DNA from: Paraburkholderia ginsengiterrae
GTDB lineage: Bacteria > Pseudomonadota > Gammaproteobacteria > Burkholderiales > Burkholderiaceae
DNA length: 64,000 bases
NCBI RefSeq assembly: GCF_001645125.1
Contig: NZ_LXKA01000209.1
Location: 44,712 to 108,711 of the forward strand
Direction: 5' to 3'
Shown: piece by piece, positions 1 through 64,000 of the stretch
Layout of the letters: each line of letters starts with the position of its first letter
How positions within the stretch are numbered: the stretch's first letter is position 1
Made by a program: the position numbers and the translations under genes
Notes under the pieces: model-generated
The model's input: the letters and a program-made list of their open reading frames with translations, nothing else
Database searches by the model: none
Told to the model about the DNA's origin: nothing

Positions 1-180
1 GAGCGGTAGGCGCTGTTTGCACGATGCGACTTTGAGCAGGTCGTGGTATATGACGGGTTCGAGCGGCGCCCGAAACAGCATGCCCGCGCCGGTAACCGCC
101 ACCATGACGACGAACAGACCGATGCTCAGGCCTGTCACGCGATGTAACTGACGAATACGCTCACGTAGAGATACACGCAT
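1..180 (-). CDS. PepSY-associated TM protein, N-terminal part (runs off the left edge)
   Basis: An ATG at 180 on the minus strand opens a frame that stays open to the window edge (60 codons). It reads MRVSLRERIRQLHRVTG, then a hydrophobic segment (about residues 15-37), then a short periplasmic-looking stretch. A basic, helical start with RQLHR..G followed at once by a membrane helix is typical of PepSY-domain inner-membrane proteins, often found beside TonB-dependent siderophore receptors. The start overlaps the end of the small upstream gene by 20 bp, which suggests translational coupling. The PepSY domains themselves lie outside the window, so the family call rests on the N-terminus only. 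Confidence 0.6.
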   Translation of the reverse strand, partial: MRVSLRERIRQLHRVTGLSIGLFVVMVAVTGAGMLFRAPLEPVIYHDLLKVASCKQRLPL

Positions 181-520
181 AGGATCCCCAATAACTTGAA
201 TGACGTTGGCTTTGATTGCCAGCCATCGGCTCGGCGATGGCTGCGGAGAAGGATGCGGCGTCCTGCGGTGCCACCAGTCGCTGGAGGTCAGATGCGAGAT
301 ACGCGCCCCACGTGGGCTGGTTCTTGGAGAAGGCCATGTCAGGCGGGCTATGGGTATGCGGCAGGTGAACAACGCCCGGCAGTAACATCGCTGCGAATAT
401 CTTGCGATTGGCAACCATGCCTCCTGGCGAGATGCTGCCGAAACAGTACATTAGGAGTAAACCCGATAAGAGAGGAATCCAAATTAATGTCCTTTGAAAC
501 CTAATATCTGTAAGATCCAT
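161..520 (-). CDS. Small hypothetical single-pass membrane protein
   Basis: 119 residues with a hydrophobic helix near the N-terminus (about residues 13-31) and a polar remainder containing a His/Pro-rich patch (HLPHTHSPP). I do not recognise the family. Its stop overlaps the start of the PepSY-type gene by 20 bp in the same direction, so the two are probably co-transcribed. Small membrane proteins commonly accompany PepSY proteins in iron-uptake operons, but no iron gene is visible here. Overlapping plus-strand frames in this stretch have no recognisable features. Confidence 0.4.
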   Translation of the reverse strand: MDLTDIRFQRTLIWIPLLSGLLLMYCFGSISPGGMVANRKIFAAMLLPGVVHLPHTHSPPDMAFSKNQPTWGAYLASDLQRLVAPQDAASFSAAIAEPMAGNQSQRHSSYWGSYACIST

Positions 521-628
521 GAATCTTCCGGCGCACTTCGACTTAAGGCTTTGCTCGATGGCGAGACTTGACAGTACGCGTACCCGCGGCGAACCTATGA
601 GTCCAATTCAAAAAGTTTGATAGGTCCA

Positions 629-2098
629 ATGGCTGACTCGTTACTTGCTGACCTCCTGATCGGCCGTCTCCGTCGGGACGGATCCATACCCCTACAGATC
701 CAGATCGCGAACGGGATCCGAGACGCGGTATCCGACGGCACTCTGAAGGCTTCCGCACGTTTGCCGTCTTCCCGAACGCTCGCGGCGGCATTGGGGGTCT
801 CCCGGATAACCGTTGTAACGGCTTATGACAGGCTGTCGGCCGACGGCTATCTCCATACCGATTCCACGAGCGGTACGCTTGTCTCCGACAAATTGCCGCA
901 ATCGATGAAGTCAGCGCCTCGGGAATCAACCGCACGAACCCTGTCCGAGCGCGGGGAGCAACTGATACGCGCTCCTGCGGGCATCCAGGAACGCAAGGGG
1001 GCGTTCGTGCCGGGCGTCTGCGATACGGATTATTTTCCTTATCAGATATGGAGGCGCATCCAGAATCGCTATCTCGGGGAGCAGCATGCGGACCTCATGG
1101 GCTACTCCAATCCAGGCGGATATCTCCCGTTGCGTCGCGCGCTGGCTGAGTATTTACGCGTATCGCGCGCGGTTCGGGCCTCCCCGGAACAGATCATCGT
1201 AACAATGGGGAGCAATCAGTCGATTGACCTTTGCTCACGCATGCTGGCCGACGTGGGTGAACTGGCCTATGTTGAAAACCCTTGCCACTGGGCAACGCCA
1301 ATCCTGTTGCGCGCCAACGGGCTGGAAGTGGAGGCTATTGATGTCGACAGTAACGGTATGAAGCTCGAACGATGTTTGCGCCGACCTCGACTCGTAGTGA
1401 TGACCCCATCGCATCAGTTTCCAATGGGGGTGACGTTGTCGGACGAACGGCGTGCCTGTCTGCGTGTGGCCGCTGAGCGCTGGGACGCATTCGTTCTGGA
1501 AGACGACTATGACAGTGAATTCCGATATGACCAGCGTCCGCTTCCGTCTCTTCAAGGCGTCGATGAAAACGGCCGTGTCATTCTGATGGGAACGTTTAGT
1601 AAGGTCATGTATCCCGGCATGAGGCTCAGCTATATAGTCGTTCCGCCCGACCTGGTCGATTCCTTCGCAGCCGCTTCGTTGCGCTTATACAGACCAGGGC
1701 ACCTTTCCTTGCAGGCAGCAATGGCAGACTTTATGGCGGACGGGCATTTCTCGACGCACATTCGGCGGATGCGCGATATCTACGGTGCGAGACAATCGGA
1801 ATTGCTGCGATGTCTGGACCAGTGCTTTGGCGATGCACTTGAAACGTCACGGAACGCGGCGGGGCTGCATATGACAATCAGGATCCGGGATCTGGTTGAC
1901 TTCGATACGACTGTATCGCGATCGCTTGAACAGGGAATTTACCTTCGCAGGCTGCATACGTTCAATCAAGGCGATTCAGGATTTCGTGACGGATTTCTGT
2001 TGGGGTTTGGCGCGCTCGATATCGAAGCCATCCGTCCCGCTGTCCAGACCTTCGCACGGATCGTCGAGAGCGTAATGTCCGTGCCGGATTCGCGGTAA
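629..2098 (+). CDS. MocR/PdxR-type transcriptional regulator (GntR HTH fused to aminotransferase fold)
   Basis: 489 residues. Residues about 10-75 form a GntR winged helix (IPLQIQIANGIRDAVSDGTL, then SSRTLAAALGVSRITVVTAYD). The rest is a fold-type I aminotransferase domain with VTMGSNQSIDLCSRML, LEDDYDSEFRYD and the PLP-lysine region GTFSKVMYPGMRLSY. The family uses PLP or an amino-acid adduct as effector and usually controls an adjacent gene. The ATG at 629 is preferred over an in-frame TTG at 617 because the translated N-terminus then matches the family. The nearest divergent gene is the small membrane protein starting at 520, a possible target. Length is normal and no defect is visible. 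Confidence 0.9.
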   Translation: MADSLLADLLIGRLRRDGSIPLQIQIANGIRDAVSDGTLKASARLPSSRTLAAALGVSRITVVTAYDRLSADGYLHTDSTSGTLVSDKLPQSMKSAPRESTARTLSERGEQLIRAPAGIQERKGAFVPGVCDTDYFPYQIWRRIQNRYLGEQHADLMGYSNPGGYLPLRRALAEYLRVSRAVRASPEQIIVTMGSNQSIDLCSRMLADVGELAYVENPCHWATPILLRANGLEVEAIDVDSNGMKLERCLRRPRLVVMTPSHQFPMGVTLSDERRACLRVAAERWDAFVLEDDYDSEFRYDQRPLPSLQGVDENGRVILMGTFSKVMYPGMRLSYIVVPPDLVDSFAAASLRLYRPGHLSLQAAMADFMADGHFSTHIRRMRDIYGARQSELLRCLDQCFGDALETSRNAAGLHMTIRIRDLVDFDTTVSRSLEQGIYLRRLHTFNQGDSGFRDGFLLGFGALDIEAIRPAVQTFARIVESVMSVPDSR

Positions 2099-2153
2099 TG
2101 CCCCTCAGACACTTCTCGGCAAGCGTCATACAGCCAGTCGAGGCATCGAGATT

Positions 2154-2396
2154 TTATCCAATGGAATGATCAGGTCTTTTCCCATTCGACTTCAGGATTT
2201 CTCCGATGTAGGACCGTCCCGTCTCCGGCATGCGTCGAAATTCAGGCGACTCGCTGGGCAGGAGCATCCTGTCGAGCGTATGCGTGGCCAAGCTGACGCG
2301 CCGCGCGAAGTCATCACGGCCCATGCCTAGCTGTTTCATCGCGAAGCGCAGAAAGTCCTGCTGAGCGAGGTCAGAAAATCTCTCCGATGTTGCCAT
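2154..2396 (-). CDS. Small helix-turn-helix-like protein, plasmid/integrase-associated type
   Basis: 80 residues: FSDLAQQDFLRFAMKQLGMGRDDFARRVSLATHTLDRMLLPS. The order of helices resembles a short Cro/CI-like DNA-binding unit, in which GMGRDDFARRVSLATHTLDRMLLP would be the HTH. Similar small proteins occur next to tyrosine recombinases on Burkholderiaceae plasmids; I rely on memory of the pattern, not a search. It is oriented like the broken recombinase at 3244-4422. An A/T-rich stretch (2400-2450) lies directly upstream and could hold a promoter. Confidence 0.45.
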   Translation of the reverse strand: MATSERFSDLAQQDFLRFAMKQLGMGRDDFARRVSLATHTLDRMLLPSESPEFRRMPETGRSYIGEILKSNGKRPDHSIG

Positions 2397-2424
2397 CTAA
2401 CGCTCCTAATATTAATATGTATAA

Positions 2425-2634
2425 CTACATTATTGTTATTTTTGTCTGAATCGGTACCCATTCCACCGGCCGACCCGTCGCCGCTCCCTGCTGGTCACGC
2501 TCGATATGGAGTTCGCGTATGGCCTTGTGCGTTATTACCTGGGCATCTGTGCGCTGCGCGAGTTGTTTCGCTCGCTTCAGCGCCTCTACCTGGTAGAGTG
2601 GTCGCCCGGCCGTTGGAAACTGCCGGGCGCTCAA
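2425..2634 (-). pseudogene. Small hypothetical protein, probably frameshifted
   Basis: The C-terminal part, LYQVEALKRAKQLAQRTDAQ and then VITHKAIRELHIERD, is helical and protein-like, and ends VEWVPIQTKITIM. The only start in this frame is a TTG at 2634. Another minus-strand frame over 2600-2686 begins MKMDWQPGDPPAAKMRMLER and reads protein-like up to SNGRAT, then loses sense where this frame gains it (near 2600). A single-base indel joining the two would give one protein of about 85 residues. No family recognised. It sits 28 bp upstream of the HTH-like gene in the same direction. Confidence 0.3.
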
Positions 2635-2699
2635 GCATTCGCATCTTCGCGGCTGGCGGGTCGCCGGGTTGCCAATCCATTTTCATGTGGCCGCCGCGG

Positions 2700-3243
2700 C
2701 TGAGCTCAATTGATTTCCATGCGTTACTCAGCCAATCCCACCGCTCGCTCGCCGAAGGTCAATAGGTTCGCCAGACGCGCGTCGTTGTCTTGCCCAAGGT
2801 GATCGTACAAGCGCGGCACGTAACTCTGCCTTCGGACCTTTGCAGAGTTTGGACCCGGCGTCAAAACCAATGCGTCGGCAAGCTCGGCGGTGATGATTCG
2901 GCTTTCTCATTCAAAGTTTCGAAGGAATCCTCAGATCGATACCGTCCGGCGTGCAGCCGTGACTCATCGCGGTTGTCCCGATGAAATGCGTGCGGTCGGC
3001 ATTGATCGACGAGTGGATTGATAGAGATCTTGAAGTCACGAATGGGATGCGGATCGTTCCATAGTACTAACTGACGGCGCGCAATTGCATCGTCAAATAC
3101 ATGCCGAAAGAAGGCGTATGTCGCAAATTGCAATGGGCTGGAGGCATTTTCTGCTGTGAGCGCTCAACATTCTGAGGCCACCTTTTCGCGCTCGAACCGA
3201 CTTTCCCGATCGCGACGATCCGTCACCGACCATCGGACAAGAC
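2700..3243. other. Gene-poor stretch, probably decayed plasmid-type DNA
   Basis: No frame here has a recognisable domain. A minus-strand frame at 2861-3133 (90 residues, FATYAFFRHVFDDAIARRQL) is mildly protein-like at its start but degenerates towards its end. I see no RNA gene, clear promoter or repeat. Confidence 0.4.
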
Positions 3244-4422
3244 CTACCATTCGATGCGGTGATTTTCCTCGGTCTCGCGGTGGCGCTCTTCATCGGGCGT
3301 GTGCAGATAAGGATTCGTGCTTGTCAGCGACGCGTGGCGCAGGTTGTCGCGCACGGTCCGCAGATCGGCGCCACCGTCGGCCATGTGCAATCCGGCGGTA
3401 TGGCGCAGCTAGTGGGCGGAGGCCTGTTCGAGCAGAGCGGCCTGCCTCGCGGAGGCATCGCCGCGTAGCCGGAGCCGCCCCGCTGCGCCGGCAAAAATAC
3501 TCTTGACGACGGTGTGCAGCGCGGCGCTCGTCAGCGGCTTCATGGATCTGCCAAGCGGCAGCACGAGTGGCGTGTCGTCATGCCGCGAGGGCAGGGTGGG
3601 CAGGCCGCGCTCCCGCCGGTAGCGCCCCAGTTCCACCATCATTTCCGCGGAGGCCGGCACCAGCCCTTCCTTGTCGCCCTTGCCCAGCACCTCGAGCCAC
3701 CAGCGCTCGTGGCCATCCGCGTCGCGGCGGCAGAAGTAGTCTCCCATGGTGTTGCCGCTGACCTCGGAGATGCGCAGGCTGCCGCGATAGAACAGCGTGA
3801 ACAGCCACCGTGCGCATAGGTAGCGTTCGCGCTCGCGGGGGGTGTCCTTCGGCAGGCTATCGATATAGGCCTTGACTTCCTGCCACAGCTCGCGGTCGAG
3901 ATAACGCGTGATCCGGGGCTTTGAGCGGCGCACACGCTGCCGCGACAACGACAGGGGGTTGCCCGCCAGATAGCCCGCTTCGACGAGCCACGCGAAGAGC
4001 GCATTGATGATCACCATCGTCTGGTACTGGCTGCTCGGCCGGAGCGTTTTGTAGAACGGTCGCCACCGTGGGTCGTGCCGCGGGTACTTGCGACCGGCGT
4101 CGGCAACCCAGCGCGCGTGCGGCTGCGGGTCCTTCAGGAATTCCCGGAACAGTAGCAGGTCCTCGTGAGTGAGCGACGACAGCGGTTTGCCCAGTTGCAC
4201 GATCGCCGATAGCAGCGGCCGTTCGGCTTCCTTGCGGTAGTTTTCAAAGGTGGTCCTTTTGTCGGCGACGCGCGTGTAGACCGTAATAAAAGTGTCAACA
4301 CCCCGGTCTAGCAACGACGCGGCGAGGCGGTCGATTCCCAACGACCGGCTGGGCGCCGTAGTTGACACAATTCCTAGCGTAACGGAGACAGATTCCCTTC
4401 GTTCTACGGCTTTTGCAAACAC
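3244..4422 (-). pseudogene. Tyrosine site-specific recombinase interrupted by an amber stop before the catalytic HxxR
   Basis: The open part (3409-4422) has an N-terminal SAM-like core-binding domain (TFENYRKEAERPLLSAIVQL) and a catalytic domain with its first Arg in RGSLRISEVSG. It stops at a TAG at 3409-3411. Reading on in the same frame for 54 codons gives LRHTAGLHMADGGADLRTVR, then NLRHAS and NPYLHTPDEERHRETEENHR, ending at a natural TAG at 3244-3246. The family has HxLRHTxA at the TAG, so TGG (Trp) to TAG is the simplest explanation. The open fragment lacks the second Arg, the His and the nucleophilic Tyr and should be inactive unless the amber codon is suppressed. The reading past the TAG has no further defect, so the lesion looks recent. 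Confidence 0.85.
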
Positions 4423-4543
4423 AAATCCTTGGACAAGCGCGAACGGGCAACGCTAGTTTGCCGACGCTCGCGGACGCTGCTTGAACGAAGAGCTTCCGAT
4501 TGCTTTCCTACCGAACTGGTTTCATCGATCACGTCACGTCAAT

Positions 4544-4555
4544 TGGTGATCACAA
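4544..4555. promoter_or_regulatory. TTGTGATCACAA-type operator, site A
   Basis: TGGTGATCACAA matches the consensus from the other sites in the window at 11 of 12 positions. It lies 58 bp upstream of site B's start-to-end block and about 470 bp upstream of pntAA. I infer binding by one or both GntR/FCD regulators encoded at 27635 and 39978. Confidence 0.55.
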
Positions 4556-4612
4556 CACACGATTGATGACTAATAATGACGTAAAATCCGGCGTTTTTTT
4601 GAAGTAGTATTG

Positions 4613-4628
4613 ATATGTGATCACATAT
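4613..4628. promoter_or_regulatory. TTGTGATCACAA-type operator, site B (16-bp perfect palindrome)
   Basis: ATATGTGATCACATAT is a perfect 16-bp palindrome containing the exact 10-mer TGTGATCACA, which occurs four times in the window, always between genes. It overlaps an A/T-rich stretch (ATATAAAG) that could be part of a promoter reading towards pntAA. Confidence 0.65.
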
Positions 4629-4737
4629 AAAGTACGATTGATTGCCCGAGAATTCTGGTTGCGGCCGACGCGGTCGGGCTAGCTTCAAACATCTGAGGGA
4701 CGAATTCGGGACTCTTGCGCAGTTTGTGGAGGAGTGA

Positions 4738-5010
4738 ATGATGGACGGCACGAGCGACTTCCAACAGGTCCGGCTGGGCGCGGCTGCGGCTGCAAACGCA
4801 GAGGACGCTGCTCTCTGGCGCTGGTTTTCGGAGTTGTTTGAGGATCAACGAATTCGGTGGTGTCGTGCCGAGATTGGTTGGCGCGTAACAGTCGATCATA
4901 GACATGTGGCTACTGAGCTGACCTTCGATGCGGGAATACGCGCGGCAAAGGCCAAAAACAGATGCGTCGCCAGTGCAGCGCAAGCGCAGTCCAAAGAACG
5001 TAGTTCATAA
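4738..5010 (+). CDS. Hypothetical 90-residue protein (doubtful)
   Basis: The frame opens with two ATGs (4738, 4741) behind a good GGAGGAG at 4729-4735 and ends 16 bp before pntAA. The sequence (FQQVRLGAAAAANAEDAALW and RWFSELFEDQ) does not match any family I know, and the end is low-complexity Ala/Lys/Gln. It may be a real leader gene of the pnt operon or a chance frame in a long 5' leader. The ribosome-binding site is the main argument in favour. Confidence 0.25.
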   Translation: MMDGTSDFQQVRLGAAAAANAEDAALWRWFSELFEDQRIRWCRAEIGWRVTVDHRHVATELTFDAGIRAAKAKNRCVASAAQAQSKERSS

Positions 5011-5026
5011 AGAGGCATGTGCATAA

Positions 5027-6169
5027 ATGAACATCGGAATACCAGCCGAGACGCGCGCGCACGAAACCCGCGTCGCCGCGACGCCCGAAACGGTCAGGAA
5101 GTATGTGACCCAGGGCCACCGGGTCACCATTCAGGGCGGCGCCGGTACCGGCGCAAGCTTTCCTGACGAACTCTTTACAGCCGCGGGCGCGGAAATCGTC
5201 GATGCGCCGACGGCCTTCGGCGCCGATCTCGTCCTGAAGGTCCAGTCACCGACCGACGCCGAACTGCCGCTGATGAAGCGCGGCGCGACGCTCGTCGGCA
5301 TGCTCGATCCTTTCAACGCTGAAAACGCCCAGAAGCTGGCCGCGGCCGGCGTCACCGCGTTCGCCCTCGAAGCCGCGCCGCGCACCACGCGCGCGCAAAG
5401 CCTCGACGTGCTGTCGTCACAGGCCAACATCGCCGGGTACAAGGCGGTGCTGCTGGCCGCCACGCTCTATCCGCGCTTCATGCCGATGCTGATGACCGCT
5501 GCCGGCACCGTCAAAGCCGCGCGCGTGCTGATTCTCGGCGCGGGCGTGGCCGGTCTGCAGGCGATTGCTACTGCGAAGCGCCTGGGCGCGGTGATCGAAG
5601 CGTCCGACGTGCGTCCGGCCGTCAAGGAGCAGATCGAATCGCTCGGCGCGAAGTTCCTCGACGTGCCCTACGAAACCGATGAGGAGCGCGAAGCCGCGCA
5701 GGGCGTCGGCGGCTACGCACGGCCGATGCCGCCTTCGTGGCTCACGCGCCAGTCGGCACTGGTGCACGAGCGGGCCAAGCAGGCCGACGTGGTGATTTCC
5801 ACGGCGCTGATCCCGGGCCGCGCCGCGCCGACGCTGATTTCGGTCGAAACCGTGCAGGCGATGAAACCGGGCTCGGTGCTCATCGACCTCGCCGCCGGAC
5901 GCGGTGCCGAGTACGAAGGCCGGCGCGGCGGCAACTGCCCGCTCACCGAAGCGGACCAGGTCGTGGTCAAACATGGCGTGACGATCGTCGGCCATACGAA
6001 TCTGGCCTCGATGGTGCCCGCCGACGCGTCGTCCCTGTACGCGCGCAACCTGCTCGACTTCCTCAAGCTGATCATCACCAAGGAAGGCGCCCTGAACATC
6101 GATCTCGCGGACGACATCGTCGCGGCCACGCTGCTGGCGCGCGACGGCGAAGTCACGCGCAAGGCATAG
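5027..6169 (+). CDS. pntAA: NAD(P) transhydrogenase subunit alpha 1 (NAD-binding domain I)
   Basis: 380 residues, the soluble NAD(H)-binding domain of the proton-translocating transhydrogenase, which passes hydride between NADH and NADP at the inner membrane. It has the alanine-dehydrogenase/PntA layout: start [20 protein letters not shown], Rossmann motif [18 protein letters not shown] at about residue 170, and the mobile-loop region [16 protein letters not shown]. The short length shows the split form (alpha 1/alpha 2/beta) usual in proteobacteria outside the enterics. It is followed after 10 bp by pntAB and then pntB, clearly one operon. Two palindromic operators lie 400-480 bp upstream. 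Confidence 0.95.
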
Positions 6170-6179
6170 GAGAACGGCG

Positions 6180-6506
6180 ATGGAAGTCATCAACCACACC
6201 GTCATCAACCTGATCATCTTCGTGCTGGCGATCTACGTCGGCTACCACGTGGTCTGGAACGTCACACCCGCGCTCCACACGCCGCTGATGGCGGTGACCA
6301 ACGCGATCTCGGCCATCGTGATCGTCGGCGCAATGCTGGCCGCGGGGCTCACGCTCGGCGCGCCGGGCAAGTTCTTCGGCACGCTGGCCGTCGCGCTCGC
6401 GGCGGTGAACGTGTTCGGCGGCTTTCTCGTGACAAGGCGAATGCTGGAGATGTTCCGCAAGAAAGAACCGAAGAAGCTCCCCGCAGCCGGCAAGGAGAAC
6501 GCGTAA
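6180..6506 (+). CDS. pntAB: NAD(P) transhydrogenase subunit alpha 2 (membrane part)
   Basis: 108 residues with about three hydrophobic segments (residues 8-28, 36-60 and 62-85), then a basic tail. It contributes the first membrane helices of transhydrogenase domain II. The start has AGGAG 8 bp upstream. Its TAA overlaps the ATG of pntB by one base (TAATG), so translation is coupled. Confidence 0.95.
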
Positions 6507-7957
6507 TGAGTCTGAACGTCGTCACGCTGCTTTATCTGGTCGCGTCGGTCTGCTTCATCCAGGCGCTCAAGGGGCTGTCCAATCCGAAGACGGCACGCAC
6601 CGGCAATACCTTTGGCATGGTCGGGATGGCGATTGCGATCCTCACCACCATCGCGCTGATCTCCAAACAGGCTGAAGTGCTCGGCTCGAATCTCGGGCTG
6701 GGGCTCGGCCTGCTGCTGGTCGGGCTGGTGGTTGGCGGCGCGATCGGCGCGTTCGTCGCCGCGCGCGTGGAAATGACCAAGATGCCCGAACTGGTCGCGG
6801 CGATGCACTCGCTGATCGGTATGGCTGCCGTATGTATCGCCTATGCGGTGGTGTCGGAACCAGCCGCGTTCGGGCTGGGTGTAGAGGAGGGCATTGCGGG
6901 CTTCCTGCCGTACGGCAACCGCGTCGAGCTCTTTATCGGCACGTTCGTCGGTGCGATTACGTTTAGCGGTTCGGTGATCGCGTTCGGCAAGCTCTCGGGC
7001 AAGTACAAGTTCCGGCTGTTCCAGGGCGCGCCGGTGGTGTACGGCGGCCAGCATCTGATCAACCTGATGCTGGCGATCGCGATGATCGGCTTCGGCGTGA
7101 TCTTCTTCCTCACGCAGTCGTGGTTGCCGTTCATCATCATGACGCTGATCGCGTTCGTGCTGGGGGTGCTGATCATCATCCCGATCGGCGGCGCGGACAT
7201 GCCGGTGGTGGTGTCGATGCTGAACTCGTATTCGGGGTGGGCGGCGGCGGGCATCGGCTTCTCGCTGAACAATCCGATGCTGATCATCGCGGGCTCGCTG
7301 GTGGGCTCGTCCGGTGCGATCCTGTCGTACATCATGTGCAAGGCGATGAACCGCTCGTTCTTCAACGTGATTCTCGGCGGCTTCGGCAACGAGGCGGGCG
7401 CGGCGGTGGCAGGCGGGTCGGCCGAGCAGCGTCCGGTGAAATCGGGTTCGGCGGACGACGCGTCGTTCATGCTCGGCAATGCGGAAACTGTGGTGATCGT
7501 GCCGGGTTACGGTCTGGCGGTGGCGCGCGCGCAGCATGCGCTGAAGGAACTCACGGACAAGCTGGTCGAGAAGGGCATCGAGGTGAAGTACGCGATTCAC
7601 CCGGTGGCCGGGCGCATGCCGGGGCACATGAACGTGCTGCTCGCCGAAGCCGAAGTGCCATACGACATGGTGTTCGAGATGGACGACATCAACGGCGAGT
7701 TCGGCCAGGTCGACGTGGTGCTGGTGCTGGGCGCGAACGACGTGGTGAACCCGGCGGCGAAGAACGATCCGAAGTCGCCGATCGCGGGCATGCCGATTAT
7801 CGAGGCGTATAAGGCGCGCACGGTGATCGTGAACAAGCGCTCGATGGCGGCGGGCTACGCCGGTCTCGACAACGACCTGTTCTACATGGACAAGACGATG
7901 ATGGTGTTCGGCGATGCGAAGAAGGTGATCGAGGATATGGTGAAGGCGGCCGGATAG
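6506..7957 (+). CDS. pntB: NAD(P) transhydrogenase subunit beta
   Basis: 483 residues. The N-terminal 270 residues hold many membrane helices of domain II, including a conserved SGSVIAFGKLSG and PVVVSMLNSYSGWAAAGIGF. The C-terminal domain III binds NADP(H): VIVPGYGLAVARAQHAL, HPVAGRMPGHMNVLLAEA, GANDVVNPAAKNDP and NKRSMAAGYAGLDNDLFY. With PntAA and PntAB it uses proton-motive force to reduce NADP. In this context it could balance NADH from catabolism or supply NADPH to the oxygenases; that is inference. Confidence 0.96.
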   Translation: MSLNVVTLLYLVASVCFIQALKGLSNPKTARTGNTFGMVGMAIAILTTIALISKQAEVLGSNLGLGLGLLLVGLVVGGAIGAFVAARVEMTKMPELVAAMHSLIGMAAVCIAYAVVSEPAAFGLGVEEGIAGFLPYGNRVELFIGTFVGAITFSGSVIAFGKLSGKYKFRLFQGAPVVYGGQHLINLMLAIAMIGFGVIFFLTQSWLPFIIMTLIAFVLGVLIIIPIGGADMPVVVSMLNSYSGWAAAGIGFSLNNPMLIIAGSLVGSSGAILSYIMCKAMNRSFFNVILGGFGNEAGAAVAGGSAEQRPVKSGSADDASFMLGNAETVVIVPGYGLAVARAQHALKELTDKLVEKGIEVKYAIHPVAGRMPGHMNVLLAEAEVPYDMVFEMDDINGEFGQVDVVLVLGANDVVNPAAKNDPKSPIAGMPIIEAYKARTVIVNKRSMAAGYAGLDNDLFYMDKTMMVFGDAKKVIEDMVKAAG

Positions 7958-7969
7958 GAGGTGAGCGCG

Positions 7970-8185
7970 ATGAAGTTCACAGTTGAGTACGTTTTTGGCA
8001 CGAGCGGGGCTCTTCAGAAAGCGGAGGGCGTACGCAAACAGGACGGTGTTGAAGCCAGCGATTCCGGCAGGTCATCGTCTGGAAAAACGCAGGAGAACAG
8101 TTTGCCCCATCAGTGGGCTTGGGCGGTGGGAAAAAGCACCTTTGACTGGATGGATCACCATGGTCCATTTGATTTGAGCGAGTAA
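7970..8185 (+). CDS. Hypothetical 71-residue protein after pntB
   Basis: Starts at an ATG 12 bp after the pntB stop with AGGAGGTG just upstream; a GTG at 7961 is an alternative. The sequence (MKFTVEYVFGTSGALQKAEG early, then a Ser-rich middle and STFDWMDHHGPFDLSE) matches no family I know. The strong ribosome-binding site argues for translation; lack of a family and the closeness of an IS66 fragment argue for caution, since the 3' end may be an insertion scar. Confidence 0.3.
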   Translation: MKFTVEYVFGTSGALQKAEGVRKQDGVEASDSGRSSSGKTQENSLPHQWAWAVGKSTFDWMDHHGPFDLSE

Positions 8186-8216
8186 TCCCGCTACTCGTCC
8201 ATCACAGTTACGCGAA

Positions 8217-8663
8217 ATGCTTCTGGTCGAAACTACTGCACGCACGATGAAGTGTGGGTCGTTGCTTCGTAAGTCTGCGGATACTTGTTCAGACGGAACC
8301 CGTAAAGGCAGCCCGAACCATAGCCCGGAATTTCGACGCCGCCTGGCTGTGGCTGCATGTGAACCGGGCGTCCCTGTGTCGAAACTCACCCGAAAACATG
8401 GTACCAACGCGAACATGTTGTTCAAGTGGCGGCCCCAGTATCGAGCGGAGCAACATCCCGGGACAGCCGAGCTGGTTCCGGTGACGGTCGTGAGTGAAGC
8501 GCCGGGCGTCATCGCAACGGCAGCGTCGGTCGAACAAGAGATGGTGAAGCCAACCATGAGCATGGGCACGATTGAAGTTCGAATTGGCCTAGCGGCGGTT
8601 AAGGTAGATGGCGCAGTTGACGCCGAAACGCTGCGTGCGGTGCTGAAGAGTGTGCGATCGTGA
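8217..8663 (+). CDS. tnpA: IS66 accessory protein TnpA (OrfA)
   Basis: 148 residues from the ATG at 8217 (an ATG at 8247 is also possible). It has the IS3/IS66 OrfA helix-turn-helix signature, NHSPEFRRRLAVAACEPGVP, then VSKLTRKHGTNANMLFKWR. The family is thought to bind DNA or assist transposition. Its TGA overlaps the GTG of the next gene (GTGA), the normal IS66 arrangement. As tnpC is missing, it is part of a dead element. Confidence 0.8.
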   Translation: MLLVETTARTMKCGSLLRKSADTCSDGTRKGSPNHSPEFRRRLAVAACEPGVPVSKLTRKHGTNANMLFKWRPQYRAEQHPGTAELVPVTVVSEAPGVIATAASVEQEMVKPTMSMGTIEVRIGLAAVKVDGAVDAETLRAVLKSVRS

Positions 8664-9049
8664 TCGGCCTGCCAACGGGTACGCGCGTGTGGATCGCGAC
8701 GGCCGTAACCGACATGCGCAGTGGTTTCCCGGCTCTTGCCGCTAAGGTGCAAGCGGTACTCGAAGAGAATCCGCTCTGCGGCGACGTGTTCATTTTTCGG
8801 GGGCGTCGTGGCGATCTCGCAAAAATTCTATGTGCAACCGACGACGGACTATGGCTTCTCGCAAAGCGTCTTTCGCGCGGGCGGTTTGTCTGGCCCCAGG
8901 CTGATGGCGGCAAGATCTATCTGACCTCTGCGCAGCTGTCGATGTTGCTGCTGCGGATTGTCGCTGGGGATATTCAAAAGCTACGTCAAAGAGGCGGTCG
9001 TTTTTCGGCTGCGTGCATTTTCAAAGCCGCCGCCCCCACAATCCACTGA
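8660..9049 (+). pseudogene. tnpB: IS66 accessory protein TnpB, altered C-terminus
   Basis: 129 residues. The body is standard IS66 OrfB: GTRVWIATAVTDMRSGFPAL, then FIFRGRRGDLAKIL and KRLSRGRFVWPQADGGKIYL. After LTSAQLSMLL the normal ending (typically EGIDWR and about ten more residues) is replaced by LRIVAGDIQKLRQRGGRFSA, so an indel or breakpoint near 8950 has changed the C-terminus. It starts with GTG overlapping the tnpA stop. Confidence 0.7.
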
Positions 9050-9082
9050 ATCCTGGAAAAGAGAGTGACGGCATCAGAAAAT

Positions 9083-9113
9083 TCGCCCGCCGGTCGAAGG
9101 AGCCATCGGGCGA
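9083..9113 (-). terminator. Terminator for the aminotransferase operon
   Basis: TCGCCCG (9083-9089) pairs with CGGGCGA (9107-9113). On the minus strand the stem is followed by AATTTTCT. It lies just beyond the stop of the minus-strand aminotransferase gene at 9126. Confidence 0.6.
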
Positions 9114-9125
9114 TATCTGAAAGTA

Positions 9126-10064
9126 TTAGATCTTCGTTAGCCAGTGAGAGTAGTCAGGATTTTTTCCCGTGACGATATCGAAATAGGCGGACTGGAGTTT
9201 TTCCGTGATCGTCCCGCGGCCGCCCGTGCCGATCGTGCGATTGTCGAGTTCACGAATCGGCGTTACCTCGGCGGCAGTTCCGGTGAAGAATGCTTCGTCT
9301 GCGGTATACACCTCGTCGCGCGTGATGCGTTTTTCGATTACGGGAATCCCGAAGTCTCGCGCCAGCGTGATGATCGTATTACGAGTGATGCCGTCGAGAC
9401 AGGAGGCGAGGTCGGGCGTGTAGAGCTTTCCATCGTTGACTATGAAGAAATTCTCGCCCGAGCCTTCTGAGACGTACCCGTCAACGTCAAGCAATAAAGC
9501 TTCGTCGTAGCCGTCGGTCAGTGCTTCCTGATTCGCCAGAATCGAGTTGACATACCAGCCGGAAGCTTTGGCCCGTACCATTGAGACGTTCACGTGATGG
9601 CGAGTAAATGAGGAAGTCTTGACACGAATTCCTTTTTCCAGACCATCTTTGCCGAGGTACGCCCCCCAAGGCCACGCGGCAATTGCGACGTGGACAGTGT
9701 TGCTCTTCGCCGAAATACCGAGTTTCTCGGAGCCTAGCCAGATAAGCGGGCGCAGATAGCAGGACTTCAGGCCATTTACGCTGACGACTTCCCGCTGTGC
9801 ACTCTCTAGCGTTTCAGCATCGAACGGCACAGTCATCTGAAAGATTTTCGCGGAATTCAACAGTCGCCGGGTGTGCTCCTTCAGCCGGAAATTGGCGGCG
9901 CCGTTCGGACCGTCGTAGGTACGAACGCCTTCAAATGCGCCCATTCCGTAATGCAAGGTGTGGGTCAGGACATGAATCCTGGCGTCCCGCCATTCGACCA
10001 GTTTCCCGTCCAGCCAAATTTTTCCGTCTCGATCGTCAATCGCTGCAACCGGCTTGTCGATCAT
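9126..10064 (-). CDS. ilvE: Branched-chain amino acid aminotransferase family (class IV)
   Basis: 312 residues from an ATG at 10064 that overlaps the hydrolase stop (ATGA). A GTG at 10076 would add four residues but loses the coupling. Class IV PLP aminotransferase features are THTLHYGMGAFEGVRTYDG, the PLP-lysine region SFTRHHVNVSMVRAKASGWY (Lys in VRAKA), DGYDEALLLDVDGYVSEGSG and TADEAFFTGTAAEVTPI. It probably transaminates Ile, Leu or Val, or a related amino acid, with 2-oxoglutarate. As it lies with a hydrolase, opposite an amino-acid-type ABC importer, a catabolic role is likely, so this may be a paralogue of the housekeeping ilvE. Confidence 0.88.
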   Translation of the reverse strand: MIDKPVAAIDDRDGKIWLDGKLVEWRDARIHVLTHTLHYGMGAFEGVRTYDGPNGAANFRLKEHTRRLLNSAKIFQMTVPFDAETLESAQREVVSVNGLKSCYLRPLIWLGSEKLGISAKSNTVHVAIAAWPWGAYLGKDGLEKGIRVKTSSFTRHHVNVSMVRAKASGWYVNSILANQEALTDGYDEALLLDVDGYVSEGSGENFFIVNDGKLYTPDLASCLDGITRNTIITLARDFGIPVIEKRITRDEVYTADEAFFTGTAAEVTPIRELDNRTIGTGGRGTITEKLQSAYFDIVTGKNPDYSHWLTKI

Positions 10065-11269
10065 GGATTCCACCACGTAGGTTCGCCGGTACCGTCGATG
10101 TATTCGCCACCTTTGGTGATAAACGTCCGTGCTTCGTGGCCACTCGGGAATTTACCGGCGAGAGCAGCCCCCAGCCAGTCCAGCGACGCGTTGATCCACT
10201 CGTCCGACTGCGGTCCGATCGGGTGGAACTCGTGTTGGTAAATCCAGAGTTCCTTGGGCCCCTTCAGTCGCTCGTAGACGTCGATGGTCGCGTCGATCGT
10301 CGTCAGTTCGTCATTCTCGCCAGTAACGATAAGGTATGGGATTGTGACATTTGGCGCGATGTCGTCGAGCAGCATCTGCTTGGACAGAGCCTGAATCTCC
10401 AACGGATCGGTGATGCCAGTCATGAACATCAGCCCGGCCATGAAACTAGGTTGCGCCTGATTCAGAAGCACGAACTTGTCACCGAGATTCGACATGTTCG
10501 CTGCGATTGCCGCGATGCGCGGCTCGACCGCAGCCGCGCGCGTCGCCCACCACGAGCCCATGCTCGAACCCATGATCACGATTCGCGACGGGTCAATCGC
10601 TGGATTGCTCGAGAGCCAATCGATGACCGTGCTGATCGCACGATCGTAATTGTCGAGCGTCATCTTCAGGCCTTTGGTCAGGCTCTCGCCTTGGCCGGGG
10701 CCGTCGAGGGAAAAACCAGCCCAGCCCCGCGGCAGAATGCGCTGTTCGATGACCTTGTGCCAGTCTTCCTTGAACATGTCCATGCCCGGCAGCATGACCA
10801 CACACGGCACGCCCTTGGCGCCGATCGGCGTTTCCAGGATGCCGTGAAGTTGCTTGCCTTCAAACGGCAATACGACGCGTTCAATGGGATGCGTTGCCAG
10901 CTCGATGACTTTCTCGAAAGACTGCACGACCTTGTTCAGGTATCGGGTGCGGCGCGGGTCGTCGGCCAGAACCGAATAGTGAGTGCGCGCGTATAGCAGG
11001 GCTGCACGCTCATACATCCGCTTCGCTGTCGTCGCGAAGCCGCGGTTCTCCCAATGCAGGGCGCGCTGCTCGATTTCCCTTGCTGCGGCGCTCCAGCATG
11101 CCGGCAGCATCGAACCTGCTTTGACCGGAGCGAAGACACGTTTGATATCTGTCGAGTCGTAACCGATCTGTTCGAAAAGCGCACCCGCATCCGGGTGCAG
11201 CACGTCCAGTCCACCTACTGAAAGAAACGCGTCCAACACCCAGCGTTGGCCCTTGCGCATCGTATCCAT
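10061..11269 (-). CDS. Alpha/beta hydrolase of the 2,6-dihydropseudooxynicotine hydrolase type
   Basis: 402 residues from the ATG at 11269, which has AGGA about 7 bp upstream; a GTG at 11299 is possible. A helical N-terminal domain (about 140 residues) precedes an alpha/beta-hydrolase core. The nucleophile elbow is IVIMGSSMGSWWATRAA (Ser), the acid TGENDELTTIDA (Asp) and the His in YQHEFHPIG. This two-domain form resembles the C-C bond hydrolase of nicotine breakdown and the FrsA-like esterases, which act on beta-diketone or ester substrates. Translationally coupled to the aminotransferase. The pairing with a transaminase is unusual and the substrate is not evident. Confidence 0.75.
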   Translation of the reverse strand: MDTMRKGQRWVLDAFLSVGGLDVLHPDAGALFEQIGYDSTDIKRVFAPVKAGSMLPACWSAAAREIEQRALHWENRGFATTAKRMYERAALLYARTHYSVLADDPRRTRYLNKVVQSFEKVIELATHPIERVVLPFEGKQLHGILETPIGAKGVPCVVMLPGMDMFKEDWHKVIEQRILPRGWAGFSLDGPGQGESLTKGLKMTLDNYDRAISTVIDWLSSNPAIDPSRIVIMGSSMGSWWATRAAAVEPRIAAIAANMSNLGDKFVLLNQAQPSFMAGLMFMTGITDPLEIQALSKQMLLDDIAPNVTIPYLIVTGENDELTTIDATIDVYERLKGPKELWIYQHEFHPIGPQSDEWINASLDWLGAALAGKFPSGHEARTFITKGGEYIDGTGEPTWWNP

Positions 11270-11315
11270 GATTCCTGTTCTCCATTTTTCAAACGACACG
11301 GACTAGCATACATCC

Positions 11316-11330
11316 GTGATTTGAGATCAC
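11316..11330. promoter_or_regulatory. Inverted repeat GTGAT-N5-ATCAC, site C
   Basis: GTGATTTGAGATCAC differs from the site before the first GntR gene (27607-27621) at one base only. The arms GTGAT/ATCAC are the half-sites of the TTGTGATCACAA palindromes set five bases apart. It lies about 47 bp upstream of the hydrolase start (minus strand). Confidence 0.5.
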
Positions 11331-11438
11331 ACAAGCAAAAAAGTAAAACACAGTATGGAACGGGGAAACCCTATATTGCGCTGAATTGCCGCGCCTATGG
11401 GTGTTTGACGGCTTTTAGGTGTAAACGCGTATTGCGAT

Positions 11439-11450
11439 CAGTGATCACAA
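11439..11450. promoter_or_regulatory. TTGTGATCACAA-type operator, site D
   Basis: CAGTGATCACAA matches the consensus at 10 of 12 positions. It lies 60 bp before the Liv-type binding-protein gene at 11510 and, with site C, in the divergent gap that serves both operons. A TTGACG at 11405-11410 may be a -35 element just upstream. Confidence 0.55.
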
Positions 11451-11509
11451 AAATGACATTAGCAGAAACGTGCAAACACAAACCCTTCGATGGGTCTTTG
11501 GGAGGTCAC

Positions 11510-12751
11510 ATGCTGTCGCGCAAACTCGTAGCGGTGTTCGTCGCCGGATTCGCAATAACCGTTCACTCAACGGGGCAGGCCGCGGATTCGGCTCCAATCA
11601 AGGTCGGCCTGATGACGGTCAAAACGGGCGTAGCGGCGGGCATTGGCGGGCAAATGCAGGACGGCTTTGAGTATTTGCTTAGGGAGCGTGGTGGCAGACT
11701 GGCCGGTCGTCCTGTGGAATTGGTCGTGGTGGACACCGCAGCGTCGCCAGTAACGGCCAAGGCCAAGTTCCTGCAACTCACCGAGCGCGATCACGTGGAC
11801 GTCGTTGTAGGTCCGCTCGCCACGTTCGAAGCGGTGGCGATTCGCGACGACGTGGCTCGAGCGGGCGTGCCGCTCATTCTCAGTTCGGCCGCGGCTGAGG
11901 ATCTGACTCAGCGCAAAGCCGATCCATGGATGGTTCGCAGTTCAAGTTCGTCGGCTCAGGCGGCTCAACCGTTCGGTGTGTACGCGGCGAAAACGCTGAA
12001 ATACAGGCGTGTAGCAGTGGTAGCCGAAGACCTGTCGTTCTCGCACGAGACGGTCGCAGGTTTTCAGCGCAGCTACGAAGAGGCGGGTGGGAAAGTAGTC
12101 CAGAAGCTGTGGCCGCCTTTTAACTCCAGCGACTTCGCGACCGTCATCACCCAGATCAAACCGGATGTTGACGCAGTGTTCATCAACTTCTCCGGTGCCA
12201 ATGCGACCCGGTTCCTCAAGCAGTACGCCGACTACGGACTCAAGCAGAAGATCCCGCTTATCGCAGGCATGAACACGGTCGACGAATCTTTGCTCGACAA
12301 GATGGGTGACGAAGCTGTCGGCATAGTTTCAGCCGGCTGGTATAGCGCAGCCATTGATACGGGTGATAACGCCCGCTACGTGAGCGGATTCCGTAAGGCG
12401 TATGGAAGTACGCCGGGTTTCTACGCGACCGGTGGGTATAGCGCAGGGCTGATCCTGGAGCAGGCGCTAAAGTCCAGCAACGGCAAGATTGCAAGCGGAA
12501 AGGACCTTGCGACTTCGCTACATGCAGTCAAGCTCGATGCCTCGCCTCGTGGCCCCTTGAAGCTGGACAGCTATGGCAACCCGATTGTCACCGTCTACAT
12601 CCGCAAGGTCACCCGCGTAGACGGAAGGCTGGTGAATACGGTGCTGCAAAGCTACCCGGACGTAAGCCAATTCTGGACTTACGACCCGAAGGCCTTTCTC
12701 GCCAATCCGGTTTACTCAAGAGACTTTCCGCCTTCGCGGAACCTTGAATAA
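11510..12751 (+). CDS. Liv-type ABC transporter periplasmic substrate-binding protein
   Basis: 413 residues. The ATG at 11510 has GGGAGG 5 bp upstream and opens a clean signal peptide (MLSRKLVAVFVAGFAITVHS, cleaved near GQAADS). The mature part has the type I periplasmic-binding fold of LivK-like proteins: IKVGLMTVKTGVAAGIGGQM, VVGPLATFEAVAIRDD, VAVVAEDLSFSHETVAGFQ and YATGGYSAGLILEQAL. Members bind amino acids, amides or aromatic acids. It is the first gene of a five-gene importer operon; the ligand cannot be told from the sequence. Operators C and D lie upstream. Confidence 0.9.
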   Translation: MLSRKLVAVFVAGFAITVHSTGQAADSAPIKVGLMTVKTGVAAGIGGQMQDGFEYLLRERGGRLAGRPVELVVVDTAASPVTAKAKFLQLTERDHVDVVVGPLATFEAVAIRDDVARAGVPLILSSAAAEDLTQRKADPWMVRSSSSSAQAAQPFGVYAAKTLKYRRVAVVAEDLSFSHETVAGFQRSYEEAGGKVVQKLWPPFNSSDFATVITQIKPDVDAVFINFSGANATRFLKQYADYGLKQKIPLIAGMNTVDESLLDKMGDEAVGIVSAGWYSAAIDTGDNARYVSGFRKAYGSTPGFYATGGYSAGLILEQALKSSNGKIASGKDLATSLHAVKLDASPRGPLKLDSYGNPIVTVYIRKVTRVDGRLVNTVLQSYPDVSQFWTYDPKAFLANPVYSRDFPPSRNLE

Positions 12752-12771
12752 CCGCGCCTAGGGAGCCGTCC

Positions 12772-13632
12772 ATGTCACTCCTTGTCACGCAAGCGCTCAA
12801 TGGCCTCACCTTTGCAGCCTTGTTATTTCTGATGGCGTCTGGTTTCACCCTGATTTTCGGGCTGATGCGCATTCCAAATATGGCGCACGGAGGCTTTTTC
12901 ATGCTTGGAGCCTACCTTGCAGTGACGTTAATTTCTTACCATCTGCCTTTTACTGTGGCCGCAATTGTCGCTGGATTGATTGTCGGCGCGATCGGTGTAG
13001 TCGTCGAGCGGACGATACTTGCGAAGATCGCCGGCAACGAACTGGCACAGGTACTGGCCACGCTCGGCATCGCGTTCGTGATTTCCGATGGTTGCCGGGC
13101 AATATGGGGTGGGATGCCTCTCGAAGTTGCCGCGCCGCAGTGGCTGTCCGGCGTCGTACGCGTTGGCAGCGGGGCGTTTCCGCTCTACCGGCTGGCAGTG
13201 ATGGGGCTCGCCGTTTTGATAGCAATTGGGCTGGATCTGTCGCTGACGCGCACTGTTCTCGGGGCTCGGGTTCGCGCGGCCGTCGGAGACAGGTTGATGG
13301 CGCGTGCATCGGGAATACGCGTCAATCGGTTATTCGCAGCCACATTCTTCGCTGGCGCCTCGCTGGTTGGACTCGCAGGCGTCGTCGGCGCACCGATCAT
13401 GTCTGTCTATCCGGGACTCGATATGGAAGTGCTGCCCCTCGTACTGATCGTCGTCGTCCTGGGCGGGACAGGGAGTATCGGCGGCGCACTTCTTGGAAGC
13501 GTTGTTACCGGGCTAGTTTTCAGCTTCGGACAGTCGTGGTTTCCAGAGCTTTCCTATGTGCTGCTGTTTCTGCCCATGATCTTCGTCCTGGCGGTGCGTC
13601 CGCAGGGGCTGTTCGGGAGGGCAGCATCGTGA
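12772..13632 (+). CDS. Liv-type ABC transporter permease (LivH-like)
   Basis: 286 residues with about eight membrane helices. It has the LivH hallmarks LTFAALLFLMASGFTLIFGL and MRIPNMAHGGFFMLGAYLA at the start, GLDMEVLPLVLIVVVLGGTG and the end MIFVLAVRPQGLFGR. It forms the inner-membrane channel with the following LivM-like protein. Its TGA overlaps the GTG start of that gene. Confidence 0.92.
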   Translation: MSLLVTQALNGLTFAALLFLMASGFTLIFGLMRIPNMAHGGFFMLGAYLAVTLISYHLPFTVAAIVAGLIVGAIGVVVERTILAKIAGNELAQVLATLGIAFVISDGCRAIWGGMPLEVAAPQWLSGVVRVGSGAFPLYRLAVMGLAVLIAIGLDLSLTRTVLGARVRAAVGDRLMARASGIRVNRLFAATFFAGASLVGLAGVVGAPIMSVYPGLDMEVLPLVLIVVVLGGTGSIGGALLGSVVTGLVFSFGQSWFPELSYVLLFLPMIFVLAVRPQGLFGRAAS

Positions 13633-14558
13633 AGCTAAAGATTCTCGCAATTCTTTGCAGTGCGCTTTTAGTGCTCGTACCCACAGTCGTTCGATCGCCG
13701 TTCTATCTCGATCTGCTCGTGCAGATCATGATTGCCGGTCTGATTGCGAGCAGCCTTAATTTGTTACTGGGGCTAGGCGGGTTGCTCTCTTTCGCGCAAA
13801 CGGCGCTCGCCGGTGCAGTGAGCTATGTGGTAGCGCTTGGATGCGTCACATGCGGTATCTCGCCATGGCTTTCTGCCTTGTCAGGCATCGCCGGTGGTCT
13901 TGTTCTGTCTATCGGCATCGGAGCGTTGGCGCTCCGTACGACAGGCTTAAACATAGGAATGATCACGCTGGCGCTGGCGCAGGTCATGTGGGGACTTGCA
14001 CTGCATTGGGGCTCGGTCACCGGTGGTGAAAACGGCATTAGCGGCATCCCACGGCCGACGTTGCCGATCTGGTCAACCGCCGATCCCGTCGTTTGGTATG
14101 AGTGCGTCGCCGTATTGTTCCTGGTGATTGTTGCCGCTTTGAACCTTTTCATGAGTTCGGCATTAGGTGTTTGCCTGACTGCGGTGCGGTCCCAACCCAA
14201 ACGCATGTCTGCTCTCGGTTTCGACATACGGAAAATTCGCATGGCTGCATTTGCCATCGCCGGGATTGTTGCGTCACTCGCGGGCGTTCTCTTCGTATTC
14301 CATCAACAGTTTGTCAGTCCTCACGCGCTTGCTTTAGGGGAGACGGCAGAGACTTTGCTGATGGTGATCGTTGGTGGACCTGCAACGTTGCTAGGTCCTC
14401 TTGCGGGTGCTGTCATCGTCGTTGTCTTCCGTGTGATCGTCAGCAGCTACTTCGACTATTGGCCTGTACTGCTCGGTGCTCTGTTCGTTGGGGTCGTCGT
14501 CTTTCTGCCGGAGGGCGTGATACCTGGTGTCTCAAGAGTGATAAGGAGGCTGCGATGA
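13629..14558 (+). CDS. Liv-type ABC transporter permease (LivM-like)
   Basis: 309 residues from a GTG at 13629 that overlaps the previous stop (GTGA). It is strongly hydrophobic with LivM landmarks: SSLNLLLGLGGLLSFAQTAL, GALALRTTGLNIGMITLALA, GGENGISGIPRPTLP and MLIVGG-type LLMVIVGGPATLLGPLAGA. Its stop overlaps the next ATG (ATGA). A longer upstream reading of the same frame exists only because it lies antiphase under livH. Confidence 0.92.
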   Translation: MKLKILAILCSALLVLVPTVVRSPFYLDLLVQIMIAGLIASSLNLLLGLGGLLSFAQTALAGAVSYVVALGCVTCGISPWLSALSGIAGGLVLSIGIGALALRTTGLNIGMITLALAQVMWGLALHWGSVTGGENGISGIPRPTLPIWSTADPVVWYECVAVLFLVIVAALNLFMSSALGVCLTAVRSQPKRMSALGFDIRKIRMAAFAIAGIVASLAGVLFVFHQQFVSPHALALGETAETLLMVIVGGPATLLGPLAGAVIVVVFRVIVSSYFDYWPVLLGALFVGVVVFLPEGVIPGVSRVIRRLR

Positions 14559-15361
14559 GCGATGCCACTCTTTCATCTGGCGGGAACAGTGCGGCGTCGT
14601 ACCTGATTTCGACAATGGATGTGAAGCCGCCGGTCATCAGTACGACTGCGCTCGGTATCCAGTTCGGTGGTCTGAAGGTCGTTGACAGCGTGAGCCTTTC
14701 AATTGCTGCCGGAGAGCGTCGCTTGCTGCTCGGACCCAATGGCGCGGGCAAGACCACCCTGTTCAATCTGATAGCAGGCGATCTTCGTGCGACCACAGGT
14801 TCAATCAGCCTGTTCGGTGATGACGTAACCAAAGAGCCTACAGCAGGCAGAGCACGCCGTGGACTGGCTCGGACCTACCAGATCATCACGCTGTTTCGTG
14901 AGATGACGCTGCTGCGCAATGTGCAGCTCGCACTAGCAATAGGGGCGAAGCGATGCTGGAATCCGTGGCGGTCATTCGACAACGCGTCGACCGCACGCAC
15001 GGCGCGCGAGGTTCTCGAACAGGTAGAACTCGACACCAAAGCCTGCTCAATCGTCGCAAATTGTTCCTACGGCGAGATGCGACGACTGGAGATTGCGCTT
15101 GCACTGGCTCAGTCCCCGCGCATTGTCCTGCTCGACGAGCCCCTCGCGGGCCTGTCCGGGCCTGAGCGAAAACGTGTGGGCGGCTTGCTACACGCGTTGC
15201 CGCGCGATGTGACGATCCTGATGATTGAACACGACATGGATATCGCGCTTGCGTATGCCGGCACGGTTACGGTTCTGCAAGGCGGACGCGTCGTCGTCGA
15301 TGGTGACAAACAGACCGTCCTTGCCGACCCACGTACCCGGGAGATTTACCTTGGCCACTAG
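14555..15361 (+). CDS. Liv-type ABC transporter ATP-binding protein (LivG-like)
   Basis: 268 residues. Walker A GPNGAGKTT, signature region CSYGEMRRLEIALALAQ (LSYGEQR in most relatives), Walker B IVLLDEPLAGLSGPE and switch His in MIEHDMDIAL. The first 30 residues before the ABC domain are variable. It overlaps the permease stop (ATGA), with AGGAGG 8 bp upstream. With the LivF-like partner it energises the importer. Confidence 0.93.
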   Translation: MSDATLSSGGNSAASYLISTMDVKPPVISTTALGIQFGGLKVVDSVSLSIAAGERRLLLGPNGAGKTTLFNLIAGDLRATTGSISLFGDDVTKEPTAGRARRGLARTYQIITLFREMTLLRNVQLALAIGAKRCWNPWRSFDNASTARTAREVLEQVELDTKACSIVANCSYGEMRRLEIALALAQSPRIVLLDEPLAGLSGPERKRVGGLLHALPRDVTILMIEHDMDIALAYAGTVTVLQGGRVVVDGDKQTVLADPRTREIYLGH

Positions 15362-16097
15362 CAACACACCGGCGCTTCAGTTATTGGGCGTCACAGCTGG
15401 ATATGACCGCAGCGAAATCCTGCAGGACGTGTCGCTCGCGGTTCGCCGGTCGAGCGTTCTTGCGCTGCTCGGTCGCAACGGTGCGGGCAAATCAACATGT
15501 ATTAGCGCTATAGCCGGATTGATCAGGCTCTCCGACGGTGACGTCCAGCTGTTCGGAGAGTCCGTGGCCGCATTGCCGGTGGAAGAAGTCATTCGCAAGG
15601 GCATTGCCGTGGTGCCACAAGGAAGACGGATTTTTTCTTTGCTGACTGTCAAGGAAAACCTTGCGGTCGTTCAGCCTGCTGTAGCGCCATTTGCGGGCAA
15701 ACACTGGGCAATTGATCGGATTACCGAACTTTTTCCGCGCCTCGGTGAACGCTTTGGGCAGCGGGCAGGAACCCTGTCCGGCGGGGAGCAGCAAATGTTG
15801 GCGATAGGCCGGGCATTGATGGCGAATCCGAGAGTTTTGTTATTGGACGAACCATCCGAGGGACTATCTCCGCAAATGATCGACGAGGTAGCCAGGATTA
15901 TAGAAAGGCTTCGGGACGATGGCATCTCGATCTTGCTGGTTGAGCAGAACAGTCGTCTCGCTCTTTCGGTCGCAGATGACGTTGCGCTTCTTTCGAGCGG
16001 CAGGCTGGCTTTTACGGGGTCGGCCGAAGAGCTGACCCAAAACTCGGATCTTATGGAAATCCATCTCGGTGTGCATGCCACGACAAGCACAGATTAG
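15351..16097 (+). CDS. Liv-type ABC transporter ATP-binding protein (LivF-like)
   Basis: 248 residues. The frame is open further left but only inside livG; a TTG at 15351, with GGGAGA upstream and an 11-bp overlap with livG, is the most likely start (LATSNTPALQLLGVTAGYD). Walker A GRNGAGKST, signature TLSGGEQQMLAIGRAL, Walker B VLLLDEPSEGLSP and LLVEQNSRLALSVAD follow the LivF pattern. It closes the importer operon; a porin follows 87 bp later. Confidence 0.93.
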   Translation: MATSNTPALQLLGVTAGYDRSEILQDVSLAVRRSSVLALLGRNGAGKSTCISAIAGLIRLSDGDVQLFGESVAALPVEEVIRKGIAVVPQGRRIFSLLTVKENLAVVQPAVAPFAGKHWAIDRITELFPRLGERFGQRAGTLSGGEQQMLAIGRALMANPRVLLLDEPSEGLSPQMIDEVARIIERLRDDGISILLVEQNSRLALSVADDVALLSSGRLAFTGSAEELTQNSDLMEIHLGVHATTSTD

Positions 16098-16184
16098 AAG
16101 AATTATATGAAGTGAACGAACCGGGTAGGGCGGCACTTCCGAATTGCCATCTAACTCGATTAACCATGTTTGGAGAATGCGGAA

Positions 16185-17390
16185 ATGGGTACGAAAGGTA
16201 AATATAGTCGCGTAGGACTGAATGCACGGAAGATTGTTCGAGGCGCGACATTTTCGGGCGGGCTGGTCGGTCTGGCCTGTGCATCGATCGGCATAGCGCA
16301 CGCGCAATCGAGCGTCACGTTGTACGGTGTCATGGACGTTGGCCTGCAATACCGTACCGCCGCCGGGGCAAGTAACGGCAAAGCGGGCAGCGCAGTGTTG
16401 CTCGCGTCGGGCAACGAGTTGACCAGTCGTTGGGGTCTGCTCGGATCGGAGGACATTGGCGGAGGCTACAAGGTCACGTTCAAACTCGAAAGCGGCTTTA
16501 GCCCGACAACGGGTGGCGGAAATTTCGCTGTCCCGTTTCCTAACGATACAAACGCGCTCTTCGATCGCGGTGCAGTTGTCGGCATTACCGCTCCGTGGGG
16601 CAAGGTTTTGATGGGCCGTAACTGGTCGCCGTTCTTTGACGGGATTTCTGCTGGTGACGCGACTGGCTTCATGAATTTCGGCTCACTTGCCAACGCGGTC
16701 TTTCAGAATTCGTCGAACGTGAACCCAAAGCTGGGGTTGGCGGGTATCGCTTCAGGAGCAAACAGTCCGGCAAACGGCGGCTTACTTTACACGTGGGTCA
16801 ACAACTCCGTGAAATACATGTTGCCCGACAACACCTATGGCTTAAGCGGCGGCGCATTGTATTCGTTCGGCGGCACTGCGGGAAGCTTTGCAAACAAGCA
16901 GACGTGGTCTGCCAACTTGAATTGGACTAACGGCACGCTTGGATTTACGTCGGCATACTTCGATGCCAGGGATCCAACTGGGGTGACAAACAATCCCTGG
17001 CTACGGGCACTCTCGGTAGGCGTCTCCTACGTGATTGGGCCAGTAAAGACGGGTTTTGATTTTGCCAAGTTCCGCAATCCGACAACCGGTGCTGACCAGA
17101 ACTACTACTATCTCGGCGCTGCGTGGCAGGCGTCTCCTGTTTGGCGCTTTACTGCTGACTGGATGTACCTGCAGGATCTTCAGAATAGTGCAGCGGGCGC
17201 TCAACTGTACAAGGTCGGCGCACAGTATTCGTTGTCAAAGCGTACTACGCTTTACGCGGACATCGGATACTCGATGAACAAGGCGCAAGGTATTTTGGGC
17301 GCCGGTAGCGATACCGTTGTGCTATCGAGTCCGGCGACGATCGGACGTAATCAGATCGCGATCGGTGCGGGCTTAAGAACCTTGTTCTAA
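16185..17390 (+). CDS. Gram-negative porin (Burkholderia trimeric type)
   Basis: 401 residues from the ATG at 16185 (GGAG 9 bp upstream; an in-frame TTG at 16170 is less likely). A long signal region ends in ASIGIAHAQ, and the mature barrel begins SSVTLYGVMDVGLQY, the standard beta-proteobacterial porin start. WGLLGSEDIGGGYKVTFKLE is the conserved strand 2-3 block, and the protein ends GLRTLF with the C-terminal Phe needed for outer-membrane assembly. Its position right after the importer suggests that it admits the same compound. Confidence 0.92.
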   Translation: MGTKGKYSRVGLNARKIVRGATFSGGLVGLACASIGIAHAQSSVTLYGVMDVGLQYRTAAGASNGKAGSAVLLASGNELTSRWGLLGSEDIGGGYKVTFKLESGFSPTTGGGNFAVPFPNDTNALFDRGAVVGITAPWGKVLMGRNWSPFFDGISAGDATGFMNFGSLANAVFQNSSNVNPKLGLAGIASGANSPANGGLLYTWVNNSVKYMLPDNTYGLSGGALYSFGGTAGSFANKQTWSANLNWTNGTLGFTSAYFDARDPTGVTNNPWLRALSVGVSYVIGPVKTGFDFAKFRNPTTGADQNYYYLGAAWQASPVWRFTADWMYLQDLQNSAAGAQLYKVGAQYSLSKRTTLYADIGYSMNKAQGILGAGSDTVVLSSPATIGRNQIAIGAGLRTLF

Positions 17391-17466
17391 ATTTTTGTAC
17401 TCGAAAGACGCCCTGCAAGAGCCTCTTTCTCACTGAATTCTCAACTCCCAGACCACGCAGCATGTG

Positions 17467-18252
17467 ATGGATAAAGACATTTTTCTGAAGGTGATCGATG
17501 AACTATGCGACGAAGCGCGGGCGATTGCACACACATATTTCAGTGAGCCGCCTTCGATGGAGCAGAAGGCCGACAGGACGCCGGTGACCCAAGCCGATCG
17601 TGATATTGAAGTTGCGCTCGTTGCTTCGATCCGGCGTGCTTTTCCCAATCACACTATTGTCGGCGAGGAATTTGGTGAGCAATCCGCTACAAGTGCGCAG
17701 ACGTCAGTCGAGCGGTATACATGGATTGTCGATCCGGTAGACGGAACAGGCAGCTTTACCGTCGGCAACCCTCTGTTCGGCACGCTGATTGGCGTGCTGA
17801 GAAACGGCGCACCTTGGATTGGCGCCGTGGAAATGCCGATTCTGGGAGAGCGCTGGCTTGGCGCTCCGGCAGGAAGTTTTCTGAATGGGCGCAAGGTCGC
17901 GACCAGCACCTGTGACAGTCTTGCTAAAAGCAAGCTGTGCACCACGACGCCGGACATCTTTGATCTACAGGAACGTCGGGCATTCGAATGCGTTGCCTCG
18001 CAGGTCGCGTTGCGTCGCTACGGCGGTGATTGCTACAACTACGCGCTGCTGGCGACGGGTCGTGTGGATCTGGTTATTGAAGCGGGTCTTCAGCCCCACG
18101 ATTACCTTCCATTGGTCCCCGTTATTGAAGCGGCGGGAGGAATCATGACTGATTGGGAGGGACGCCCGCTCAGGCGTCATTCGGATGGACACGTCATTGC
18201 GGCTGCAAACGAAGTTTTGTACCGTCAGGCACTAGCGCTGCTTGGCGGATAG
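17467..18252 (+). CDS. Inositol-monophosphatase-family phosphatase, HisN-like
   Basis: 261 residues from the ATG at 17467 (a GTG three bases earlier is possible). It has the metal-binding motifs of the family: GEEFGE (about residue 60), DPVDGTGSF (about 92) and HDYLPLVPVIEAAGG (about 216). The last has HD where inositol phosphatases have WD, and together with GGDCYNYALLATGRVDLVIE this resembles histidinol-phosphatase HisN more than SuhB. It is a Mg-dependent hydrolase of a small phosphorylated metabolite. Why it lies between a porin and a lipoprotein gene in a catabolic region is unclear. Confidence 0.82.
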   Translation: MDKDIFLKVIDELCDEARAIAHTYFSEPPSMEQKADRTPVTQADRDIEVALVASIRRAFPNHTIVGEEFGEQSATSAQTSVERYTWIVDPVDGTGSFTVGNPLFGTLIGVLRNGAPWIGAVEMPILGERWLGAPAGSFLNGRKVATSTCDSLAKSKLCTTTPDIFDLQERRAFECVASQVALRRYGGDCYNYALLATGRVDLVIEAGLQPHDYLPLVPVIEAAGGIMTDWEGRPLRRHSDGHVIAAANEVLYRQALALLGG

Positions 18253-18376
18253 TCCAAGGGGGCTGAGGGAAAGGCTGGACATTCATGGTAGGCGCGCGTG
18301 CGATGCGCCTCTGCGGTCTTCGTGCGTGAGTCACGCCGTATCAGATCTTGTAACGCTGTAAATTGGAGTTCTTTCT

Positions 18377-19507
18377 ATGAAATTAGGAATCTTAAATTAT
18401 TTGTCATTGCTGGTACCTGTCATAGGTATGACGGCCTGTGGCGGCGGAAATGACATACATACGACTCCACACTTGATAACGACGATCCCGGTCCACACTC
18501 CCGGAGCGGGATTTCTCTTCGATATAAGCTACGTGGACCAGAATCAAGGGCAATATTATCTGGCTGACGTGAGCAACAACGCCGTTGACGTCGTCAACGT
18601 AGGCAGCAATCAGCTGACATCGCAAATCAAGCCGGGTTTCGCGGGCTTCAGTGGATCTGCTGATACGGCGGGGCCGGAAGGTCTTGTAGGTATTCCCAAT
18701 ACCAATCTTCTGTACGTCGCGGATGTCAACTCCGTTAAGATTCTCAATGTCTCCAATGGACAGCTTGTGAAGAACATTCCGGTTGCGACCTCCGGACTAC
18801 GTACGGACTCGGTCTGCTTCGATCCGGACGACAATGTGATCATGGCAACCAATCCGGCGGACTCGCCTCCGTTCGCGACGTTTATATCAACGGTCACTCA
18901 GAGCGTCATTGCCACCCTTAAATTCCCTGATTCGGCCGGTTTGGAACAATGTCAGTATGACAAAGTGACCAAGAACTTCCTGCTGAATAATGACGGCACG
19001 CCGGCAAACGTTCATGGCGAGATGGATGTCATCTCCGCACGTTCGGTCGTCTCGGGCGCGCCGAAAGCGTCGGGTGCTTATGCACTTCCAGCTTGCAACC
19101 CTAACGGGATGGCGTTAGGGCCGAACAATGACGTCCTGGTGGCTTGTATTCCAGACAACGGCGCGCCTCTTATTAGTCTGATCGTTGATCGTACAACCGG
19201 CTCCATTCTCTCAACGATCCCGTTTGGAGGGGCGGACCAGGTCGCCTACGATGTTGTGACGAACCGATACTTTATTCCTGCCTTTCGCAATCAAAAGAGT
19301 GGAGTGGCTGGGGCTGCCGCATCCGCCGTGCCCACGCTTGGCGTAGTCGATGCGTCGTCACGTGCCGTGATAGCGCAACTGCCGATGGGGACCGGAGCTC
19401 ATTCCATCGCCGTCCATGGTGCGTCACACCAGGTGTACGTACCATTCGCGGGTAGTGGCTCAGGACCGTTTTCTTCAAATGGCATTGCGGTCTTTTCGAC
19501 CCAATAA
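18377..19507 (+). CDS. Secreted beta-propeller lipoprotein, unknown function
   Basis: 376 residues. The N-terminus has a hydrophobic stretch followed by GMTACGGG, a probable lipobox with lipidated Cys 21. The rest has repeated YVADVNSVKILNVSNGQLVK-like blades (near residues 60, 115 and 265), as in YncE/SMP-30-like beta-propellers. Proteins of this shape are periplasmic or outer-membrane-anchored and may bind or hydrolyse small ligands such as lactones. No catalytic residues could be assigned. Base composition is slightly richer in A/T than the neighbours at its start. Confidence 0.65.
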   Translation: MKLGILNYLSLLVPVIGMTACGGGNDIHTTPHLITTIPVHTPGAGFLFDISYVDQNQGQYYLADVSNNAVDVVNVGSNQLTSQIKPGFAGFSGSADTAGPEGLVGIPNTNLLYVADVNSVKILNVSNGQLVKNIPVATSGLRTDSVCFDPDDNVIMATNPADSPPFATFISTVTQSVIATLKFPDSAGLEQCQYDKVTKNFLLNNDGTPANVHGEMDVISARSVVSGAPKASGAYALPACNPNGMALGPNNDVLVACIPDNGAPLISLIVDRTTGSILSTIPFGGADQVAYDVVTNRYFIPAFRNQKSGVAGAAASAVPTLGVVDASSRAVIAQLPMGTGAHSIAVHGASHQVYVPFAGSGSGPFSSNGIAVFSTQ

Positions 19508-19531
19508 CGCTTAAGTTTGCGGGTGTCTGCC

Positions 19532-19556
19532 AACGGCGGTCGAGGTGGCCGCCGTT
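19532..19556 (+). terminator. Terminator-like hairpin between convergent genes
   Basis: AACGGCGG (19532-19539) pairs with CCGCCGTT (19549-19556) and is followed by TTGG, only a short T-run. It sits 25 bp after the lipoprotein stop and just before the end of the convergent Lrp/AsnC gene. Confidence 0.5.
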
Positions 19557-19564
19557 TTGGTCCA

Positions 19565-20038
19565 TCATTCGTCGCGGATACGTACTGGCAGTGCTGTCTT
19601 GTATTCGACACGGCGAAGCGCCACCGACGTGTGGATGTCGCGCACGCCGTCGATCTTCGTGAGCTTGGTCATCACGAACCGCTCAATCCCTGCAATGTCG
19701 CCAGCGACGACGCGAAGCATGTAGTCGAAGGCGCCGGTCATCAGATAGCACTCCATTACTTCTTCAAAGTTTGCGATTGCACGCTCGAAGGCCGCAAGCC
19801 GAACTTCGCTCTTCTTTTCGATCGCCACCGACACGTAAGCATTGACCGGAAAGCCTGCCTTTTCCTGGTCGAGCAGAGTCACGTACTGCGTGATTACGCC
19901 GTTCTCTTCAAGTAAGCGGATCCGCCGATAAAACGGGGAAAGCGACAAGCCCAGAGTCTCAGCCAGGTCGGAGGCCTTGGTGTGCGCGTCGCGCTGAAGC
20001 GCGTGCAGGATAGTCACGTCATTGCGATCGAATTTCAT
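19565..20038 (-). CDS. Lrp/AsnC-family transcriptional regulator
   Basis: 157 residues. N-terminal HTH: DRNDVTILHALQRDAHTKAS, then LAETLGLSLSPFYRRIRLLE. The C-terminal RAM ligand-binding domain includes YVSVAIEKK, ECYLMTGAFDYMLRVVAGDI and GVRDIHTSVALRRVEYKTAL. Such regulators sense amino acids and commonly control the gene next to them. It is divergent from the fused indolepyruvate ferredoxin oxidoreductase, whose promoter gap contains an inverted repeat, so it probably controls that gene in response to an amino acid. Confidence 0.92.
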   Translation of the reverse strand: MKFDRNDVTILHALQRDAHTKASDLAETLGLSLSPFYRRIRLLEENGVITQYVTLLDQEKAGFPVNAYVSVAIEKKSEVRLAAFERAIANFEEVMECYLMTGAFDYMLRVVAGDIAGIERFVMTKLTKIDGVRDIHTSVALRRVEYKTALPVRIRDE

Positions 20039-20060
20039 TGGCTAACTTTCTCTGAGATGC

Positions 20061-20092
20061 AGCCGAATCCGGCAGCGATTGCTAATTCGGCT
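20061..20092. promoter_or_regulatory. Inverted repeat AGCCGAAT-N16-ATTCGGCT, candidate Lrp/AsnC operator
   Basis: AGCCGAAT (20061-20068) and ATTCGGCT (20085-20092) form 8-bp perfect arms, placed 23 bp upstream of the regulator start and about 90 bp upstream of the oxidoreductase start. The arm sequence is unlike the TTGTGATCACAA sites, which are absent from this gap. Confidence 0.5.
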
Positions 20093-20180
20093 CAATTTGA
20101 TGGTTAAGTTTGGCACAACTCGTCTCTTGCGGCTACATAAAATGGACCTCATCCCACACATGAAGCAGCGGAGGCAAGCG

Positions 20181-23100
20181 ATGAATATGCGAGCAGTCGA
20201 GATCGAGCGCCAACTCGACATGGAGTACCGTCTTGAGGATCGTTACCGTCGAGAGAACGGCACTGTTTTCCTGACCGGTACCCAGGCGCTCGTGCGAATT
20301 CTGGTCGAACAGGCTCGCAGTGATCGCGCTGCTGGTTTTAATACCGGAGGCCTTGTGTCAGGCTACCGCGGATCGCCACTGGGAGGCTTTGACCAGGAGC
20401 TGTGGCGGCAGAAGAAGCTGCTCGCAGAGCATGACATCCGCTTTGAGCCCGGCCTGAATGAGGACCTCGGTGCGACAATGCTTTGGGGTGCCCAACAGGT
20501 CGATGCATTTCCGGGCAAGCGCGTCGACGGTGTGTTTTCCATGTGGTACGGCAAGGGTCCCGGCGTAGACCGTACCGGCGATGTATTCCGGAACGCCAAT
20601 ATTCTGGGTACGTCGCGGCAAGGTGGTGTGCTGGCGGTAGCCGGAGATGACCATGCAGCACAATCGTCCATGTTCCCGCACCAGACCGATCACGTGTTTG
20701 AAGGCGCGATGATGCCGATCCTCTTTCCGGCATCGGTCGAGGAATACATCGAGTTTGGCTTGACCGGTTACGCGATGTCCCGTTTTTCAGGGCTCTGGGT
20801 GGCGTTCAAGGCGATCACGGAAACGGTCGAGAGTGGGCGTTCGATGGCCGTGCATGGGCACACGGAGAACGCTGCCTCGCGGTTCACATTGCCCGAAGAC
20901 ATTTATGTACCGGAGGTCCGCGGTTTTAATTACGATCCAAACCTTCGGTGGCCGGCTGAGCGTAGTGAGCTTGAACGACGTGTGTTGGATGAGCGGCTTC
21001 CCGCCGCGCTCGGGTTTATGCGTGCCAATCCGCTCGATCGTACGCTGGTTAGGCCGCAAGGTGCACGCGTCGGTATCGTTACTGTCGGCAAGGCGCATGG
21101 AGACGTGCTCGCCGCCTTTGAAGCGCTCGGGCTGTCACTGAGAGATCTGGAGCACTTCGGAATTGGTGTCTACAAGATCGGCATGATCTGGCCGCTCGAG
21201 GCACAAGGAGTGCGCGCGTTCGCCCGTGGCATGCAGGCGCTTGTCGTCGTTGAAGAGAAGCGTTCGTTCGTTGAACGGCAGATCAAGGAGGCGTTGTTCA
21301 ACCTTCGGGCAGACGAACGTCCTGCCGTCTTCGGCAAGGACCTGGGTGAAGCGGGCCCGTTACTGCCCGCCGCGATGGAGTTCGCACCCGAACAGATTGT
21401 CGCCGCACTGAAGCGGTTCTTCGCACACACCAACGTTCAACTGGCTACGCCTGCGCCGGTCAGCTTGCCGACGCAACGCAATGGTTCGCGCTTCATCCCG
21501 CTCACTCTCACCAAGGGCGCGGAGCCGCTCACCCGCAAGCCGTTCTTTTGCGCGGGGTGTCCTCACAACTCGTCCACCAAGCTGCCGGACGGATCCTACG
21601 CCGCCGCTGGCATTGGCTGTCACATCATGGCACTCGGCGAAGCAGGCGACACCGCGACGTTTTGCCAGATGGGCGGGGAAGGGGTGCAGTGGATTGGCAT
21701 GTCGTCGTTCATGGATATCCCGCACATGTTCGTCAACCTCGGGGACGGCACGTACCAGCACTCGGGTAGCCTCGCGATCCGGCAGTCAGTTGCCGCAAAA
21801 TCGAACGTCACGTACAAGATTCTTTTTAATGATGCAGTTGCTATGACCGGTGGGCAGCCGGCCGAAGGCGGTCTGACTGTGCAACGCGCCGTGGCACAAG
21901 TGGTCGCTGAGGGTGCCGCCAAGGTGGTGGTGGTTACAGATGAGCCCGAAAAATATTCAGGCCGATCGGAGTTGCCCGCTTCGGTGGAAGTGCAGCATCG
22001 CGACGATCTCGATGCGCTGCAGCGTATCCTGCGTGAGGCGAAAGGCGTCTCGGTAATTGTCTATGACCAGACGTGCGCTGCTGAAAAGCGCCGTCGGCGC
22101 AAGCGGGGCAAACTCATCGACCCGCCCACGCGTGTGGTTATCAACCCTGCAGTCTGTGAGGGATGCGGTGATTGCTCCGTGCAATCGAACTGCATCGCAA
22201 TTGAACCGCTTGAAACCGATCTTGGCCGTAAGCGCTCGGTCAATCAGTCGAGCTGCAACAAGGACACGTCGTGTCTGAAGGGATTTTGTCCGAGCTTTGT
22301 GACGGTTGAAGGACTTCAGCCCAAGCGGCCTGACCAGAAACGTATTGGTGTAATCGAAGAGGAATGGCGTGCGAAGCTGCCGGCGCCAGCGTCCGTGTCG
22401 GAAGAATTGAAGAAGCACGCGAGCATCGTTGTGACCGGCATCGGTGGTACGGGTGTGGTCACAATTGGAGCAATTCTCGCCATGGCAGCGCACCTTGAGG
22501 GCAAGGGCGCTTCCACACTCGATTTTACGGGTCTTGCACAGAAGAACGGTGCCGTGATCAGTCACGTGCAGATAGCTACGAGCCGTGCAAAGATCGTCAC
22601 GTCTCGCATTGGTGCTCATGCAGCCAATGTGCTGCTCGGTTGCGATGCGGTAGTCGCAGCGTCCTCTGGAGCGCTCTCGCGGGCGGCATCCGGGGTGACG
22701 CGAGCGGTCGTGAACGAGCGCATCACTCCTACGTCGGACTTCGTGCGTAACGGCGACTTGCCGGTCAGCAAGGCGATTCATCAGACCGCGATCGAAAGCG
22801 CGATCGGCGATGCACCCGCTGCCTTCTGGGACGGCTCCGGCGCGGCTGAAGCGCTGTTCGGTGATGCGATTGCGTCGAACATGATGATGGTTGGATACGC
22901 GTATCAATTGGGACTGATCCCCCTCTCTGAAGAGGCGATTGGGCGCGCCATCGAACTCAACGGTACCGCTGTAAAGATGAATGAGCGTGCCTTCTTCTGG
23001 GGCCGGCTGATGGCGCACGACGCCAGTGTCATTGAGCGGGTTTCCGGCAAGGTTCCTGCGGAGTCTGGTCCGTTTCAGTTGGACCGCTTTGTCGCTGAGC

Positions 23101-23720
23101 GTGTACGCGACCTCGAGCTCTACCAGAACGCGGCCTATGGGCGTCGTTACAAGGCGCTGGTCGAGAGCGTCCAACAAGCGGAGCGTCGGGTTTCCGGCGC
23201 AGTCGGTGGTCTGACCGAAGCCGTTGCCCGCAATTACTTCAAGGTTCTCGCCTACAAGGACGAATACGAAGTGGCCCGGCTGCATACCGACGGCAGCTTC
23301 CGCTCATATCTGTCGGGAGCATTCGATGGTGGCGGCAAGAAGACCTTTTACATGGCACCACCGCTTCTGACCCGTCGCGACCCTCGTACTGGTCGCCGGA
23401 ACAAGATTGCACTTCGTGCCGCCTGGCTGGACCCGCTCCTGCGTGTGATGAAGCACGGAAAAGTCCTGCGTGGCACAGCGCTGGACCCGTTTGGCCGACA
23501 GCAGGATCGAGTCATCGAGCGAGCGCTGATTGGTGAGTTCGAGGAGGACGTGAGTCTGGCAATTCAAAGTCTCTCGAACAAAACAATTGACACAGCAATT
23601 GCGCTGCTCCGGGTGCCCTCATCGATTCGCGGCTTCGGCGTTATCAAGGAACGCAACTACGAACATGCCCGCCCGGTCCGTCAACAATACCGCGCAATGC
23701 TGCTGGCGAGTGGTCGGTAA
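20181..23720 (+). CDS. Indolepyruvate:ferredoxin oxidoreductase family, fused IorA-IorB type
   Basis: 1179 residues. I choose the ATG at 20181 (GGAGG upstream) over an open extension to 20079. Order of domains: pyruvate:ferredoxin oxidoreductase-like domain (GGLVSGYRGSPLGGFDQEL), thiamine-diphosphate domain (FFCAGCPHNSST, GIGCH, QMGGEGVQWIG), a 4Fe-4S motif (CEGCGDCSVQSNC near residue 655), then the gamma-type domain (VVTGIGGTGVVTIGAILAMA). It oxidatively decarboxylates 2-oxo acids (aryl pyruvates or branched 2-oxo acids) to acyl-CoA. With the aminotransferase and Leu/Phe-type dehydrogenase here it would form the second step of amino acid breakdown. No dedicated ferredoxin gene is visible. 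Confidence 0.9.
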   Translation: MNMRAVEIERQLDMEYRLEDRYRRENGTVFLTGTQALVRILVEQARSDRAAGFNTGGLVSGYRGSPLGGFDQELWRQKKLLAEHDIRFEPGLNEDLGATMLWGAQQVDAFPGKRVDGVFSMWYGKGPGVDRTGDVFRNANILGTSRQGGVLAVAGDDHAAQSSMFPHQTDHVFEGAMMPILFPASVEEYIEFGLTGYAMSRFSGLWVAFKAITETVESGRSMAVHGHTENAASRFTLPEDIYVPEVRGFNYDPNLRWPAERSELERRVLDERLPAALGFMRANPLDRTLVRPQGARVGIVTVGKAHGDVLAAFEALGLSLRDLEHFGIGVYKIGMIWPLEAQGVRAFARGMQALVVVEEKRSFVERQIKEALFNLRADERPAVFGKDLGEAGPLLPAAMEFAPEQIVAALKRFFAHTNVQLATPAPVSLPTQRNGSRFIPLTLTKGAEPLTRKPFFCAGCPHNSSTKLPDGSYAAAGIGCHIMALGEAGDTATFCQMGGEGVQWIGMSSFMDIPHMFVNLGDGTYQHSGSLAIRQSVAAKSNVTYKILFNDAVAMTGGQPAEGGLTVQRAVAQVVAEGAAKVVVVTDEPEKYSGRSELPASVEVQHRDDLDALQRILREAKGVSVIVYDQTCAAEKRRRRKRGKLIDPPTRVVINPAVCEGCGDCSVQSNCIAIEPLETDLGRKRSVNQSSCNKDTSCLKGFCPSFVTVEGLQPKRPDQKRIGVIEEEWRAKLPAPASVSEELKKHASIVVTGIGGTGVVTIGAILAMAAHLEGKGASTLDFTGLAQKNGAVISHVQIATSRAKIVTSRIGAHAANVLLGCDAVVAASSGALSRAASGVTRAVVNERITPTSDFVRNGDLPVSKAIHQTAIESAIGDAPAAFWDGSGAAEALFGDAIASNMMMVGYAYQLGLIPLSEEAIGRAIELNGTAVKMNERAFFWGRLMAHDASVIERVSGKVPAESGPFQLDRFVAERVRDLELYQNAAYGRRYKALVESVQQAERRVSGAVGGLTEAVARNYFKVLAYKDEYEVARLHTDGSFRSYLSGAFDGGGKKTFYMAPPLLTRRDPRTGRRNKIALRAAWLDPLLRVMKHGKVLRGTALDPFGRQQDRVIERALIGEFEEDVSLAIQSLSNKTIDTAIALLRVPSSIRGFGVIKERNYEHARPVRQQYRAMLLASGR

Positions 23721-23754
23721 GCAGCTTGGTGAGTGAATTTTGGAGGAGATGAAT

Positions 23755-24522
23755 ATGATGATTGGTGAAGGCACTTTTCTGGTCACGGGCGGTGGTTCTG
23801 GGCTTGGCGCAGCGGTCGGTCGCGCACTGCTTGAGCGTGGCGCGAACGTGGCGTTTGCGGACATTGATATCAACGGAGCCACCACTGAGGCGGCGAACAA
23901 CCCGGAACGGGGTTTGGCGCTGCAGGTCGACGTGACCGATGGCAAGAGCGTGGAGGCGGCAGTTGGTGCTGTTACGGATCGCTTTGGTTCGTTGCGAGGC
24001 GTCGTGAATTGTGCGGGTATTGCTCCCGCTCAGCGCATCATTGGCCGTGAGGGGCCGCACTCGCTGGAGCTATTTTCCAAAGTGGTGTCGGTCAATCTGA
24101 TCGGCACATTCAACGTCATGCGCATCGCCGCGGCCGCTATGGCAGCTAATGAGCTGGACGCTCATGGCGAACGGGGCGTGATCATCAATACGGCTTCAGC
24201 TGCTGCTTTTGATGGTCAGATTGGTCAGGCGGCATATGCAGCGTCGAAAGGCGGGGTCGTGTCGCTCACATTGCCGGCAGCGCGTGAACTCGGACGCAAT
24301 GCGATTCGGGTTGTCACGATTGCCCCGGGTATCTTCGAGACGCCGATGCTCCTCGGTATGCCAGCTGACGTTCAGAAAGCGCTGGGGGAGGGTGTCCCAT
24401 TCCCTCAACGTCTCGGTCGCCCTGCTGAATTTGCAGCGCTTGTCGGGCACATCGTCGAGAACGCCTATCTGAACGGTGAGGTTATCCGCCTCGATGGTGC
24501 GTTGCGCATGGCGCCGCGCTGA
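23755..24522 (+). CDS. SDR dehydrogenase, 3-hydroxy-2-methylbutyryl-CoA dehydrogenase type
   Basis: 255 residues. Four candidate starts lie close together (TTG 23740, ATG 23749, 23755, 23758); 23755 has the best spacing to GGAGGAG. Cofactor motif [11 protein letters not shown]-type NCAGIAP, catalytic Ser and Tyr-x3-Lys in [20 protein letters not shown] (YAASK). The overall sequence resembles type 2 3-hydroxyacyl-CoA dehydrogenase (HSD10), including [17 protein letters not shown] and [17 protein letters not shown]. That enzyme oxidises 3-hydroxyacyl-CoA, notably in isoleucine breakdown. It is followed by a thiolase, which supports this role. Confidence 0.85.
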
Positions 24523-24543
24523 ACTGACTAACAGGAGCAAACC

Positions 24544-25731
24544 ATGAGATTTCATGAGGACGACATCGTCATCGTCGGTGCAAAGCGTACAGCGATCGGC
24601 GCTTTCCACGGGCAATTCAAAGACGTCACTTCGCCGCGGTTAGCCTCTTTCGCGATCGACGCAGCGATCAAACAGGCCGCCGTCGATCCGGCGACGATTG
24701 ACGAGGCGATCTTCGGATGCTGTCTGCCGGCGGGACTGGGGCAGGCGCCGGCGCGGCAGGCGGTGCTTGGCGCGGGTCTCGCTCATACCGTCCCGGCGAC
24801 GACGGTGAACAAGATGTGTGGGTCTGGCATGAAGGCAGTAATGCTCGCACACGATCTGCTTCGCTGCGGAACCGCGACGGTGGCGGTGGCGGGTGGGATG
24901 GAGTCCATGAGTAATTCGCCTTATCTATTGCCGAAGGCCCGCCAGGGTCTTCGCATGGGGCACGGGCAAGTGCTGGACCATATGTTTCTCGATGGGCTGC
25001 AGGATGCGTACGAAGGCAAATTGATGGGCTGCTACGCGGACGCTTCGGCACGCGACTGGCGTTTGACACGCGAGGCTCAGGACACGTTCGCAAGCGAATC
25101 AATCCGGCGTGCCCAGCACGCCGTTACAAGCGGTGCGTTTGAAGCGGAGATTGCGCCCGTTGCATTGGTCGACAAGAAGGGGGCTCATTCTATCGGTCGC
25201 GACGAAACACCTGAACTGTGCGATCTGGAAAAGGTTTCGAAGCTGCGTCCGGCCTTTGTCGCTGATGGCACCGTGACTGCGGCAAACGCGTCGTCGATTT
25301 CTGACGGCGCAGCCGCTCTCGTGCTAATGCGGGCCGATACAGCGTCCGCCGCCGGTCTTACCCCGCTCGCGCGCATTGCGTCGCATGCCACGAATGCTCT
25401 CGCCCCGGCGAAGTACACCGAGGCACCCGGCGGTGCGATCACGAAGGCAATTTTTCGGGCCGGCTGGAGTCAGGCGGACGTTGATCTGTTTGAGATTAAT
25501 GAGGCCTTTGCTGCCGTGACGATGATTGCAATGGCGGAACTTGGGCTGAAGCACGAGCGGGTCAACGTGAACGGTGGAGCGTGCGCAATGGGTCATCCGA
25601 TCGGCGCCAGCGGTGCGCGGATTCTCGTGACACTTCTCTATGCGCTGCGCGCTCGCAACGCGAAGCGCGGCATTGCTTCGCTGTGTCTCGGTGGCGGTGA
25701 AGCGACCGCTGTGGCGCTTGAGTTGCTCTGA
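24544..25731 (+). CDS. Thiolase (acetyl-CoA C-acyltransferase)
   Basis: 395 residues, normal length. Nucleophilic Cys in NKMCGSGMKAVMLAHDLL (about residue 90), His in NGGACAMGHPIGASGARI and second Cys in SLCLGGGEA near the end. AGGAG lies 7 bp before the ATG. It splits 3-oxoacyl-CoA with CoA, giving acetyl-CoA and a shorter acyl-CoA. Following the HSD10-like dehydrogenase, it would complete a beta-oxidation cycle, for example 2-methylacetoacetyl-CoA to acetyl-CoA and propionyl-CoA. Confidence 0.92.
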   Translation: MRFHEDDIVIVGAKRTAIGAFHGQFKDVTSPRLASFAIDAAIKQAAVDPATIDEAIFGCCLPAGLGQAPARQAVLGAGLAHTVPATTVNKMCGSGMKAVMLAHDLLRCGTATVAVAGGMESMSNSPYLLPKARQGLRMGHGQVLDHMFLDGLQDAYEGKLMGCYADASARDWRLTREAQDTFASESIRRAQHAVTSGAFEAEIAPVALVDKKGAHSIGRDETPELCDLEKVSKLRPAFVADGTVTAANASSISDGAAALVLMRADTASAAGLTPLARIASHATNALAPAKYTEAPGGAITKAIFRAGWSQADVDLFEINEAFAAVTMIAMAELGLKHERVNVNGGACAMGHPIGASGARILVTLLYALRARNAKRGIASLCLGGGEATAVALELL

Positions 25732-25788
25732 GCTGCCTGACTCCCGATAGCTCTGCGTCCCGGTAACCATTCATTCCTTAGTCATTCC

Positions 25789-26874
25789 ATGAACGCAAAA
25801 ATAGAAGCACGAAATCTCACTGCCGTGCAGCATCTGTTCGGGCTCGAGGGCGAACCCGCGCACGAAAAGGTCCTGTACATATCTGACCCGATTACGTCCC
25901 TTCGGGCGATCATCGCTGTGCACAGCACTGCTCGGGGACCGGCCTTTGGTGGTTGTCGCATGTGGCAGTACTCGAGTGACGAAGAGGCGCTGCGCGATGC
26001 ACTGCGCCTGTCTCATGGCATGAGTCTTAAGAATGCGATGGCGGACCTGCCGTACGGCGGAGGCAAATCCGTCATCATAAGGAACGATCGCCAACTGAAT
26101 CGCAAGGAGATGTTCCAGGCATTCGGTCGTGCGGTTCAGTCACTCGGCGGCCAATACATTACTGGCGAAGACGTCGGTACGACCGTCGATGACATGCTCG
26201 CAATCCAGTGTGCGTCGCCGTACGCCAGCGGCATCCCCCGGGAGGGAAAGTTTGGCGGCAATCCGTCACCAAAAACTGCCCTCGGCGTCTATGCCGCCAT
26301 TGAGCGGGCAGCAGATGTGCTTTTTGGGGCGGCCTCGCTTGGCGGCGTGACCGTTGCCATTCAGGGGCTGGGTTCGGTCGGCTGGGACCTGTGTGAGCGA
26401 CTGCATGCGGCCGGTTGCAAGTTGGTTGTCGCCGACATCGACTCCCTTCGCGTGAATACCGCGGCAGAGAAGTTTGACGCCAAGGTCGTCGATGTCCGCG
26501 ACATCGTTACCCAGGCGGTCGATGTGTTCGCGCCCTGTGCGCTTGGCGCGGTGTTAAATGCACCTGCAATTGCTGACATGCAATGCAAGATTGTTGCGGG
26601 CGCCGCCAACAATCAGTTGGAGACGGCGGACGACGCGCAGCGATTGCATTTGCGTGGGATTCAGTATCTGCCGGACTATGTTGTCAATGCTGGCGGGGTT
26701 ATCAGTTGCGTTCGCGAGTATGAAGGTGGTGGTGATGACGCATCCGTGGATCGGGAAGTTATACGTATCGCGGACCGGACAGCCAGCTTGATCGACGAGG
26801 CACAGGCGCAAGGCAAATCAATCGCCAGTGTCGCGTACGAGCAGGCCCTCAGAAAGATCAGCGTGGCGCTTTAG
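25789..26874 (+). CDS. Glu/Leu/Phe/Val dehydrogenase family amino acid dehydrogenase
   Basis: 361 residues, the length of leucine or phenylalanine dehydrogenases rather than GDH. Substrate-binding region ARGPAFGGCRMW, catalytic Lys in LPYGGGKSVI, ITGEDVGTTVDDM, Rossmann motif AIQGLGSVGWDLCERL and DYVVNAGGVISC at the end of the active-site cleft. It reversibly deaminates a hydrophobic amino acid to the 2-oxo acid with NAD. Together with the upstream oxidoreductase, SDR and thiolase it outlines a route from amino acid to acetyl-CoA. A terminator follows. Confidence 0.9.
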   Translation: MNAKIEARNLTAVQHLFGLEGEPAHEKVLYISDPITSLRAIIAVHSTARGPAFGGCRMWQYSSDEEALRDALRLSHGMSLKNAMADLPYGGGKSVIIRNDRQLNRKEMFQAFGRAVQSLGGQYITGEDVGTTVDDMLAIQCASPYASGIPREGKFGGNPSPKTALGVYAAIERAADVLFGAASLGGVTVAIQGLGSVGWDLCERLHAAGCKLVVADIDSLRVNTAAEKFDAKVVDVRDIVTQAVDVFAPCALGAVLNAPAIADMQCKIVAGAANNQLETADDAQRLHLRGIQYLPDYVVNAGGVISCVREYEGGGDDASVDREVIRIADRTASLIDEAQAQGKSIASVAYEQALRKISVAL

Positions 26875-26947
26875 CGAATCAAGTGTTTGCCTGAGAGTGC
26901 GCTGCGATGCCCGGCTTCCTTACCAAGGACCGGTAAGTTACAGCTTG

Positions 26948-26983
26948 AGCCACGCCAGATAGTTCGCTGGCGTGGCTTTTTTT
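26948..26983 (+). terminator. Rho-independent terminator after the amino acid dehydrogenase
   Basis: A perfect 11-bp stem, AGCCACGCCAG (26948-26958) with CTGGCGTGGCT (26967-26977), an 8-base loop and a run of T to 26983. It ends the unit that starts with the oxidoreductase gene. Confidence 0.9.
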
Positions 26984-26997
26984 GCCTCAATTTACAT

Positions 26998-27138
26998 ATG
27001 ACCACCTATTTGCCTCCCGATCAGCTCAGTCAATGGGGGTGGCGTGTCCCTTTCCTGTTTTGCGTGCTCCTCGGTCCAGCAGGATTCTGCGCCCGCATGA
27101 GTGTCTCAGTCGCGACTGGGCGCCGAAGCTCGATCTAA
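26998..27138 (+). pseudogene. Remnant of an MHS-type MFS transporter
   Basis: The frame from the ATG at 26998 reads TTYLPPDQLSQWGWRVPFLF, then CVLLGPAGFCARM. The W-GWRVPFL---GP-GF---R block is the conserved helix 5-6 region of metabolite:H+ symporters of the ShiA/ProP/citrate group. Only about 35 codons remain, with no transporter sequence on either side, so it is a fragment left by deletion, lying between the terminator and the GntR promoter. Confidence 0.55.
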
Positions 27139-27537
27139 AGTTTTTTTGCGGCAAGTATGCAAAGACAGCAGGGGGAGGTCTCTTCACATGGCGCCAGAAA
27201 CTGACCAAATTTGTGGGTGATTGAGGTGGTAGGGACCCGAAGTCCGTCTGCTCCATAAGGAGCGACCCTTGCCAAGGTCAAGGCTTGGTTTTGAGGCGCG
27301 CTCTCTTCGTTAGGTTGTCTCCTTGGCGTTTTCCTTGGGATGACGAGGCTCTAGCACATCAAAAGTAAGTCCTTGTTGACCAAAGCGCTTCTACCGAAGC
27401 AATCTTGAATATCGGGTCGACGTTAATATTTTGTGCTCGGGCCACAGCGCGCTCTGTAACTTCTTTCACCCGTCGGCAGGCCAAAAGCTGAAGAGGTCGC
27501 TCATGCCGAGGGGGAGGCAAAGCTTGCAATCGCCCAT
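27139..27537. other. Intergenic stretch before the first GntR gene
   Basis: About 400 bp with no recognisable gene in any frame. It is probably leftover DNA from the loss of the transporter whose fragment lies to the left. The operators E and F follow. Confidence 0.4.
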
Positions 27538-27549
27538 GTGTGATCACAA
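27538..27549. promoter_or_regulatory. TTGTGATCACAA-type operator, site E
   Basis: GTGTGATCACAA matches the consensus at 11 of 12 positions and includes the exact 10-mer TGTGATCACA. It lies about 90 bp upstream of the first GntR gene and suggests autoregulation. Confidence 0.65.
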
Positions 27550-27606
27550 AATAAGGTAATATGGTCTGTATGAATCAGTCTTGTGGCCCTTTGCGGGTAT
27601 CGGATC

Positions 27607-27621
27607 GTGATTCGAGATCAC
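27607..27621. promoter_or_regulatory. Inverted repeat GTGAT-N5-ATCAC, site F
   Basis: GTGATTCGAGATCAC ends 13 bp before the ATG of the GntR gene and matches site C at 14 of 15 bases. Bound here, a regulator would block translation-proximal transcription, as expected for autorepression. Confidence 0.5.
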
Positions 27622-27634
27622 TACCGGAGTCAAT

Positions 27635-28411
27635 ATGGACAGTCTGATTGTCGACAAGGAAAAGCTTGTTCCGTCGAGTGAAGACGACCTGCCTGCAGTA
27701 TCGAAACTGAGTAACGTCGCGCTACGAGAGCGCGTTTATGAGGAGCTGGCCAACGCGCTGCGCGCGGGACGCTTTGCGCCGGCAACAATGGTAACGATCC
27801 GTGGTCTGGCCGAAATGCTGGGTACCAGCACCATGCCGGTTCGTGAGGCAGTGAGCCGGCTGGTGACGGAGCGAGCACTGGAAATGTTGCCGAACCGCAC
27901 TCTCCGTGTGCCGACTATTTCGCCTGAAATGCTCGATGAACTGATCGACACGCGGGCGACCGTTGAGGGCCGCGCGGCCGCGCTTGCTGCTCAACGGATG
28001 ACGCCGGGAGAGTTTTCGCGAATCAAGGCGGCCAACGAAGCGTATGGTCACGCGCTTGATGCCGGCGACATCGCTGCGGCGGTGGCAGCAAACGAGCAGC
28101 TTCATTTCGCCATATATCGCGCCGCGGGATCAGGTCTGCTTTTGTCGATTATCGAAACGCTCTGGTTGCAGAGTGGCCCTTATCTGGCGTCGGTCATGAA
28201 GAAGATGCATGTCGCGGCCGACTCATTGCACGACCGTGGTGTCATGCACCACTTCAACATACTTGCGGCGCTTGCGAAGCGGGATCCAGAAGCGGCAAGC
28301 TCGGCCGTAAGGGCAGATATTCTGGATGCTGCAGAGTGGTATAAGCACCAACTTTTTGTTGAGGGTGCAACGGCGGAGGTCGAGCGAACCAAGCCGCGCA
28401 AACGTAAGTAA
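27635..28411 (+). CDS. GntR-family regulator with FCD domain (first of a pair)
   Basis: 258 residues. After a 28-residue variable start comes a GntR winged helix (NVALRERVYEELANALRAGR, then IRGLAEMLGTSTMPVREAVS) and an all-helical FCD effector domain with metal-ligand-type residues (ELIDTRATVEGRAAALAA, NEQLHFAIYRAAGS, HDRGVMHHFNILAALAKRD). FCD regulators are usually repressors relieved by an organic acid. The HTH is almost identical to that of the gene at 39978, so both should see the same DNA. Sites E and F precede it, sites G and H lie in the next promoter gap. Confidence 0.92.
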   Translation: MDSLIVDKEKLVPSSEDDLPAVSKLSNVALRERVYEELANALRAGRFAPATMVTIRGLAEMLGTSTMPVREAVSRLVTERALEMLPNRTLRVPTISPEMLDELIDTRATVEGRAAALAAQRMTPGEFSRIKAANEAYGHALDAGDIAAAVAANEQLHFAIYRAAGSGLLLSIIETLWLQSGPYLASVMKKMHVAADSLHDRGVMHHFNILAALAKRDPEAASSAVRADILDAAEWYKHQLFVEGATAEVERTKPRKRK

Positions 28412-28451
28412 GTCTCCTGTCTTCATCGTCGGAGTTTGCTGCTGCGAACTG

Positions 28452-28483
28452 AAAGGCCGGCGCGATTTCGCGTCGGCCTTTTT
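28452..28483 (+). terminator. Terminator between convergent gntR and hexapeptide-protein genes
   Basis: AAAGGCCG and CGCGA (28452-28465) pair with TCGCG and CGGCCTTT (28468-28481), with one unpaired base on each side, then further T. Strong on the plus strand for gntR; the minus strand has only a weak T-run. Confidence 0.8.
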
Positions 28484-28491
28484 CGCTGGTG

Positions 28492-29025
28492 TCAGCCGAA
28501 CATTATGGCGGGCAAATCAAGTACAGACAGATATTCCTCTGAACTGCGCACATATTCTTCCGCAGCCCACTCCAGCTCTTTTACTTCTGCATCGGTCAGC
28601 GTCCTGACGAACTTGCCGGGAGAGCCCATCACGAGAGCCCGCTCCGGGATGATCTTTCCCGGCGGGATGAGCGAGTTTGCGCCGATCAGGGCGTTCTTCC
28701 CGATAACTGCCCCATCGAGTACCGTTGCGCCAATACCGATGAGGGCGCCGTCCTCAACCGTGCATCCGTGCAACTTTGCCGCATGGCCGATTGTTACCCC
28801 GCGGCCGATGTTGACCGGAAAGCCAGGGTCAGAGTGGATGACCGTCCCATCCTGGACGTTGCTTGCCGCACCGATGCTGATCGCTGCGACATCGCCCCGA
28901 AGGACGGCACCAAACCACACTGACACCTGCTCGGCAAGTTGCACCGAACCGATTAGCGTTGCGTTTGGTGCGACAAAGCATCCGGGACCGATGGAGGGCT
29001 TTGCGCCCTTGAAGGTGAGCATCAT
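28492..29025 (-). CDS. Gamma-carbonic-anhydrase-family hexapeptide-repeat protein (PaaY/CaiE-like)
   Basis: 177 residues, a left-handed beta helix of hexapeptide repeats: GCFVAPNATLIGSVQLAEQV, VQDGTVIHSD, NIGRGVTIGHAAKLHGCTVE and DGALIGIGATVLDGAVIGKN. The His residues in VIHSD, IGHAAKLHG correspond to the zinc ligands of the family, and a C-terminal helix follows. Members are carbonic anhydrases, or thioesterase-like PaaY. It starts at 29025 in a 4-bp overlap with the hyuB stop, so is translated with it. In a possible ATP-dependent carboxylase operon a bicarbonate-handling protein would make sense. Confidence 0.85.
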   Translation of the reverse strand: MMLTFKGAKPSIGPGCFVAPNATLIGSVQLAEQVSVWFGAVLRGDVAAISIGAASNVQDGTVIHSDPGFPVNIGRGVTIGHAAKLHGCTVEDGALIGIGATVLDGAVIGKNALIGANSLIPPGKIIPERALVMGSPGKFVRTLTDAEVKELEWAAEEYVRSSEEYLSVLDLPAIMFG

Positions 29026-30830
29026 CTTTCTACTCCGGCAGCGGAGAATGCCTCGAATGCAGCATTTCGCAACGCTTCAGTCGACGTGACATCCACGGCG
29101 CCGGCCGAGGTAAGGGCCACGGCGAATATAGTGCGAGCGCGCTCACGCGAGAGATAACCCTCTTCCACATCGCGACGAACCAGTTCTGGGTCGCGCGTTT
29201 CAGGGCGCCCGTATCCGCCACCCCCGCAGGAGTACGACAGAACAGTTTCACCGTCGGCTAGACGGAGCATTGCACCACCGGGAAGCTCAACGAGTTCACC
29301 TGAGGTCAGGCGTTTGAACTGTTTGGAACTCGCGCCTGCCAGGCCGCCGCGAACGCCTTTCGGTCCGTTTATCGTGCCATCGCTCACGTAACCCACTTCC
29401 ATCTCACAGCCGACAGGCCCGAATTCGACGTACATGCTCCGCGCACCGTTGTGACGTCCCGCGCCTTCGCTATCCTGGACGAAGCTTCGAGTGCGAACGA
29501 GAAGCGGATGGCGCATTTCGTCGAGTTCCACACTGTCCTGGAAGCACAAACCGGCATTCCCGACGTGGCCAATGGTCTGCCACGAATCGGCGTGCGGACC
29601 GGCCGCACCACCGGTGAAACCGAGAAACAGTTGGTTGATGAATCGGTGGCCGGTTGTCGGGTCGACACCCGAAATAACGCCAATCGCGGGTGGAATCACG
29701 GCGCCGCATTCTGCGAGACCCGCGCCTTCATCCATTTCAGCCATTGCTGTTTGCACCGAGTTCGCGACGCGGTCAGCCATGTTGGTTGTCGCGACGGAGC
29801 AGGAAGTCGGATGAAGTGGAATACCCACTACGCAATTCTCGCGCAGCAAAATGTCGATGCGACGGAACGAGCCAGCATTCTTGGGAACGGTGTGTTCGAC
29901 ACTGTTGAAGACACCGACCATCGCCGCTGTCCGTGCGGTTGCTTCGCTAAGATTCAGGCCGCAGGGCAGGCAGTCCGGGTTGTCACGCAGGTCCACCTGA
30001 ATGCGGCCATTTTCTGGATCTACGGTAACGGCCGCCTGGATTGTGACACCTTCTTCGGGCATGCCGGGGAAGAGCGGGTCGTGCGTGCTTGAACGGGTTG
30101 CCTGACCGGGAGCAAGTTTCCTGATCGCACCGATCATTCGCTGCTCAGAATAGTCGAGATAGTCGCGGGCATAATCGTCGAGCGCGTCCCAGCCGATTTC
30201 CTTCGCCAGATTCGCCAACTCACGCTCACCGATGCGGGCGGCACCCATCATCGCAAGATAGTCGCCCCACCATTGTTCGGGTACACGAATGCGCATCTTG
30301 CACATACGAACGATGTCGTCGATGTTCTTGTAATCCTGTTGTACCTTTACGGCCGGAAAAATAAGCGCACCTTCGTGGTACACGTCACGTGCAGAACCCA
30401 TGTACGTGGTGGGCTCCGAATTGCCGCAGTCAGCCTGGTGAGCTTTGGCCACGACCGTGAACCGGTGGACCCCGTTGTCGTCCATCACTGGGACGAGAAT
30501 CGTGTGGTCGGCCGGGTGTGAGCAGCCGTGGTACGGCGAGTTATGCAGGTATGCGTCGCCGCGGCGCAACTCCGGATGGAACGCCTTCATTGATGCTGCC
30601 ATCAGGTCAGGGCCGCAGAGCACGTGGATAGGCAAACTTTCCGCGGCTGCCAGCAACTGGTTGTCGGCGGTTACGATACAACACGAAAAGTCGCGCGCGA
30701 TGTTCAAAACACCTGAGCGGCCGCTGCGCAGCAGCGTGTTGGCCATCTTGCGTGCGACGCCTTCGAGCCGGTTGGTCAGCAAAGCGAGCGTGACACCGTC
30801 GGTAGTCGGGCGGCTGTTCAATTGGTTCAT
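29022..30830 (-). CDS. hyuB: Hydantoinase B / acetone carboxylase alpha-type protein (HyuB)
   Basis: 602 residues. The hydantoinase B family landmarks are the start VTLALLTNRLEGVARKMANT, LRSGRSGVLNIARDFSCCIV, YLHNSPYHGCSHPADHTILV, FTVVAKAHQADCG and the Gly-rich end SYSCGGGGYGRPETRDPELV. With HyuA it forms an ATP-dependent hydrolase (N-methylhydantoin, 5-oxoproline) or carboxylase (acetone, acetophenone). GAGGAG lies upstream of the ATG and the gap to hyuA is 15 bp. It is shorter than acetone carboxylase alpha (about 770), closer to hydantoinase and acetophenone-carboxylase subunits. Confidence 0.9.
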   Translation of the reverse strand: MNQLNSRPTTDGVTLALLTNRLEGVARKMANTLLRSGRSGVLNIARDFSCCIVTADNQLLAAAESLPIHVLCGPDLMAASMKAFHPELRRGDAYLHNSPYHGCSHPADHTILVPVMDDNGVHRFTVVAKAHQADCGNSEPTTYMGSARDVYHEGALIFPAVKVQQDYKNIDDIVRMCKMRIRVPEQWWGDYLAMMGAARIGERELANLAKEIGWDALDDYARDYLDYSEQRMIGAIRKLAPGQATRSSTHDPLFPGMPEEGVTIQAAVTVDPENGRIQVDLRDNPDCLPCGLNLSEATARTAAMVGVFNSVEHTVPKNAGSFRRIDILLRENCVVGIPLHPTSCSVATTNMADRVANSVQTAMAEMDEGAGLAECGAVIPPAIGVISGVDPTTGHRFINQLFLGFTGGAAGPHADSWQTIGHVGNAGLCFQDSVELDEMRHPLLVRTRSFVQDSEGAGRHNGARSMYVEFGPVGCEMEVGYVSDGTINGPKGVRGGLAGASSKQFKRLTSGELVELPGGAMLRLADGETVLSYSCGGGGYGRPETRDPELVRRDVEEGYLSRERARTIFAVALTSAGAVDVTSTEALRNAAFEAFSAAGVER

Positions 30831-30845
30831 GTGTGTTCTCCTCGA

Positions 30846-32918
30846 TTAATCGCGACCGGGGATGATCGACAGGCTACCGCTCGGACGGCGCTCCGCAATC
30901 GAGCCGGGGTTGATGACCACCGTCGTGAACGACGATTCCACGATGGCGGGCCCAGAAACCGGCTCTCCAGGTTGCATAGCCTCGAAACGGACTACGGCGC
31001 TATCGAGGAAGCCCTTGCCAGCAAAGTAGGCCTTGCGCAATGGGTTGGCGATGGCTTTTGCACTCGACCGGGCAAGGGCGGCGCCCTCCTGCTTGCGGAT
31101 CCGGCAGGAGACGACAGCACTCCAGCCGACAATTTCAATTTGCGAGCCGCTGTCGCGGATCGCGAAAACTTCTTCGTGGGCTTTGTGGAAGCCTTCGATG
31201 AGCGCTTCGACGTCTTCCCTGGTTTCGATCGCAAGGCCGGTGAGCGGTACTTCCAGTTCCCACACCTGTTCTGGATAGCGGGCCTGCGCGAGCAAGGTGA
31301 TCGTCTGTTCGAACGAGCCTTTGCCGGGGCCACCGATGAATTCCTGGCACTTTGCGTGAAGGCCCGTGAGCACCTCGCGAACGCCAGCGAAGTCAAATGC
31401 GGCGGTGCGCGCGAAATGCGTAGCGTAGAACTGGGATGTCAATTCCGACATCATTGCACCTGCCGCGCTCATCGTTGCGCCGACTTGCGGGATGACGAGG
31501 CGAGGAGAGTCCAGGCGCCGGGCGATCAGTACCGAGTTCAATCCTGCAGCGCCACCACCGCCAATCAGCACGGCCTCGCGCGGATCGATACCCTGGTTGA
31601 TAGTGATGTCGAAAATGGCTTGCACCATATTTTCAGTGGCAATCGTGATGATCGCGGCAGCAGCTTCTTCGATGGACATGCCGAGCGGCGTCGCGACGAA
31701 CTTCTCGATTGCGTCGCGTGACGCTTGCGCGTCGAGCTTCATGGTGCCGCCAAGGAAAAAGTCCGGATCGACATAGCCCAAGGCAAGTGATGCGTCAGTG
31801 ACGGTGGGTTGCGTACCGCCTCGCCCATAACACACCGGGCCGGGAACCGCACCGGCGCTTTTTGGCCCTACGTGAAGCATGCCGCCATCATCGACCCAGG
31901 CAATCGAGCCGCCACCCGCGCCGACGCGTTTCACGTCGACGGAAGGAAAACCAGTCATGACGCCGCGATAGGGTGCGCCAATCCAGGTCTCGCGCGACGA
32001 AGGAATACGGCCGCGTCGCACGAGGCTCACGTCGTATGTCGTGCCGCCGGTGTCCGCGATAATTGCCGTGTCGGTCTGTTCGTCGGCCTGTGCAAAGTAG
32101 CGGCCCGATACCGGGGCCATCGACGGACCGGAATTGATGAGGTGAATTGGCGCTTCTGCCACGTGCGCTGCGTCGATAACGCCGCCCTGCGACGTGACCA
32201 CGACAACGCGTCCTGGGAAGCCGGCTTCTTCAAGACGGTCCACCAGTGTGTGCATATAGGCCCGCATCATCGGCTTCAGGGAGGCGTCGATACAGGCCGA
32301 TGAGGCGCGACGGAATTCGCGAGGAATCGGGTTGAGTTGATGTGAGAGCGTGTAGGGCACGCCAGGCAGGTGCTTTTCAAGCAACTCACCAACCTTCAGT
32401 TCGTGGGCCGGGTTGACGACTGACCACAACAGGCAGACCGCAACGGCTTCGACGCCTGCATCGCGCATTTCGGCGCTAATCTTCGCGAATGCCGCTTCAT
32501 CCAGCGATTGCAATTCGCTGCCGTTGGCCAGCATGCGCCCCGGCACTTCCCAGGTCAGCGCGCGCGGAACAAATGGTTCCGGGTAGGGGACCGTGAAATT
32601 GAAAGGCTCGAGTCTGCCGCCTTCACGCAATGTCAGGATGTCCCTGTGGCCTGCCGGCACGACTAGCGCGGTACGCGCCGTGTTGCCGGTGATGATGGCA
32701 TTAATGGCGTGAGTCGTGCCATAGATGAACATCTCACCGCGCTGCAGCATCGCAGCGCGATCAAGCTCGAGACCGTCGGCGGCGACCTGCAGTGCATCTA
32801 GCACGCCGCTGATTGGGTCTGCCGGTGTCGTCGGCGACTTGAACATGTGAAGACTACCGTCGTCATCCTCGACGATGAGGTCGGTGAATGTACCTCCGGT
32901 ATCGACTGCGAAACGCAT
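30846..32918 (-). CDS. hyuA: Hydantoinase A / oxoprolinase-type ATP-binding protein (HyuA)
   Basis: 690 residues from the ATG at 32918 (AGGAG upstream), where the family start MRFAVDTGGTFTDLIVEDDD appears; an open extension to 32951 is not needed. Phosphate-binding loops of the actin-like ATPase fold are DTGGTFTD and IADTGGTTYDVSLV, and other family blocks are GTTHAINAIITGNTARTALV, VGAGGGSIAWVD and INQGIDPREAVLIGGGGAAG. It is the ATP-hydrolysing partner of HyuB. Operators G and H lie in the promoter gap to the divergent SDR gene. Confidence 0.92.
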   Translation of the reverse strand: MRFAVDTGGTFTDLIVEDDDGSLHMFKSPTTPADPISGVLDALQVAADGLELDRAAMLQRGEMFIYGTTHAINAIITGNTARTALVVPAGHRDILTLREGGRLEPFNFTVPYPEPFVPRALTWEVPGRMLANGSELQSLDEAAFAKISAEMRDAGVEAVAVCLLWSVVNPAHELKVGELLEKHLPGVPYTLSHQLNPIPREFRRASSACIDASLKPMMRAYMHTLVDRLEEAGFPGRVVVVTSQGGVIDAAHVAEAPIHLINSGPSMAPVSGRYFAQADEQTDTAIIADTGGTTYDVSLVRRGRIPSSRETWIGAPYRGVMTGFPSVDVKRVGAGGGSIAWVDDGGMLHVGPKSAGAVPGPVCYGRGGTQPTVTDASLALGYVDPDFFLGGTMKLDAQASRDAIEKFVATPLGMSIEEAAAAIITIATENMVQAIFDITINQGIDPREAVLIGGGGAAGLNSVLIARRLDSPRLVIPQVGATMSAAGAMMSELTSQFYATHFARTAAFDFAGVREVLTGLHAKCQEFIGGPGKGSFEQTITLLAQARYPEQVWELEVPLTGLAIETREDVEALIEGFHKAHEEVFAIRDSGSQIEIVGWSAVVSCRIRKQEGAALARSSAKAIANPLRKAYFAGKGFLDSAVVRFEAMQPGEPVSGPAIVESSFTTVVINPGSIAERRPSGSLSIIPGRD

Positions 32919-33004
32919 AAGGCTCTCCTGATGGACAAATAGCGGATTCAACGATCGCTTGATTTGCCGATCGGATATCCTTGCGCAAAGTATATGTCTC
33001 GATC

Positions 33005-33018
33005 TTTGTGATCACAAA
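33005..33018. promoter_or_regulatory. TTGTGATCACAA-type operator, site G (14-bp perfect palindrome)
   Basis: TTTGTGATCACAAA, an exact palindrome with the core 10-mer. It lies 87 bp upstream of hyuA on its side of the divergent gap. Confidence 0.7.
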
Positions 33019-33070
33019 TAGAAAATAACGTATCTTGTTTTTATGAGGGTTTTCCCTATGAAAACAACGG

Positions 33071-33101
33071 TTGACGCTGTATTTCGATCGCGTGGTTTAA
33101 T
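33071..33101 (+). promoter_or_regulatory. Possible promoter for the SDR-BKACE operon
   Basis: TTGACG (33071-33076) is followed after 19 bases by TTTAAT (33096-33101), with a second option TTAATT one base on. Operator H starts 13 bp downstream, in a good position for repression. The spacing is longer than ideal. Confidence 0.4.
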
Positions 33102-33113
33102 TTTTATGTTGAT

Positions 33114-33125
33114 CTGTGATCACTA
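33114..33125. promoter_or_regulatory. TTGTGATCACAA-type operator, site H
   Basis: CTGTGATCACTA matches the consensus at 10 of 12 positions. It lies 87 bp before the SDR start, just downstream of the possible promoter. Confidence 0.6.
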
Positions 33126-33211
33126 AAAGCTTAGCCTTTAGCCATGTGGTCGCCGCGATGTAGAAATGCAGGGGCGTTCGAAGTGATGATGTGAACTTGA
33201 AGAGGTCTGTG

Positions 33212-33979
33212 ATGAGCGTTGACGGCAAGGTAGTTGTGGTAACGGGTGGTTCCGGTGGCATCGGCGAGGCGGTGGCGCATCGTCTATCACGAGACGGATA
33301 TCGTGTCGCAGTGGTTGCAAGCTCGAGCGTGGAAAAGGCGGAGAAAGTAGCCGCCGCGATTCGCGCCGAAGGCGGCGATGCCACCGGCTTTGCCTGCGAT
33401 GTCCGAGATGCCGAGGCTGTCGCCAGCCTGATCGAAAAAGTCGTTCAGGCATTTGGCAGGATCGACACGCTTGTGAATGCTGCCGGCGTGTTCAAACCGA
33501 CGCCCGCCGGCAGCGCCGCCTTGCCGGACGTCAATCAGATGATTGACATCAATTTGCGCGGCACGTGGAACACGATCAACGCTGTCGTCCCGCGTCTGAA
33601 GGCAAATGGTGGCGGCAAGATCGTCAATGTCGCGTCTGTCGCGGGTCTGACAGGCTTCGGCACATACGCAATTTACTGTGCAACCAAAGCCGGGATCGTG
33701 ATGCTAACGCGCGCTCTCGCGTGCGAACTTGGGCGCGAAAATATCAACGTCAATTGCGTTGCACCTGGTAACACCGCGACAGGCATGAACGATGACATCC
33801 GCAATGATCCCGAGATGCAAGGCCTGCGCGACTTCATGGCAGCACGCACGCCAAGCACGCGGACATTCTCTGAGCCGCAGGACATTGCGGGTGCTATTTC
33901 CTTCCTCGCTTCCGACTCTGCGCGCGCAATGCACGGAAGCTGTCTGCTGATGGATGAAGGCATCTCCGCCGGTTTGTGA
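33212..33979 (+). CDS. SDR-family NAD(P)-dependent oxidoreductase
   Basis: 255 residues from the ATG at 33212 (AGAGG upstream; an in-frame GTG at 33191 adds seven unlike residues). TGGSGGIG cofactor loop, DVRD, NAAGVFKP, Ser in NVASVAGLTGFGTY and Tyr-x3-Lys in YAIYCATKAG. It resembles FabG-type 3-oxoacyl or secondary alcohol dehydrogenases. First gene of a unit with a second SDR, a BKACE enzyme and an acyl-CoA dehydrogenase, all on this strand and close-spaced. Probably oxidises a hydroxyl group formed in the pathway. Confidence 0.88.
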   Translation: MSVDGKVVVVTGGSGGIGEAVAHRLSRDGYRVAVVASSSVEKAEKVAAAIRAEGGDATGFACDVRDAEAVASLIEKVVQAFGRIDTLVNAAGVFKPTPAGSAALPDVNQMIDINLRGTWNTINAVVPRLKANGGGKIVNVASVAGLTGFGTYAIYCATKAGIVMLTRALACELGRENINVNCVAPGNTATGMNDDIRNDPEMQGLRDFMAARTPSTRTFSEPQDIAGAISFLASDSARAMHGSCLLMDEGISAGL

Positions 33980-34091
33980 CCTTGACACACATGGCGTAGC
34001 GGTGCGAGTAGCGCTGCGGTATCGCTTGTGTATTGAATCATGGCGCCCGCTGGTGCGAGCTGGGCGCTTGTCTTTGATTGAGAGGATGTCC

Positions 34092-34853
34092 ATGCAGGAA
34101 ACAGTCATCGTCACTGGCGGCGCGGATAGCGTCGGCCGTGTAATTGCTGAGCAATTCATTGCACGCGGTGCTCGTGTCCACATTTGCGACGTACGGGCTG
34201 AAGCCGTGGAAGCAACGCTTGCGGCAAATCCGGGTATGACCGGAACAGTTGCCAACGTTGGCAATCCGGCTCAGGTAGCGCAGGTCCTCGAGGACGCTCA
34301 GCGCGCCTTCGGAGATGCCTCGGTTCTGGTCAACAACGTAGGCGTTGCTGGACCGCGCGCAGCTCTTGAGGACATCACCGACGACGCGTGGCGCGAGACG
34401 TTCGATATCAATCTCGGCGGCATGTTCCAGTTCATGAAGCATGTAGTTCCGGCTATGAAGCGCAATCGTCACGGCGCGATCATTAACTTCTCCACCGGAT
34501 CGACCCGTACACGTCTGCCTATGCGCACCGCTTACGTCGTGTCCAAGGCAGCGGTTGAATCGCTGACCCTGAACGCGGCACGTGAGCTCGGCCCGTTCAA
34601 CGTCCGCTGCAACGCGATTTTGCCAGGCATGATCGACAACGAGCGTATGCAGCGCATCGTCGCCAACATCGCCTCGGAAAGCGGACGTACCGCAGGCGAA
34701 GTCGAGTCGGACTATCTGAAATACATTTCGCTGCGGACCAAAGTCCAGCCAGACGATCTCGCTCAAATGGTGCTTTTCCTCGCCTCCAGCGCAGCTTCGA
34801 AGGTCACGGGCGAATTGATTGCCGTTAGCGGCAATGTTGAATGGGAAATCTAA
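34092..34853 (+). CDS. SDR-family oxidoreductase (second)
   Basis: 253 residues from the second of two nearby ATGs (34086, 34092), with GAGAGG at the right distance from the latter. TGGADSVG cofactor loop (a variation on TGxxxGxG), NNVGVAGP, Ser in NFSTGSTRTRLPM and Tyr-x3-Lys in YVVSKAAVE. Ends with the usual VTGELIAVSGNVEW. It is 113 bp after the first SDR and only one base separates its stop from the next ATG, so it is coupled to the BKACE gene. Confidence 0.86.
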   Translation: MQETVIVTGGADSVGRVIAEQFIARGARVHICDVRAEAVEATLAANPGMTGTVANVGNPAQVAQVLEDAQRAFGDASVLVNNVGVAGPRAALEDITDDAWRETFDINLGGMFQFMKHVVPAMKRNRHGAIINFSTGSTRTRLPMRTAYVVSKAAVESLTLNAARELGPFNVRCNAILPGMIDNERMQRIVANIASESGRTAGEVESDYLKYISLRTKVQPDDLAQMVLFLASSAASKVTGELIAVSGNVEWEI

Positions 34854-34854
34854 C

Positions 34855-35748
34855 ATGTCCAGAAAAGTCATTCTGACCTGTGCGGTCACCGGTAACGCAC
34901 CGTTTAATCCGAAACATCCGGCTATGCCGATCACGCCGGCTCAGATCGCCGACGCATGTGTGGAGGCCGCGAAAGCCGGCGCATCAGTAGCTCACATTCA
35001 CGTGCGTGACCCCGAAACTGGCGGTGGCAGCCGCGATCCCAAGCTCTTCAAAGAGGTGGTCGACCGCGTCCGTCAGTCGGGCACCGATATCGTTCTGAAC
35101 CTGACCTGCGGTCTTGGCGCGTTTTTCCTGCCCGACCCCGAAGATGAAGCGCGTGGACTTCCGGAAAGCGACGTTATTCCCGTTGCGGAGCGCGTTCGTC
35201 ACCTTGAAGAGTGTCTCCCGGAAATTGCCTCACTGGACATCACGACGGGGAATCAGGTCGAAGGAAAGCTGGAGTTTGTGTACCTGAACACGACGCGAAC
35301 CCTGCGTGCGATGGCCAAGCGGTTCCAGGAGTTGGGCGTTAAGCCGGAACTGGAAGTTTTCAGCGCTGGCGACATCCTGTTTGGCAAGTCGCTTATCACT
35401 GACGGGCTGATCGACGGCGTCCCGTTGTTCCAGATGGTACTCGGGGTCCTATGGGGTGCTCCTGCCACGACTGAGACCATGATTTATCAGCGCAATCTGA
35501 TCCCTGAGAACGCGCAATGGGCAGCGTTTGGCATTGCACGCGACGAAATGCCAATGGTTGCGCAGTCAGCGCTGCTTGGTGGGAATGTGCGCGTCGGCCT
35601 TGAAGACAATCTGTACCTCAGCCGCGGTGTGTTCGCGACCAATGGCCAACTGGTCGATCGCGCGAGCACCATCATTCACCACCTGGGCATGTCGGTTGCC
35701 ACGCCCGCCGAAGCGCGCGAAATCATGCAATTGAAGACCCCGCAATAA
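34855..35748 (+). CDS. Beta-keto acid cleavage enzyme (BKACE, DUF849)
   Basis: 297 residues. The ATG at 34855 opens SRKVILTCAVTGNAPFNPKH, and the family zinc site shows as AHIHVRDPETGGGS (two His of HxH) with a His/Glu pair further on. GNVRVGLEDNLYLSRGVFAT near the C-terminus is the typical BKACE block. These enzymes react a beta-keto acid with acetyl-CoA, giving acetoacetate and a CoA ester (3-keto-5-aminohexanoate or dehydrocarnitine cleavage are known cases). It implies that the pathway includes a free beta-keto acid, made by one of the SDRs before it. Confidence 0.9.
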   Translation: MSRKVILTCAVTGNAPFNPKHPAMPITPAQIADACVEAAKAGASVAHIHVRDPETGGGSRDPKLFKEVVDRVRQSGTDIVLNLTCGLGAFFLPDPEDEARGLPESDVIPVAERVRHLEECLPEIASLDITTGNQVEGKLEFVYLNTTRTLRAMAKRFQELGVKPELEVFSAGDILFGKSLITDGLIDGVPLFQMVLGVLWGAPATTETMIYQRNLIPENAQWAAFGIARDEMPMVAQSALLGGNVRVGLEDNLYLSRGVFATNGQLVDRASTIIHHLGMSVATPAEAREIMQLKTPQ

Positions 35749-35828
35749 AAGCGTGGTTTTTTTGCGGGCGTGTGTCGTGAGTGCATTGACATTCGCGCAC
35801 CGCCCGTTTTTGTTGTCTGGAGATGCAA

Positions 35829-36965
35829 ATGATATTGACGGCCGAGCAGCAGATGATGCAGGACTCAATGCGCGCGTTCGCTCAGGAAAAACTCTTGCCA
35901 CGTGCAGAACATTGGGAGGCAAGCGCGGAGTTTCCTCGCGCGGCGCTTAAGGAGTTGGGGGAACTGGGCGCCCTTGGTATGACTGTATCGGAAGAATACG
36001 GCGGCGTCGGACTGGATTACGTGTCTCTGGCTGTCGTAATCGAAGAGATTGCGGCTGGCCACGGTGCCACGTCGACCATTGTATCTGTGCAGAATTCGCT
36101 GGTTTGCGGCATTACGGCACGGTTTGGCAGCGAAGCACAGAAGAAGACGTATCTGACTGGCCTTGCAACGGGCGAGCTGTTGGGCTGCTTCTGTCTCACA
36201 GAGCCGCATACGGGCTCGGATGCGTCGGCTCTCAGAACGACGGCCCGTCGCGACGGAGACGAGTGGGTCATCAACGGGGTCAAACAATTCATTACGACTG
36301 GGCGGGAGGGTGATGTTGCGCTTGTCTTCGCTGTCACTGACGCGTCGGCTGGCAAGCAGGGGATTTCCTGCTTCATTCTGCCCACGACGACGAAAGGTTA
36401 CATAGTGACGGGCGTTGAGCGCAAGCTCGGGCAGCACGCTTCGGACACGGCGCAGATTACTTTTGAAGATTGCCGTGTGCCGGGTGACGCCCTTGTGGGC
36501 GAACTGGGCCAGGGCTACCGGATTGCGCTTTCCAACCTCGAGGCCGGTCGCATCGGGATCGCGGCCCAGTCAATCGGGATGGCGCGCGCCGCTTATGAGG
36601 TTGCTGTGAGCTATGCGCGGGAACGCCATGCATTCGGTATTCCTCTCGTCGGACATCAAGCAGTAGCTTTCCGCCTCGCTGACATGGCTACGAATATCGA
36701 GGCAGCTCGGCAGTTGACGTGGCATGCGGCAGCTCTGAAGGACGCGGGGCAAGCCTGTCTGAAGGAGGCTTCGATGGCAAAGCTATTCGCATCGGAAGCT
36801 GCGGAAAAAGTGTGCAGCGCTGCCATTCAAACTCTGGGAGGGTATGGGTACACGAAGGATTTCCCGGTGGAGCGGATTTATCGGGATGTACGGGTGACCC
36901 AGATCTACGAGGGGACCAGCGATGTGCAACGTATTGTGATCGGTCGTGCGGTCATCGGGGCATAA
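35829..36965 (+). CDS. Acyl-CoA dehydrogenase
   Basis: 378 residues from the second ATG (35829, GGAG 6 bp upstream). FAD and substrate motifs: [40 protein letters not shown] and the late block [20 protein letters not shown] followed by [19 protein letters not shown]. The catalytic Glu of short-chain enzymes is in IYEGTSDVQ. It introduces a 2,3 double bond into an acyl-CoA and passes electrons to ETF. It fits between the 2-oxo acid oxidoreductase and the HSD10-like SDR; no enoyl-CoA hydratase is present in the window. Confidence 0.93.
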
Positions 36966-37011
36966 CGTAAGCAATAGGAATGAGTTTTCCATAATTTACG
37001 AGAAGAAAACC

Positions 37012-38574
37012 ATGACGTTTTCCCGCAGACTTTGGTTGCCGCTCGTCGTGAGCGTCGTAGCCCTGATCCTCGTGTCGATCCTTGACGCCTGGCACGCGCG
37101 CGAAATTCGAATTGACGAGCGGCGCCAAAATCTGCGAGAAGTTGCGACGTTGGCCGCGAGTGTTGTGAGCGAATACCATTCTCTCGCTAAGTCCGGACAG
37201 ATTGGGGAGGATGTCGCGCGACATCAGGCACTTGAGCGTCTCAAGGGCATGCGCTATTCGTCGGAAGGGTACTTTCTTGTGTATTCGTTTGACGAAGTCA
37301 TGTTGATGCATCCGTTCAAAGCATCGGCTGTCGGAAAGTCAGTCAATGGCTTGCGCGACAGTAAGGGCCTCGCGCTATTTGACGAAATGACAGTCGCTTC
37401 CAGGCAGGCGGGCGGGGGTTACCTGAATTATCAGTGGCCCCATCTTGGAAAGTCCTCGCCATCTCCGCTGATCGGTTATGTGCAGCGTTATGAACCCTGG
37501 AATTGGATAATCGTTACTTCGGCGTATGTAGACGACATCGATAAGGCGTTCATTGGCTCACTCGTGCGATCGTCGCTTATATCTTTTTCGATTGCAGTGG
37601 CACTGATTGTCATTGTCTCGTGGTCGACGCGGGGCGTGCAACGGGTACTGGGTGGCGATCCGTCCGACGTGGCCAGCGCGGCTATCCGCATTGCGAACGG
37701 CGACCTGACTACGACTCTCGATGTTGCTCCTGGGGACAAAAATAGTCTTCGTGCGGCGATCAGGCAGATGCGTGATTCTCTACGGGTCAGTATCCTGCAT
37801 ATTCAGGAAACCTCTGATAACGTGGCCCAGGCGGCCCGGGATATCGCCGAAGGAAACCGAAGCCTCTCTGCTCGTACCGACAGCCAGGCAGCGTCTCTTG
37901 AAGAGACTGCAGCCAGTATGGAGGAAATAACGGTCATGCTCCGGCAGACCGCCGACCAGGCAAGTATGGCGCGGACGCTGGCTGAACATGCCACCCAGGT
38001 GACGCAGAACGGATGCGACATGATGTCGAGGATGAAGCTGACGATGGGTGAGATTTCGGGGGCGTCAGCGCAGGTGTCAGAGATTATCTCGGTGATTGAG
38101 TCGATTGCCTTCCAGACAAATATCCTTGCGCTTAACGCTGCAGTTGAGGCTGCGCACGCTGGGGACGGCGGGCGTGGGTTTGCAGTCGTGGCTACGGAAG
38201 TACGCGCACTCGCACAGCGAAGTGCTAGCGCGGCGGGGGAAATTCGCGCCCTGATTGGTGTGGCCGCCGATAAGGTAAAGGTGGGTTCTTCGCTCACGGG
38301 GGAGACTGAAATTGCAATCGACGCCGCGCAGCAGGCTATTGCACGCGTGCGTCAGGCTGTCTGCGAGATCGATCAGGCGGCGGCAGAACAGCGGGCTGGC
38401 GTGGAGCAGGTTAACACCGCCGTTGCACGCATTGACGGACTGACGCAGCAAAACGCGCAACTTGTTCAGGAGGTGGCGTCGGTTGCCGATTCGCTTGAAA
38501 GTGAGTCGTCGCGCATGCGTGCAGCTGCGGGGGTGTTTGCGATTTCCGAAGCAGCAACGGTCGGGCAGCTATAG
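37012..38574 (+). CDS. Methyl-accepting chemotaxis protein with single-Cache sensor
   Basis: 520 residues from an ATG at 37012 (weak ribosome-binding site). An N-terminal membrane helix (about residues 7-26), a periplasmic sCache_2-type domain ([40 protein letters not shown]), a second helix (about 185-207), a HAMP region and a cytoplasmic signalling domain with the hairpin tip [20 protein letters not shown]. The last residues carry no CheR-binding pentapeptide. Placed right after the acyl-CoA dehydrogenase, 46 bp away, it may direct motility to the compound degraded by this cluster. Confidence 0.93.
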
Positions 38575-38728
38575 CTTTGAGCATGGCTTCGTCGTATGAA
38601 GGAAAAACCAATTGTGGGCCACACCCACGATATGATCCAGATGGCGTGCGTTGACCTTGCTGGAAAAGGTCGCATTACATGCGCCTGCGGGTGTCGAGTT
38701 GGCGCGACCACAAGTCGTGGTGATGGCG

Positions 38729-39670
38729 TTACGGCGTGTCGCGCGGCGAAATAGATGCGGCTGACTGCAGACTGGATTCGCCGACATGGGGGGTGCCCGG
38801 AGCGGTGCGATGACTTAACGCGTCGAGCTGCGCGAGACTCATCTCGACGAAGTGCATCACCTTCGCCGGGACATATTTTCGGCTGGGATACGCCACATGA
38901 ATATCGACACGATCCAGTTTCTCGTCCGCGAGAACTTTTCTTAGACTGCCGTCGGCGAGATCGTTGGCTATCAGAAAGGCGGGCAATATCGCGATGCCCA
39001 ACCCCTCTCGTGCAAGAAGACGGAGCATTGCCGTGTTCGTGGTGAGGTGCAGATTGCTACATCCGGCGGCCGCAAACCTTTTTGCGAAGCTCTTGAGGCA
39101 AAGAATCCTGTGATTCGCGAGCTCAGCGTAGCTTTTCGGATTCGCCCCGGTGAGATAGGCGGGAGTGGCGCACGCCACGAAGCTGCTTCCACTCGCCTTG
39201 CGAGTGACTATGTCCTCGCTCCTGAGCATGGCTTCAACGACGACCGCTACGTCGAATCCTTCTTCGATTAAATCGATCGGTCTGTCGGCCAGCGTAATGT
39301 CGATCGACACCTCCGGGTATCGCTTGCAGTAGGCGGCTACCAGCGGGGCAAGTAAGGCGAGAGCGAGCGCCGACGGCATTGCGACACGTAGTGCCCCAGA
39401 AGGCGCCGCGGCTTCATGTCCGGCGCGCGCTTCGGCCTCGGCCGTGGCGCTCAGAATCTCGCGGCAGCGCTCGGCGAATTCGGTCCCGGTAGTGGTGGGC
39501 AGAACGTTTCGTGTGCTGCGCTGGAGGAGTCGAGCCCTGAGGTGAGTCTCCAGCTCGGCGATGGCGCGGGTAACCATTGGTTTGGATAGCTCGAGCACGC
39601 GAGCCGCCCCGGCGAAGCTGCCACTGTCGATGACCTGAACGAATACCCGCATCGTGAAAAGTCTGTCCAC
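38729..39670 (-). CDS. LysR-family transcriptional regulator
   Basis: 313 residues from a GTG at 39670; the start MDRLFTMRVFVQVIDSGSFA fits the family. HTH SFAGAARVLELSKPMVTRAI, then a substrate-binding effector domain (ALRVAMPSALALALLAPLVA, GFDVAVVVEAMLRSEDIVTR). It resembles the large CrgA-like LysR group. The second GntR gene is divergent, with operators I and J in the gap. The target cannot be read; LysR regulators usually control a divergent gene or themselves. Confidence 0.92.
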   Translation of the reverse strand: MDRLFTMRVFVQVIDSGSFAGAARVLELSKPMVTRAIAELETHLRARLLQRSTRNVLPTTTGTEFAERCREILSATAEAEARAGHEAAAPSGALRVAMPSALALALLAPLVAAYCKRYPEVSIDITLADRPIDLIEEGFDVAVVVEAMLRSEDIVTRKASGSSFVACATPAYLTGANPKSYAELANHRILCLKSFAKRFAAAGCSNLHLTTNTAMLRLLAREGLGIAILPAFLIANDLADGSLRKVLADEKLDRVDIHVAYPSRKYVPAKVMHFVEMSLAQLDALSHRTAPGTPHVGESSLQSAASISPRDTP

Positions 39671-39749
39671 TATATTCCCGCCTTCGATTTCCCGGATGCG
39701 GCAAGTGTCCGCTTGTACAGTCCTGGCGCTGCTTCCTTCGCATGAAGAT

Positions 39750-39761
39750 AAATGATCACAA
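39750..39761. promoter_or_regulatory. TTGTGATCACAA-type operator, site I (weak)
   Basis: AAATGATCACAA matches the consensus at 9 of 12 positions, one full half-site. It lies 79 bp upstream of the LysR start. Confidence 0.4.
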
Positions 39762-39901
39762 AGTCGGATTGTAATTCACGCATCGTAAGTTGTGCGTGGT
39801 CGCTCTACCAAAATAAATGTGCCAATAATAGTGGGACAAAGTAGTTGCGGGCACGTCAATAGCTGAAATTCGAATCGTCAGAAGACTGGGCTTGCAATAC
39901 A

Positions 39902-39915
39902 CTTGTGATCACAAG
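39902..39915. promoter_or_regulatory. TTGTGATCACAA-type operator, site J (14-bp perfect palindrome)
   Basis: CTTGTGATCACAAG contains the full consensus palindrome. It ends 62 bp before the ATG of the second GntR gene, as expected for autoregulation. Confidence 0.7.
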
Positions 39916-39977
39916 AATTGCAATCGACAGTGCGGTATCACACAGGCAACGAGAAACCGGGTAACTCAATAGACAAC

Positions 39978-40772
39978 ATGCGCCGCGACATCGCACGTGA
40001 AGACGAAGATCCCAGGAATGACGCTGCCCCTACAATGACAAGGCTGAGTACGGTCGCGCTTAGGGATCGCGTATACACGGAACTCGCAAACGCTTTGCGA
40101 TCCGGGCGTTTCGTCCCGTCCGCGACAGTGACGATACGTGGTCTCGCTGAGTCACTGGGCACGAGCACTATGCCGGTGCGTGAGGCGGTCAGCCGCCTTG
40201 TGACAGAAGGGGCGCTAGACATGTTGCCGAACCGTACGCTTCGGGTGCCGACGGTGTCGGTTGGGCGCCTGGACGAGCTCATTGACGCCCGGGCGGCAGT
40301 CGAGTCACACGCGGCTGCCCGCGCTGCTGAACGAATGACGCCCGCAGACTTCACTGCGATCAAGGCGGCCAACGAGGCATATAGCCATGCGGTCGATGCC
40401 GCAGACGTGCCGGCGGCGGTCGCCGCAAACGAGCGGATGCACTTCGCGATTTATCGCGCGGCGAAGTCGGACCTGCTCGTATCGATGATCGAAATGCTCT
40501 GGTTGCAAAGCGGGCCGTATCTCGCTTCCATCATGAAACGGATGCAGGCCGCGCAAGAGACGCTTCATGACCGGGGTGTCATGCATCACTTCAACATTCT
40601 CGCGGCCCTTGCGAAGCGCGATCCGATTGCGGCAGCCGAGGCCTTGAAGGCGGACATTCTTGATGCGGGCGTCTGGTACAGGCAGCAGATACTTACGCTG
40701 GACGAGTCGGCCGATTTGAAAGCAGACAGTGCCCGTCCGGTCACCGTCAAAGACAAGGCGGCTAACCCATGA
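39978..40772 (+). CDS. GntR-family regulator with FCD domain (second of a pair)
   Basis: 264 residues from the ATG at 39978; the open frame back to 39918 has no good start and lies against operator J. It is similar along its whole length to the protein at 27635 (roughly 70% by eye). The HTH (VTIRGLAESLGTSTMPVREA) differs by one residue over this stretch, and the FCD core HDRGVMHHFNILAALAKRD is the same. N- and C-terminal ends differ. The two probably arose by duplication and share operators while differing in effector or timing. Confidence 0.92.
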   Translation: MRRDIAREDEDPRNDAAPTMTRLSTVALRDRVYTELANALRSGRFVPSATVTIRGLAESLGTSTMPVREAVSRLVTEGALDMLPNRTLRVPTVSVGRLDELIDARAAVESHAAARAAERMTPADFTAIKAANEAYSHAVDAADVPAAVAANERMHFAIYRAAKSDLLVSMIEMLWLQSGPYLASIMKRMQAAQETLHDRGVMHHFNILAALAKRDPIAAAEALKADILDAGVWYRQQILTLDESADLKADSARPVTVKDKAANP

Positions 40773-41028
40773 TTTTCCGAGTTGCTGCGACCCAAACGCG
40801 GGCACTTGCTCGCTGGCGCGGGCTCCCATTTTGTTGGCCCCCAAAAGTAGTCGACAGGCAAACCCGTTAGACCGCGGTCATTCTGAAGGGAAAGAAGGCT
40901 GACGTCTTCCCACCCTGACAACCAAGGTCTTCCAGCGTCTCAGAATGAAGAGTGCAAGAAATGTTGTTCGGAGCAGGCGCATCGCCGTCCAGGTCGTTTT
41001 GCAACTCATGCTGAGTGATGGTAAGGCT
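40773..41028. other. Gap between gntR and the DUF4148 gene
   Basis: Nothing firm. A minus-strand frame (40867-41142, 91 residues, LHSETLEDLGCQGGKTSAFF) is open across this area but overlaps the terminator of the DUF4148 gene and resembles no family I know. Confidence 0.3.
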
Positions 41029-41056
41029 AAAAAATCGTGTCAGGCGGATTGACACG
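41029..41056 (-). terminator. Terminator of the first DUF4148 gene
   Basis: CGTGTCA (41036-41042) pairs with TGACACG (41050-41056); on the minus strand the stem is followed by ATTTTTT. It is 43 bp after the gene's stop. Confidence 0.75.
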
Positions 41057-41098
41057 CAGGTATTGCCTGCGGAGAGGAAACAAAAAAATTGAGGCCGG

Positions 41099-41401
41099 TC
41101 AACTTCCGTTCGGGTCTGCGTTTCGCATGCGTTGACCAGCATCAGTCACGCCGCTTTCTGACGGACGGTAACCGGCACCCTGCGCAATAGCTTTCTGGGA
41201 AGCTATTCGAGCCTCTGCAGAGCGAAGATTGTGCGGATAGTCGTACGCATCTGTTGCGCCCGGCATGTAGCCGGCATTCTCAATCTGAACGAGTTGCTCA
41301 CGGACCTGCGCGCGGGTCAATGTTTGCGACGACTGCGCAGACGACAAGGCCGGTGCGGCGAGGGCAGCAGCGAGAACGAAAGTTTGTGCCAGGGTTTTCA
41401 T
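41099..41401 (-). CDS. Small secreted DUF4148 protein
   Basis: 100 residues. Signal peptide MKTLAQTFVLAAALAAPALS, cleaved near SSAQS, then the DUF4148 motif LTRAQVREQLVQIENAGYMP and DAYDYPHNLRSAEARI. Such short periplasmic proteins are abundant in Burkholderiaceae and have no known function. It stands alone with its own terminator. Confidence 0.88.
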   Translation of the reverse strand: MKTLAQTFVLAAALAAPALSSAQSSQTLTRAQVREQLVQIENAGYMPGATDAYDYPHNLRSAEARIASQKAIAQGAGYRPSESGVTDAGQRMRNADPNGS

Positions 41402-41777
41402 GATGTGTACCTCTACGGTTGCCGTGCCGCGCCGGTTGGCGCGCGTTTCAGTTCAATGAATGCAGTCTATCGAACGCTTCGTCTGTACGGGAACGTCCAG
41501 AACGTTAATGCACTATTTCAGAAGTTGAAACGCTGAACAGATTCCGGCTGGGCTTCGAATGCCGATGGGCCATTGGGTGCGAGTCTATCCACCCGCTGCA
41601 GCGGGCCGACTTCGGTGGTTCGGGAGAGCCCTGATTCGGCCGGCGCGGATCGTTAACTCAGCCGTCCGGTAAACGGCATTACGCATCCGTCGGCGTTTGT
41701 CGGCCCCACCCGGTTGATGCCGATCCCCTGTATCCGATATTCTGGTGAAGAGCTATTTATCGTGATCGGCGGTTGTG
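41402..41777. other. Intergenic region upstream of the GNAT gene
   Basis: About 375 bp containing the promoter areas of the divergent DUF4148 and GNAT genes. No gene, repeat or clear operator seen. Confidence 0.4.
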
Positions 41778-42230
41778 ATGAATCTAGATTTTCGGCAGGC
41801 CGTTCCCGAAGACTCAGAATGGCTATTTGACACGTACCGGCGAACGATGAAAGGATTCGTTACCTCAGCATATGGCTGGGACGACGACTTGCAACAGGCA
41901 GGGTTTGCCAAAAGCCTTCGCCAAGGTTCTTGTCAGATAGTTACATGGGAAGGCAACCGATGCGGGTTTGTGCACTGGGACGTCGAACCGGATCTCGTAT
42001 GGCTAAGAATGCTTTGTATTGTGCCGGAGATGCAAAACAAGTCGATTGGCGGTGCAGCGATTGCCAAGGTGATCGCGTTGTCCAGTCACTTACAGAAGCC
42101 GCTGTACTTGAATGTCTTCGTGTGCAACCGGGCTGCCTATGACTGGTACAGCAGAATCGGCTTTGTCGAATTCGAAAACGATGGAAAGGTCTCCACTTTG
42201 ATGCTTGCTCCTTCGTCATCTTCCCCATAA
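41778..42230 (+). CDS. GNAT-family N-acetyltransferase
   Basis: 150 residues from the ATG at 41778 (a GTG at 41775 is possible). GNAT fold with strand-4 region VWLRMLCIVPEMQNKSIGGA, where QNKSIGGA is the degenerate acetyl-CoA loop (Q/RxxGxG/A), and the late NVFVCNRAAYDWYSRIGF. Substrate not predictable. It stands alone. Confidence 0.85.
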   Translation: MNLDFRQAVPEDSEWLFDTYRRTMKGFVTSAYGWDDDLQQAGFAKSLRQGSCQIVTWEGNRCGFVHWDVEPDLVWLRMLCIVPEMQNKSIGGAAIAKVIALSSHLQKPLYLNVFVCNRAAYDWYSRIGFVEFENDGKVSTLMLAPSSSSP

Positions 42231-42494
42231 GGAACGGCATGCGTAGTCTTCTAAGCACCTCGTTCCCATCACAAACTTCCGGGTTCGTTTAGGGTTGGTC
42301 GATGCCTGCCATCGCCCAACTCTAAACGGCCTCTGCCATCCGCATCGGGCAGCAGGCGGCTAGGTTGAGGCGTTCGACTGAGCCGCATAGATCGTCAACA
42401 ATGCGATGTCTGTCTGGACGCGACCTATAGCATTCAACTTGAAGTAACCGATAGCGTCGCCGATTTACTTCAGTGTCGATATCAGGATTTACAT

Positions 42495-43217
42495 ATGTCC
42501 CGCTCCGAGCGTCTTCTTCATCTCCTGCAAGTGTTACGTCGTTACCGACGCCCCGTGCGTGGCCAAGCCCTGGCCGAGGAACTCGGCGTGAGTATCCGCA
42601 CGCTATACCGGGACATCGCCAGTTTGCAGGCGCAAGGAGCAATGATCGAGGGAGAACCGGGCGTTGGTTACGCGATGAAACCGGGTTTCATGCTGCCGCC
42701 CATGATGTTTCGCTCAGAGGAACTCGACGCCCTGGTTCTTGGCATGCGCTGGGTGGCCGATCGCTGCGACAAGACGCTCTCGTCCGGTGCGCTGAGCACG
42801 CTTGCGAAGATAGCCGCCGTACTGCCCGCTGAACTGCGTCGCGAACTGGAGGAGTCTTCGCTACTAGTCGGCGCGCCGTTGAAGAGACCTGCCCACAAAG
42901 TCTCACCTGACCTTCTGCGTGCCGCAGTCCGAGAAGAGCATAAGCTCAATATTACATACGTGGACGCCAGTGGTATTCAATCGCAGCGTGTCGTTTGGCC
43001 CTTTGCCTTGGTGTATTTCGACCAGGCGCGGGTCCTGATGTGCTGGTGCGAGCTTCGAGCTGATTTTCGGAATTTCCGTTCGGACCGGATCTCGAACGTC
43101 GAGCCGTTGGAAGAGCGCTACCCCAAAAGGCGGTCAACACTGCTTCGTGAGTGGCGCAAGCTCAATCACGTCGCCAGCCGCACAATACTGCCAGAATCTG
43201 ACAGTATCGACCATTAG
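42495..43217 (+). CDS. YafY-type HTH/WYL-domain transcriptional regulator
   Basis: 240 residues. DeoR-like HTH at the start (SERLLHLLQVLRRYRRPVRG, then LAEELGVSIRTLYRDIASLQ) and a WYL effector domain (LNITYVDASGIQSQRVVWPF and ALVYFDQARVLMCWCELRAD). The WYL tripeptide itself is replaced by MCWCE. YafY-type regulators are often paired with a VOC gene, as here (32 bp downstream). Confidence 0.9.
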   Translation: MSRSERLLHLLQVLRRYRRPVRGQALAEELGVSIRTLYRDIASLQAQGAMIEGEPGVGYAMKPGFMLPPMMFRSEELDALVLGMRWVADRCDKTLSSGALSTLAKIAAVLPAELRRELEESSLLVGAPLKRPAHKVSPDLLRAAVREEHKLNITYVDASGIQSQRVVWPFALVYFDQARVLMCWCELRADFRNFRSDRISNVEPLEERYPKRRSTLLREWRKLNHVASRTILPESDSIDH

Positions 43218-43249
43218 ACTGAGCTTCCTTTCTTGGCGAGGAGCTCAAA

Positions 43250-43624
43250 ATGAAGTTCGCATCGGTTCGTGTTGTTACCCGGGATATCGATGGACTGGTG
43301 GAGTTTTATCAAAGGCTTTCCGGTATCGAGGCTGTACGTCCGGCGGATGGATTTGCGGAAATACGATTCGGAGGAGCAACGCTTGCGATATCGTCTGAGC
43401 ATCTAATCGAGCTTTTCAATGTCGGCGCTGCCACTGCGGCTGCAAATCAATCGGCGATCCTGGAGTTCGAAGTGGAGGACGTTGACGCGGTGTTTGAGCG
43501 GATGTGCGCCTGCGGGACGAACATCGTAATGCCCACGACGTTGATGCCGTGGGGCAATCGCTCCCTTTTGCTGCGCGACCCGGACGGCAATCTCGTCAAC
43601 ATATTTTCTCGCCCCAAACGTTGA
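43250..43624 (+). CDS. VOC-family (glyoxalase/dioxygenase-like) protein
   Basis: 124 residues, one VOC module pair: MKFASVRVVTRDIDGLVEFY, then FGGATLAISSEHLIELF, and the second half ending WGNRSLLLRDPDGNLVNIFS. Possible metal ligands are partly missing (no His in the first strand), so it may be a binding protein rather than an enzyme. It follows the WYL regulator and is probably co-transcribed. Confidence 0.85.
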   Translation: MKFASVRVVTRDIDGLVEFYQRLSGIEAVRPADGFAEIRFGGATLAISSEHLIELFNVGAATAAANQSAILEFEVEDVDAVFERMCACGTNIVMPTTLMPWGNRSLLLRDPDGNLVNIFSRPKR

Positions 43625-44230
43625 GGAAACCTGCCGTCACGGCGCCCCGCCGCGTCGTTGCTCGTACGTTCGCGAACGGCCGCTTCGGGAAGACGCGACC
43701 GTCTCTTGTGGGTCGATCTCAGCCAATCCTGAATGTCAGCACAAGTCGAAGTGGAGATTCGGTTTAGACTCGCTGGTCCATCGATCGAGCGCCCGGCATA
43801 CCGTCCTTCAAAGCTTGCTCGGCCACCCCGGTCTGGAGGTGATCTGCCAAGTAGTCATTTGGGCGCTGCGCTTGCTCATCATCCAGAAGGGCATTGGGAC
43901 GGTGCGCAAATTCCAGGACTGGGCCGGTCCGACGGCTTCTCGTTCAGCCACGGCATTCCGATGAGCGGGTGCTCGACAAAACCAAGGAGGCCGGCGTCAG
44001 ACGGCGAGCGAGGCCCGTTCTTGGCGCCGATGGCCGTTGGCTCGACCCGGATCACCTACTGTGGCGATCGGCGGCGGTCTATACCTGATCATGGCGACTC
44101 TGCGGCCGCGTAACGCGATCTCGCCGACTCGCGCTTGAGGGTTTCGTTAGCCTCAGGCACGGCAACGATGCCGATGGTTGGCCGTCGGCGGACATGCTAG
44201 GATTTCTTTCAAACAACTCCGGAGACTGCT
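43625..44230. other. Gene-poor stretch, about 600 bp
   Basis: Several open frames, but none with a recognisable domain. One (43894-44088) ends ARPVLGADGRWLDPDHLLWR, which is mildly protein-like. Likely decayed sequence; nothing can be named. Confidence 0.35.
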
Positions 44231-44614
44231 ATGCCGTTCATCTGCGAAAACGTTGAATGTCGTGCCGTGCTGGCTCGTGGGCAGGTCAGATCCACTCACG
44301 AGGACGAGGGGTGGTGCTTCTACTGCCCGGACTGCAAAGTCAGGAACGAGTTGAAAGATATCGGCGTACCTGGCGGTCCTGTCGAGTTGGTTCAGCCAGA
44401 AAGATCCGACCTTCCGCACAAGGTAATAGCGACTGCTCGACCATTGGAGGACGGCAGATACGCAGCGCAATTGCGCGTTCAGAGGGCACTCGGTGTGAAA
44501 GGAACGTACGCGGCCGAAGAGCACTGGGAGCAGCTCGGTGTATTCCTCGACGCGCAAGAGGCCGTAGCGCATGCGAAGTCTTTCGCAACAGACCTGCTGG
44601 AACGAACGGCTTAG
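44231..44614 (+). CDS. Conserved-type hypothetical protein with a zinc-ribbon-like N-terminus
   Basis: 127 residues with GGAG upstream of the ATG. The Cys pattern MPFICENVECRAVL and WCFYCPDCKVRNEL suggests a small zinc ribbon, followed by an ALEDGRYAAQLRV-type strand region and a helical end (WEQLGVFLDAQEAVAHAKSF). I do not know the function. Composition and ribosome-binding site support a real gene. Confidence 0.6.
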   Translation: MPFICENVECRAVLARGQVRSTHEDEGWCFYCPDCKVRNELKDIGVPGGPVELVQPERSDLPHKVIATARPLEDGRYAAQLRVQRALGVKGTYAAEEHWEQLGVFLDAQEAVAHAKSFATDLLERTA

Positions 44615-44822
44615 TCGCGAGTGGCACGCTGGATTGCACGGATCGGTACGGGAGGCCCACGACCGTAGATCCGTCCGACAACCTGGTGCTGTACGGCGTG
44701 CACGCCGCGCAGAAAGCGATTCTGCTTTCGGCGCGCTCGATACGCACTATAAACGGGTACCGCACCAGTCCGAATACTCCACCAAACAAGATGTGACTTG
44801 CTTGAATTCAACCAACCTTAGC

Positions 44823-45281
44823 TCATGAAGCACCACTGGCAGCGAGCTTGACAAATAGTCTGGCTGCTTCGTTGCCATGGGACAAAGCGCGCAGTGCAAG
44901 GGAGAGCGCTAGCTGTGCGTCGTGGGAGACCGCGCTACGATCCTGATCGAAGAGCTTGACGGCGTGGCGCATATGCTGCGCTGCCTGCGTGTGAAGCTCC
45001 ACGGCCGCCGCATGATGTTTTGCCACGTCCGCGGCACTTACGCCTGAGCCGGTCGAGGGAGGCGTTATTGATGGCGTATTGGCGCTGTGCGCGCCAGCGT
45101 CGTGTGCCTGATCGATCGCATGCAACGTGTGGCCATGGGCCATCATCGCCTGATGTGCAGCGTGGGCAAAGTCTTGACCACCCTCGAAATGCCGCGACGC
45201 CTCGCGGTGATGTCGCGCGGCCTGCTCGTGGTGTGACGCCGCGGCTTCGAGATGACCTTTCTTGCTATGCTTCGTGTTCAT
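44823..45281 (-). CDS. His-rich helical hypothetical protein
   Basis: 152 residues, mainly Ala and His with a spacing typical of amphipathic helices (HLEAAASHHEQAARHHREAS, and AAVELHTQAAQHMRHAVKLF). No signal peptide. The His content hints at metal binding, but the family is unknown to me; similar proteins occur in Burkholderia and Ralstonia. It stands alone. Confidence 0.6.
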   Translation of the reverse strand: MNTKHSKKGHLEAAASHHEQAARHHREASRHFEGGQDFAHAAHQAMMAHGHTLHAIDQAHDAGAHSANTPSITPPSTGSGVSAADVAKHHAAAVELHTQAAQHMRHAVKLFDQDRSAVSHDAQLALSLALRALSHGNEAARLFVKLAASGAS

Positions 45282-46026
45282 GCCGGCTCCTGTGCAACTT
45301 CAGGAATCACTCGGATGGCGACCGATTCGAAGACACAGTGGCGGGTCGCAACAAGATGCTAATCTACACCCACTTGCGCCTTCTGTGGCATTTGCGTCTC
45401 GCGGAAAATCGGCATCGCGTTCGCCTGCTTTTCGAACCGGGTTGTTGTGGTGACCATGCGTATTGGACCGCGCGAACAAAACGTTAGCGAGGCTCTCAAG
45501 TTTTCTGAGTCGTGCCGGAAAGAAGGCAACCAGGCACTGGGTAGCTAGCAGCGCCTGTTCAGCCACGGTGTGGATCCGCATGCGCCAGTCGGAAGGTTGC
45601 AACCTCCGTAGAGGGGAGGTACCGGTAATTCGAGGGGACACACGTATCAACCACGGAGGTTCGACACTGAACCTCCGGGTTCGGCCATGAAGCGTTGTTC
45701 GTACGCACCGCCGCTCGGACGTTCAAACGTCGGCTCCGCCCCAGCAAACGGTCATTCGATTCGCGAACTCCGTTGACGTTGCGCGAAACCGAAACGATCT
45801 GACCAATGGTGTTCACGCAGGGATAGCTTCGCCTTTAATGTGCGGCTTTTACGCTTGGTATGAACATCAAGATGGCCACGTGCACCGTACCGGCACGCGG
45901 CCAGACGCTTCGTCCATTTGTCGGATTGGGCCCCGCCTTCCCGCCGAAATCGCAGAGCTAACCCGCATGCTCTTCTGAAAGTGACCGAGGGTCGGTGAAA
46001 ATCGGGACGCTCTTCGTTCCACAAGC
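45282..46026. other. Gene-poor stretch, about 745 bp
   Basis: No frame with recognisable content on either strand. Around 45598-45680 the octamer AACCTCCG occurs twice and its complement CGGAGGTT once, which could form a hairpin but has no T-run. No RNA gene identified. Confidence 0.35.
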
Positions 46027-46938
46027 TCAGCGCTCGTCGCTTGAAAAATGCTCGAACACCAGCTGCCTGAGCCACTGATTCCCGGCATCGCGATGATTCT
46101 GCGCATGCCACAGCATATTGATCGTGATCTCGGGCAGCTCGACCGGACACGGTGCGCTGGCAAGATTGGCCGTTTCGAAGGCGCGCCGCGCATACGCCTC
46201 CGGCGCGACTGCGATGAGATCCGTAGAATTCAAAATGTGCCCGACTGCAACGAAGTGTGGCACGCGCAACCGGACATTGCGCGCGATGCCCATGCGCTCG
46301 AACATGGCCTCGATTGCGGTGTGTCCCGTGCCTTCTGCTGTCACGCTGACGTGCTCGGCCGTCTGAAAGCCGGCGAGCGTGAGCGGCTTGCCGGCCAGCT
46401 GGTGCGCCTTGCGAAACAGGCAAACGTAGCGTTGCGAAAAAAGCCGCCGCTGAAAGAAGCCGAAGTTGAGATCGGGCAAGAGCCCCAGCGCCAGATCGAT
46501 CCGCCCGCTCTCCATCTCGTCGCGCAAATTAACGGACGTGTTGCGCACCGACGTGATCGTGATGCCCGGTCCGGCCTTGGACAGCAGCGGCAACAGCGCC
46601 GGCAGGAAGTAGATCTCGCCGACATCCGTGAGCGCGACACGAAAGTCGCGCTTGCTCACGGCCGGGTCGAAGCCCGAATGGGTGTTGACGGCGTCGAGGA
46701 TCATTTCCAGCGCATGCGCGACCGGCTCGCGCATGTTCTCCGCAAAGCGCGTCGGCGCGATGCCTTTCGAGGTGCGCAGAAAAAGATCGTCGCCGAGCAT
46801 GCCGCGCAGACGGTTCAGCGCGTTGCTCACGGCCGGTTGCGACATGTCCAGGCTTTCCGCCGCGCGCGACACATTGCCTTTGACGAGGACTTCGTGCAGC
46901 ACGACCAGCAGATTCAGATCAACGTCTCTCAGCTTCAT
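46027..46938 (-). CDS. LysR-family regulator, NahR/LinR-like group
   Basis: 303 residues. Start MKLRDVDLNLLVVLHEVLVK, HTH NVSRAAESLDMSQPAVSNAL, then GDDLFLRTSKGIAPTRFAEN, the pattern of NahR-, NodD- and LinR-like activators of aromatic pathways. The effector domain includes DFRVALTDVGEIYFLPALLP and the end HRDAGNQWLRQLVFEHF. It lies 92 bp beyond the SphA-like gene in the same direction, at the end of a four-gene run, and is a candidate to bind the 22-bp inverted repeat at 50958-51011. Confidence 0.92.
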   Translation of the reverse strand: MKLRDVDLNLLVVLHEVLVKGNVSRAAESLDMSQPAVSNALNRLRGMLGDDLFLRTSKGIAPTRFAENMREPVAHALEMILDAVNTHSGFDPAVSKRDFRVALTDVGEIYFLPALLPLLSKAGPGITITSVRNTSVNLRDEMESGRIDLALGLLPDLNFGFFQRRLFSQRYVCLFRKAHQLAGKPLTLAGFQTAEHVSVTAEGTGHTAIEAMFERMGIARNVRLRVPHFVAVGHILNSTDLIAVAPEAYARRAFETANLASAPCPVELPEITINMLWHAQNHRDAGNQWLRQLVFEHFSSDER

Positions 46939-47030
46939 GGCGCCCCCTATCCCGTTTGCGCATCCTCCGCGGACGCGCTCCAGACCCCCATAACGATACG
47001 CGACCCGTTACGCAATGGCACGGATGCGGT

Positions 47031-47966
47031 TCAGAAGACATGCATGTAGCGGACAAATGCTCGCGTGCCATCCGGCCGGTTGCGGACATCCAATTCCTGG
47101 TAGTAGTTGAAGTACAGATGATCGTGCGACGTGATCTGCCACAAGGCGCCCGGGCCGATGCCGAGCACGCGCTCGCGCCGGTCCCGCGCGACTTGCCCGT
47201 TGATCTTCGAATCGGTAAATTGCAGCAGCCAGTACGCGTTCACGCCGAGGCGGAAACCCTTGACGATTTCATACTCACTTGCAAAGTTCGCATGCACGGC
47301 TTGTCCGGCCTGCACGTCGCGCGCGCCCGGGCCAAGCGAAACAGGCGGCGCATCGTTGCGCCCGCTCCACAAATAGTGCAGCCGCAACGACGCGCTCCAC
47401 TTCGGTGTCAGCCATAGCGTCGCGGCCCAATACGGGTTGATGGCCCACACGTTGTTGCCCGGATCGATTGTGTAGTGCGGGTTGTAGCCACCCGTCGGGA
47501 TCACAAAATCGAACTCGAAGCGCTGGGTCAGAAACGGCCGTCCGTTCAGCATCCACGTGTCGGTCTGCAAAAACGGCCCGACGCGCAGATCGCCGAGCCC
47601 ATTGCGCGCTTTAAGACGCGCATCGCCCATGCCGTCGTTGATCGAGGACCCAAGCGTCGCCGACTCGATCACATTCACTCCCCAATGCGGCACGCCGGCG
47701 CGCTTCTCCGACAGATAGATCAACTGCGTAATCGAGCCCAGCACGTCGAGCGATTCTTGCGGCAGCGGCAGGCGGTTGCCGCTGTTGTTGCTCAGCTTGT
47801 TGGCGCTGTAGTACTCGAAGTATTGCGATACTGCCCAGCCTGACTGGATATTCGGCGCGACGTCGATGAAGCTGGTCGAACCGAGATTGACCGTCGGTTC
47901 GTCGTATGCATGCGCGAGCAAGCTCGCCGCCATGACCGCGAGTGCGGCCAGCCGATGGATCTTCAT
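47031..47966 (-). CDS. SphA / phenol-degradation MetA-type outer-membrane protein
   Basis: 311 residues from an ATG at 47966 (GGAGA upstream). Signal peptide MKIHRLAALAVMAASLLAHA; the mature protein has many aromatic beta strands (FLTQRFEFDFVIPTGGYNPH, WAINPYWAATLWLTPKWSAS) and ends VRYMHVF with terminal Phe. The family is found in many aromatic and hydrocarbon catabolic clusters and probably helps uptake of hydrophobic compounds. Confidence 0.85.
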   Translation of the reverse strand: MKIHRLAALAVMAASLLAHAYDEPTVNLGSTSFIDVAPNIQSGWAVSQYFEYYSANKLSNNSGNRLPLPQESLDVLGSITQLIYLSEKRAGVPHWGVNVIESATLGSSINDGMGDARLKARNGLGDLRVGPFLQTDTWMLNGRPFLTQRFEFDFVIPTGGYNPHYTIDPGNNVWAINPYWAATLWLTPKWSASLRLHYLWSGRNDAPPVSLGPGARDVQAGQAVHANFASEYEIVKGFRLGVNAYWLLQFTDSKINGQVARDRRERVLGIGPGALWQITSHDHLYFNYYQELDVRNRPDGTRAFVRYMHVF

Positions 47967-48141
47967 ACAGTCTCCGTGGTGTTTTGATCGAAGCCCCGTC
48001 CGGGCGACGGATTCGGGATGAATCCGCAGTGGCCGGATGGCTTCTTTATTTGTTTTGCCGCGATGTCGTTCGCGGACATCTTCAAGCGCGTCTCCGTGAG
48101 CGCCTTCGTGAGCCGGAAGATGTACCGCCTCGATCAGCGAA

Positions 48142-49191
48142 TCAGCGCGTGAGCGCCTCGATGAATGCCGCGAGACGATGCGCCCATCGCCCGGCATCGA
48201 CGCCCGACGCGAAGTGTCCGTGCGGGCTGTCGATCTCGTGATAGGCCGCTTGCACGCCGGCGTTCCATAACGCGTCCATCACGCCGGGCGCAAGCGTAGG
48301 CGGAAACAGGCGATCCGTACTCGACAGCACGAACAGCACGCGTGCCGCGATGCGTGACAGCCGAGGCCGCAAGTCGAAGCACTCGGCGGCCCGCATCAGA
48401 ATGACCATCGAATTCGCATCGAAGCGCTCGGCCCATGTCGCGGCAATGCGCTGGATCTCGGCATCGCGCGCGGTGGCGTCGGGAAAGCGCGCCGCCAGCA
48501 CCGTGTCGATCCCGAAGCTCCGCAGCGTCTCAACGCGCATCCGGGTGAGCGTCGCGTCGACGCCGCCCGGCACGTCGTAATAGTCGCCGTCGTGCCAGTT
48601 CGGATCTTGAGCTAGACGTTTAACGATGCCCTTAACATCGGCCGGTGGGCAAAACGGCGCGCTGGTCGCCGCCACGATCCCATCGACGAAGTCCGGATAC
48701 GACACTGCCCACTGAAACGCCTGAAACCCGCCGAACGACGGCCCGACGACCGCAACGAGGTGCCGCACGCCCAGGTGGTCGAGCAGCGCGTGCTGGGCGC
48801 TCACGATGTCGGCGAGCGTCACGCCGGGAAAACGCAAGCCGTATGGACGACCCGTCCGGGGATCGATGCTCGCCCCGTTGGTCGAGCCATATGACGAGCC
48901 CAGCATGTTCGGACATACGACGAAAAAACGTTCGGTGTCGATCGGCTTCCCGGGGCCGACCAACTCGCTCCACGAGCCCTCCGCCGCTGCGCTATCGGGC
49001 CTCAGCATGTCGGGGCCGCTCGTGTAGCCGTGCGTGACGAGAATCGCGTTGCGCCCGTTCGGCGCGAGTTCGCCGAAGGTCAGGAAGGCCGTGACGGCCT
49101 CGGGCAGCAGTTCGCCATTGGCGAGCGCAAAGCTCTCGATTCGATGTTGCCGAAGGGCCGCCGCCGCGTCGGGGCTGAAGGATGAGTTCAT
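48142..49191 (-). CDS. MetX-like alpha/beta hydrolase (homoserine acetyltransferase family)
   Basis: 349 residues. NAILVTHGYTSG near the oxyanion area, nucleophile elbow AVVGPSFGGFQAFQWAVSYP (Ser), Asp in LSSTDRLFPP and His in DSPHGHFASG. The MetX fold is clear, but members in catabolic clusters act as hydrolases rather than in methionine synthesis. It overlaps the FAD hydroxylase stop (ATGA), so is made together with it. It may hydrolyse an ester or a ring-cleavage product. Confidence 0.85.
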   Translation of the reverse strand: MNSSFSPDAAAALRQHRIESFALANGELLPEAVTAFLTFGELAPNGRNAILVTHGYTSGPDMLRPDSAAAEGSWSELVGPGKPIDTERFFVVCPNMLGSSYGSTNGASIDPRTGRPYGLRFPGVTLADIVSAQHALLDHLGVRHLVAVVGPSFGGFQAFQWAVSYPDFVDGIVAATSAPFCPPADVKGIVKRLAQDPNWHDGDYYDVPGGVDATLTRMRVETLRSFGIDTVLAARFPDATARDAEIQRIAATWAERFDANSMVILMRAAECFDLRPRLSRIAARVLFVLSSTDRLFPPTLAPGVMDALWNAGVQAAYHEIDSPHGHFASGVDAGRWAHRLAAFIEALTR

Positions 49192-50852
49192 TGGGCCTCC
49201 CCTTGCGTAGCGCCGCTCAGTACCGCTTGCAATGCGCGCTTTAACGTGTCACGCGGATCGGCGAGCGCAACCGGACTGCGAAAAGCGACATGTCCGTCTG
49301 GCCGTACGAGCACCGCGCCGTCGTCCTGCACGCCATATAGCCCGGTAAATGAGCGGTCGGGTTTCAGATCAGCGTTGCTCCCCACCCGCCATGCCGGAAT
49401 CGGTGCTTTGCCGATTCCGCGCAGACCTGCCGCGGCTTCAATCCACGAGTGCCCGCGCTCACCCGCAAGCAGCACGAAATCCTGCTCGAACAACTCGACG
49501 ACCGAAAAGCGGCGCTCGCCCTGCTCCACCCAGAAGTGCGGCGCGCGATAGCCAGGCTTCGCGCTCGGCACGTAGTCGATCACGGCATGAGCGGTTGCAG
49601 GCAGCGGCGTGCCGTCGTCGATGAATGCACCCGGCGCTTCGTAATGCACGCCGAGATCAAGCCCCGCCCAGTTGCCGTACGGACGCGACGCCGCGACCGC
49701 CGCCCGTTGCGCTTCGCGCGTCGCCGCGCGACGGATGTCGAGCACGTAATGCAGGTTGTCCATGCAATAGGCAATGACCCGCCGCGCGACTTCGCGCCGC
49801 TCGCTGTCGAACGTATCGAGCAACGGCATGTCGGCTGCACCGCGCATCACGGCGGCGAGTTTCCAGGCGAGGTTATGCGCGGTTTGCAGTCCACTGTTGA
49901 GGCCGATTCCGCCGAATGGCGGCACATGATGCGCGGCATCGCCGACGAGCAGCACGCGGCGATCGCGCAAGCGCTCCGCCACGACAGCCGCCAACGTGTA
50001 CGAGTAATTCGAATGAAGGTCGAAGTCGATCTGTTCCGCTTCTGGCGCGCCGATCATGGCCCTGACGCGCGCAAGCACGCGCTCCTCGGTCCAGCCGTCC
50101 ATCGAATCCTTCTGCGGATCCAGCCAAAGCTGGCACATCCAGCGGCGCTCACCGTCGAGCGCCTGAAACACGCCTTCGGCACCCTTGCCGAGCGTATAGA
50201 TCAACGCCCCCTCACGGCCTTTGGTCCAGCGCGACAAGTCAGCGTGAAAGTGGCAATTGACGAAGGCCTGCAGATTTTCCCGGCCGACACGTTCGATACC
50301 CGCGAGCTTGCGGATCGTGCTGTTACTGCCGTCCGCGCCGATCAGCCATTGCGTGCGGAGGGTTTCCGTAACGTGGCCGTCCACACCTGAACGCAACGTG
50401 AGGGTGACGCCGTCATCGTCCTGCGAGTACGCGTGCACTTCGGTGCGAAAGCGGATGTCTCCATTTGGATAGGTCTTCGCGTGACGCCAAAGTATGGCGT
50501 CGATGTGGTCTTGCGCGAGGCATTTGAAGTCCATGGCGGTCCATTGCGCGCATGCGCCGGGCACCATCACGCCGCTCGGCATGTCGCCGATCGCCTCGCC
50601 CGCGAGCGTGTCGAGATAGACGAATTTGCCGCACCAATCGGGCGGCAGTGACAGCGCGTCCATCTCCTCGGCGAGCCCGAAGTGCCGCCAGATCTCCATG
50701 GTCCGGCTCATGATGCCTCTCGCACGCGGCAGCGTGCTCACGCCGCCGCGCTTTTCGACCACCAGGTTCCGGATCCCGAAGCGCGAAAGCAAAATCGACA
50801 TCGACAGGCCAACGGGCCCGGCGCCCACAATTACCACGGGTACTTGCTGCAC
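49188..50852 (-). CDS. FAD-dependent aromatic hydroxylase (class A monooxygenase)
   Basis: 554 residues. The frame has no ATG near its start; a GTG at 50852 with GAGGAGAG upstream gives QQVPVVIVGAGPVGLSMSIL, the normal family start. FAD motifs: GAGPVG, the DG motif WLIGADGSNSTIRKLAG and the GD motif RVLLVGDAAHHVPPFGGIGL. A thioredoxin-like C-terminal domain follows, as in MhpA- and phenol 2-monooxygenase-type enzymes. It hydroxylates an aromatic ring with NAD(P)H and O2. First gene of a minus-strand operon that continues with the MetX-like and SphA-like genes; divergent from the aldolase. Confidence 0.9.
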   Translation of the reverse strand: MQQVPVVIVGAGPVGLSMSILLSRFGIRNLVVEKRGGVSTLPRARGIMSRTMEIWRHFGLAEEMDALSLPPDWCGKFVYLDTLAGEAIGDMPSGVMVPGACAQWTAMDFKCLAQDHIDAILWRHAKTYPNGDIRFRTEVHAYSQDDDGVTLTLRSGVDGHVTETLRTQWLIGADGSNSTIRKLAGIERVGRENLQAFVNCHFHADLSRWTKGREGALIYTLGKGAEGVFQALDGERRWMCQLWLDPQKDSMDGWTEERVLARVRAMIGAPEAEQIDFDLHSNYSYTLAAVVAERLRDRRVLLVGDAAHHVPPFGGIGLNSGLQTAHNLAWKLAAVMRGAADMPLLDTFDSERREVARRVIAYCMDNLHYVLDIRRAATREAQRAAVAASRPYGNWAGLDLGVHYEAPGAFIDDGTPLPATAHAVIDYVPSAKPGYRAPHFWVEQGERRFSVVELFEQDFVLLAGERGHSWIEAAAGLRGIGKAPIPAWRVGSNADLKPDRSFTGLYGVQDDGAVLVRPDGHVAFRSPVALADPRDTLKRALQAVLSGATQGEAQ

Positions 50853-50957
50853 GTCTCTCTCCTCGTTGAATTCGTTACGCGTGCAACAAGCGGCACGGCA
50901 CCGTTGAAGTGATGATGAGGAAGAGAGGCCGTTTGCGAAATACAGTGACCGGCATAG

Positions 50958-51011
50958 GGGGTTATCACGATCGTGAATAACGGGCGCGATATTCACGATC
51001 GTGATAACCCC
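50958..51011. repeat. 22-bp perfect inverted repeat in the hydroxylase/aldolase promoter gap
   Basis: Left arm 50958-50979 and right arm 50990-51011 are perfect reverse complements with a 10-base spacer. Each arm contains the 12-bp palindrome TCACGATCGTGA, so the structure is two nested palindromes in opposite orientation. It lies 106 bp before the hydroxylase GTG and 100 bp before the aldolase ATG, placed to control both directions. It is too symmetric for a terminator, has no T-run, and probably binds a regulator as a dimer of dimers. Confidence 0.75.
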
Positions 51012-51110
51012 TATCCACGCAACGGCACTTCTTGCGCATGCCCCAGCCTGTTTTAATTCCTTATTCCCACTATCCGCGTGGCCCAGTTGCGCATTGATGA
51101 GAGAGCTCCG

Positions 51111-51896
51111 ATGAAATCCGAGACACCGCGCGAGATATTGGCGCGCCGCAAAGCAAAGCGTCGTTCCGTCAGCGAAGTCGAATGGGAGGCCCGCATCCAA
51201 CTGGCCGCGTGCTACCGGCTCGTCGCGCATTTCCGCATGACGGATATGATCTACAACCATATCTCGCTGCGCGTGCCCGGCACCGACGATCAGTTCCTGA
51301 TCAATCCGTTCGGATTGCTCTACGAGGAAATCACCGCGGCAAACCTGGTCAAGGTGGATTGCGAAGGAAAGCTGATCGAGGACGACGGGCTTGACGTCAA
51401 CCCCGCGGGCTTCGTCATTCATTCGGCCATCCACATGGCTCGGCATGACGTGGCCTGCGTGCTGCATACGCATACGCGCGCCGGCGTCGCCGTCTCGGCG
51501 CTCAAGCAGGGCTTGCTGCCTGTCTCGCAGCACGCGATGCGCTTCTTCAATCGAGTCAGCTACCACGACTATGAAGGCATCTCGCTGGATGATGACGAGC
51601 GCAGCCGCCTGGTTGCCGATCTCGGCGGGCATCACACGCTGATTCTGCGCAATCACGGGCTATTGACGACCGGGAGAAGCGTCCATGCCGCGTTCGAATT
51701 GATGTACTACCTCGAGATGGCATGCCAGATTCAGACCTCGCTGCCGGGCAACATCGGCGATTGGACGCTGCCGGCACCGGCCGTATGCGAGCGCGCAGCT
51801 CTACAGTTCGAGCACTCGCACGAATTCCTCAAAGAGAGGGATTGGCACGCGCTGCTGCGGTTGGTCGAGCGGATCGATCCGTCGTTCAAGGAGTGA
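51111..51896 (+). CDS. Class II aldolase/adducin-family protein
   Basis: 261 residues from the ATG at 51111 (GAGAG upstream; a GTG at 51078 is possible). Family zinc ligands: HTHTRAGVAVSAL (HxH) and the later LILRNHGLLTTGRS (His). MTDMIYNHISLRVPGTDDQF at the start is characteristic of the adducin-like group rather than L-fuculose aldolase. In catabolic clusters such proteins often act as decarboxylases or aldolases on oxo acids. A hairpin follows the stop. Confidence 0.87.
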   Translation: MKSETPREILARRKAKRRSVSEVEWEARIQLAACYRLVAHFRMTDMIYNHISLRVPGTDDQFLINPFGLLYEEITAANLVKVDCEGKLIEDDGLDVNPAGFVIHSAIHMARHDVACVLHTHTRAGVAVSALKQGLLPVSQHAMRFFNRVSYHDYEGISLDDDERSRLVADLGGHHTLILRNHGLLTTGRSVHAAFELMYYLEMACQIQTSLPGNIGDWTLPAPAVCERAALQFEHSHEFLKERDWHALLRLVERIDPSFKE

Positions 51897-51908
51897 ACGT
51901 TCTGGATC

Positions 51909-51933
51909 GAACGGCGGCGGCAAGCCGCCGTTC
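51909..51933 (+). terminator. Hairpin after the aldolase gene
   Basis: GAACGGCGGC (51909-51918) pairs perfectly with GCCGCCGTTC (51924-51933) across a 5-base loop. No T-run follows, so it may be a weak or Rho-assisted terminator, or an mRNA-stabilising hairpin. Confidence 0.55.
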
Positions 51934-51960
51934 GCGCGCTACACTCACAGCCAGTACTTG

Positions 51961-52200
51961 TCGGAAGAAAACTCCGTGGCATTGCGCACGCGACCGTTCG
52001 AACGTTCGACGCGCAAGCTCAGGCTGACCGATGAGGGCCAAATATATCTGGTGTATTGCCAGCGTGCATCGCAGTCGCTCGAGGATGCACATGCGGCGCT
52101 GCAGGCCGGTCGCGCATCCGTGAGCGGCGCGTTGCGCATATGGGCTACTTCAGACTTTGGACAAAACGCGCTGAGACCAACCATTCCGCTTCAACATCGG
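51961..52200 (+). pseudogene. LysR-regulator fragment
   Basis: The frame reads TRPFERSTRKLRLTDEGQIY, then CQRASQSLEDAHAALQAGRA and SGALRIWATSDFGQNALRP. This is the end of a LysR HTH domain, the linker helix and the start of the effector domain. Both the recognition helix upstream and the effector domain downstream are missing; after position about 52195 the sequence is unrelated. It is therefore a remnant, perhaps once the regulator of the adjacent aldolase. Confidence 0.75.
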
Positions 52201-52272
52201 CCTGTCGTCTTTCCTTGTGCTTGACGCGATACCTCCCCATTCTGCAGAAAGTATCTGTACCACTTGTTTGTT

Positions 52273-52530
52273 TTAATGAGGCTTCCCACTGCTAGTCCCT
52301 TGCGAGCTGTCGCCGCTCGTTGACATGCCGATTCTCGCCTGCGCACCCTGGATGTTCTCCGGATAGTGCGGATCGAAACTGCCAGGCGTGTAGCCGGCCT
52401 TTTCGAGTTCCACGATTTGCTGCCGCACCTGTGCTCGCGTGAGCGGTTCATTCGTCTGCTGTCCGAAGGACAGACACGGCGCGATGAGCGAACTGACAAG
52501 AAGTCCGGCAACGAGCAATTTCACGATCAT
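52273..52530 (-). CDS. Small secreted DUF4148 protein (second)
   Basis: 85 residues. Signal peptide MIVKLLVAGLLVSSLIAPCL, mature start near SFGQQ, DUF4148 motif LTRAQVRQQIVELEKAGYTP and HYPENIQGAQARIG. Same family as the gene at 41099 but clearly diverged. Function unknown. Confidence 0.85.
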   Translation of the reverse strand: MIVKLLVAGLLVSSLIAPCLSFGQQTNEPLTRAQVRQQIVELEKAGYTPGSFDPHYPENIQGAQARIGMSTSGDSSQGTSSGKPH

Positions 52531-52864
52531 TTCCCCTTTTAAGTTTCAATGCGATGGCGCAACGTCGCCAATGATCGTTCAGCATACCCGGGCGATTCAC
52601 GGGCTGTAAGTCTGAACGGAGCGATTGCATGTTGCTGAAGTCGCAACAATGGTTCTGGCGATGACGATGGACTGACATGGTTTGTCCGGCTACCGGACGT
52701 TCCGGGAATTCTTATTGAAGGGGCAGGCGCGTGCCCATAAAGTGAAATCACGGAAGACGCGTGACGTGATCGTGATTCTTGATAGGTAGTCGAGGCGGCC
52801 GCAAGCCTCGCGAGGTCTCTCGCCTTCTTCCGCTCATCGAAGAAAATCGTGGACGGAGACCTGC
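52531..52864. other. Divergent promoter region between DUF4148 and porin genes
   Basis: No gene. It contains a small perfect hairpin, GTCCGG (52684-52689) with CCGGAC (52693-52698). The A/T-richer part around 52715-52750 may hold the porin promoter. Confidence 0.4.
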
Positions 52865-53932
52865 ATGAATAAGCCTCTCGCAATGGCCGTTGCGCTCGCG
52901 TTGCCGACCTTCGCGCACGCACAAAGCGCAGTGACATTGTATGGATTGATCGATTCGGGCATTACCTATGTGTCGAATGCCAGCGGCAAGAGCGAAGTGG
53001 TAGCGGCCGATGGTGTCATCCAGCCGAGCCGCTTCGGTCTGCGCGGTACTGAGGACCTGGGCGCCGGCGCGCATGTGGTCTTCACATTGGAGAACGGCTT
53101 TTCCCTCAACACGGGCGCCGATTCGCAATCTGGCCTGATGTTCGGACGGCAAGCCTTCGTGGGCCTGACCAGCAACCGATGGGGCTCTCTGACATTTGGC
53201 CGCCAGTACGATTTCATCTGGGACTACATGACCCTGTTCTCAATCGGGTCGCGGCTCGGCGCGTACGGCTTCCATCCAGGCGATTATGACCACCTTGGCG
53301 GGTCGCTGCGGATCAACAATTCAGTGAAGTATTCGGTAACGCCCTTTGCGGGTCTCAGCCTGGGTGCTCTGTATGCGTTCGGCGCCGATCCGGCAACCAC
53401 GGGCAGCGGACGGGTCGTTGCCGCGGGCATGCAATACAGCGGGGGCGTCTTCGGCGCGGCGTTCGCCTATAACAACGTGCATGGCATGTCACTGAACCCC
53501 ACCGCGCAGATCGGCACGACACTCGGTTCGCCGTTTCCTTCAGGCGCATTCGTGGCGAGCAACATGCAGAACATCGAGGCCGCTGCAAGCGTGACCTTCG
53601 GTCCTTCGTCCACGCGCGCACTCTTCACCGCGACGAGCATCAAGTATCGGAGCGCGACGGTGACGATGCGCTCATATGAGATCAGCGAGGTCTACCAGAT
53701 TACGCCGGCGTTGTCGGCGAGCGCAGGCTTTTCACTCACACGGATGTCGCCTTCGACATGGCACGTCGCAAGCGCGATTCTCGACTATTCACTGTCGAAG
53801 AAGACGGATGTGTATATCAGCGCGGCATATCAGGACGTGACGGGCGGTGCACATGCCACATTCCTGACGGTCCCCGCTTCGTCCAACGGACGCGATTTCG
53901 CCGCGCGGGTTGGCATCCGGACGCTGTTCTAG
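52865..53932 (+). CDS. Gram-negative porin (second)
   Basis: 355 residues. Short signal peptide ending LPTFAHAQ, then SAVTLYGLIDSGITYVSNAS and the conserved RFGLRGTEDLGAGAHVVFTL, FGRQAFVGLTSNRWGSLTFG. It ends VGIRTLF with the terminal Phe. Outer-membrane diffusion channel. It may serve uptake for the aromatic cluster, but porins are common and the link is by position only. Confidence 0.92.
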   Translation: MNKPLAMAVALALPTFAHAQSAVTLYGLIDSGITYVSNASGKSEVVAADGVIQPSRFGLRGTEDLGAGAHVVFTLENGFSLNTGADSQSGLMFGRQAFVGLTSNRWGSLTFGRQYDFIWDYMTLFSIGSRLGAYGFHPGDYDHLGGSLRINNSVKYSVTPFAGLSLGALYAFGADPATTGSGRVVAAGMQYSGGVFGAAFAYNNVHGMSLNPTAQIGTTLGSPFPSGAFVASNMQNIEAAASVTFGPSSTRALFTATSIKYRSATVTMRSYEISEVYQITPALSASAGFSLTRMSPSTWHVASAILDYSLSKKTDVYISAAYQDVTGGAHATFLTVPASSNGRDFAARVGIRTLF

Positions 53933-54006
53933 ACGGCAACTCGGCGCAACGGGCCGCGACGCCGTCATGGGGACGCAGGCGGCCATGAGGAAAACAGGTG
54001 AAGCAA

Positions 54007-54348
54007 ATGACAAGAAACACGGTAGCGGGGGCGCTTGTCCTCCTGTCGATCGTCTGCGCGCACGCGCAGCCTGGGAACGTGGCTGCTTCGAGTGGCGCGA
54101 GTCCAGCATCGAACGCCAGGCAGGTGCGCGCAGCCGACCGCGCGTTGCAAAAGAATGTGCGGCGCGCGCTCGCGAAGACGAAGGGGCTCGAAGTCATCAA
54201 CATCACCGTTCACGCGCGCAATGGCGATGTAGTGCTCGAAGGCTCGGTGCCTGAGCAATCGGAGATCGACCTCGCAACACGCGCGGCCCAGGGCGTGCCG
54301 GGTGTCAACTCCGTGAAGAATGCGTTGATCATTCACATTCCGCAGTAA
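54007..54348 (+). CDS. BON-domain periplasmic protein
   Basis: 113 residues from the ATG at 54007 (AGGTG 6 bp upstream; a GTG at 53998 is possible). Signal peptide ending CAHAQ, then one BON domain: ALQKNVRRALAKTKGLEVIN, VHARNGDVVLEGSVPEQSEI and AAQGVPGVNSVKNALIIH. BON proteins bind membranes or phospholipids and are often stress-induced. Next gene starts 3 bp after the stop. Confidence 0.88.
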   Translation: MTRNTVAGALVLLSIVCAHAQPGNVAASSGASPASNARQVRAADRALQKNVRRALAKTKGLEVINITVHARNGDVVLEGSVPEQSEIDLATRAAQGVPGVNSVKNALIIHIPQ

Positions 54349-54351
54349 GTC

Positions 54352-54978
54352 ATGCCAGGTGATGATGTGCACGCACCCCTGCCGGCGATCAGACATTGTC
54401 CGTATGAAGACGCCGTCGCGCTCGTGGTCGGCGCTCTGCTCGTCTCGCTCGGCGTCAACCTGTACAACCACGCGGGGCTTATGACGGGCGGCACGGCGGG
54501 GCTCGCCTTTCTCATCCACTACGTGTCCGGATGGGCATTCGGTCCCGTCTTTCTCGCGATCAACGTGCCATTCCATTATTTCGCCTTTCGCCGCATGAGC
54601 CGTCAGTTCAGGATCAAGACGCTGTGCGCGACGGTGCTGGTCGCGGGCTTTTCGATGCTGCACCCGCGCTTCATCCATATCGACAGGCTCGATGCGTTCT
54701 ATGCAGCAGTTCTCGGGGCCGCCGTGATGGCCACTGGTTTCGTCGTGCTCTTCCGCCACCATGCAAGCCTTGGCGGCGTCCATATCGTCGCGCTGTTTCT
54801 GCAGGAGCATCACGGCATTCGCGCGGGCAAGGTGCAAATGGCCGTCGACGTGTCGATCGTGGTGGCGTCGCTGTTCGTGGTGTCGCCGCGCGTGCTGGCC
54901 GCTTCGCTGGTGGGCGCGCTCGCGCTCAACCTGGTGGTCACCCTCAATCATCGACCGGGACGCTATGTCGGGATGTGA
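54352..54978 (+). CDS. YitT-family (DUF161) membrane protein
   Basis: 208 residues with five or six membrane helices. GALLVSLGVNLYNHAGLMTG then GTAGLAFLIHYVSGW and the conserved VMATGFVVLFRHHASLGGVH (family pattern GxGxGLxxRxxxSxGGxD, with VHIVAL here) identify YitT-like proteins. Function is not established; they may be transporters. Coupled to the BON gene by position. Confidence 0.82.
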   Translation: MPGDDVHAPLPAIRHCPYEDAVALVVGALLVSLGVNLYNHAGLMTGGTAGLAFLIHYVSGWAFGPVFLAINVPFHYFAFRRMSRQFRIKTLCATVLVAGFSMLHPRFIHIDRLDAFYAAVLGAAVMATGFVVLFRHHASLGGVHIVALFLQEHHGIRAGKVQMAVDVSIVVASLFVVSPRVLAASLVGALALNLVVTLNHRPGRYVGM

Positions 54979-55142
54979 GGGGAGCTTTCCGGCCACCGGA
55001 CAAACTTCTCGCCGCTATTGATGCACGCCATGCCGCCTCATAGAGTGAAAGTGAAGTCAGAACGATGCACAGCACAACGTCATTGCCGTTCGCGCGTAGA
55101 CGGGACGAGCCGGACACTACAAGCGTTAATCATCTGAGGAAA

Positions 55143-56099
55143 ATGGTCGTTATGGAATTCGCTCTCGCCAACCTCGACACCGCCGACGGAGAGCGCGCGG
55201 CGATCGCGCTGCCCTCCGGTTATTTCCGACTGGACCTGCTCGACGCGACGTTCGGCGGCCGGTTTGGCTCGACTCTGCGCGAGATCATGAACCGCTGGCA
55301 GGACGCGTGGCCTTCGCTGGTGGGGTTGGCAACGCGATGCGCGGCGGAGGGTGCGTGGTCGCGCGCATACGTGGCCACCGCCGATGCCATGCTGATCACG
55401 CCGATTCGATTCCCGAACAAGCTCGTGTGCGTGGGCGCCGTCTACCGGGACCACCTTCGCGAGTTCAATCTGCCCGCTGAGCGCTGGCCGAAGATGCCGA
55501 TTTTTCTGCGTCCGCCTTCGACCTCGATCGTCGGCCCCGGTGGTGCAGTTGCGATTCCGCCCAATACGAAGCAGTTCGATTGGGAAGTCGAACTGGCCGT
55601 CGTGATAGGCGCTCGACTCACCGATGCGGATCTCGACTCGGCACAGGCGGCGATTGCAGGTTATACGGTCGGCATCGATCTGACCTGCCGCGACCTGCTC
55701 GACCGCGAATCCACGATCGGCGTCGATCTCGTGCGCGCGAAGGCACAGGACGCGATGGCGCCTGTGGGCCCGGTGCTGATGCCCGCGGAGTTCGTGAGCG
55801 ATCCGCAGCAGCTTCGCCTGCGTCTCTATGTGAATGATGAAATCAAGCAGGACGGCTGCACGTCCGACATGCTCTATTCGGTGTACGAGCAGGTTGCCAC
55901 CATCAGCCGCTTCATTACATTGGAACCCGGCGACATCGTGTTTACGGGCTCGTGCGCGGGATCGGGTGCGTCGATCGGGCAGTTTCTGCAACCCGGCGAC
56001 CGCGTTCGCGCGGAGATCGACAAGGTGGGCCGGCTCGAGGTTGGCATTGCCGAAGCGCGCCGGCGCCCGGAGGGCTATCGCGAGACGCTCGTCGAATGA
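55143..56099 (+). CDS. Fumarylacetoacetate-hydrolase-family protein
   Basis: 318 residues from the ATG at 55143 (GAGGA just upstream; ATG 55152 and a far ATG at 55065 are alternatives). Metal-binding Glu-x-Glu in FDWEVELAVVIGARL and Asp in GIDLTCRDLLDRE; the FAH end block LEPGDIVFTGSCAGSGASIG is slightly unusual (TGTPxGVG in most). The family hydrolyses or decarboxylates beta-diketo acids and ring-cleavage products, or hydrates 2-oxo-pent-4-enoates. It starts a plus-strand operon with a Rieske oxygenase. Confidence 0.88.
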   Translation: MVVMEFALANLDTADGERAAIALPSGYFRLDLLDATFGGRFGSTLREIMNRWQDAWPSLVGLATRCAAEGAWSRAYVATADAMLITPIRFPNKLVCVGAVYRDHLREFNLPAERWPKMPIFLRPPSTSIVGPGGAVAIPPNTKQFDWEVELAVVIGARLTDADLDSAQAAIAGYTVGIDLTCRDLLDRESTIGVDLVRAKAQDAMAPVGPVLMPAEFVSDPQQLRLRLYVNDEIKQDGCTSDMLYSVYEQVATISRFITLEPGDIVFTGSCAGSGASIGQFLQPGDRVRAEIDKVGRLEVGIAEARRRPEGYRETLVE

Positions 56100-56118
56100 T
56101 GGAACGATGGAGACGAAG

Positions 56119-57141
56119 ATGACAGATGAGACATTGGCAAACGAGGCGGCGAAGCCGTCACGACTGGTTGATGCGCGCGGCCGCGGCACGAAGATCGAAT
56201 TCAGGGGCGAAGAGGAGTTTCATGCGTGCTGGTATCCCGTCGCGCTTTCGTCGGAGGTAGAGCGAGGCAGTCTGATCGGCGCGCCATTTCTCGACGGACG
56301 CGTGATCGTCTACCGCACTTCCGATGGCATTGCGCACGTCAGGAGCGCTTATTGCCGGCACCTTGGCGCGGACCTTTCCGTGGGGCGCCTCGTGAATGAC
56401 ACGGTTCAATGCCCGTTCCATTTCTGGCGCTACGACGTGGCAGGGTCATGTGTCGACGTACCGGCAGGCGATCCGCCGCCACCCTACGCGAAATTGTTCA
56501 GCTACCCCACGGCGGAGTCGCTCGGGCTCATCTGGGCCTTCAACGGGGAGACGCCCCTTCATCCTGCACCGCACTTCGAGCAGAGTGAGGCCGCGCTCGT
56601 GATCGAGGCCTACCGCAATCCGCTGCCAATGAAAGTGGAGAGCTCCATCGTGTTCCTCAACAGCTTCGATCTCCAGCACTTTCGCGTCGTGCACGGCATG
56701 CCGATCGAAGTCGACCTGGACCGCGTCACCGAACACGAGCACACGCTTGGCTACGAGGCGCGCGTGAGCACGCCGGAGTTCGGTGAGGTGGTCCAGGACC
56801 GCAGGCTCTGGGGCGTCAATACGGTGACCATTGCGAGCGAAACGGGTGGGCGCAAGTTCTATCAATTGCATAGCCTTTGCCCAGTAGAGAACCACGCGAC
56901 GCAGGGCTTTCTTGTCAGCGCCACCCCGGCAGCCGATTTCGCTGAAGACGACAGCGCCAGGGCACTGCTTGCACAATCGCGCGAGTATGCTTTGCGCCTT
57001 GTGAACGAAGACGCACCGATCTTCGATACGTTGAGCTTTCGGCGCGACAACCTCACCGCTTCGGACCGTTTCCTCGCGTTTGGCATCCAGTACATTCGAC
57101 GCTATCCGCGCGCTCATCCGGGCCGTGAACTCATCCGCTAG
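56119..57141 (+). CDS. Rieske non-haem iron oxygenase, VanA-like
   Basis: 340 residues from the ATG at 56119 (GGAGA upstream). Rieske centre: SAYCRHLGADLSVG (Cys-x-His) and VQCPFHFWRYD (Cys-x2-His). Catalytic iron ligands are in NSFDLQHFRVVHGMPIEVD (Asp-x2-His-x4-His). The short C-terminal domain suggests an O-demethylase or monooxygenase type. Such enzymes need a reductase, which is not found near it in this window. It follows the FAH-family gene by 19 bp. Confidence 0.9.
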   Translation: MTDETLANEAAKPSRLVDARGRGTKIEFRGEEEFHACWYPVALSSEVERGSLIGAPFLDGRVIVYRTSDGIAHVRSAYCRHLGADLSVGRLVNDTVQCPFHFWRYDVAGSCVDVPAGDPPPPYAKLFSYPTAESLGLIWAFNGETPLHPAPHFEQSEAALVIEAYRNPLPMKVESSIVFLNSFDLQHFRVVHGMPIEVDLDRVTEHEHTLGYEARVSTPEFGEVVQDRRLWGVNTVTIASETGGRKFYQLHSLCPVENHATQGFLVSATPAADFAEDDSARALLAQSREYALRLVNEDAPIFDTLSFRRDNLTASDRFLAFGIQYIRRYPRAHPGRELIR

Positions 57142-57208
57142 GGCCGCTGCACAAGTGCGCGCAGGTTGCATGCGAGAATGTTCCGAGGGTTCCAGCGAGG
57201 TGGCAGAC

Positions 57209-58081
57209 ATGGACTCAGACGCAAGATCCGGACACCCGGATGACGAGGCGGGTCTCATGCGAGGCCCGTTGAGGACGATCGCGGTATTGAGGGCGTTGAA
57301 CGTTCGCAATGGGGCGACCGTGGCGGAGTTATCCGAGGCGACGGGCATCTCCCGGCCGGCGCTGTACCGGATTCTCGAAACATTGCGCACCGCGGGCTAC
57401 GTGTCGATCAATCTGCGGCAGCAACGCTATTGCCTCACGATGCTCGTGCGCACCCTCGCCGAGGGTTTTTCCGACGAGGACTGGGTCACCCAGGTCGCAA
57501 GACCTGTGCTGAGCGCGCTACAGCGCAAGGTGCTCTGGCCTGTCGATCTCGGCACCTTCATGAACAACGCGATGTGGATTCGCGAGACGACTCGCCAGTC
57601 GAGTCCCCTCACCATCGACCGCGGCGTTGTCGGACTGCGCTTTCCGATGCTGCAAGGCGCGACGGGGAGGGCGTATCTCGCATTCTGCCCGGAGAACGAA
57701 CGCAAGCAGATCCTTGCCAATCTGTCGCGCTGCCCCGAGTCCGGCAACGAAATGCTTGAACGGCCCGGTGAATTGAAGGCCCTTCTCGATCGCACGCGAG
57801 AGCAGGGCTACGGCCAGCGTTATGGCGAACAACCCACCGAAACGGGTGCGATCGCTGTACCGGTCATGGTCGGCGAACGGGTGATCGGCTGCATCAACAT
57901 GACCTTCATCGCGAGCGCGCTGCGGCCCGAGGAGGCCGCACGTCAGCACCTCGCCGCGATGGTTCGCAGCGCGAAGAAAATCGCCACCGGCGTGCAGCGG
58001 CTCGAAACGGAAGAGCCCGCCGGCGACGCGTGGAACAGGGGGTATCAGGACAAGAGCAACACCGGCAAGGACGACGCATGA
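57209..58081 (+). CDS. IclR-family transcriptional regulator
   Basis: 290 residues from the ATG at 57209 (GAGGTGG upstream; ATG 57170 is possible). HTH: IAVLRALNVRNGATVAELSE, then TGISRPALYRILETLRTAGY. The IclR effector domain has WIRETTRQSSPLTIDRGVVG, LRFPMLQGATGRAYLAFCPE and GAIAVPVMVGERVIGCINMT. Resembles MhpR-type activators of aromatic pathways. The stop overlaps the MFS start (ATGA), so it is made with the transporter and probably controls this operon. Confidence 0.92.
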   Translation: MDSDARSGHPDDEAGLMRGPLRTIAVLRALNVRNGATVAELSEATGISRPALYRILETLRTAGYVSINLRQQRYCLTMLVRTLAEGFSDEDWVTQVARPVLSALQRKVLWPVDLGTFMNNAMWIRETTRQSSPLTIDRGVVGLRFPMLQGATGRAYLAFCPENERKQILANLSRCPESGNEMLERPGELKALLDRTREQGYGQRYGEQPTETGAIAVPVMVGERVIGCINMTFIASALRPEEAARQHLAAMVRSAKKIATGVQRLETEEPAGDAWNRGYQDKSNTGKDDA

Positions 58082-59334
58082 ACGCCTTTATCGATGAATT
58101 TCGCAGCGGCTGGCGCGATCTGATCGGCGCGATGATCGGGCTTGGCCTCGGCATCGGCGCCTACAACCCTGTGTCGAGTTTCTTTTTTCGCGCGCTCGAA
58201 CATGAGTTCGGCTGGTCGAAGACAGCGGCGGTAGTTTCGCTCGTCGCGCTGCCCGTGACAGCCGTCGTGCTTCCATTCGCCGGGCTGTTGCTCGATCGTT
58301 TCGGCGTGCGCCGGGTGGCGGTGTTGTCGGCGCTAGGCATGTCCGCCTGCTTCGTGTGGCTCGCGAATATGAATGGCGGGTTGTGGATGTTCTATGCCGC
58401 TTTCATTGCACTCAATGTGCTCGGCTGCGCGACGGGCCCTGTGGGTTATACGCGAATCATCTCATCAAGGTTCAGAAGATCGCGCGGTACGGCGCTCGCC
58501 TGCGCGCTACTTGGCATCGGTCTCGCGGCGATGATCCTGCCGCCCGTGGTGGCATTCATTCTTGCGCGCTGGGGCTGGCGCGAAGGCTACCTGTTCTTCG
58601 CGGCCGCCGTGCTCGTGGCGGGCTTCGTTGCGATGTCGCTCATGCGTGATCCGGGCGGCAGCGGGAATGCGTCGGAAGCGGTATCAGGCGACAAGCTGGC
58701 GAGGGCCGTCGTCAAGCGTTCGTTCTGGCTTCTCGGCACGGCGGTTTTCGTGCTGAGTGTCGCATCCCTCGGATTCGTGTCGCAGTTTCAATCGCTCGTC
58801 ATCGAGAAAGGACTTGCCGCACGGGCCGCGCCGTTGCTGCTGTCTTCACTGGCCGCATCGGTGTTCGTGAGCCGGCTCGTGATCGGATGGGCACTCGATA
58901 TCTTCCACCCCGAGCGCGTTGCGGCGAGCGCGCTGCTGCTCGCCGCGTTCGGGATGCTGCTCTGGATGCTCGGCGGTACAAGCACGGGATGGGTCTTGAC
59001 GGCCGTCCTGCTGATCGGATTGAGCATCGGCGCCGAACTGGATTTCCTCTCGTTCTTCTGTGCCGGACTCTTCGGTCTCAGGCACTACGGCGCGGTGTAC
59101 GGCGGGCTGGCGGCGTTCTTCTATACGGGCATTGCGGCAGGTGGAATCCTGTACGGCGCGATTCACGACCGCACTGGTGCCTATGCAATAGCGACGGCGA
59201 TATCCGTGGTTCTGTTCGTTGTTTCGGCCGTCCTGTTCCTTGCATTGGGGCCCGCGATGCGCGGCGCCAGGCATGCCGGGAGCGCCGGGGACGGCGCGGC
59301 GAAAGATGCGCCGGCGCTTGCGGCACGACGCTAG
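58078..59334 (+). CDS. MFS transporter
   Basis: 418 residues, twelve predicted membrane helices. Between helices 2 and 3 comes GLLLDRFGVRRVAVLSALGM (family G-x3-D-R-x-G-x-R-R); RFRRSRGTALACALLGIGLA is the helix 5 region and HDRTGAYAIATAISVVLFVV is near the end. Resembles monocarboxylate or aromatic-acid carriers. It would import the substrate for the FAH/Rieske genes; the ligand is not readable. Confidence 0.92.
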   Translation: MNAFIDEFRSGWRDLIGAMIGLGLGIGAYNPVSSFFFRALEHEFGWSKTAAVVSLVALPVTAVVLPFAGLLLDRFGVRRVAVLSALGMSACFVWLANMNGGLWMFYAAFIALNVLGCATGPVGYTRIISSRFRRSRGTALACALLGIGLAAMILPPVVAFILARWGWREGYLFFAAAVLVAGFVAMSLMRDPGGSGNASEAVSGDKLARAVVKRSFWLLGTAVFVLSVASLGFVSQFQSLVIEKGLAARAAPLLLSSLAASVFVSRLVIGWALDIFHPERVAASALLLAAFGMLLWMLGGTSTGWVLTAVLLIGLSIGAELDFLSFFCAGLFGLRHYGAVYGGLAAFFYTGIAAGGILYGAIHDRTGAYAIATAISVVLFVVSAVLFLALGPAMRGARHAGSAGDGAAKDAPALAARR

Positions 59335-59398
59335 CCGGAGACTTGCCCGGTCGTCGCAGGTTCGATCATCTATTTTTTATCAGCAATCGCAGGTAGCC

Positions 59399-59845
59399 AT
59401 GAGCCTTCCGTCCATCGCTGGGATTCACCACCTCAAGTTCAATGTGTCAAACCTTGATCGCAGCCTCGACTTCTACGCGACCGCGCTTGGCGCGAGACGC
59501 CTTCCCGAGCTGGATCATCGGCATCCGGATGGCGAGCTCTTTGCCTACATCCTCGAGATCGAGAACCTCGGCACGTATCTCGAGCTGCGCGCGTCACCCG
59601 AACGGGCGGCACGCGAGGCGGGGCTCGATCCGGTGACGTTCTCCGTGCGCACGCACAGTGATCTGCTCGCTTGGCACGATCATCTCGAGGCGAAGGGCAT
59701 CCACCATTCGCCGGTCTTCACGGGCGTTCTTGGATGGGTCATGGCAGCGGAAGATCCGGATGGCAGGCATCTGCGGTTCTATACGCTCGAGACGCATCCG
59801 ATTACTCGAGATTTTTCAACAGATCCCTACTGGCTCGGCGATTGA
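59399..59845 (+). CDS. VOC-family protein (glyoxalase or extradiol-dioxygenase-like)
   Basis: 148 residues from the ATG at 59399 (AGGT upstream). AGIHHLKFNVSNLDRSLDFY gives the first metal His, LGTYLELRASPE a Glu, and WVMAAEDPDGRHLRFYTLE the last strand. It is small for an extradiol dioxygenase and closer to single-domain glyoxalase-like proteins. At the end of the aromatic-type operon it may open or isomerise an intermediate. Confidence 0.85.
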   Translation: MSLPSIAGIHHLKFNVSNLDRSLDFYATALGARRLPELDHRHPDGELFAYILEIENLGTYLELRASPERAAREAGLDPVTFSVRTHSDLLAWHDHLEAKGIHHSPVFTGVLGWVMAAEDPDGRHLRFYTLETHPITRDFSTDPYWLGD

Positions 59846-60305
59846 GATAAGAGCCGTCTGGACCACGTATCGTTTCGCGGGTGGGAGAGACTGATCTCGC
59901 CCGCAATTCTCGCAAATGGCTCCCACGCGCTCCGCGTCTCCATCCTTATGGATGATTACACCCGTCAAGGTCCTTCGCATTTCGAGCGCGCGGACGTCCC
60001 AAGAAGCCCGGAAGCGGTCATTGACCTGTTCCAAGTGCCGCAGGCCGTTGAGGGTCGACAGCGAGCAGACAGGAAATTAGTGAGCGTAGTCTGTGGCGTA
60101 GCTCACCTGCCAAAGCCTTATGGGGCAGGGCACAGGTACTGCTGCATCACTGGAGAATGGGGCGCAGACGATCCAGTTGCCGCAGCGGTAGCGGGTGCAG
60201 TCATAAGTCTGATGTAAAGTTACTTTGGTTGCACGAGTTTACCAGTGTGGCGCTCCGTCGATCGGCTGGATCTTCGGCTCCCGGCCACCTGCAGCCATTC
60301 GTCAA
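59846..60305. other. Intergenic stretch after the VOC gene
   Basis: About 460 bp with no recognisable gene. A minus-strand frame (59816-60034) with RRTLTGVIIHKDGDAERVGA, CENCG looks mildly protein-like but overlaps the end of the VOC gene and has no partner sequence. Probably decayed mobile DNA, continuous with the remnant to the right. Confidence 0.35.
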
Positions 60306-60605
60306 CTACCTCATGCTGTCATTCGGGCGGCTGTTTCGCATCAATATTCGGACAGAGCGCCTCGGCCCGCTGGTCGAACTCTTTGAATGATCCGTTGATT
60401 TGGGCCAGTTGGGTCGTTCGAGGTGGTGCTTCCGCAGGCGCTGCACGTCGATGGACAGCGCCTTGTTCGGGATTCGCCCGGTGCTACCGCATTCCTGCTC
60501 GATGGCCTCTATTGTTGCCTGAAAGTACACACGCTGCTGCTACCGCTCGCAGGCCGCCTCGTGCGGCCGCAATTTATCGCGAACGGCAATGTTGAATCCT
60601 GCGCG
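60306..60605 (-). pseudogene. Remnant of a coiled-coil protein, perhaps a transposon accessory (TnpC-like) gene
   Basis: On the minus strand one frame reads VRDKLRPHEAACER, a TAG, then QQQRVYFQATIEAIEQECGS, RIPNKALSIDVQRLRKHHLE, and stops at 60306. The two parts join in one frame, and the TAG falls where a Tyr codon would fit. The helical, charge-rich sequence recalls the C-terminal helper proteins of Tn554-like integrase operons; that is from memory and weak. No integrase genes remain. Confidence 0.4.
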
Positions 60606-60617
60606 GACAAAAATGCC

Positions 60618-60646
60618 TTGACAGTAAGAGCATATGCTCCTATCTT
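60618..60646 (+). promoter_or_regulatory. Sigma-70-type promoter of the MarR operon
   Basis: TTGACA (60618-60623) and TATCTT (60641-60646) are separated by exactly 17 bases. A palindromic operator fills the spacer and a second lies just downstream, 23 bp before the first gene. Confidence 0.8.
60628..60639. promoter_or_regulatory. MarR-type operator 1 (GAGCATATGCTC)
   Basis: GAGCATATGCTC is a perfect 12-bp palindrome between the -35 and -10 boxes, extended on the left by GTAA. Binding here would block RNA polymerase. MarR dimers typically use palindromes of this size, and a MarR gene ends the operon. Confidence 0.7.
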
Positions 60647-60655
60647 GGTAATAAG

Positions 60656-60669
60656 AGAGCATATGCTCT
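60656..60669. promoter_or_regulatory. MarR-type operator 2 (AGAGCATATGCTCT)
   Basis: A perfect 14-bp palindrome sharing the 12-bp core of operator 1; centre-to-centre distance is 29 bp, roughly three helical turns. It lies between the promoter and the first gene. Confidence 0.7.
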
Positions 60670-60691
60670 TACATTCAAATGGAGCGAAGCT

Positions 60692-61573
60692 ATGAACCAG
60701 GCCGAAATACTTGTGAGCGGTGCAACCGGAAGGACCGGAGGTATCGCTATCGACGAATTGCTCAAGATGGGCAGACGCGTGCGGGCCTATGTGCGCTCAG
60801 ACGACGATCGGGCAGCCGCCCTGAGGCAGCGCGGAGTCGATATCGCCGTCGGGGACTTCACCGACATCAATGACATCCGCGCAGCCATGGAAGGAATCCG
60901 GTCAGCCTATTTCCTTCATCCGATCGCGCCGGGAATCATCGGAGCTGCCGCCTATTTCGCGCAGGCCGCGAAGGAAGCGGGCGTCACGGCGATCGTCAAC
61001 ATGTCGCAGATTTCTGCGCGCCGGGAGTCGAAGAGCCACGCGGCCCAGGATCACTGGGTTTCCGAGCGGGTCTTTGATTGGTCAGGCGTTTCGACTACGC
61101 ATCTGCGTCCCACCTTCTTTGCCGATTGGCTCGTCTATCCGCATTTTGCAAAGGAGATCTGGGCCACGAAGAAGATTGAATTTCCCTTTGGCAACGGCCG
61201 TCACGCACCCATCGCCGCTGATGATCAGGGGCGGGTTATTGCCCATGTCCTGGCTAACCCCGCAGGCCACGAGGGCAAGACCTACGCGCTCCATGGCCCC
61301 GTCGAGGTCAACCATACCGAGATCGCCGAAGCGATGAGCGAGGTTCTCGGAGCCCGGATCGAATACGCGCCGACTTCCATCGAAGAGTTCCGGACCAAGA
61401 TGGAAAACCTTTACAGGTTCCCGCCGTTCCTCACGCAGCATCTGGTCGAGGTCGCTCAGAACTACCGCGACGGCGTCTTCTCGGGCACCAACGACGTCAT
61501 CGAGAAAATTACCGGGAAGCCGCCCCTCTCGGTCCAGCAGTTCGTCGCGCAGAACCGCGCCGCATTCGCGTGA
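60692..61573 (+). CDS. NmrA-family NAD(P)-binding protein
   Basis: 293 residues. ILVSGATGRTGGIAIDELLK is the nucleotide-binding loop (GATGxTG), followed by RAYVRSDDDRAAALRQRGVD and VGDFTDINDIRAAMEGIRSA as in NmrA/azoreductase-like quinone oxidoreductases. The catalytic Tyr of classical SDRs is missing, as usual for the group. First gene of the MarR operon. Members act in redox sensing or quinone or azo reduction. Confidence 0.87.
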   Translation: MNQAEILVSGATGRTGGIAIDELLKMGRRVRAYVRSDDDRAAALRQRGVDIAVGDFTDINDIRAAMEGIRSAYFLHPIAPGIIGAAAYFAQAAKEAGVTAIVNMSQISARRESKSHAAQDHWVSERVFDWSGVSTTHLRPTFFADWLVYPHFAKEIWATKKIEFPFGNGRHAPIAADDQGRVIAHVLANPAGHEGKTYALHGPVEVNHTEIAEAMSEVLGARIEYAPTSIEEFRTKMENLYRFPPFLTQHLVEVAQNYRDGVFSGTNDVIEKITGKPPLSVQQFVAQNRAAFA

Positions 61574-61603
61574 GCGCGGCCTCAAACGAGTCGAGGTTTG
61601 AAG

Positions 61604-61978
61604 ATGACATCCACTCAAGATGAGCGTCACCCGTTTCTGGACGATCTGACTGCTGACGCAGAGTTGGTCAGCTCGGTATTGCGCGGCCCCGTGATCGGAC
61701 GTGACGAAATCCGCCTGGCCGTCGACGCCGTCGGAACCCTCTACGCCTTGCAGGCGCCCACGTTTGTCCAGACGGACGGTTCGCGGCTCATTCTTGAGTA
61801 CGAGGCCGTTCTGACCAACGGCGAGAACCTGAGCGCGGCGGTTGTAGTCGACCGCAACGCCGACGGATCGGTGCCGCGCGTGAGCGTCCGGATGAGTCCA
61901 CTTGGCGCCGTGCTGACTCTCGCCGCTCATCTGCGGGAGACACTTTCAAAGCAGTTTCCGGAAAGCCTTTTTCTTTGA
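61604..61978 (+). CDS. SnoaL/NTF2-like small protein
   Basis: 124 residues from the ATG at 61604 (GAGG upstream). HPFLDDLTADAELVSSVLRG, GPVIGRDEIRLAVDAVGTLY and LILEYEAVLTNGENLSAAVV follow the cone-shaped alpha+beta fold of SnoaL-like proteins, which commonly accompany SDR genes and bind small hydrophobic molecules. The usual catalytic residues cannot be assigned. Confidence 0.75.
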   Translation: MTSTQDERHPFLDDLTADAELVSSVLRGPVIGRDEIRLAVDAVGTLYALQAPTFVQTDGSRLILEYEAVLTNGENLSAAVVVDRNADGSVPRVSVRMSPLGAVLTLAAHLRETLSKQFPESLFL

Positions 61979-62049
61979 ACCACGCTCCCGCCGGTCCGCG
62001 GCGGATGTTGCCTCACCGGAGGCACGCAGCTTTAAAAGAGGAACATGTC

Positions 62050-62763
62050 ATGGATGTCAAGAACGCCACTGTCTTTATCACCGGCGCCAATCGCGGCCTA
62101 GGTCTGGCTTTTGCACGAGAGGCACGCCGGCGTGGGGCGGCGAAGGTATACGCGGGCATGCGTAACACGAACGGCTTTGAAGAGCCGGGCGTCGTGCCCG
62201 TCAGGATCGACGTTACGGATACGGCGTCGATCGCCACAGCCGCGGAACTGGCGGCAGACACGACCCTGCTGGTCAACAACGCGGGCATTGCCGCTCTGAT
62301 CGACGGGCCTCTGGCGCATGACGTAGAAGCGCAATCGGCCCGCATGTTCGATACGAACTACTACGGCGTAGTGCGAGTCACAAAGGCCTTCGAGCCGATA
62401 TTGTCGGCCAAGCCGGATGCGGCGATCATTAACGTGCTTTCCGACATCGTCTGGCTTCCGCGGCCCTATCTGGCACCGTATGCTGCATCAAAGGCAGCAG
62501 CGTGGAGTTATACGAATCAACTTCGCTTTCACCTGCAAGCGCGGGGAGTTCAGGTTCTCGGCCTGCACGTTGGGTTCGTGGACACCGACCTGACCAATGG
62601 CATTGACGTACCCAAAGCCAGCCCGGAGGATGTGGTGCGACAGACCTATGACGCGCTCACCGCCGGCAAGAGCGAGATTATGGCCGATAGGGGAACAGCG
62701 ATACTGAAGAGCACGCTTGCCGCCGAGGAGCCCGGCTACATCACTCCGCCGGAAGGGTTTTGA
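62050..62763 (+). CDS. SDR-family oxidoreductase (third in window)
   Basis: 237 residues from the ATG at 62050 (AGAGG upstream). ITGANRGLG cofactor loop, LLVNNAGIAALIDGPL, Ser in NVLSDIVWLPRPYLAPY and Tyr-x3-Lys in YAASKAA. Resembles the short SDR group with an FVDTDLTNGIDVPKASPEDV end. It lies 71 bp after the SnoaL-like gene, in the same operon. Confidence 0.88.
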   Translation: MDVKNATVFITGANRGLGLAFAREARRRGAAKVYAGMRNTNGFEEPGVVPVRIDVTDTASIATAAELAADTTLLVNNAGIAALIDGPLAHDVEAQSARMFDTNYYGVVRVTKAFEPILSAKPDAAIINVLSDIVWLPRPYLAPYAASKAAAWSYTNQLRFHLQARGVQVLGLHVGFVDTDLTNGIDVPKASPEDVVRQTYDALTAGKSEIMADRGTAILKSTLAAEEPGYITPPEGF

Positions 62764-62925
62764 ACGATGCAGATGACGAGAGTCGGCTACGGGGGAGAGA
62801 CTTGAGGCGCGCAGATCACCGGTACGCCAGCGTTTTCCGTGTCGACTTTCATCGAAAGATACCGCCGTACCTTCGCGCGTGCGCGTAGTGTTCCGGCAAT
62901 CAAAAGAAATGAGGAGTGGAACCAG

Positions 62926-63387
62926 ATGTTGCCGTTCGACCAGCCGCTTGGAATCGATCAATGCAACTGCTTCGCAGTGAGGAAGGCAAGCAGGCAGATT
63001 TCCCGCCTCTACGATAGTCATCTCGAACCGGCGGGTCTGCGCATCACGCAATTTCTCACGCTGGCTGCACTGGACGAGGTGGGAAGTGCTGCGGTCAACG
63101 CCCTTGCCGAACGGCTCGATATCGAACGGACGGCGATGGGAAAGATGGTCGGTTTCCTTGAACGCGACGGCTTCGTCGCGATCAGGCCGTCCCCCACGGA
63201 CGGACGAAGCCGCATTGTTGAGCTTACCGAGGAAGGACGGCGCCTGCACGAAAGAGCGGCGCCGCTCTGGCGGGAAGCGCAGCGGGCGTTCGAGCAACTG
63301 AACGGCGTAGAAAATGTCACGGCGTTACGGGAGGGGTTGAGAGGAGTGGTCGTCGGCGACGTGACGGTACGCTCAGCCGGGGACTGA
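62926..63387 (+). CDS. MarR-family transcriptional regulator
   Basis: 153 residues from the ATG at 62926 (GAGGAG upstream; an in-frame ATG at 62839 would add 29 unlike residues). Winged helix: LRITQFLTLAALDEVGSAAV, then NALAERLDIERTAMGKMVGF, wing RDGFVAIRPSPTDGRSRIVE. Cys residues near the N-terminus (DQCNCFAV) could make it redox- or electrophile-sensing, as in the OhrR/DUF24-like cases; this is inference. It most likely represses the operon through the two GAGCATATGCTC sites. Confidence 0.92.
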   Translation: MLPFDQPLGIDQCNCFAVRKASRQISRLYDSHLEPAGLRITQFLTLAALDEVGSAAVNALAERLDIERTAMGKMVGFLERDGFVAIRPSPTDGRSRIVELTEEGRRLHERAAPLWREAQRAFEQLNGVENVTALREGLRGVVVGDVTVRSAGD

Positions 63388-64000
63388 AGCTCCACAAGAG
63401 TTGCCACGAACGCACGAGACCTCGGTTGCCGGGACGATAGGACGGTTGAGGCGTCGACAAACACGAATGTGGCAGGACGGATTGAATCCGCAAACCCACA
63501 GCAGGCACACCCAATCGGTAACGGCGATTCGCTGCTCAGAGTCGCCTGCTCTCCTTCCAGCGGCAGCAATACTGCCGTGCAAAACCGCTCCCGGATCCGA
63601 CGGCGGCAAAGCTGGCTATAGCCGCCATCGGTCGATGGTCGCACCGGCGACTCCAGAGCCGAAGCGCAGCAGCAGCTTGTGCGAAGACCGATGTCCGAAG
63701 CCCGCTCGAAGCCGTCATTGAAGTCCCTCCAACCCGACGGGTAGCTGCGGGTCGCAAGTACGCATTCGTCAAAGCCGATAGCAACCGTTCGCCGTTGCCG
63801 TCGACGAATGGCCGGTCTTGAGCATCGAGCAGGCATATCTGCGCCGATGGGCGAACGACGGCTATGGCCGAACGGACTGATATGACTTTCCGTGTCAATC
63901 GCGATCGGTTCTCGGTTTTGGTGCATCTGAATTTCCTGAGGGCGACGTAGCAGTACGTCTCGACGGTGGGTCACACTGATATCCGCGGGTTGGTTACCGC
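63388..64000. other. Right end of window, no recognisable gene
   Basis: About 610 bp. A long minus-strand frame (63018-63974) crosses it but runs antisense through the MarR gene and has an Arg/Ser/Cys-rich, non-protein-like composition. Other frames are short. No terminator or repeat identified after marR. Confidence 0.4.

Follow-up and report, generated by a model that had tools for sequence, protein, structure and literature searches.

The palindrome core GTGATCAC was proposed earlier for PS417_07240, a GntR-like protein that belongs to a deoxyribonate oxidation cluster of Pseudomonas simiae (PMC6365646). The same article reports AkgR of Rhodobacter sphaeroides with this motif, describing AkgR as a transcriptional activator, and the AkgR paper's title, as found in a reference list, concerns central carbon and energy metabolism. 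The motif as it is seen in the window, i.e., in the whole 64-kb stretch of DNA that was analysed, is therefore not to be viewed as new, because GTGATCAC had already been proposed for the P. simiae GntR-like protein (PMC6365646). An earlier note on this DNA knew of no described regulon that combines the motif and the gene set; that statement fails as to the motif but stands as to the gene set, for which a literature search found no description. As with PS417_07240, GTGATCAC lies upstream of the regulator gene, here of gntR1 and gntR2 alike; counted from the start codon, its position is -47 to -40 in P. simiae and, before gntR1, -95 to -88. The pathway, however, is another one, with no HyuAB or IOR-family 2-oxoacid enzyme named for the P. 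simiae cluster in those parts of the article that describe it, and with the word ‘hydantoin’ absent from its main text. With AkgR the motif is shared, but AkgR is a described activator. Among the matches listed in a literature search for the motif, no paper contained the 12-mer; the 10-mer occurs in a primer in a paper on bacterial catabolism (PMC12724174), GTGATCAC occurs within a primer in PMC2703642, which was matched on GTGATCAC plus GntR, and PMC5989213 was matched on that pair as well. The gene set under GTGATCAC would be a new regulon with an operator of an already known kind.

The genes in question begin, on the plus strand, with pntAA (5027-6169) and pntB (6506-7957), together a Re/Si-specific NAD(P) transhydrogenase (5027..7957). 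On the minus strand are an ilvE-type aminotransferase (9126-10076) and the alpha/beta hydrolase abh (10061 to about 11270), the latter with a distant likeness to 2,6-dihydroxypseudooxynicotine hydrolase. A branched-chain-amino-acid-type ABC importer (11510..16097, plus strand; binding protein, sbp, with two permeases and two ATPases) and a porin (16170..17390, plus) are followed by an Lrp/AsnC-type regulator (19565..20038, minus), an indolepyruvate ferredoxin oxidoreductase family protein (ior; 20079..23720, plus), and an SDR, a thiolase and a Glu/Leu/Phe/Val-type amino acid dehydrogenase (23740..26874, plus). The proposed reader of the palindrome, the GntR/FCD regulator GntR1 (258 aa), is encoded at 27635..28411 (plus). 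Next, on the minus strand (28492..32951), are a hexapeptide-repeat protein (28492-29025), the counterpart of which in a relative is annotated as a gamma carbonic anhydrase, hyuB (29022-30830) and hyuA (30846-32951), and then, on the plus strand, sdr2-sdr3-bkace (33191..35748) and an acyl-CoA dehydrogenase (35823..36965), for which tblastn against the regions fetched from eight relatives gave no match. A LysR gene (38729), like the Lrp/AsnC gene, lies in or beside the cluster, and a second GntR/FCD regulator, GntR2 (264 aa), is encoded at 39978..40772 (plus). Two plus-strand open reading frames probably are not genes, 28436-29089 and 19517-19915, as the annotated relative has, on the opposite strand, the gamma carbonic anhydrase and the Lrp/AsnC gene, respectively; the latter frame, antisense to Lrp, was left out of slot counts in relatives, and so was a trial pntAB interval with 6 stops in its translation.

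The exact 10-mer TGTGATCACA occurs in the window at 4616, 27539, 33007 and 39904, which, as had been claimed, is far above chance, the shuffle mean being 0.05 and four copies being reached in 0 of 100 shuffles. Scanning the whole genome (8,533,041 bases in 393 contigs), as the earlier note had suggested, yields only these four copies in 8.53 Mb, every one in the cluster. Allowing up to three mismatches in the 12-mer, by contrast with the exact copies, gives 23 occurrences in the window versus 20.1 expected, which is not above chance, and the signal therefore resides in near-perfect copies. Using a scoring matrix built from 43 near-consensus sites picked from relatives, the window itself being excluded from training, nine matches scoring at least 12 are found versus 1.3 expected per Markov shuffle, i.e., at 4544, 4615, 11321, 11439, 27538, 33006, 33114, 39750 and 39903, all of them in the non-coding gaps of the cluster. 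Six score at least 22.9, above the best score of 50 shuffles (19.4); 11321 equals that maximum (19.4), while 4544 (17.7) and 39750 (13.8) fall under it. All eight sites previously claimed are present, to within one to two bases, with 11321 an addition to them. Their claimed intergenic location is also borne out, as six of the seven exact GTGATCAC copies in the window are outside all open reading frames of at least 100 codons, with the seventh (11441) only within an over-extended start of the sbp frame, for which the likely start is the ATG at 11510. Places with at most one mismatch number 80; among the 50 of these that were listed, 11 outside the cluster have the GTGATCAC core, each touching an open reading frame of at least 100 codons (L117 at the first codon only), such overlap being a weak control in G+C-rich DNA.

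Comparison was made with eight other genomes, of Caballeronia, Burkholderia and Cupriavidus, for nine genomes and four genera in all. A related cluster is found in each of the eight, with GTGATCAC in the same slots, that is, before gntR1, hyuA, sdr2 and the importer (sbp), giving 9/9 genomes for each of these four slots. In Cupriavidus pinatubonensis HN-2, a soil strain with a single gntR, the cluster is on plasmid p2. To the question of whether sites stay with these genes in relatives, the answer is that the same promoters are marked across the four genera, even as the distribution of the cluster is patchy. Stray exact copies, one to two each in 5 of 8 genomes with such a GntR and one each in 5 of 8 without, are attributed to chance occurrence.

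Considered individually, the predicted operator GTGTGATCACAA (27538..27549) precedes gntR1, the slot being filled with GTGATCAC in all nine genomes, and a weak second site, TCGAGATCACTA, lies in the gntR1 leader (27612..27623) with a matrix score at chance level; there AGATCAC is found in 8 of 9 aligned leaders and GAGATCAC in 7. Before hyuA is the predicted operator TTGTGATCACAA (33006..33017), the first half of which, on the minus strand, is the -35 element of TTGTGA-17-TATACT, in equal register in 9/9 genomes. Its neighbour, CTGTGATCACTA (33114..33125), 108 bp away in 8/9 genomes, sits between the two elements of TTGATC-17-TAGCCT upstream of sdr2, and CAGTGATCACAA (11439..11450) between those of TTGCGA-17-GACATT upstream of sbp, with the register kept in 8/9 and 8/8 genomes, respectively; both are predicted operators too. 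On the abh side of this divergent region is the operator-like TTGAGATCACAC (11321..11332), which in relatives often is degenerate, with the core GATCAC in 8/8 aligned genomes and full GTGATCAC in 4; in the rearranged ninth genome, G327, sites also precede abh. The predicted operator before gntR2 is again TTGTGATCACAA (39903..39914), a slot filled in 4/4 genomes having gntR2 and found only in these, and the lysR-gntR2 gap contains in addition the weak site AAATGATCACAA (39750..39761); genomes G063 and G247 have a second site of this sort, while none is listed in G348. Upstream of pntAA, lastly, the operator-like TGGTGATCACAA (4544..4555) is found 71 bp before the predicted operator ATGTGATCACAT (4615..4626), which lies within the promoter-like TTGATA-17-TACGAT (4610-4638), a score reached by 2/300 shuffles. 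These pntAB sites are seen in this genome only (1/9), and a second pntAA elsewhere in the genome, of 97.5% DNA identity, is without them. The regulon membership originally proposed is supported by conservation for hyuA, sdr2, the importer and, often in degenerate form, abh, but for the transhydrogenase was seen in the one genome only.

GntR/FCD operators are palindromes of the form TNGT..ACNA, and TTGT-GATC-ACAA, present before gntR1 in 9/9 genomes, fits this form with a spacing of 4. Both regulators have the N-terminal GntR HTH domain (PF00392, 49.2 and 46.4 bits; cut-off 27) and the C-terminal FCD domain (PF07729, 84.4 and 80.0 bits; cut-off 24.3), and the closest solved structure by sequence is that of McbR (YncC) of E. 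coli (PDB 4p9f, E 8.1e-24). The two proteins share 70% of their residues over 235 aa and 37 of 40 in the HTH stretch, which agrees with the claim of almost identical HTH regions, as do the slot counts given above with that of sites before both genes. McbR target genes are different from those of this cluster. As the HTH regions are near-identical, GntR2 would read the same palindrome as GntR1. Five of the eight relatives have a single GntR of this type (threshold E 1e-60) and yet keep the same slots; the twin therefore is not needed, and the co-ordination by two regulators that the earlier note had envisaged is not general. GntR2 we infer to be an additional copy that some of the lineages possess. 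As to the order of duplication, the regulator tree has 4 of 18 inner branches well supported and does not place the joining point of the Cupriavidus proteins. It is possible, without being probable, that the two proteins answer to different inducers or to different subsets of sites, forming two overlapping regulons, as might fit with proteins that differ more overall than in their HTH regions and with a gntR2 slot present only where gntR2 is; a single core nevertheless is common to all sites and nothing was seen that separates two site classes. This would be a refinement of the main explanation rather than an alternative to it.

Across the phylum, 13 of 29 loci of GntR homologs carry the exact 10-mer within an interval that runs from -400 to +60 relative to the gene start, these 13 representing 7 families, with 5 of the 13 from one genus. 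There are 14 sites in the 13,340 bp of these intervals versus 8 in the remaining 90,939 bp of the homolog loci, counts by which the regulator clade is statistically tied to this predicted site. The exact 10-mer is absent upstream in the other 16 of 29 loci, 2 of which have a one-mismatch copy, and 2 of which (L070 and L072) still have the TSTMPVREA motif; of three named plasmid homologs, two are without the site. Several regulators of the clade adjoin beta-keto acid cleavage enzymes, and the site accompanies the clade also into genomes with other neighbours (e.g., G564, G770, G682 and G410). That the palindrome is instead read by another regulator, whether LysR (38729) or Lrp/AsnC (19565), the genes of which are at hand, or by a global factor such as CRP, is very improbable, as the site follows the GntR clade where neighbours differ, and as a global factor would not be restricted to four exact copies in one cluster. 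The CRP half-site, TGTGA, is indeed similar, but CRP sites require a 6-base spacer, and with that spacer absent the reading as a CRP site is rejected. The palindrome with core GTGATCAC thus very probably is the seat of a GntR regulator.

At hyuA, sdr2 and sbp alike, the upstream site is found on or between -35/-10-like elements in a single register (9/9, 8/9 and 8/8 aligned genomes), a case which the shuffle control overstates, having broken the kinship of the aligned rows. Summed promoter scores, in the four genomes tested, were reached by 0/300 shuffles for both the window and G322, by 2/300 for G327 and by 12/300 for G063. The window promoters individually are weak, with shuffles as good in 44/300 (sdr2), 46/300 (sbp) and 83/300 (gntR2), and gntR1 has no consistent -35/-10 across genomes. 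An operator centred between -35 and -10 normally blocks polymerase. Seated as they are on or between these elements and in one register, the sites therefore point to repression as the likely mode of control. Were the same GntR proteins to bind as activators, as AkgR does in being termed a transcriptional activator with the same motif (PMC6365646), sites would be expected at -41 or upstream, whereas their centres are at about -22 to -30, between the predicted -35 and -10 elements, in those 9/9, 8/9 and 8/8 genomes, and activation is therefore unlikely. With a probability of roughly 0.85, then, the GTGATCAC palindrome would be the operator of GntR1 and GntR2, which would repress from the -35/-10 region until an inducer appears.

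Under such repression, a GntR dimer on the -35/-10 region would, without inducer, block RNA polymerase at the promoters of hyuAB, sdr2-sdr3-bkace and the importer, with GntR1 restricting its own synthesis as well through the site before gntR1. A pathway intermediate would then bind the FCD domain and release the GntR protein, upon which importer and enzymes would be produced together. The duplicated transhydrogenase operon may have come under the same sites in this genome.

What the cluster seems to do is to let some soil bacteria degrade a compound. HyuAB has the two-subunit layout of the caprolactamase CapAB of Pseudomonas jessenii (PDB 6YRA; PMC8453981), and in printed alignments retains both the ATP-site residues D11 and D295 and the metal-site residues D41, H99, D102 (D101 in that article's abstract) and H124. 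The HyuAB scores of 535.4 and 240.5 bits (NCBIfam) are nevertheless far under the equivalog cut-off of 1000, and the substrate probably differs from that of CapAB. A role as an acetone or acetophenone carboxylase is a minor option only, because caprolactamase and hydantoinase score higher. The BKACE domain is present (PF05853, 301.5 bits; cut-off 24.8); against the NCBIfam equivalog for the 3-keto-5-aminohexanoate cleavage enzyme of lysine fermentation the score is 218.9 bits, under the cut-off of 382. What this set of enzymes points to is ATP-dependent opening of a lactam, a dehydrogenation and the cleavage of a beta-keto acid.

An unlikely but more specific proposal is of an undescribed, GntR-repressed pathway (abh-HyuAB-SDR-BKACE-dehydrogenase/IOR) for a cyclic amino-acid-derived lactam, tetramate-like or resembling a gamma-amino-beta-hydroxy or -keto acid. 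The abh hydrolase would cleave a C-C bond and so take off an acyl group; HyuAB would open the lactam using ATP and bicarbonate, the latter provided by the neighbouring carbonic-anhydrase-like protein; the SDRs would set the beta-keto group; cleavage by BKACE would turn the gamma-amino-beta-keto acid into acetoacetate plus an aminoacyl-CoA; and the amino acid so freed would be burnt by the amino acid dehydrogenase and IOR. The GntR operator inside the promoters would keep all of this off until the lactam or the opened acid appears. Among the matches listed for tetramic acid and hydantoinase were papers on caprolactam degradation, with none, by title, on degradation of tetramate.

For a patchy catabolic cluster there is thus a regulator-operator pair along with a conserved promoter architecture, both predicted and, as read from sequence, well supported. 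The GTGATCAC operator is thereby extended from the two cases described in PMC6365646 to a phylum-wide clade of GntR regulators. Such regulons can be called from sequence, and the pathway itself should be findable via what lifts the repression.

The palindrome on which a shared regulon had been proposed consists of the exact 10-mer TGTGATCACA and its core, GTGATCAC, both being putative GntR operator sequence. All eight sites and all four exact copies described in the earlier note are present in the window, and across the 8.53 Mb of the source genome exact copies are limited to those four places. The sites are also, as had been claimed, found between genes, that is, seven exact GTGATCAC cores are intergenic in the window, taking the start of sbp (importer binding protein) as 11510. 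With up to one mismatch to TGTGATCACA there are 80 genome places, nine of them in the window. Among 50 of these 80 as listed, 11 places outside of the cluster keep the GTGATCAC core, all 11 overlapping open reading frames (ORFs) of at least 100 codons, L117 at its first codon only; an additional core, present through chance inclusion in the sequence read (L112, position 230), is in no such ORF. A site matrix trained without window sequence, though on sites chosen as near-consensus and thus favouring near-consensus sites, finds nine window sites scoring at least 12 versus 1.3 expected, all in the cluster, with six of the nine outscoring all 50 shuffles.

The cluster encodes PntAA/PntB, an IlvE-type aminotransferase with an alpha/beta hydrolase (abh), a five-gene ABC importer, a porin, an inositol-monophosphatase-family protein, a protein with a marginal NHL match, an IOR-family (indolepyruvate ferredoxin oxidoreductase) enzyme, an SDR, a thiolase, an amino acid dehydrogenase, GntR1 (27635), a carbonic-anhydrase-like protein, HyuB, HyuA, two SDRs, BKACE (beta-keto acid cleavage enzyme), an acyl-CoA dehydrogenase, a chemoreceptor, a LysR and GntR2 (39978). 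Within the importer–IOR stretch an Lrp/AsnC-type regulator (19565-20038, minus strand) lies opposite a plus-strand ORF (19517-19915). A tyrosine-recombinase-like protein, its XerC/XerD scores weak and under cut-off, is found at the cluster's left edge (3409-4422). GntR of this type is seen, at E 1e-60, in nine of 399 family genomes, source genome counted, and within the genus in the source genome alone (1/145), and the cluster therefore is patchy; given that rarity in the genus and the edge protein, it is possibly an island.

The eight relatives are Caballeronia sp. SEWSISQ10-4 (G348), Burkholderia sp. Bp8963 (G247), B. ambifaria RZ2MS16 (G063), Cupriavidus necator UYPR2.512 (G327), C. pinatubonensis HN-2 plasmid p2 (G347), and G292, G322 and G220, whose genus code is that of G327 and G347. 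Each of the eight retains gntR1, hyuAB, sdr2, sdr3, bkace, the importer and abh, with identity lower in G327, where sdr3 and bkace matches are partial. Sites indeed stay with the same genes, GTGATCAC occurring before gntR1, hyuA, sdr2 and sbp in 9/9 genomes; facing abh, 8/8 aligned genomes have a GATCAC core and four of them the complete GTGATCAC. The putative operators of the hyuA–sdr2 gap are 108 bp apart in eight of nine genomes (95 in G327), and looping between them is possible. The sequence separating these two sites (33006-33125) is variable despite that spacing. Coordination by two regulators, as had been suggested, would not be general: a site precedes gntR2 in all four genomes possessing that gene, but the five Cupriavidus-type genomes have a single GntR of this type.

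Exact copies were also searched for in 16 genomes, i.e., eight with this GntR and eight of the genus without. The former carry two to seven copies each (24 of 31 at the cluster) and the latter zero or one. The 12 stray copies (seven in five genomes with this GntR, five in five without it) lie within ORFs of at least 100 codons in all cases except L055.

Across the phylum, homologs at E 1e-25 are found in 56 of 398 genomes, source genome included, and 29 loci, each the best of its genome, were examined from 29 of the 55 others. The exact 10-mer is present from -400 to +60 of the inferred start in 13 of these (seven families, five of the 13 from one genus), and a one-mismatch copy in two more. 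Exact-site density there is approximately 12 times that found elsewhere in the 29 loci (14 in 13,340 bases versus 8 in 90,939), with six of the eight non-upstream copies being pairs in three similar loci, L084-L086. The two copies of each pair are separated by 63 bp and precede other GntR homologs by approximately 800–1000 bp; they, too, may be operators, possibly for a further regulon. L070 and L072, also among the 29, possess the TSTMPVREA motif and lack the exact site. In 12 wider regions, selected by hand, SDR and BKACE homologs are beside a site in six (G564, G770, G682, G410, G009, G593); the G720 region has HyuAB, BKACE and SDR homologs and lacks the palindrome. Among three named plasmid homologs, that of Mesorhizobium (L150) has a site at -77, and L148 and L149 have none. 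The GntR homolog of L149 (Variovorax paradoxus VAI-C plasmid, 1-16666; 42%) has HyuAB, an SDR and two alpha/beta hydrolases as neighbours but no GTGATCAC, and may belong to a sister pathway that uses another operator.

Inclusion of the transhydrogenase fares less well. Sites at 4544 and 4615 do precede pntAA in the window, but this slot is seen in the source genome only. Among 26 other pntAA-type loci across nine genomes, GTGATCAC was not found in the sequence covered for 24; L142 (G327, approximately 44% identical) has a core 261 bases upstream, flanked differently (GCGTGATCACGC), and in L130 a core falls within the gene. As GTGATCAC before pntAA is nearly confined to the source genome, pntAB recruitment looks local, going by the sequence of that one genome. 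A second pntAA-like copy (G000:C100; 97.5% DNA identity to 5027-6274 over 1,248 bases) matches from exactly the start codon to the contig end, its upstream region being unrelated and without GTGATCAC, as though the coding portion had been moved behind a new promoter.

In aligned promoters the palindrome overlaps -35/-10-like elements before hyuA, sdr2 and sbp. For hyuA the -35 is formed by the palindrome's first half (TTGTGA-17-TATACT in 7/9 genomes, TATGCT as -10 in two); with sdr2 and sbp the palindrome occupies the 17-base spacer, in one register in 8/9 genomes for sdr2 (G327 is off by one base) and in 8/8 aligned genomes, G327 not among them, for sbp. Multi-genome shuffles break the kinship of rows, so that 0/300 for these three overstates the case; taken genome by genome, summed promoter scores are matched by 0/300 shuffles in the window, 0/300 in G322, 2/300 in G327 and 12/300 in G063. 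Individually, hyuA is strong alone and pnt is strong in the window, where sdr2, sbp and gntR2 are weak. For gntR1 the genomes yielded no -35/-10 pair in common. This placement of the palindrome upon promoter-like elements favours repression as the GntR mode of action.

HyuAB keeps the catalytic residues of caprolactamase named in PMC8453981, which describes that enzyme as requiring ATP and bicarbonate. BKACE resembles 3c6c (599 bits), and the amino acid dehydrogenase is most like leucine dehydrogenases. The cluster's substrate may, as judged from these protein sequences, be a lactam. The earlier note knew of no described regulon with this motif and gene set. For the gene set this stands, a description not having been found in the literature searched, but GTGATCAC had already been proposed, in PMC6365646, for a GntR-like protein (PS417_07240) adjoining SDR and BKACE genes. 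The regulon thus seems to be new, its kind already known.
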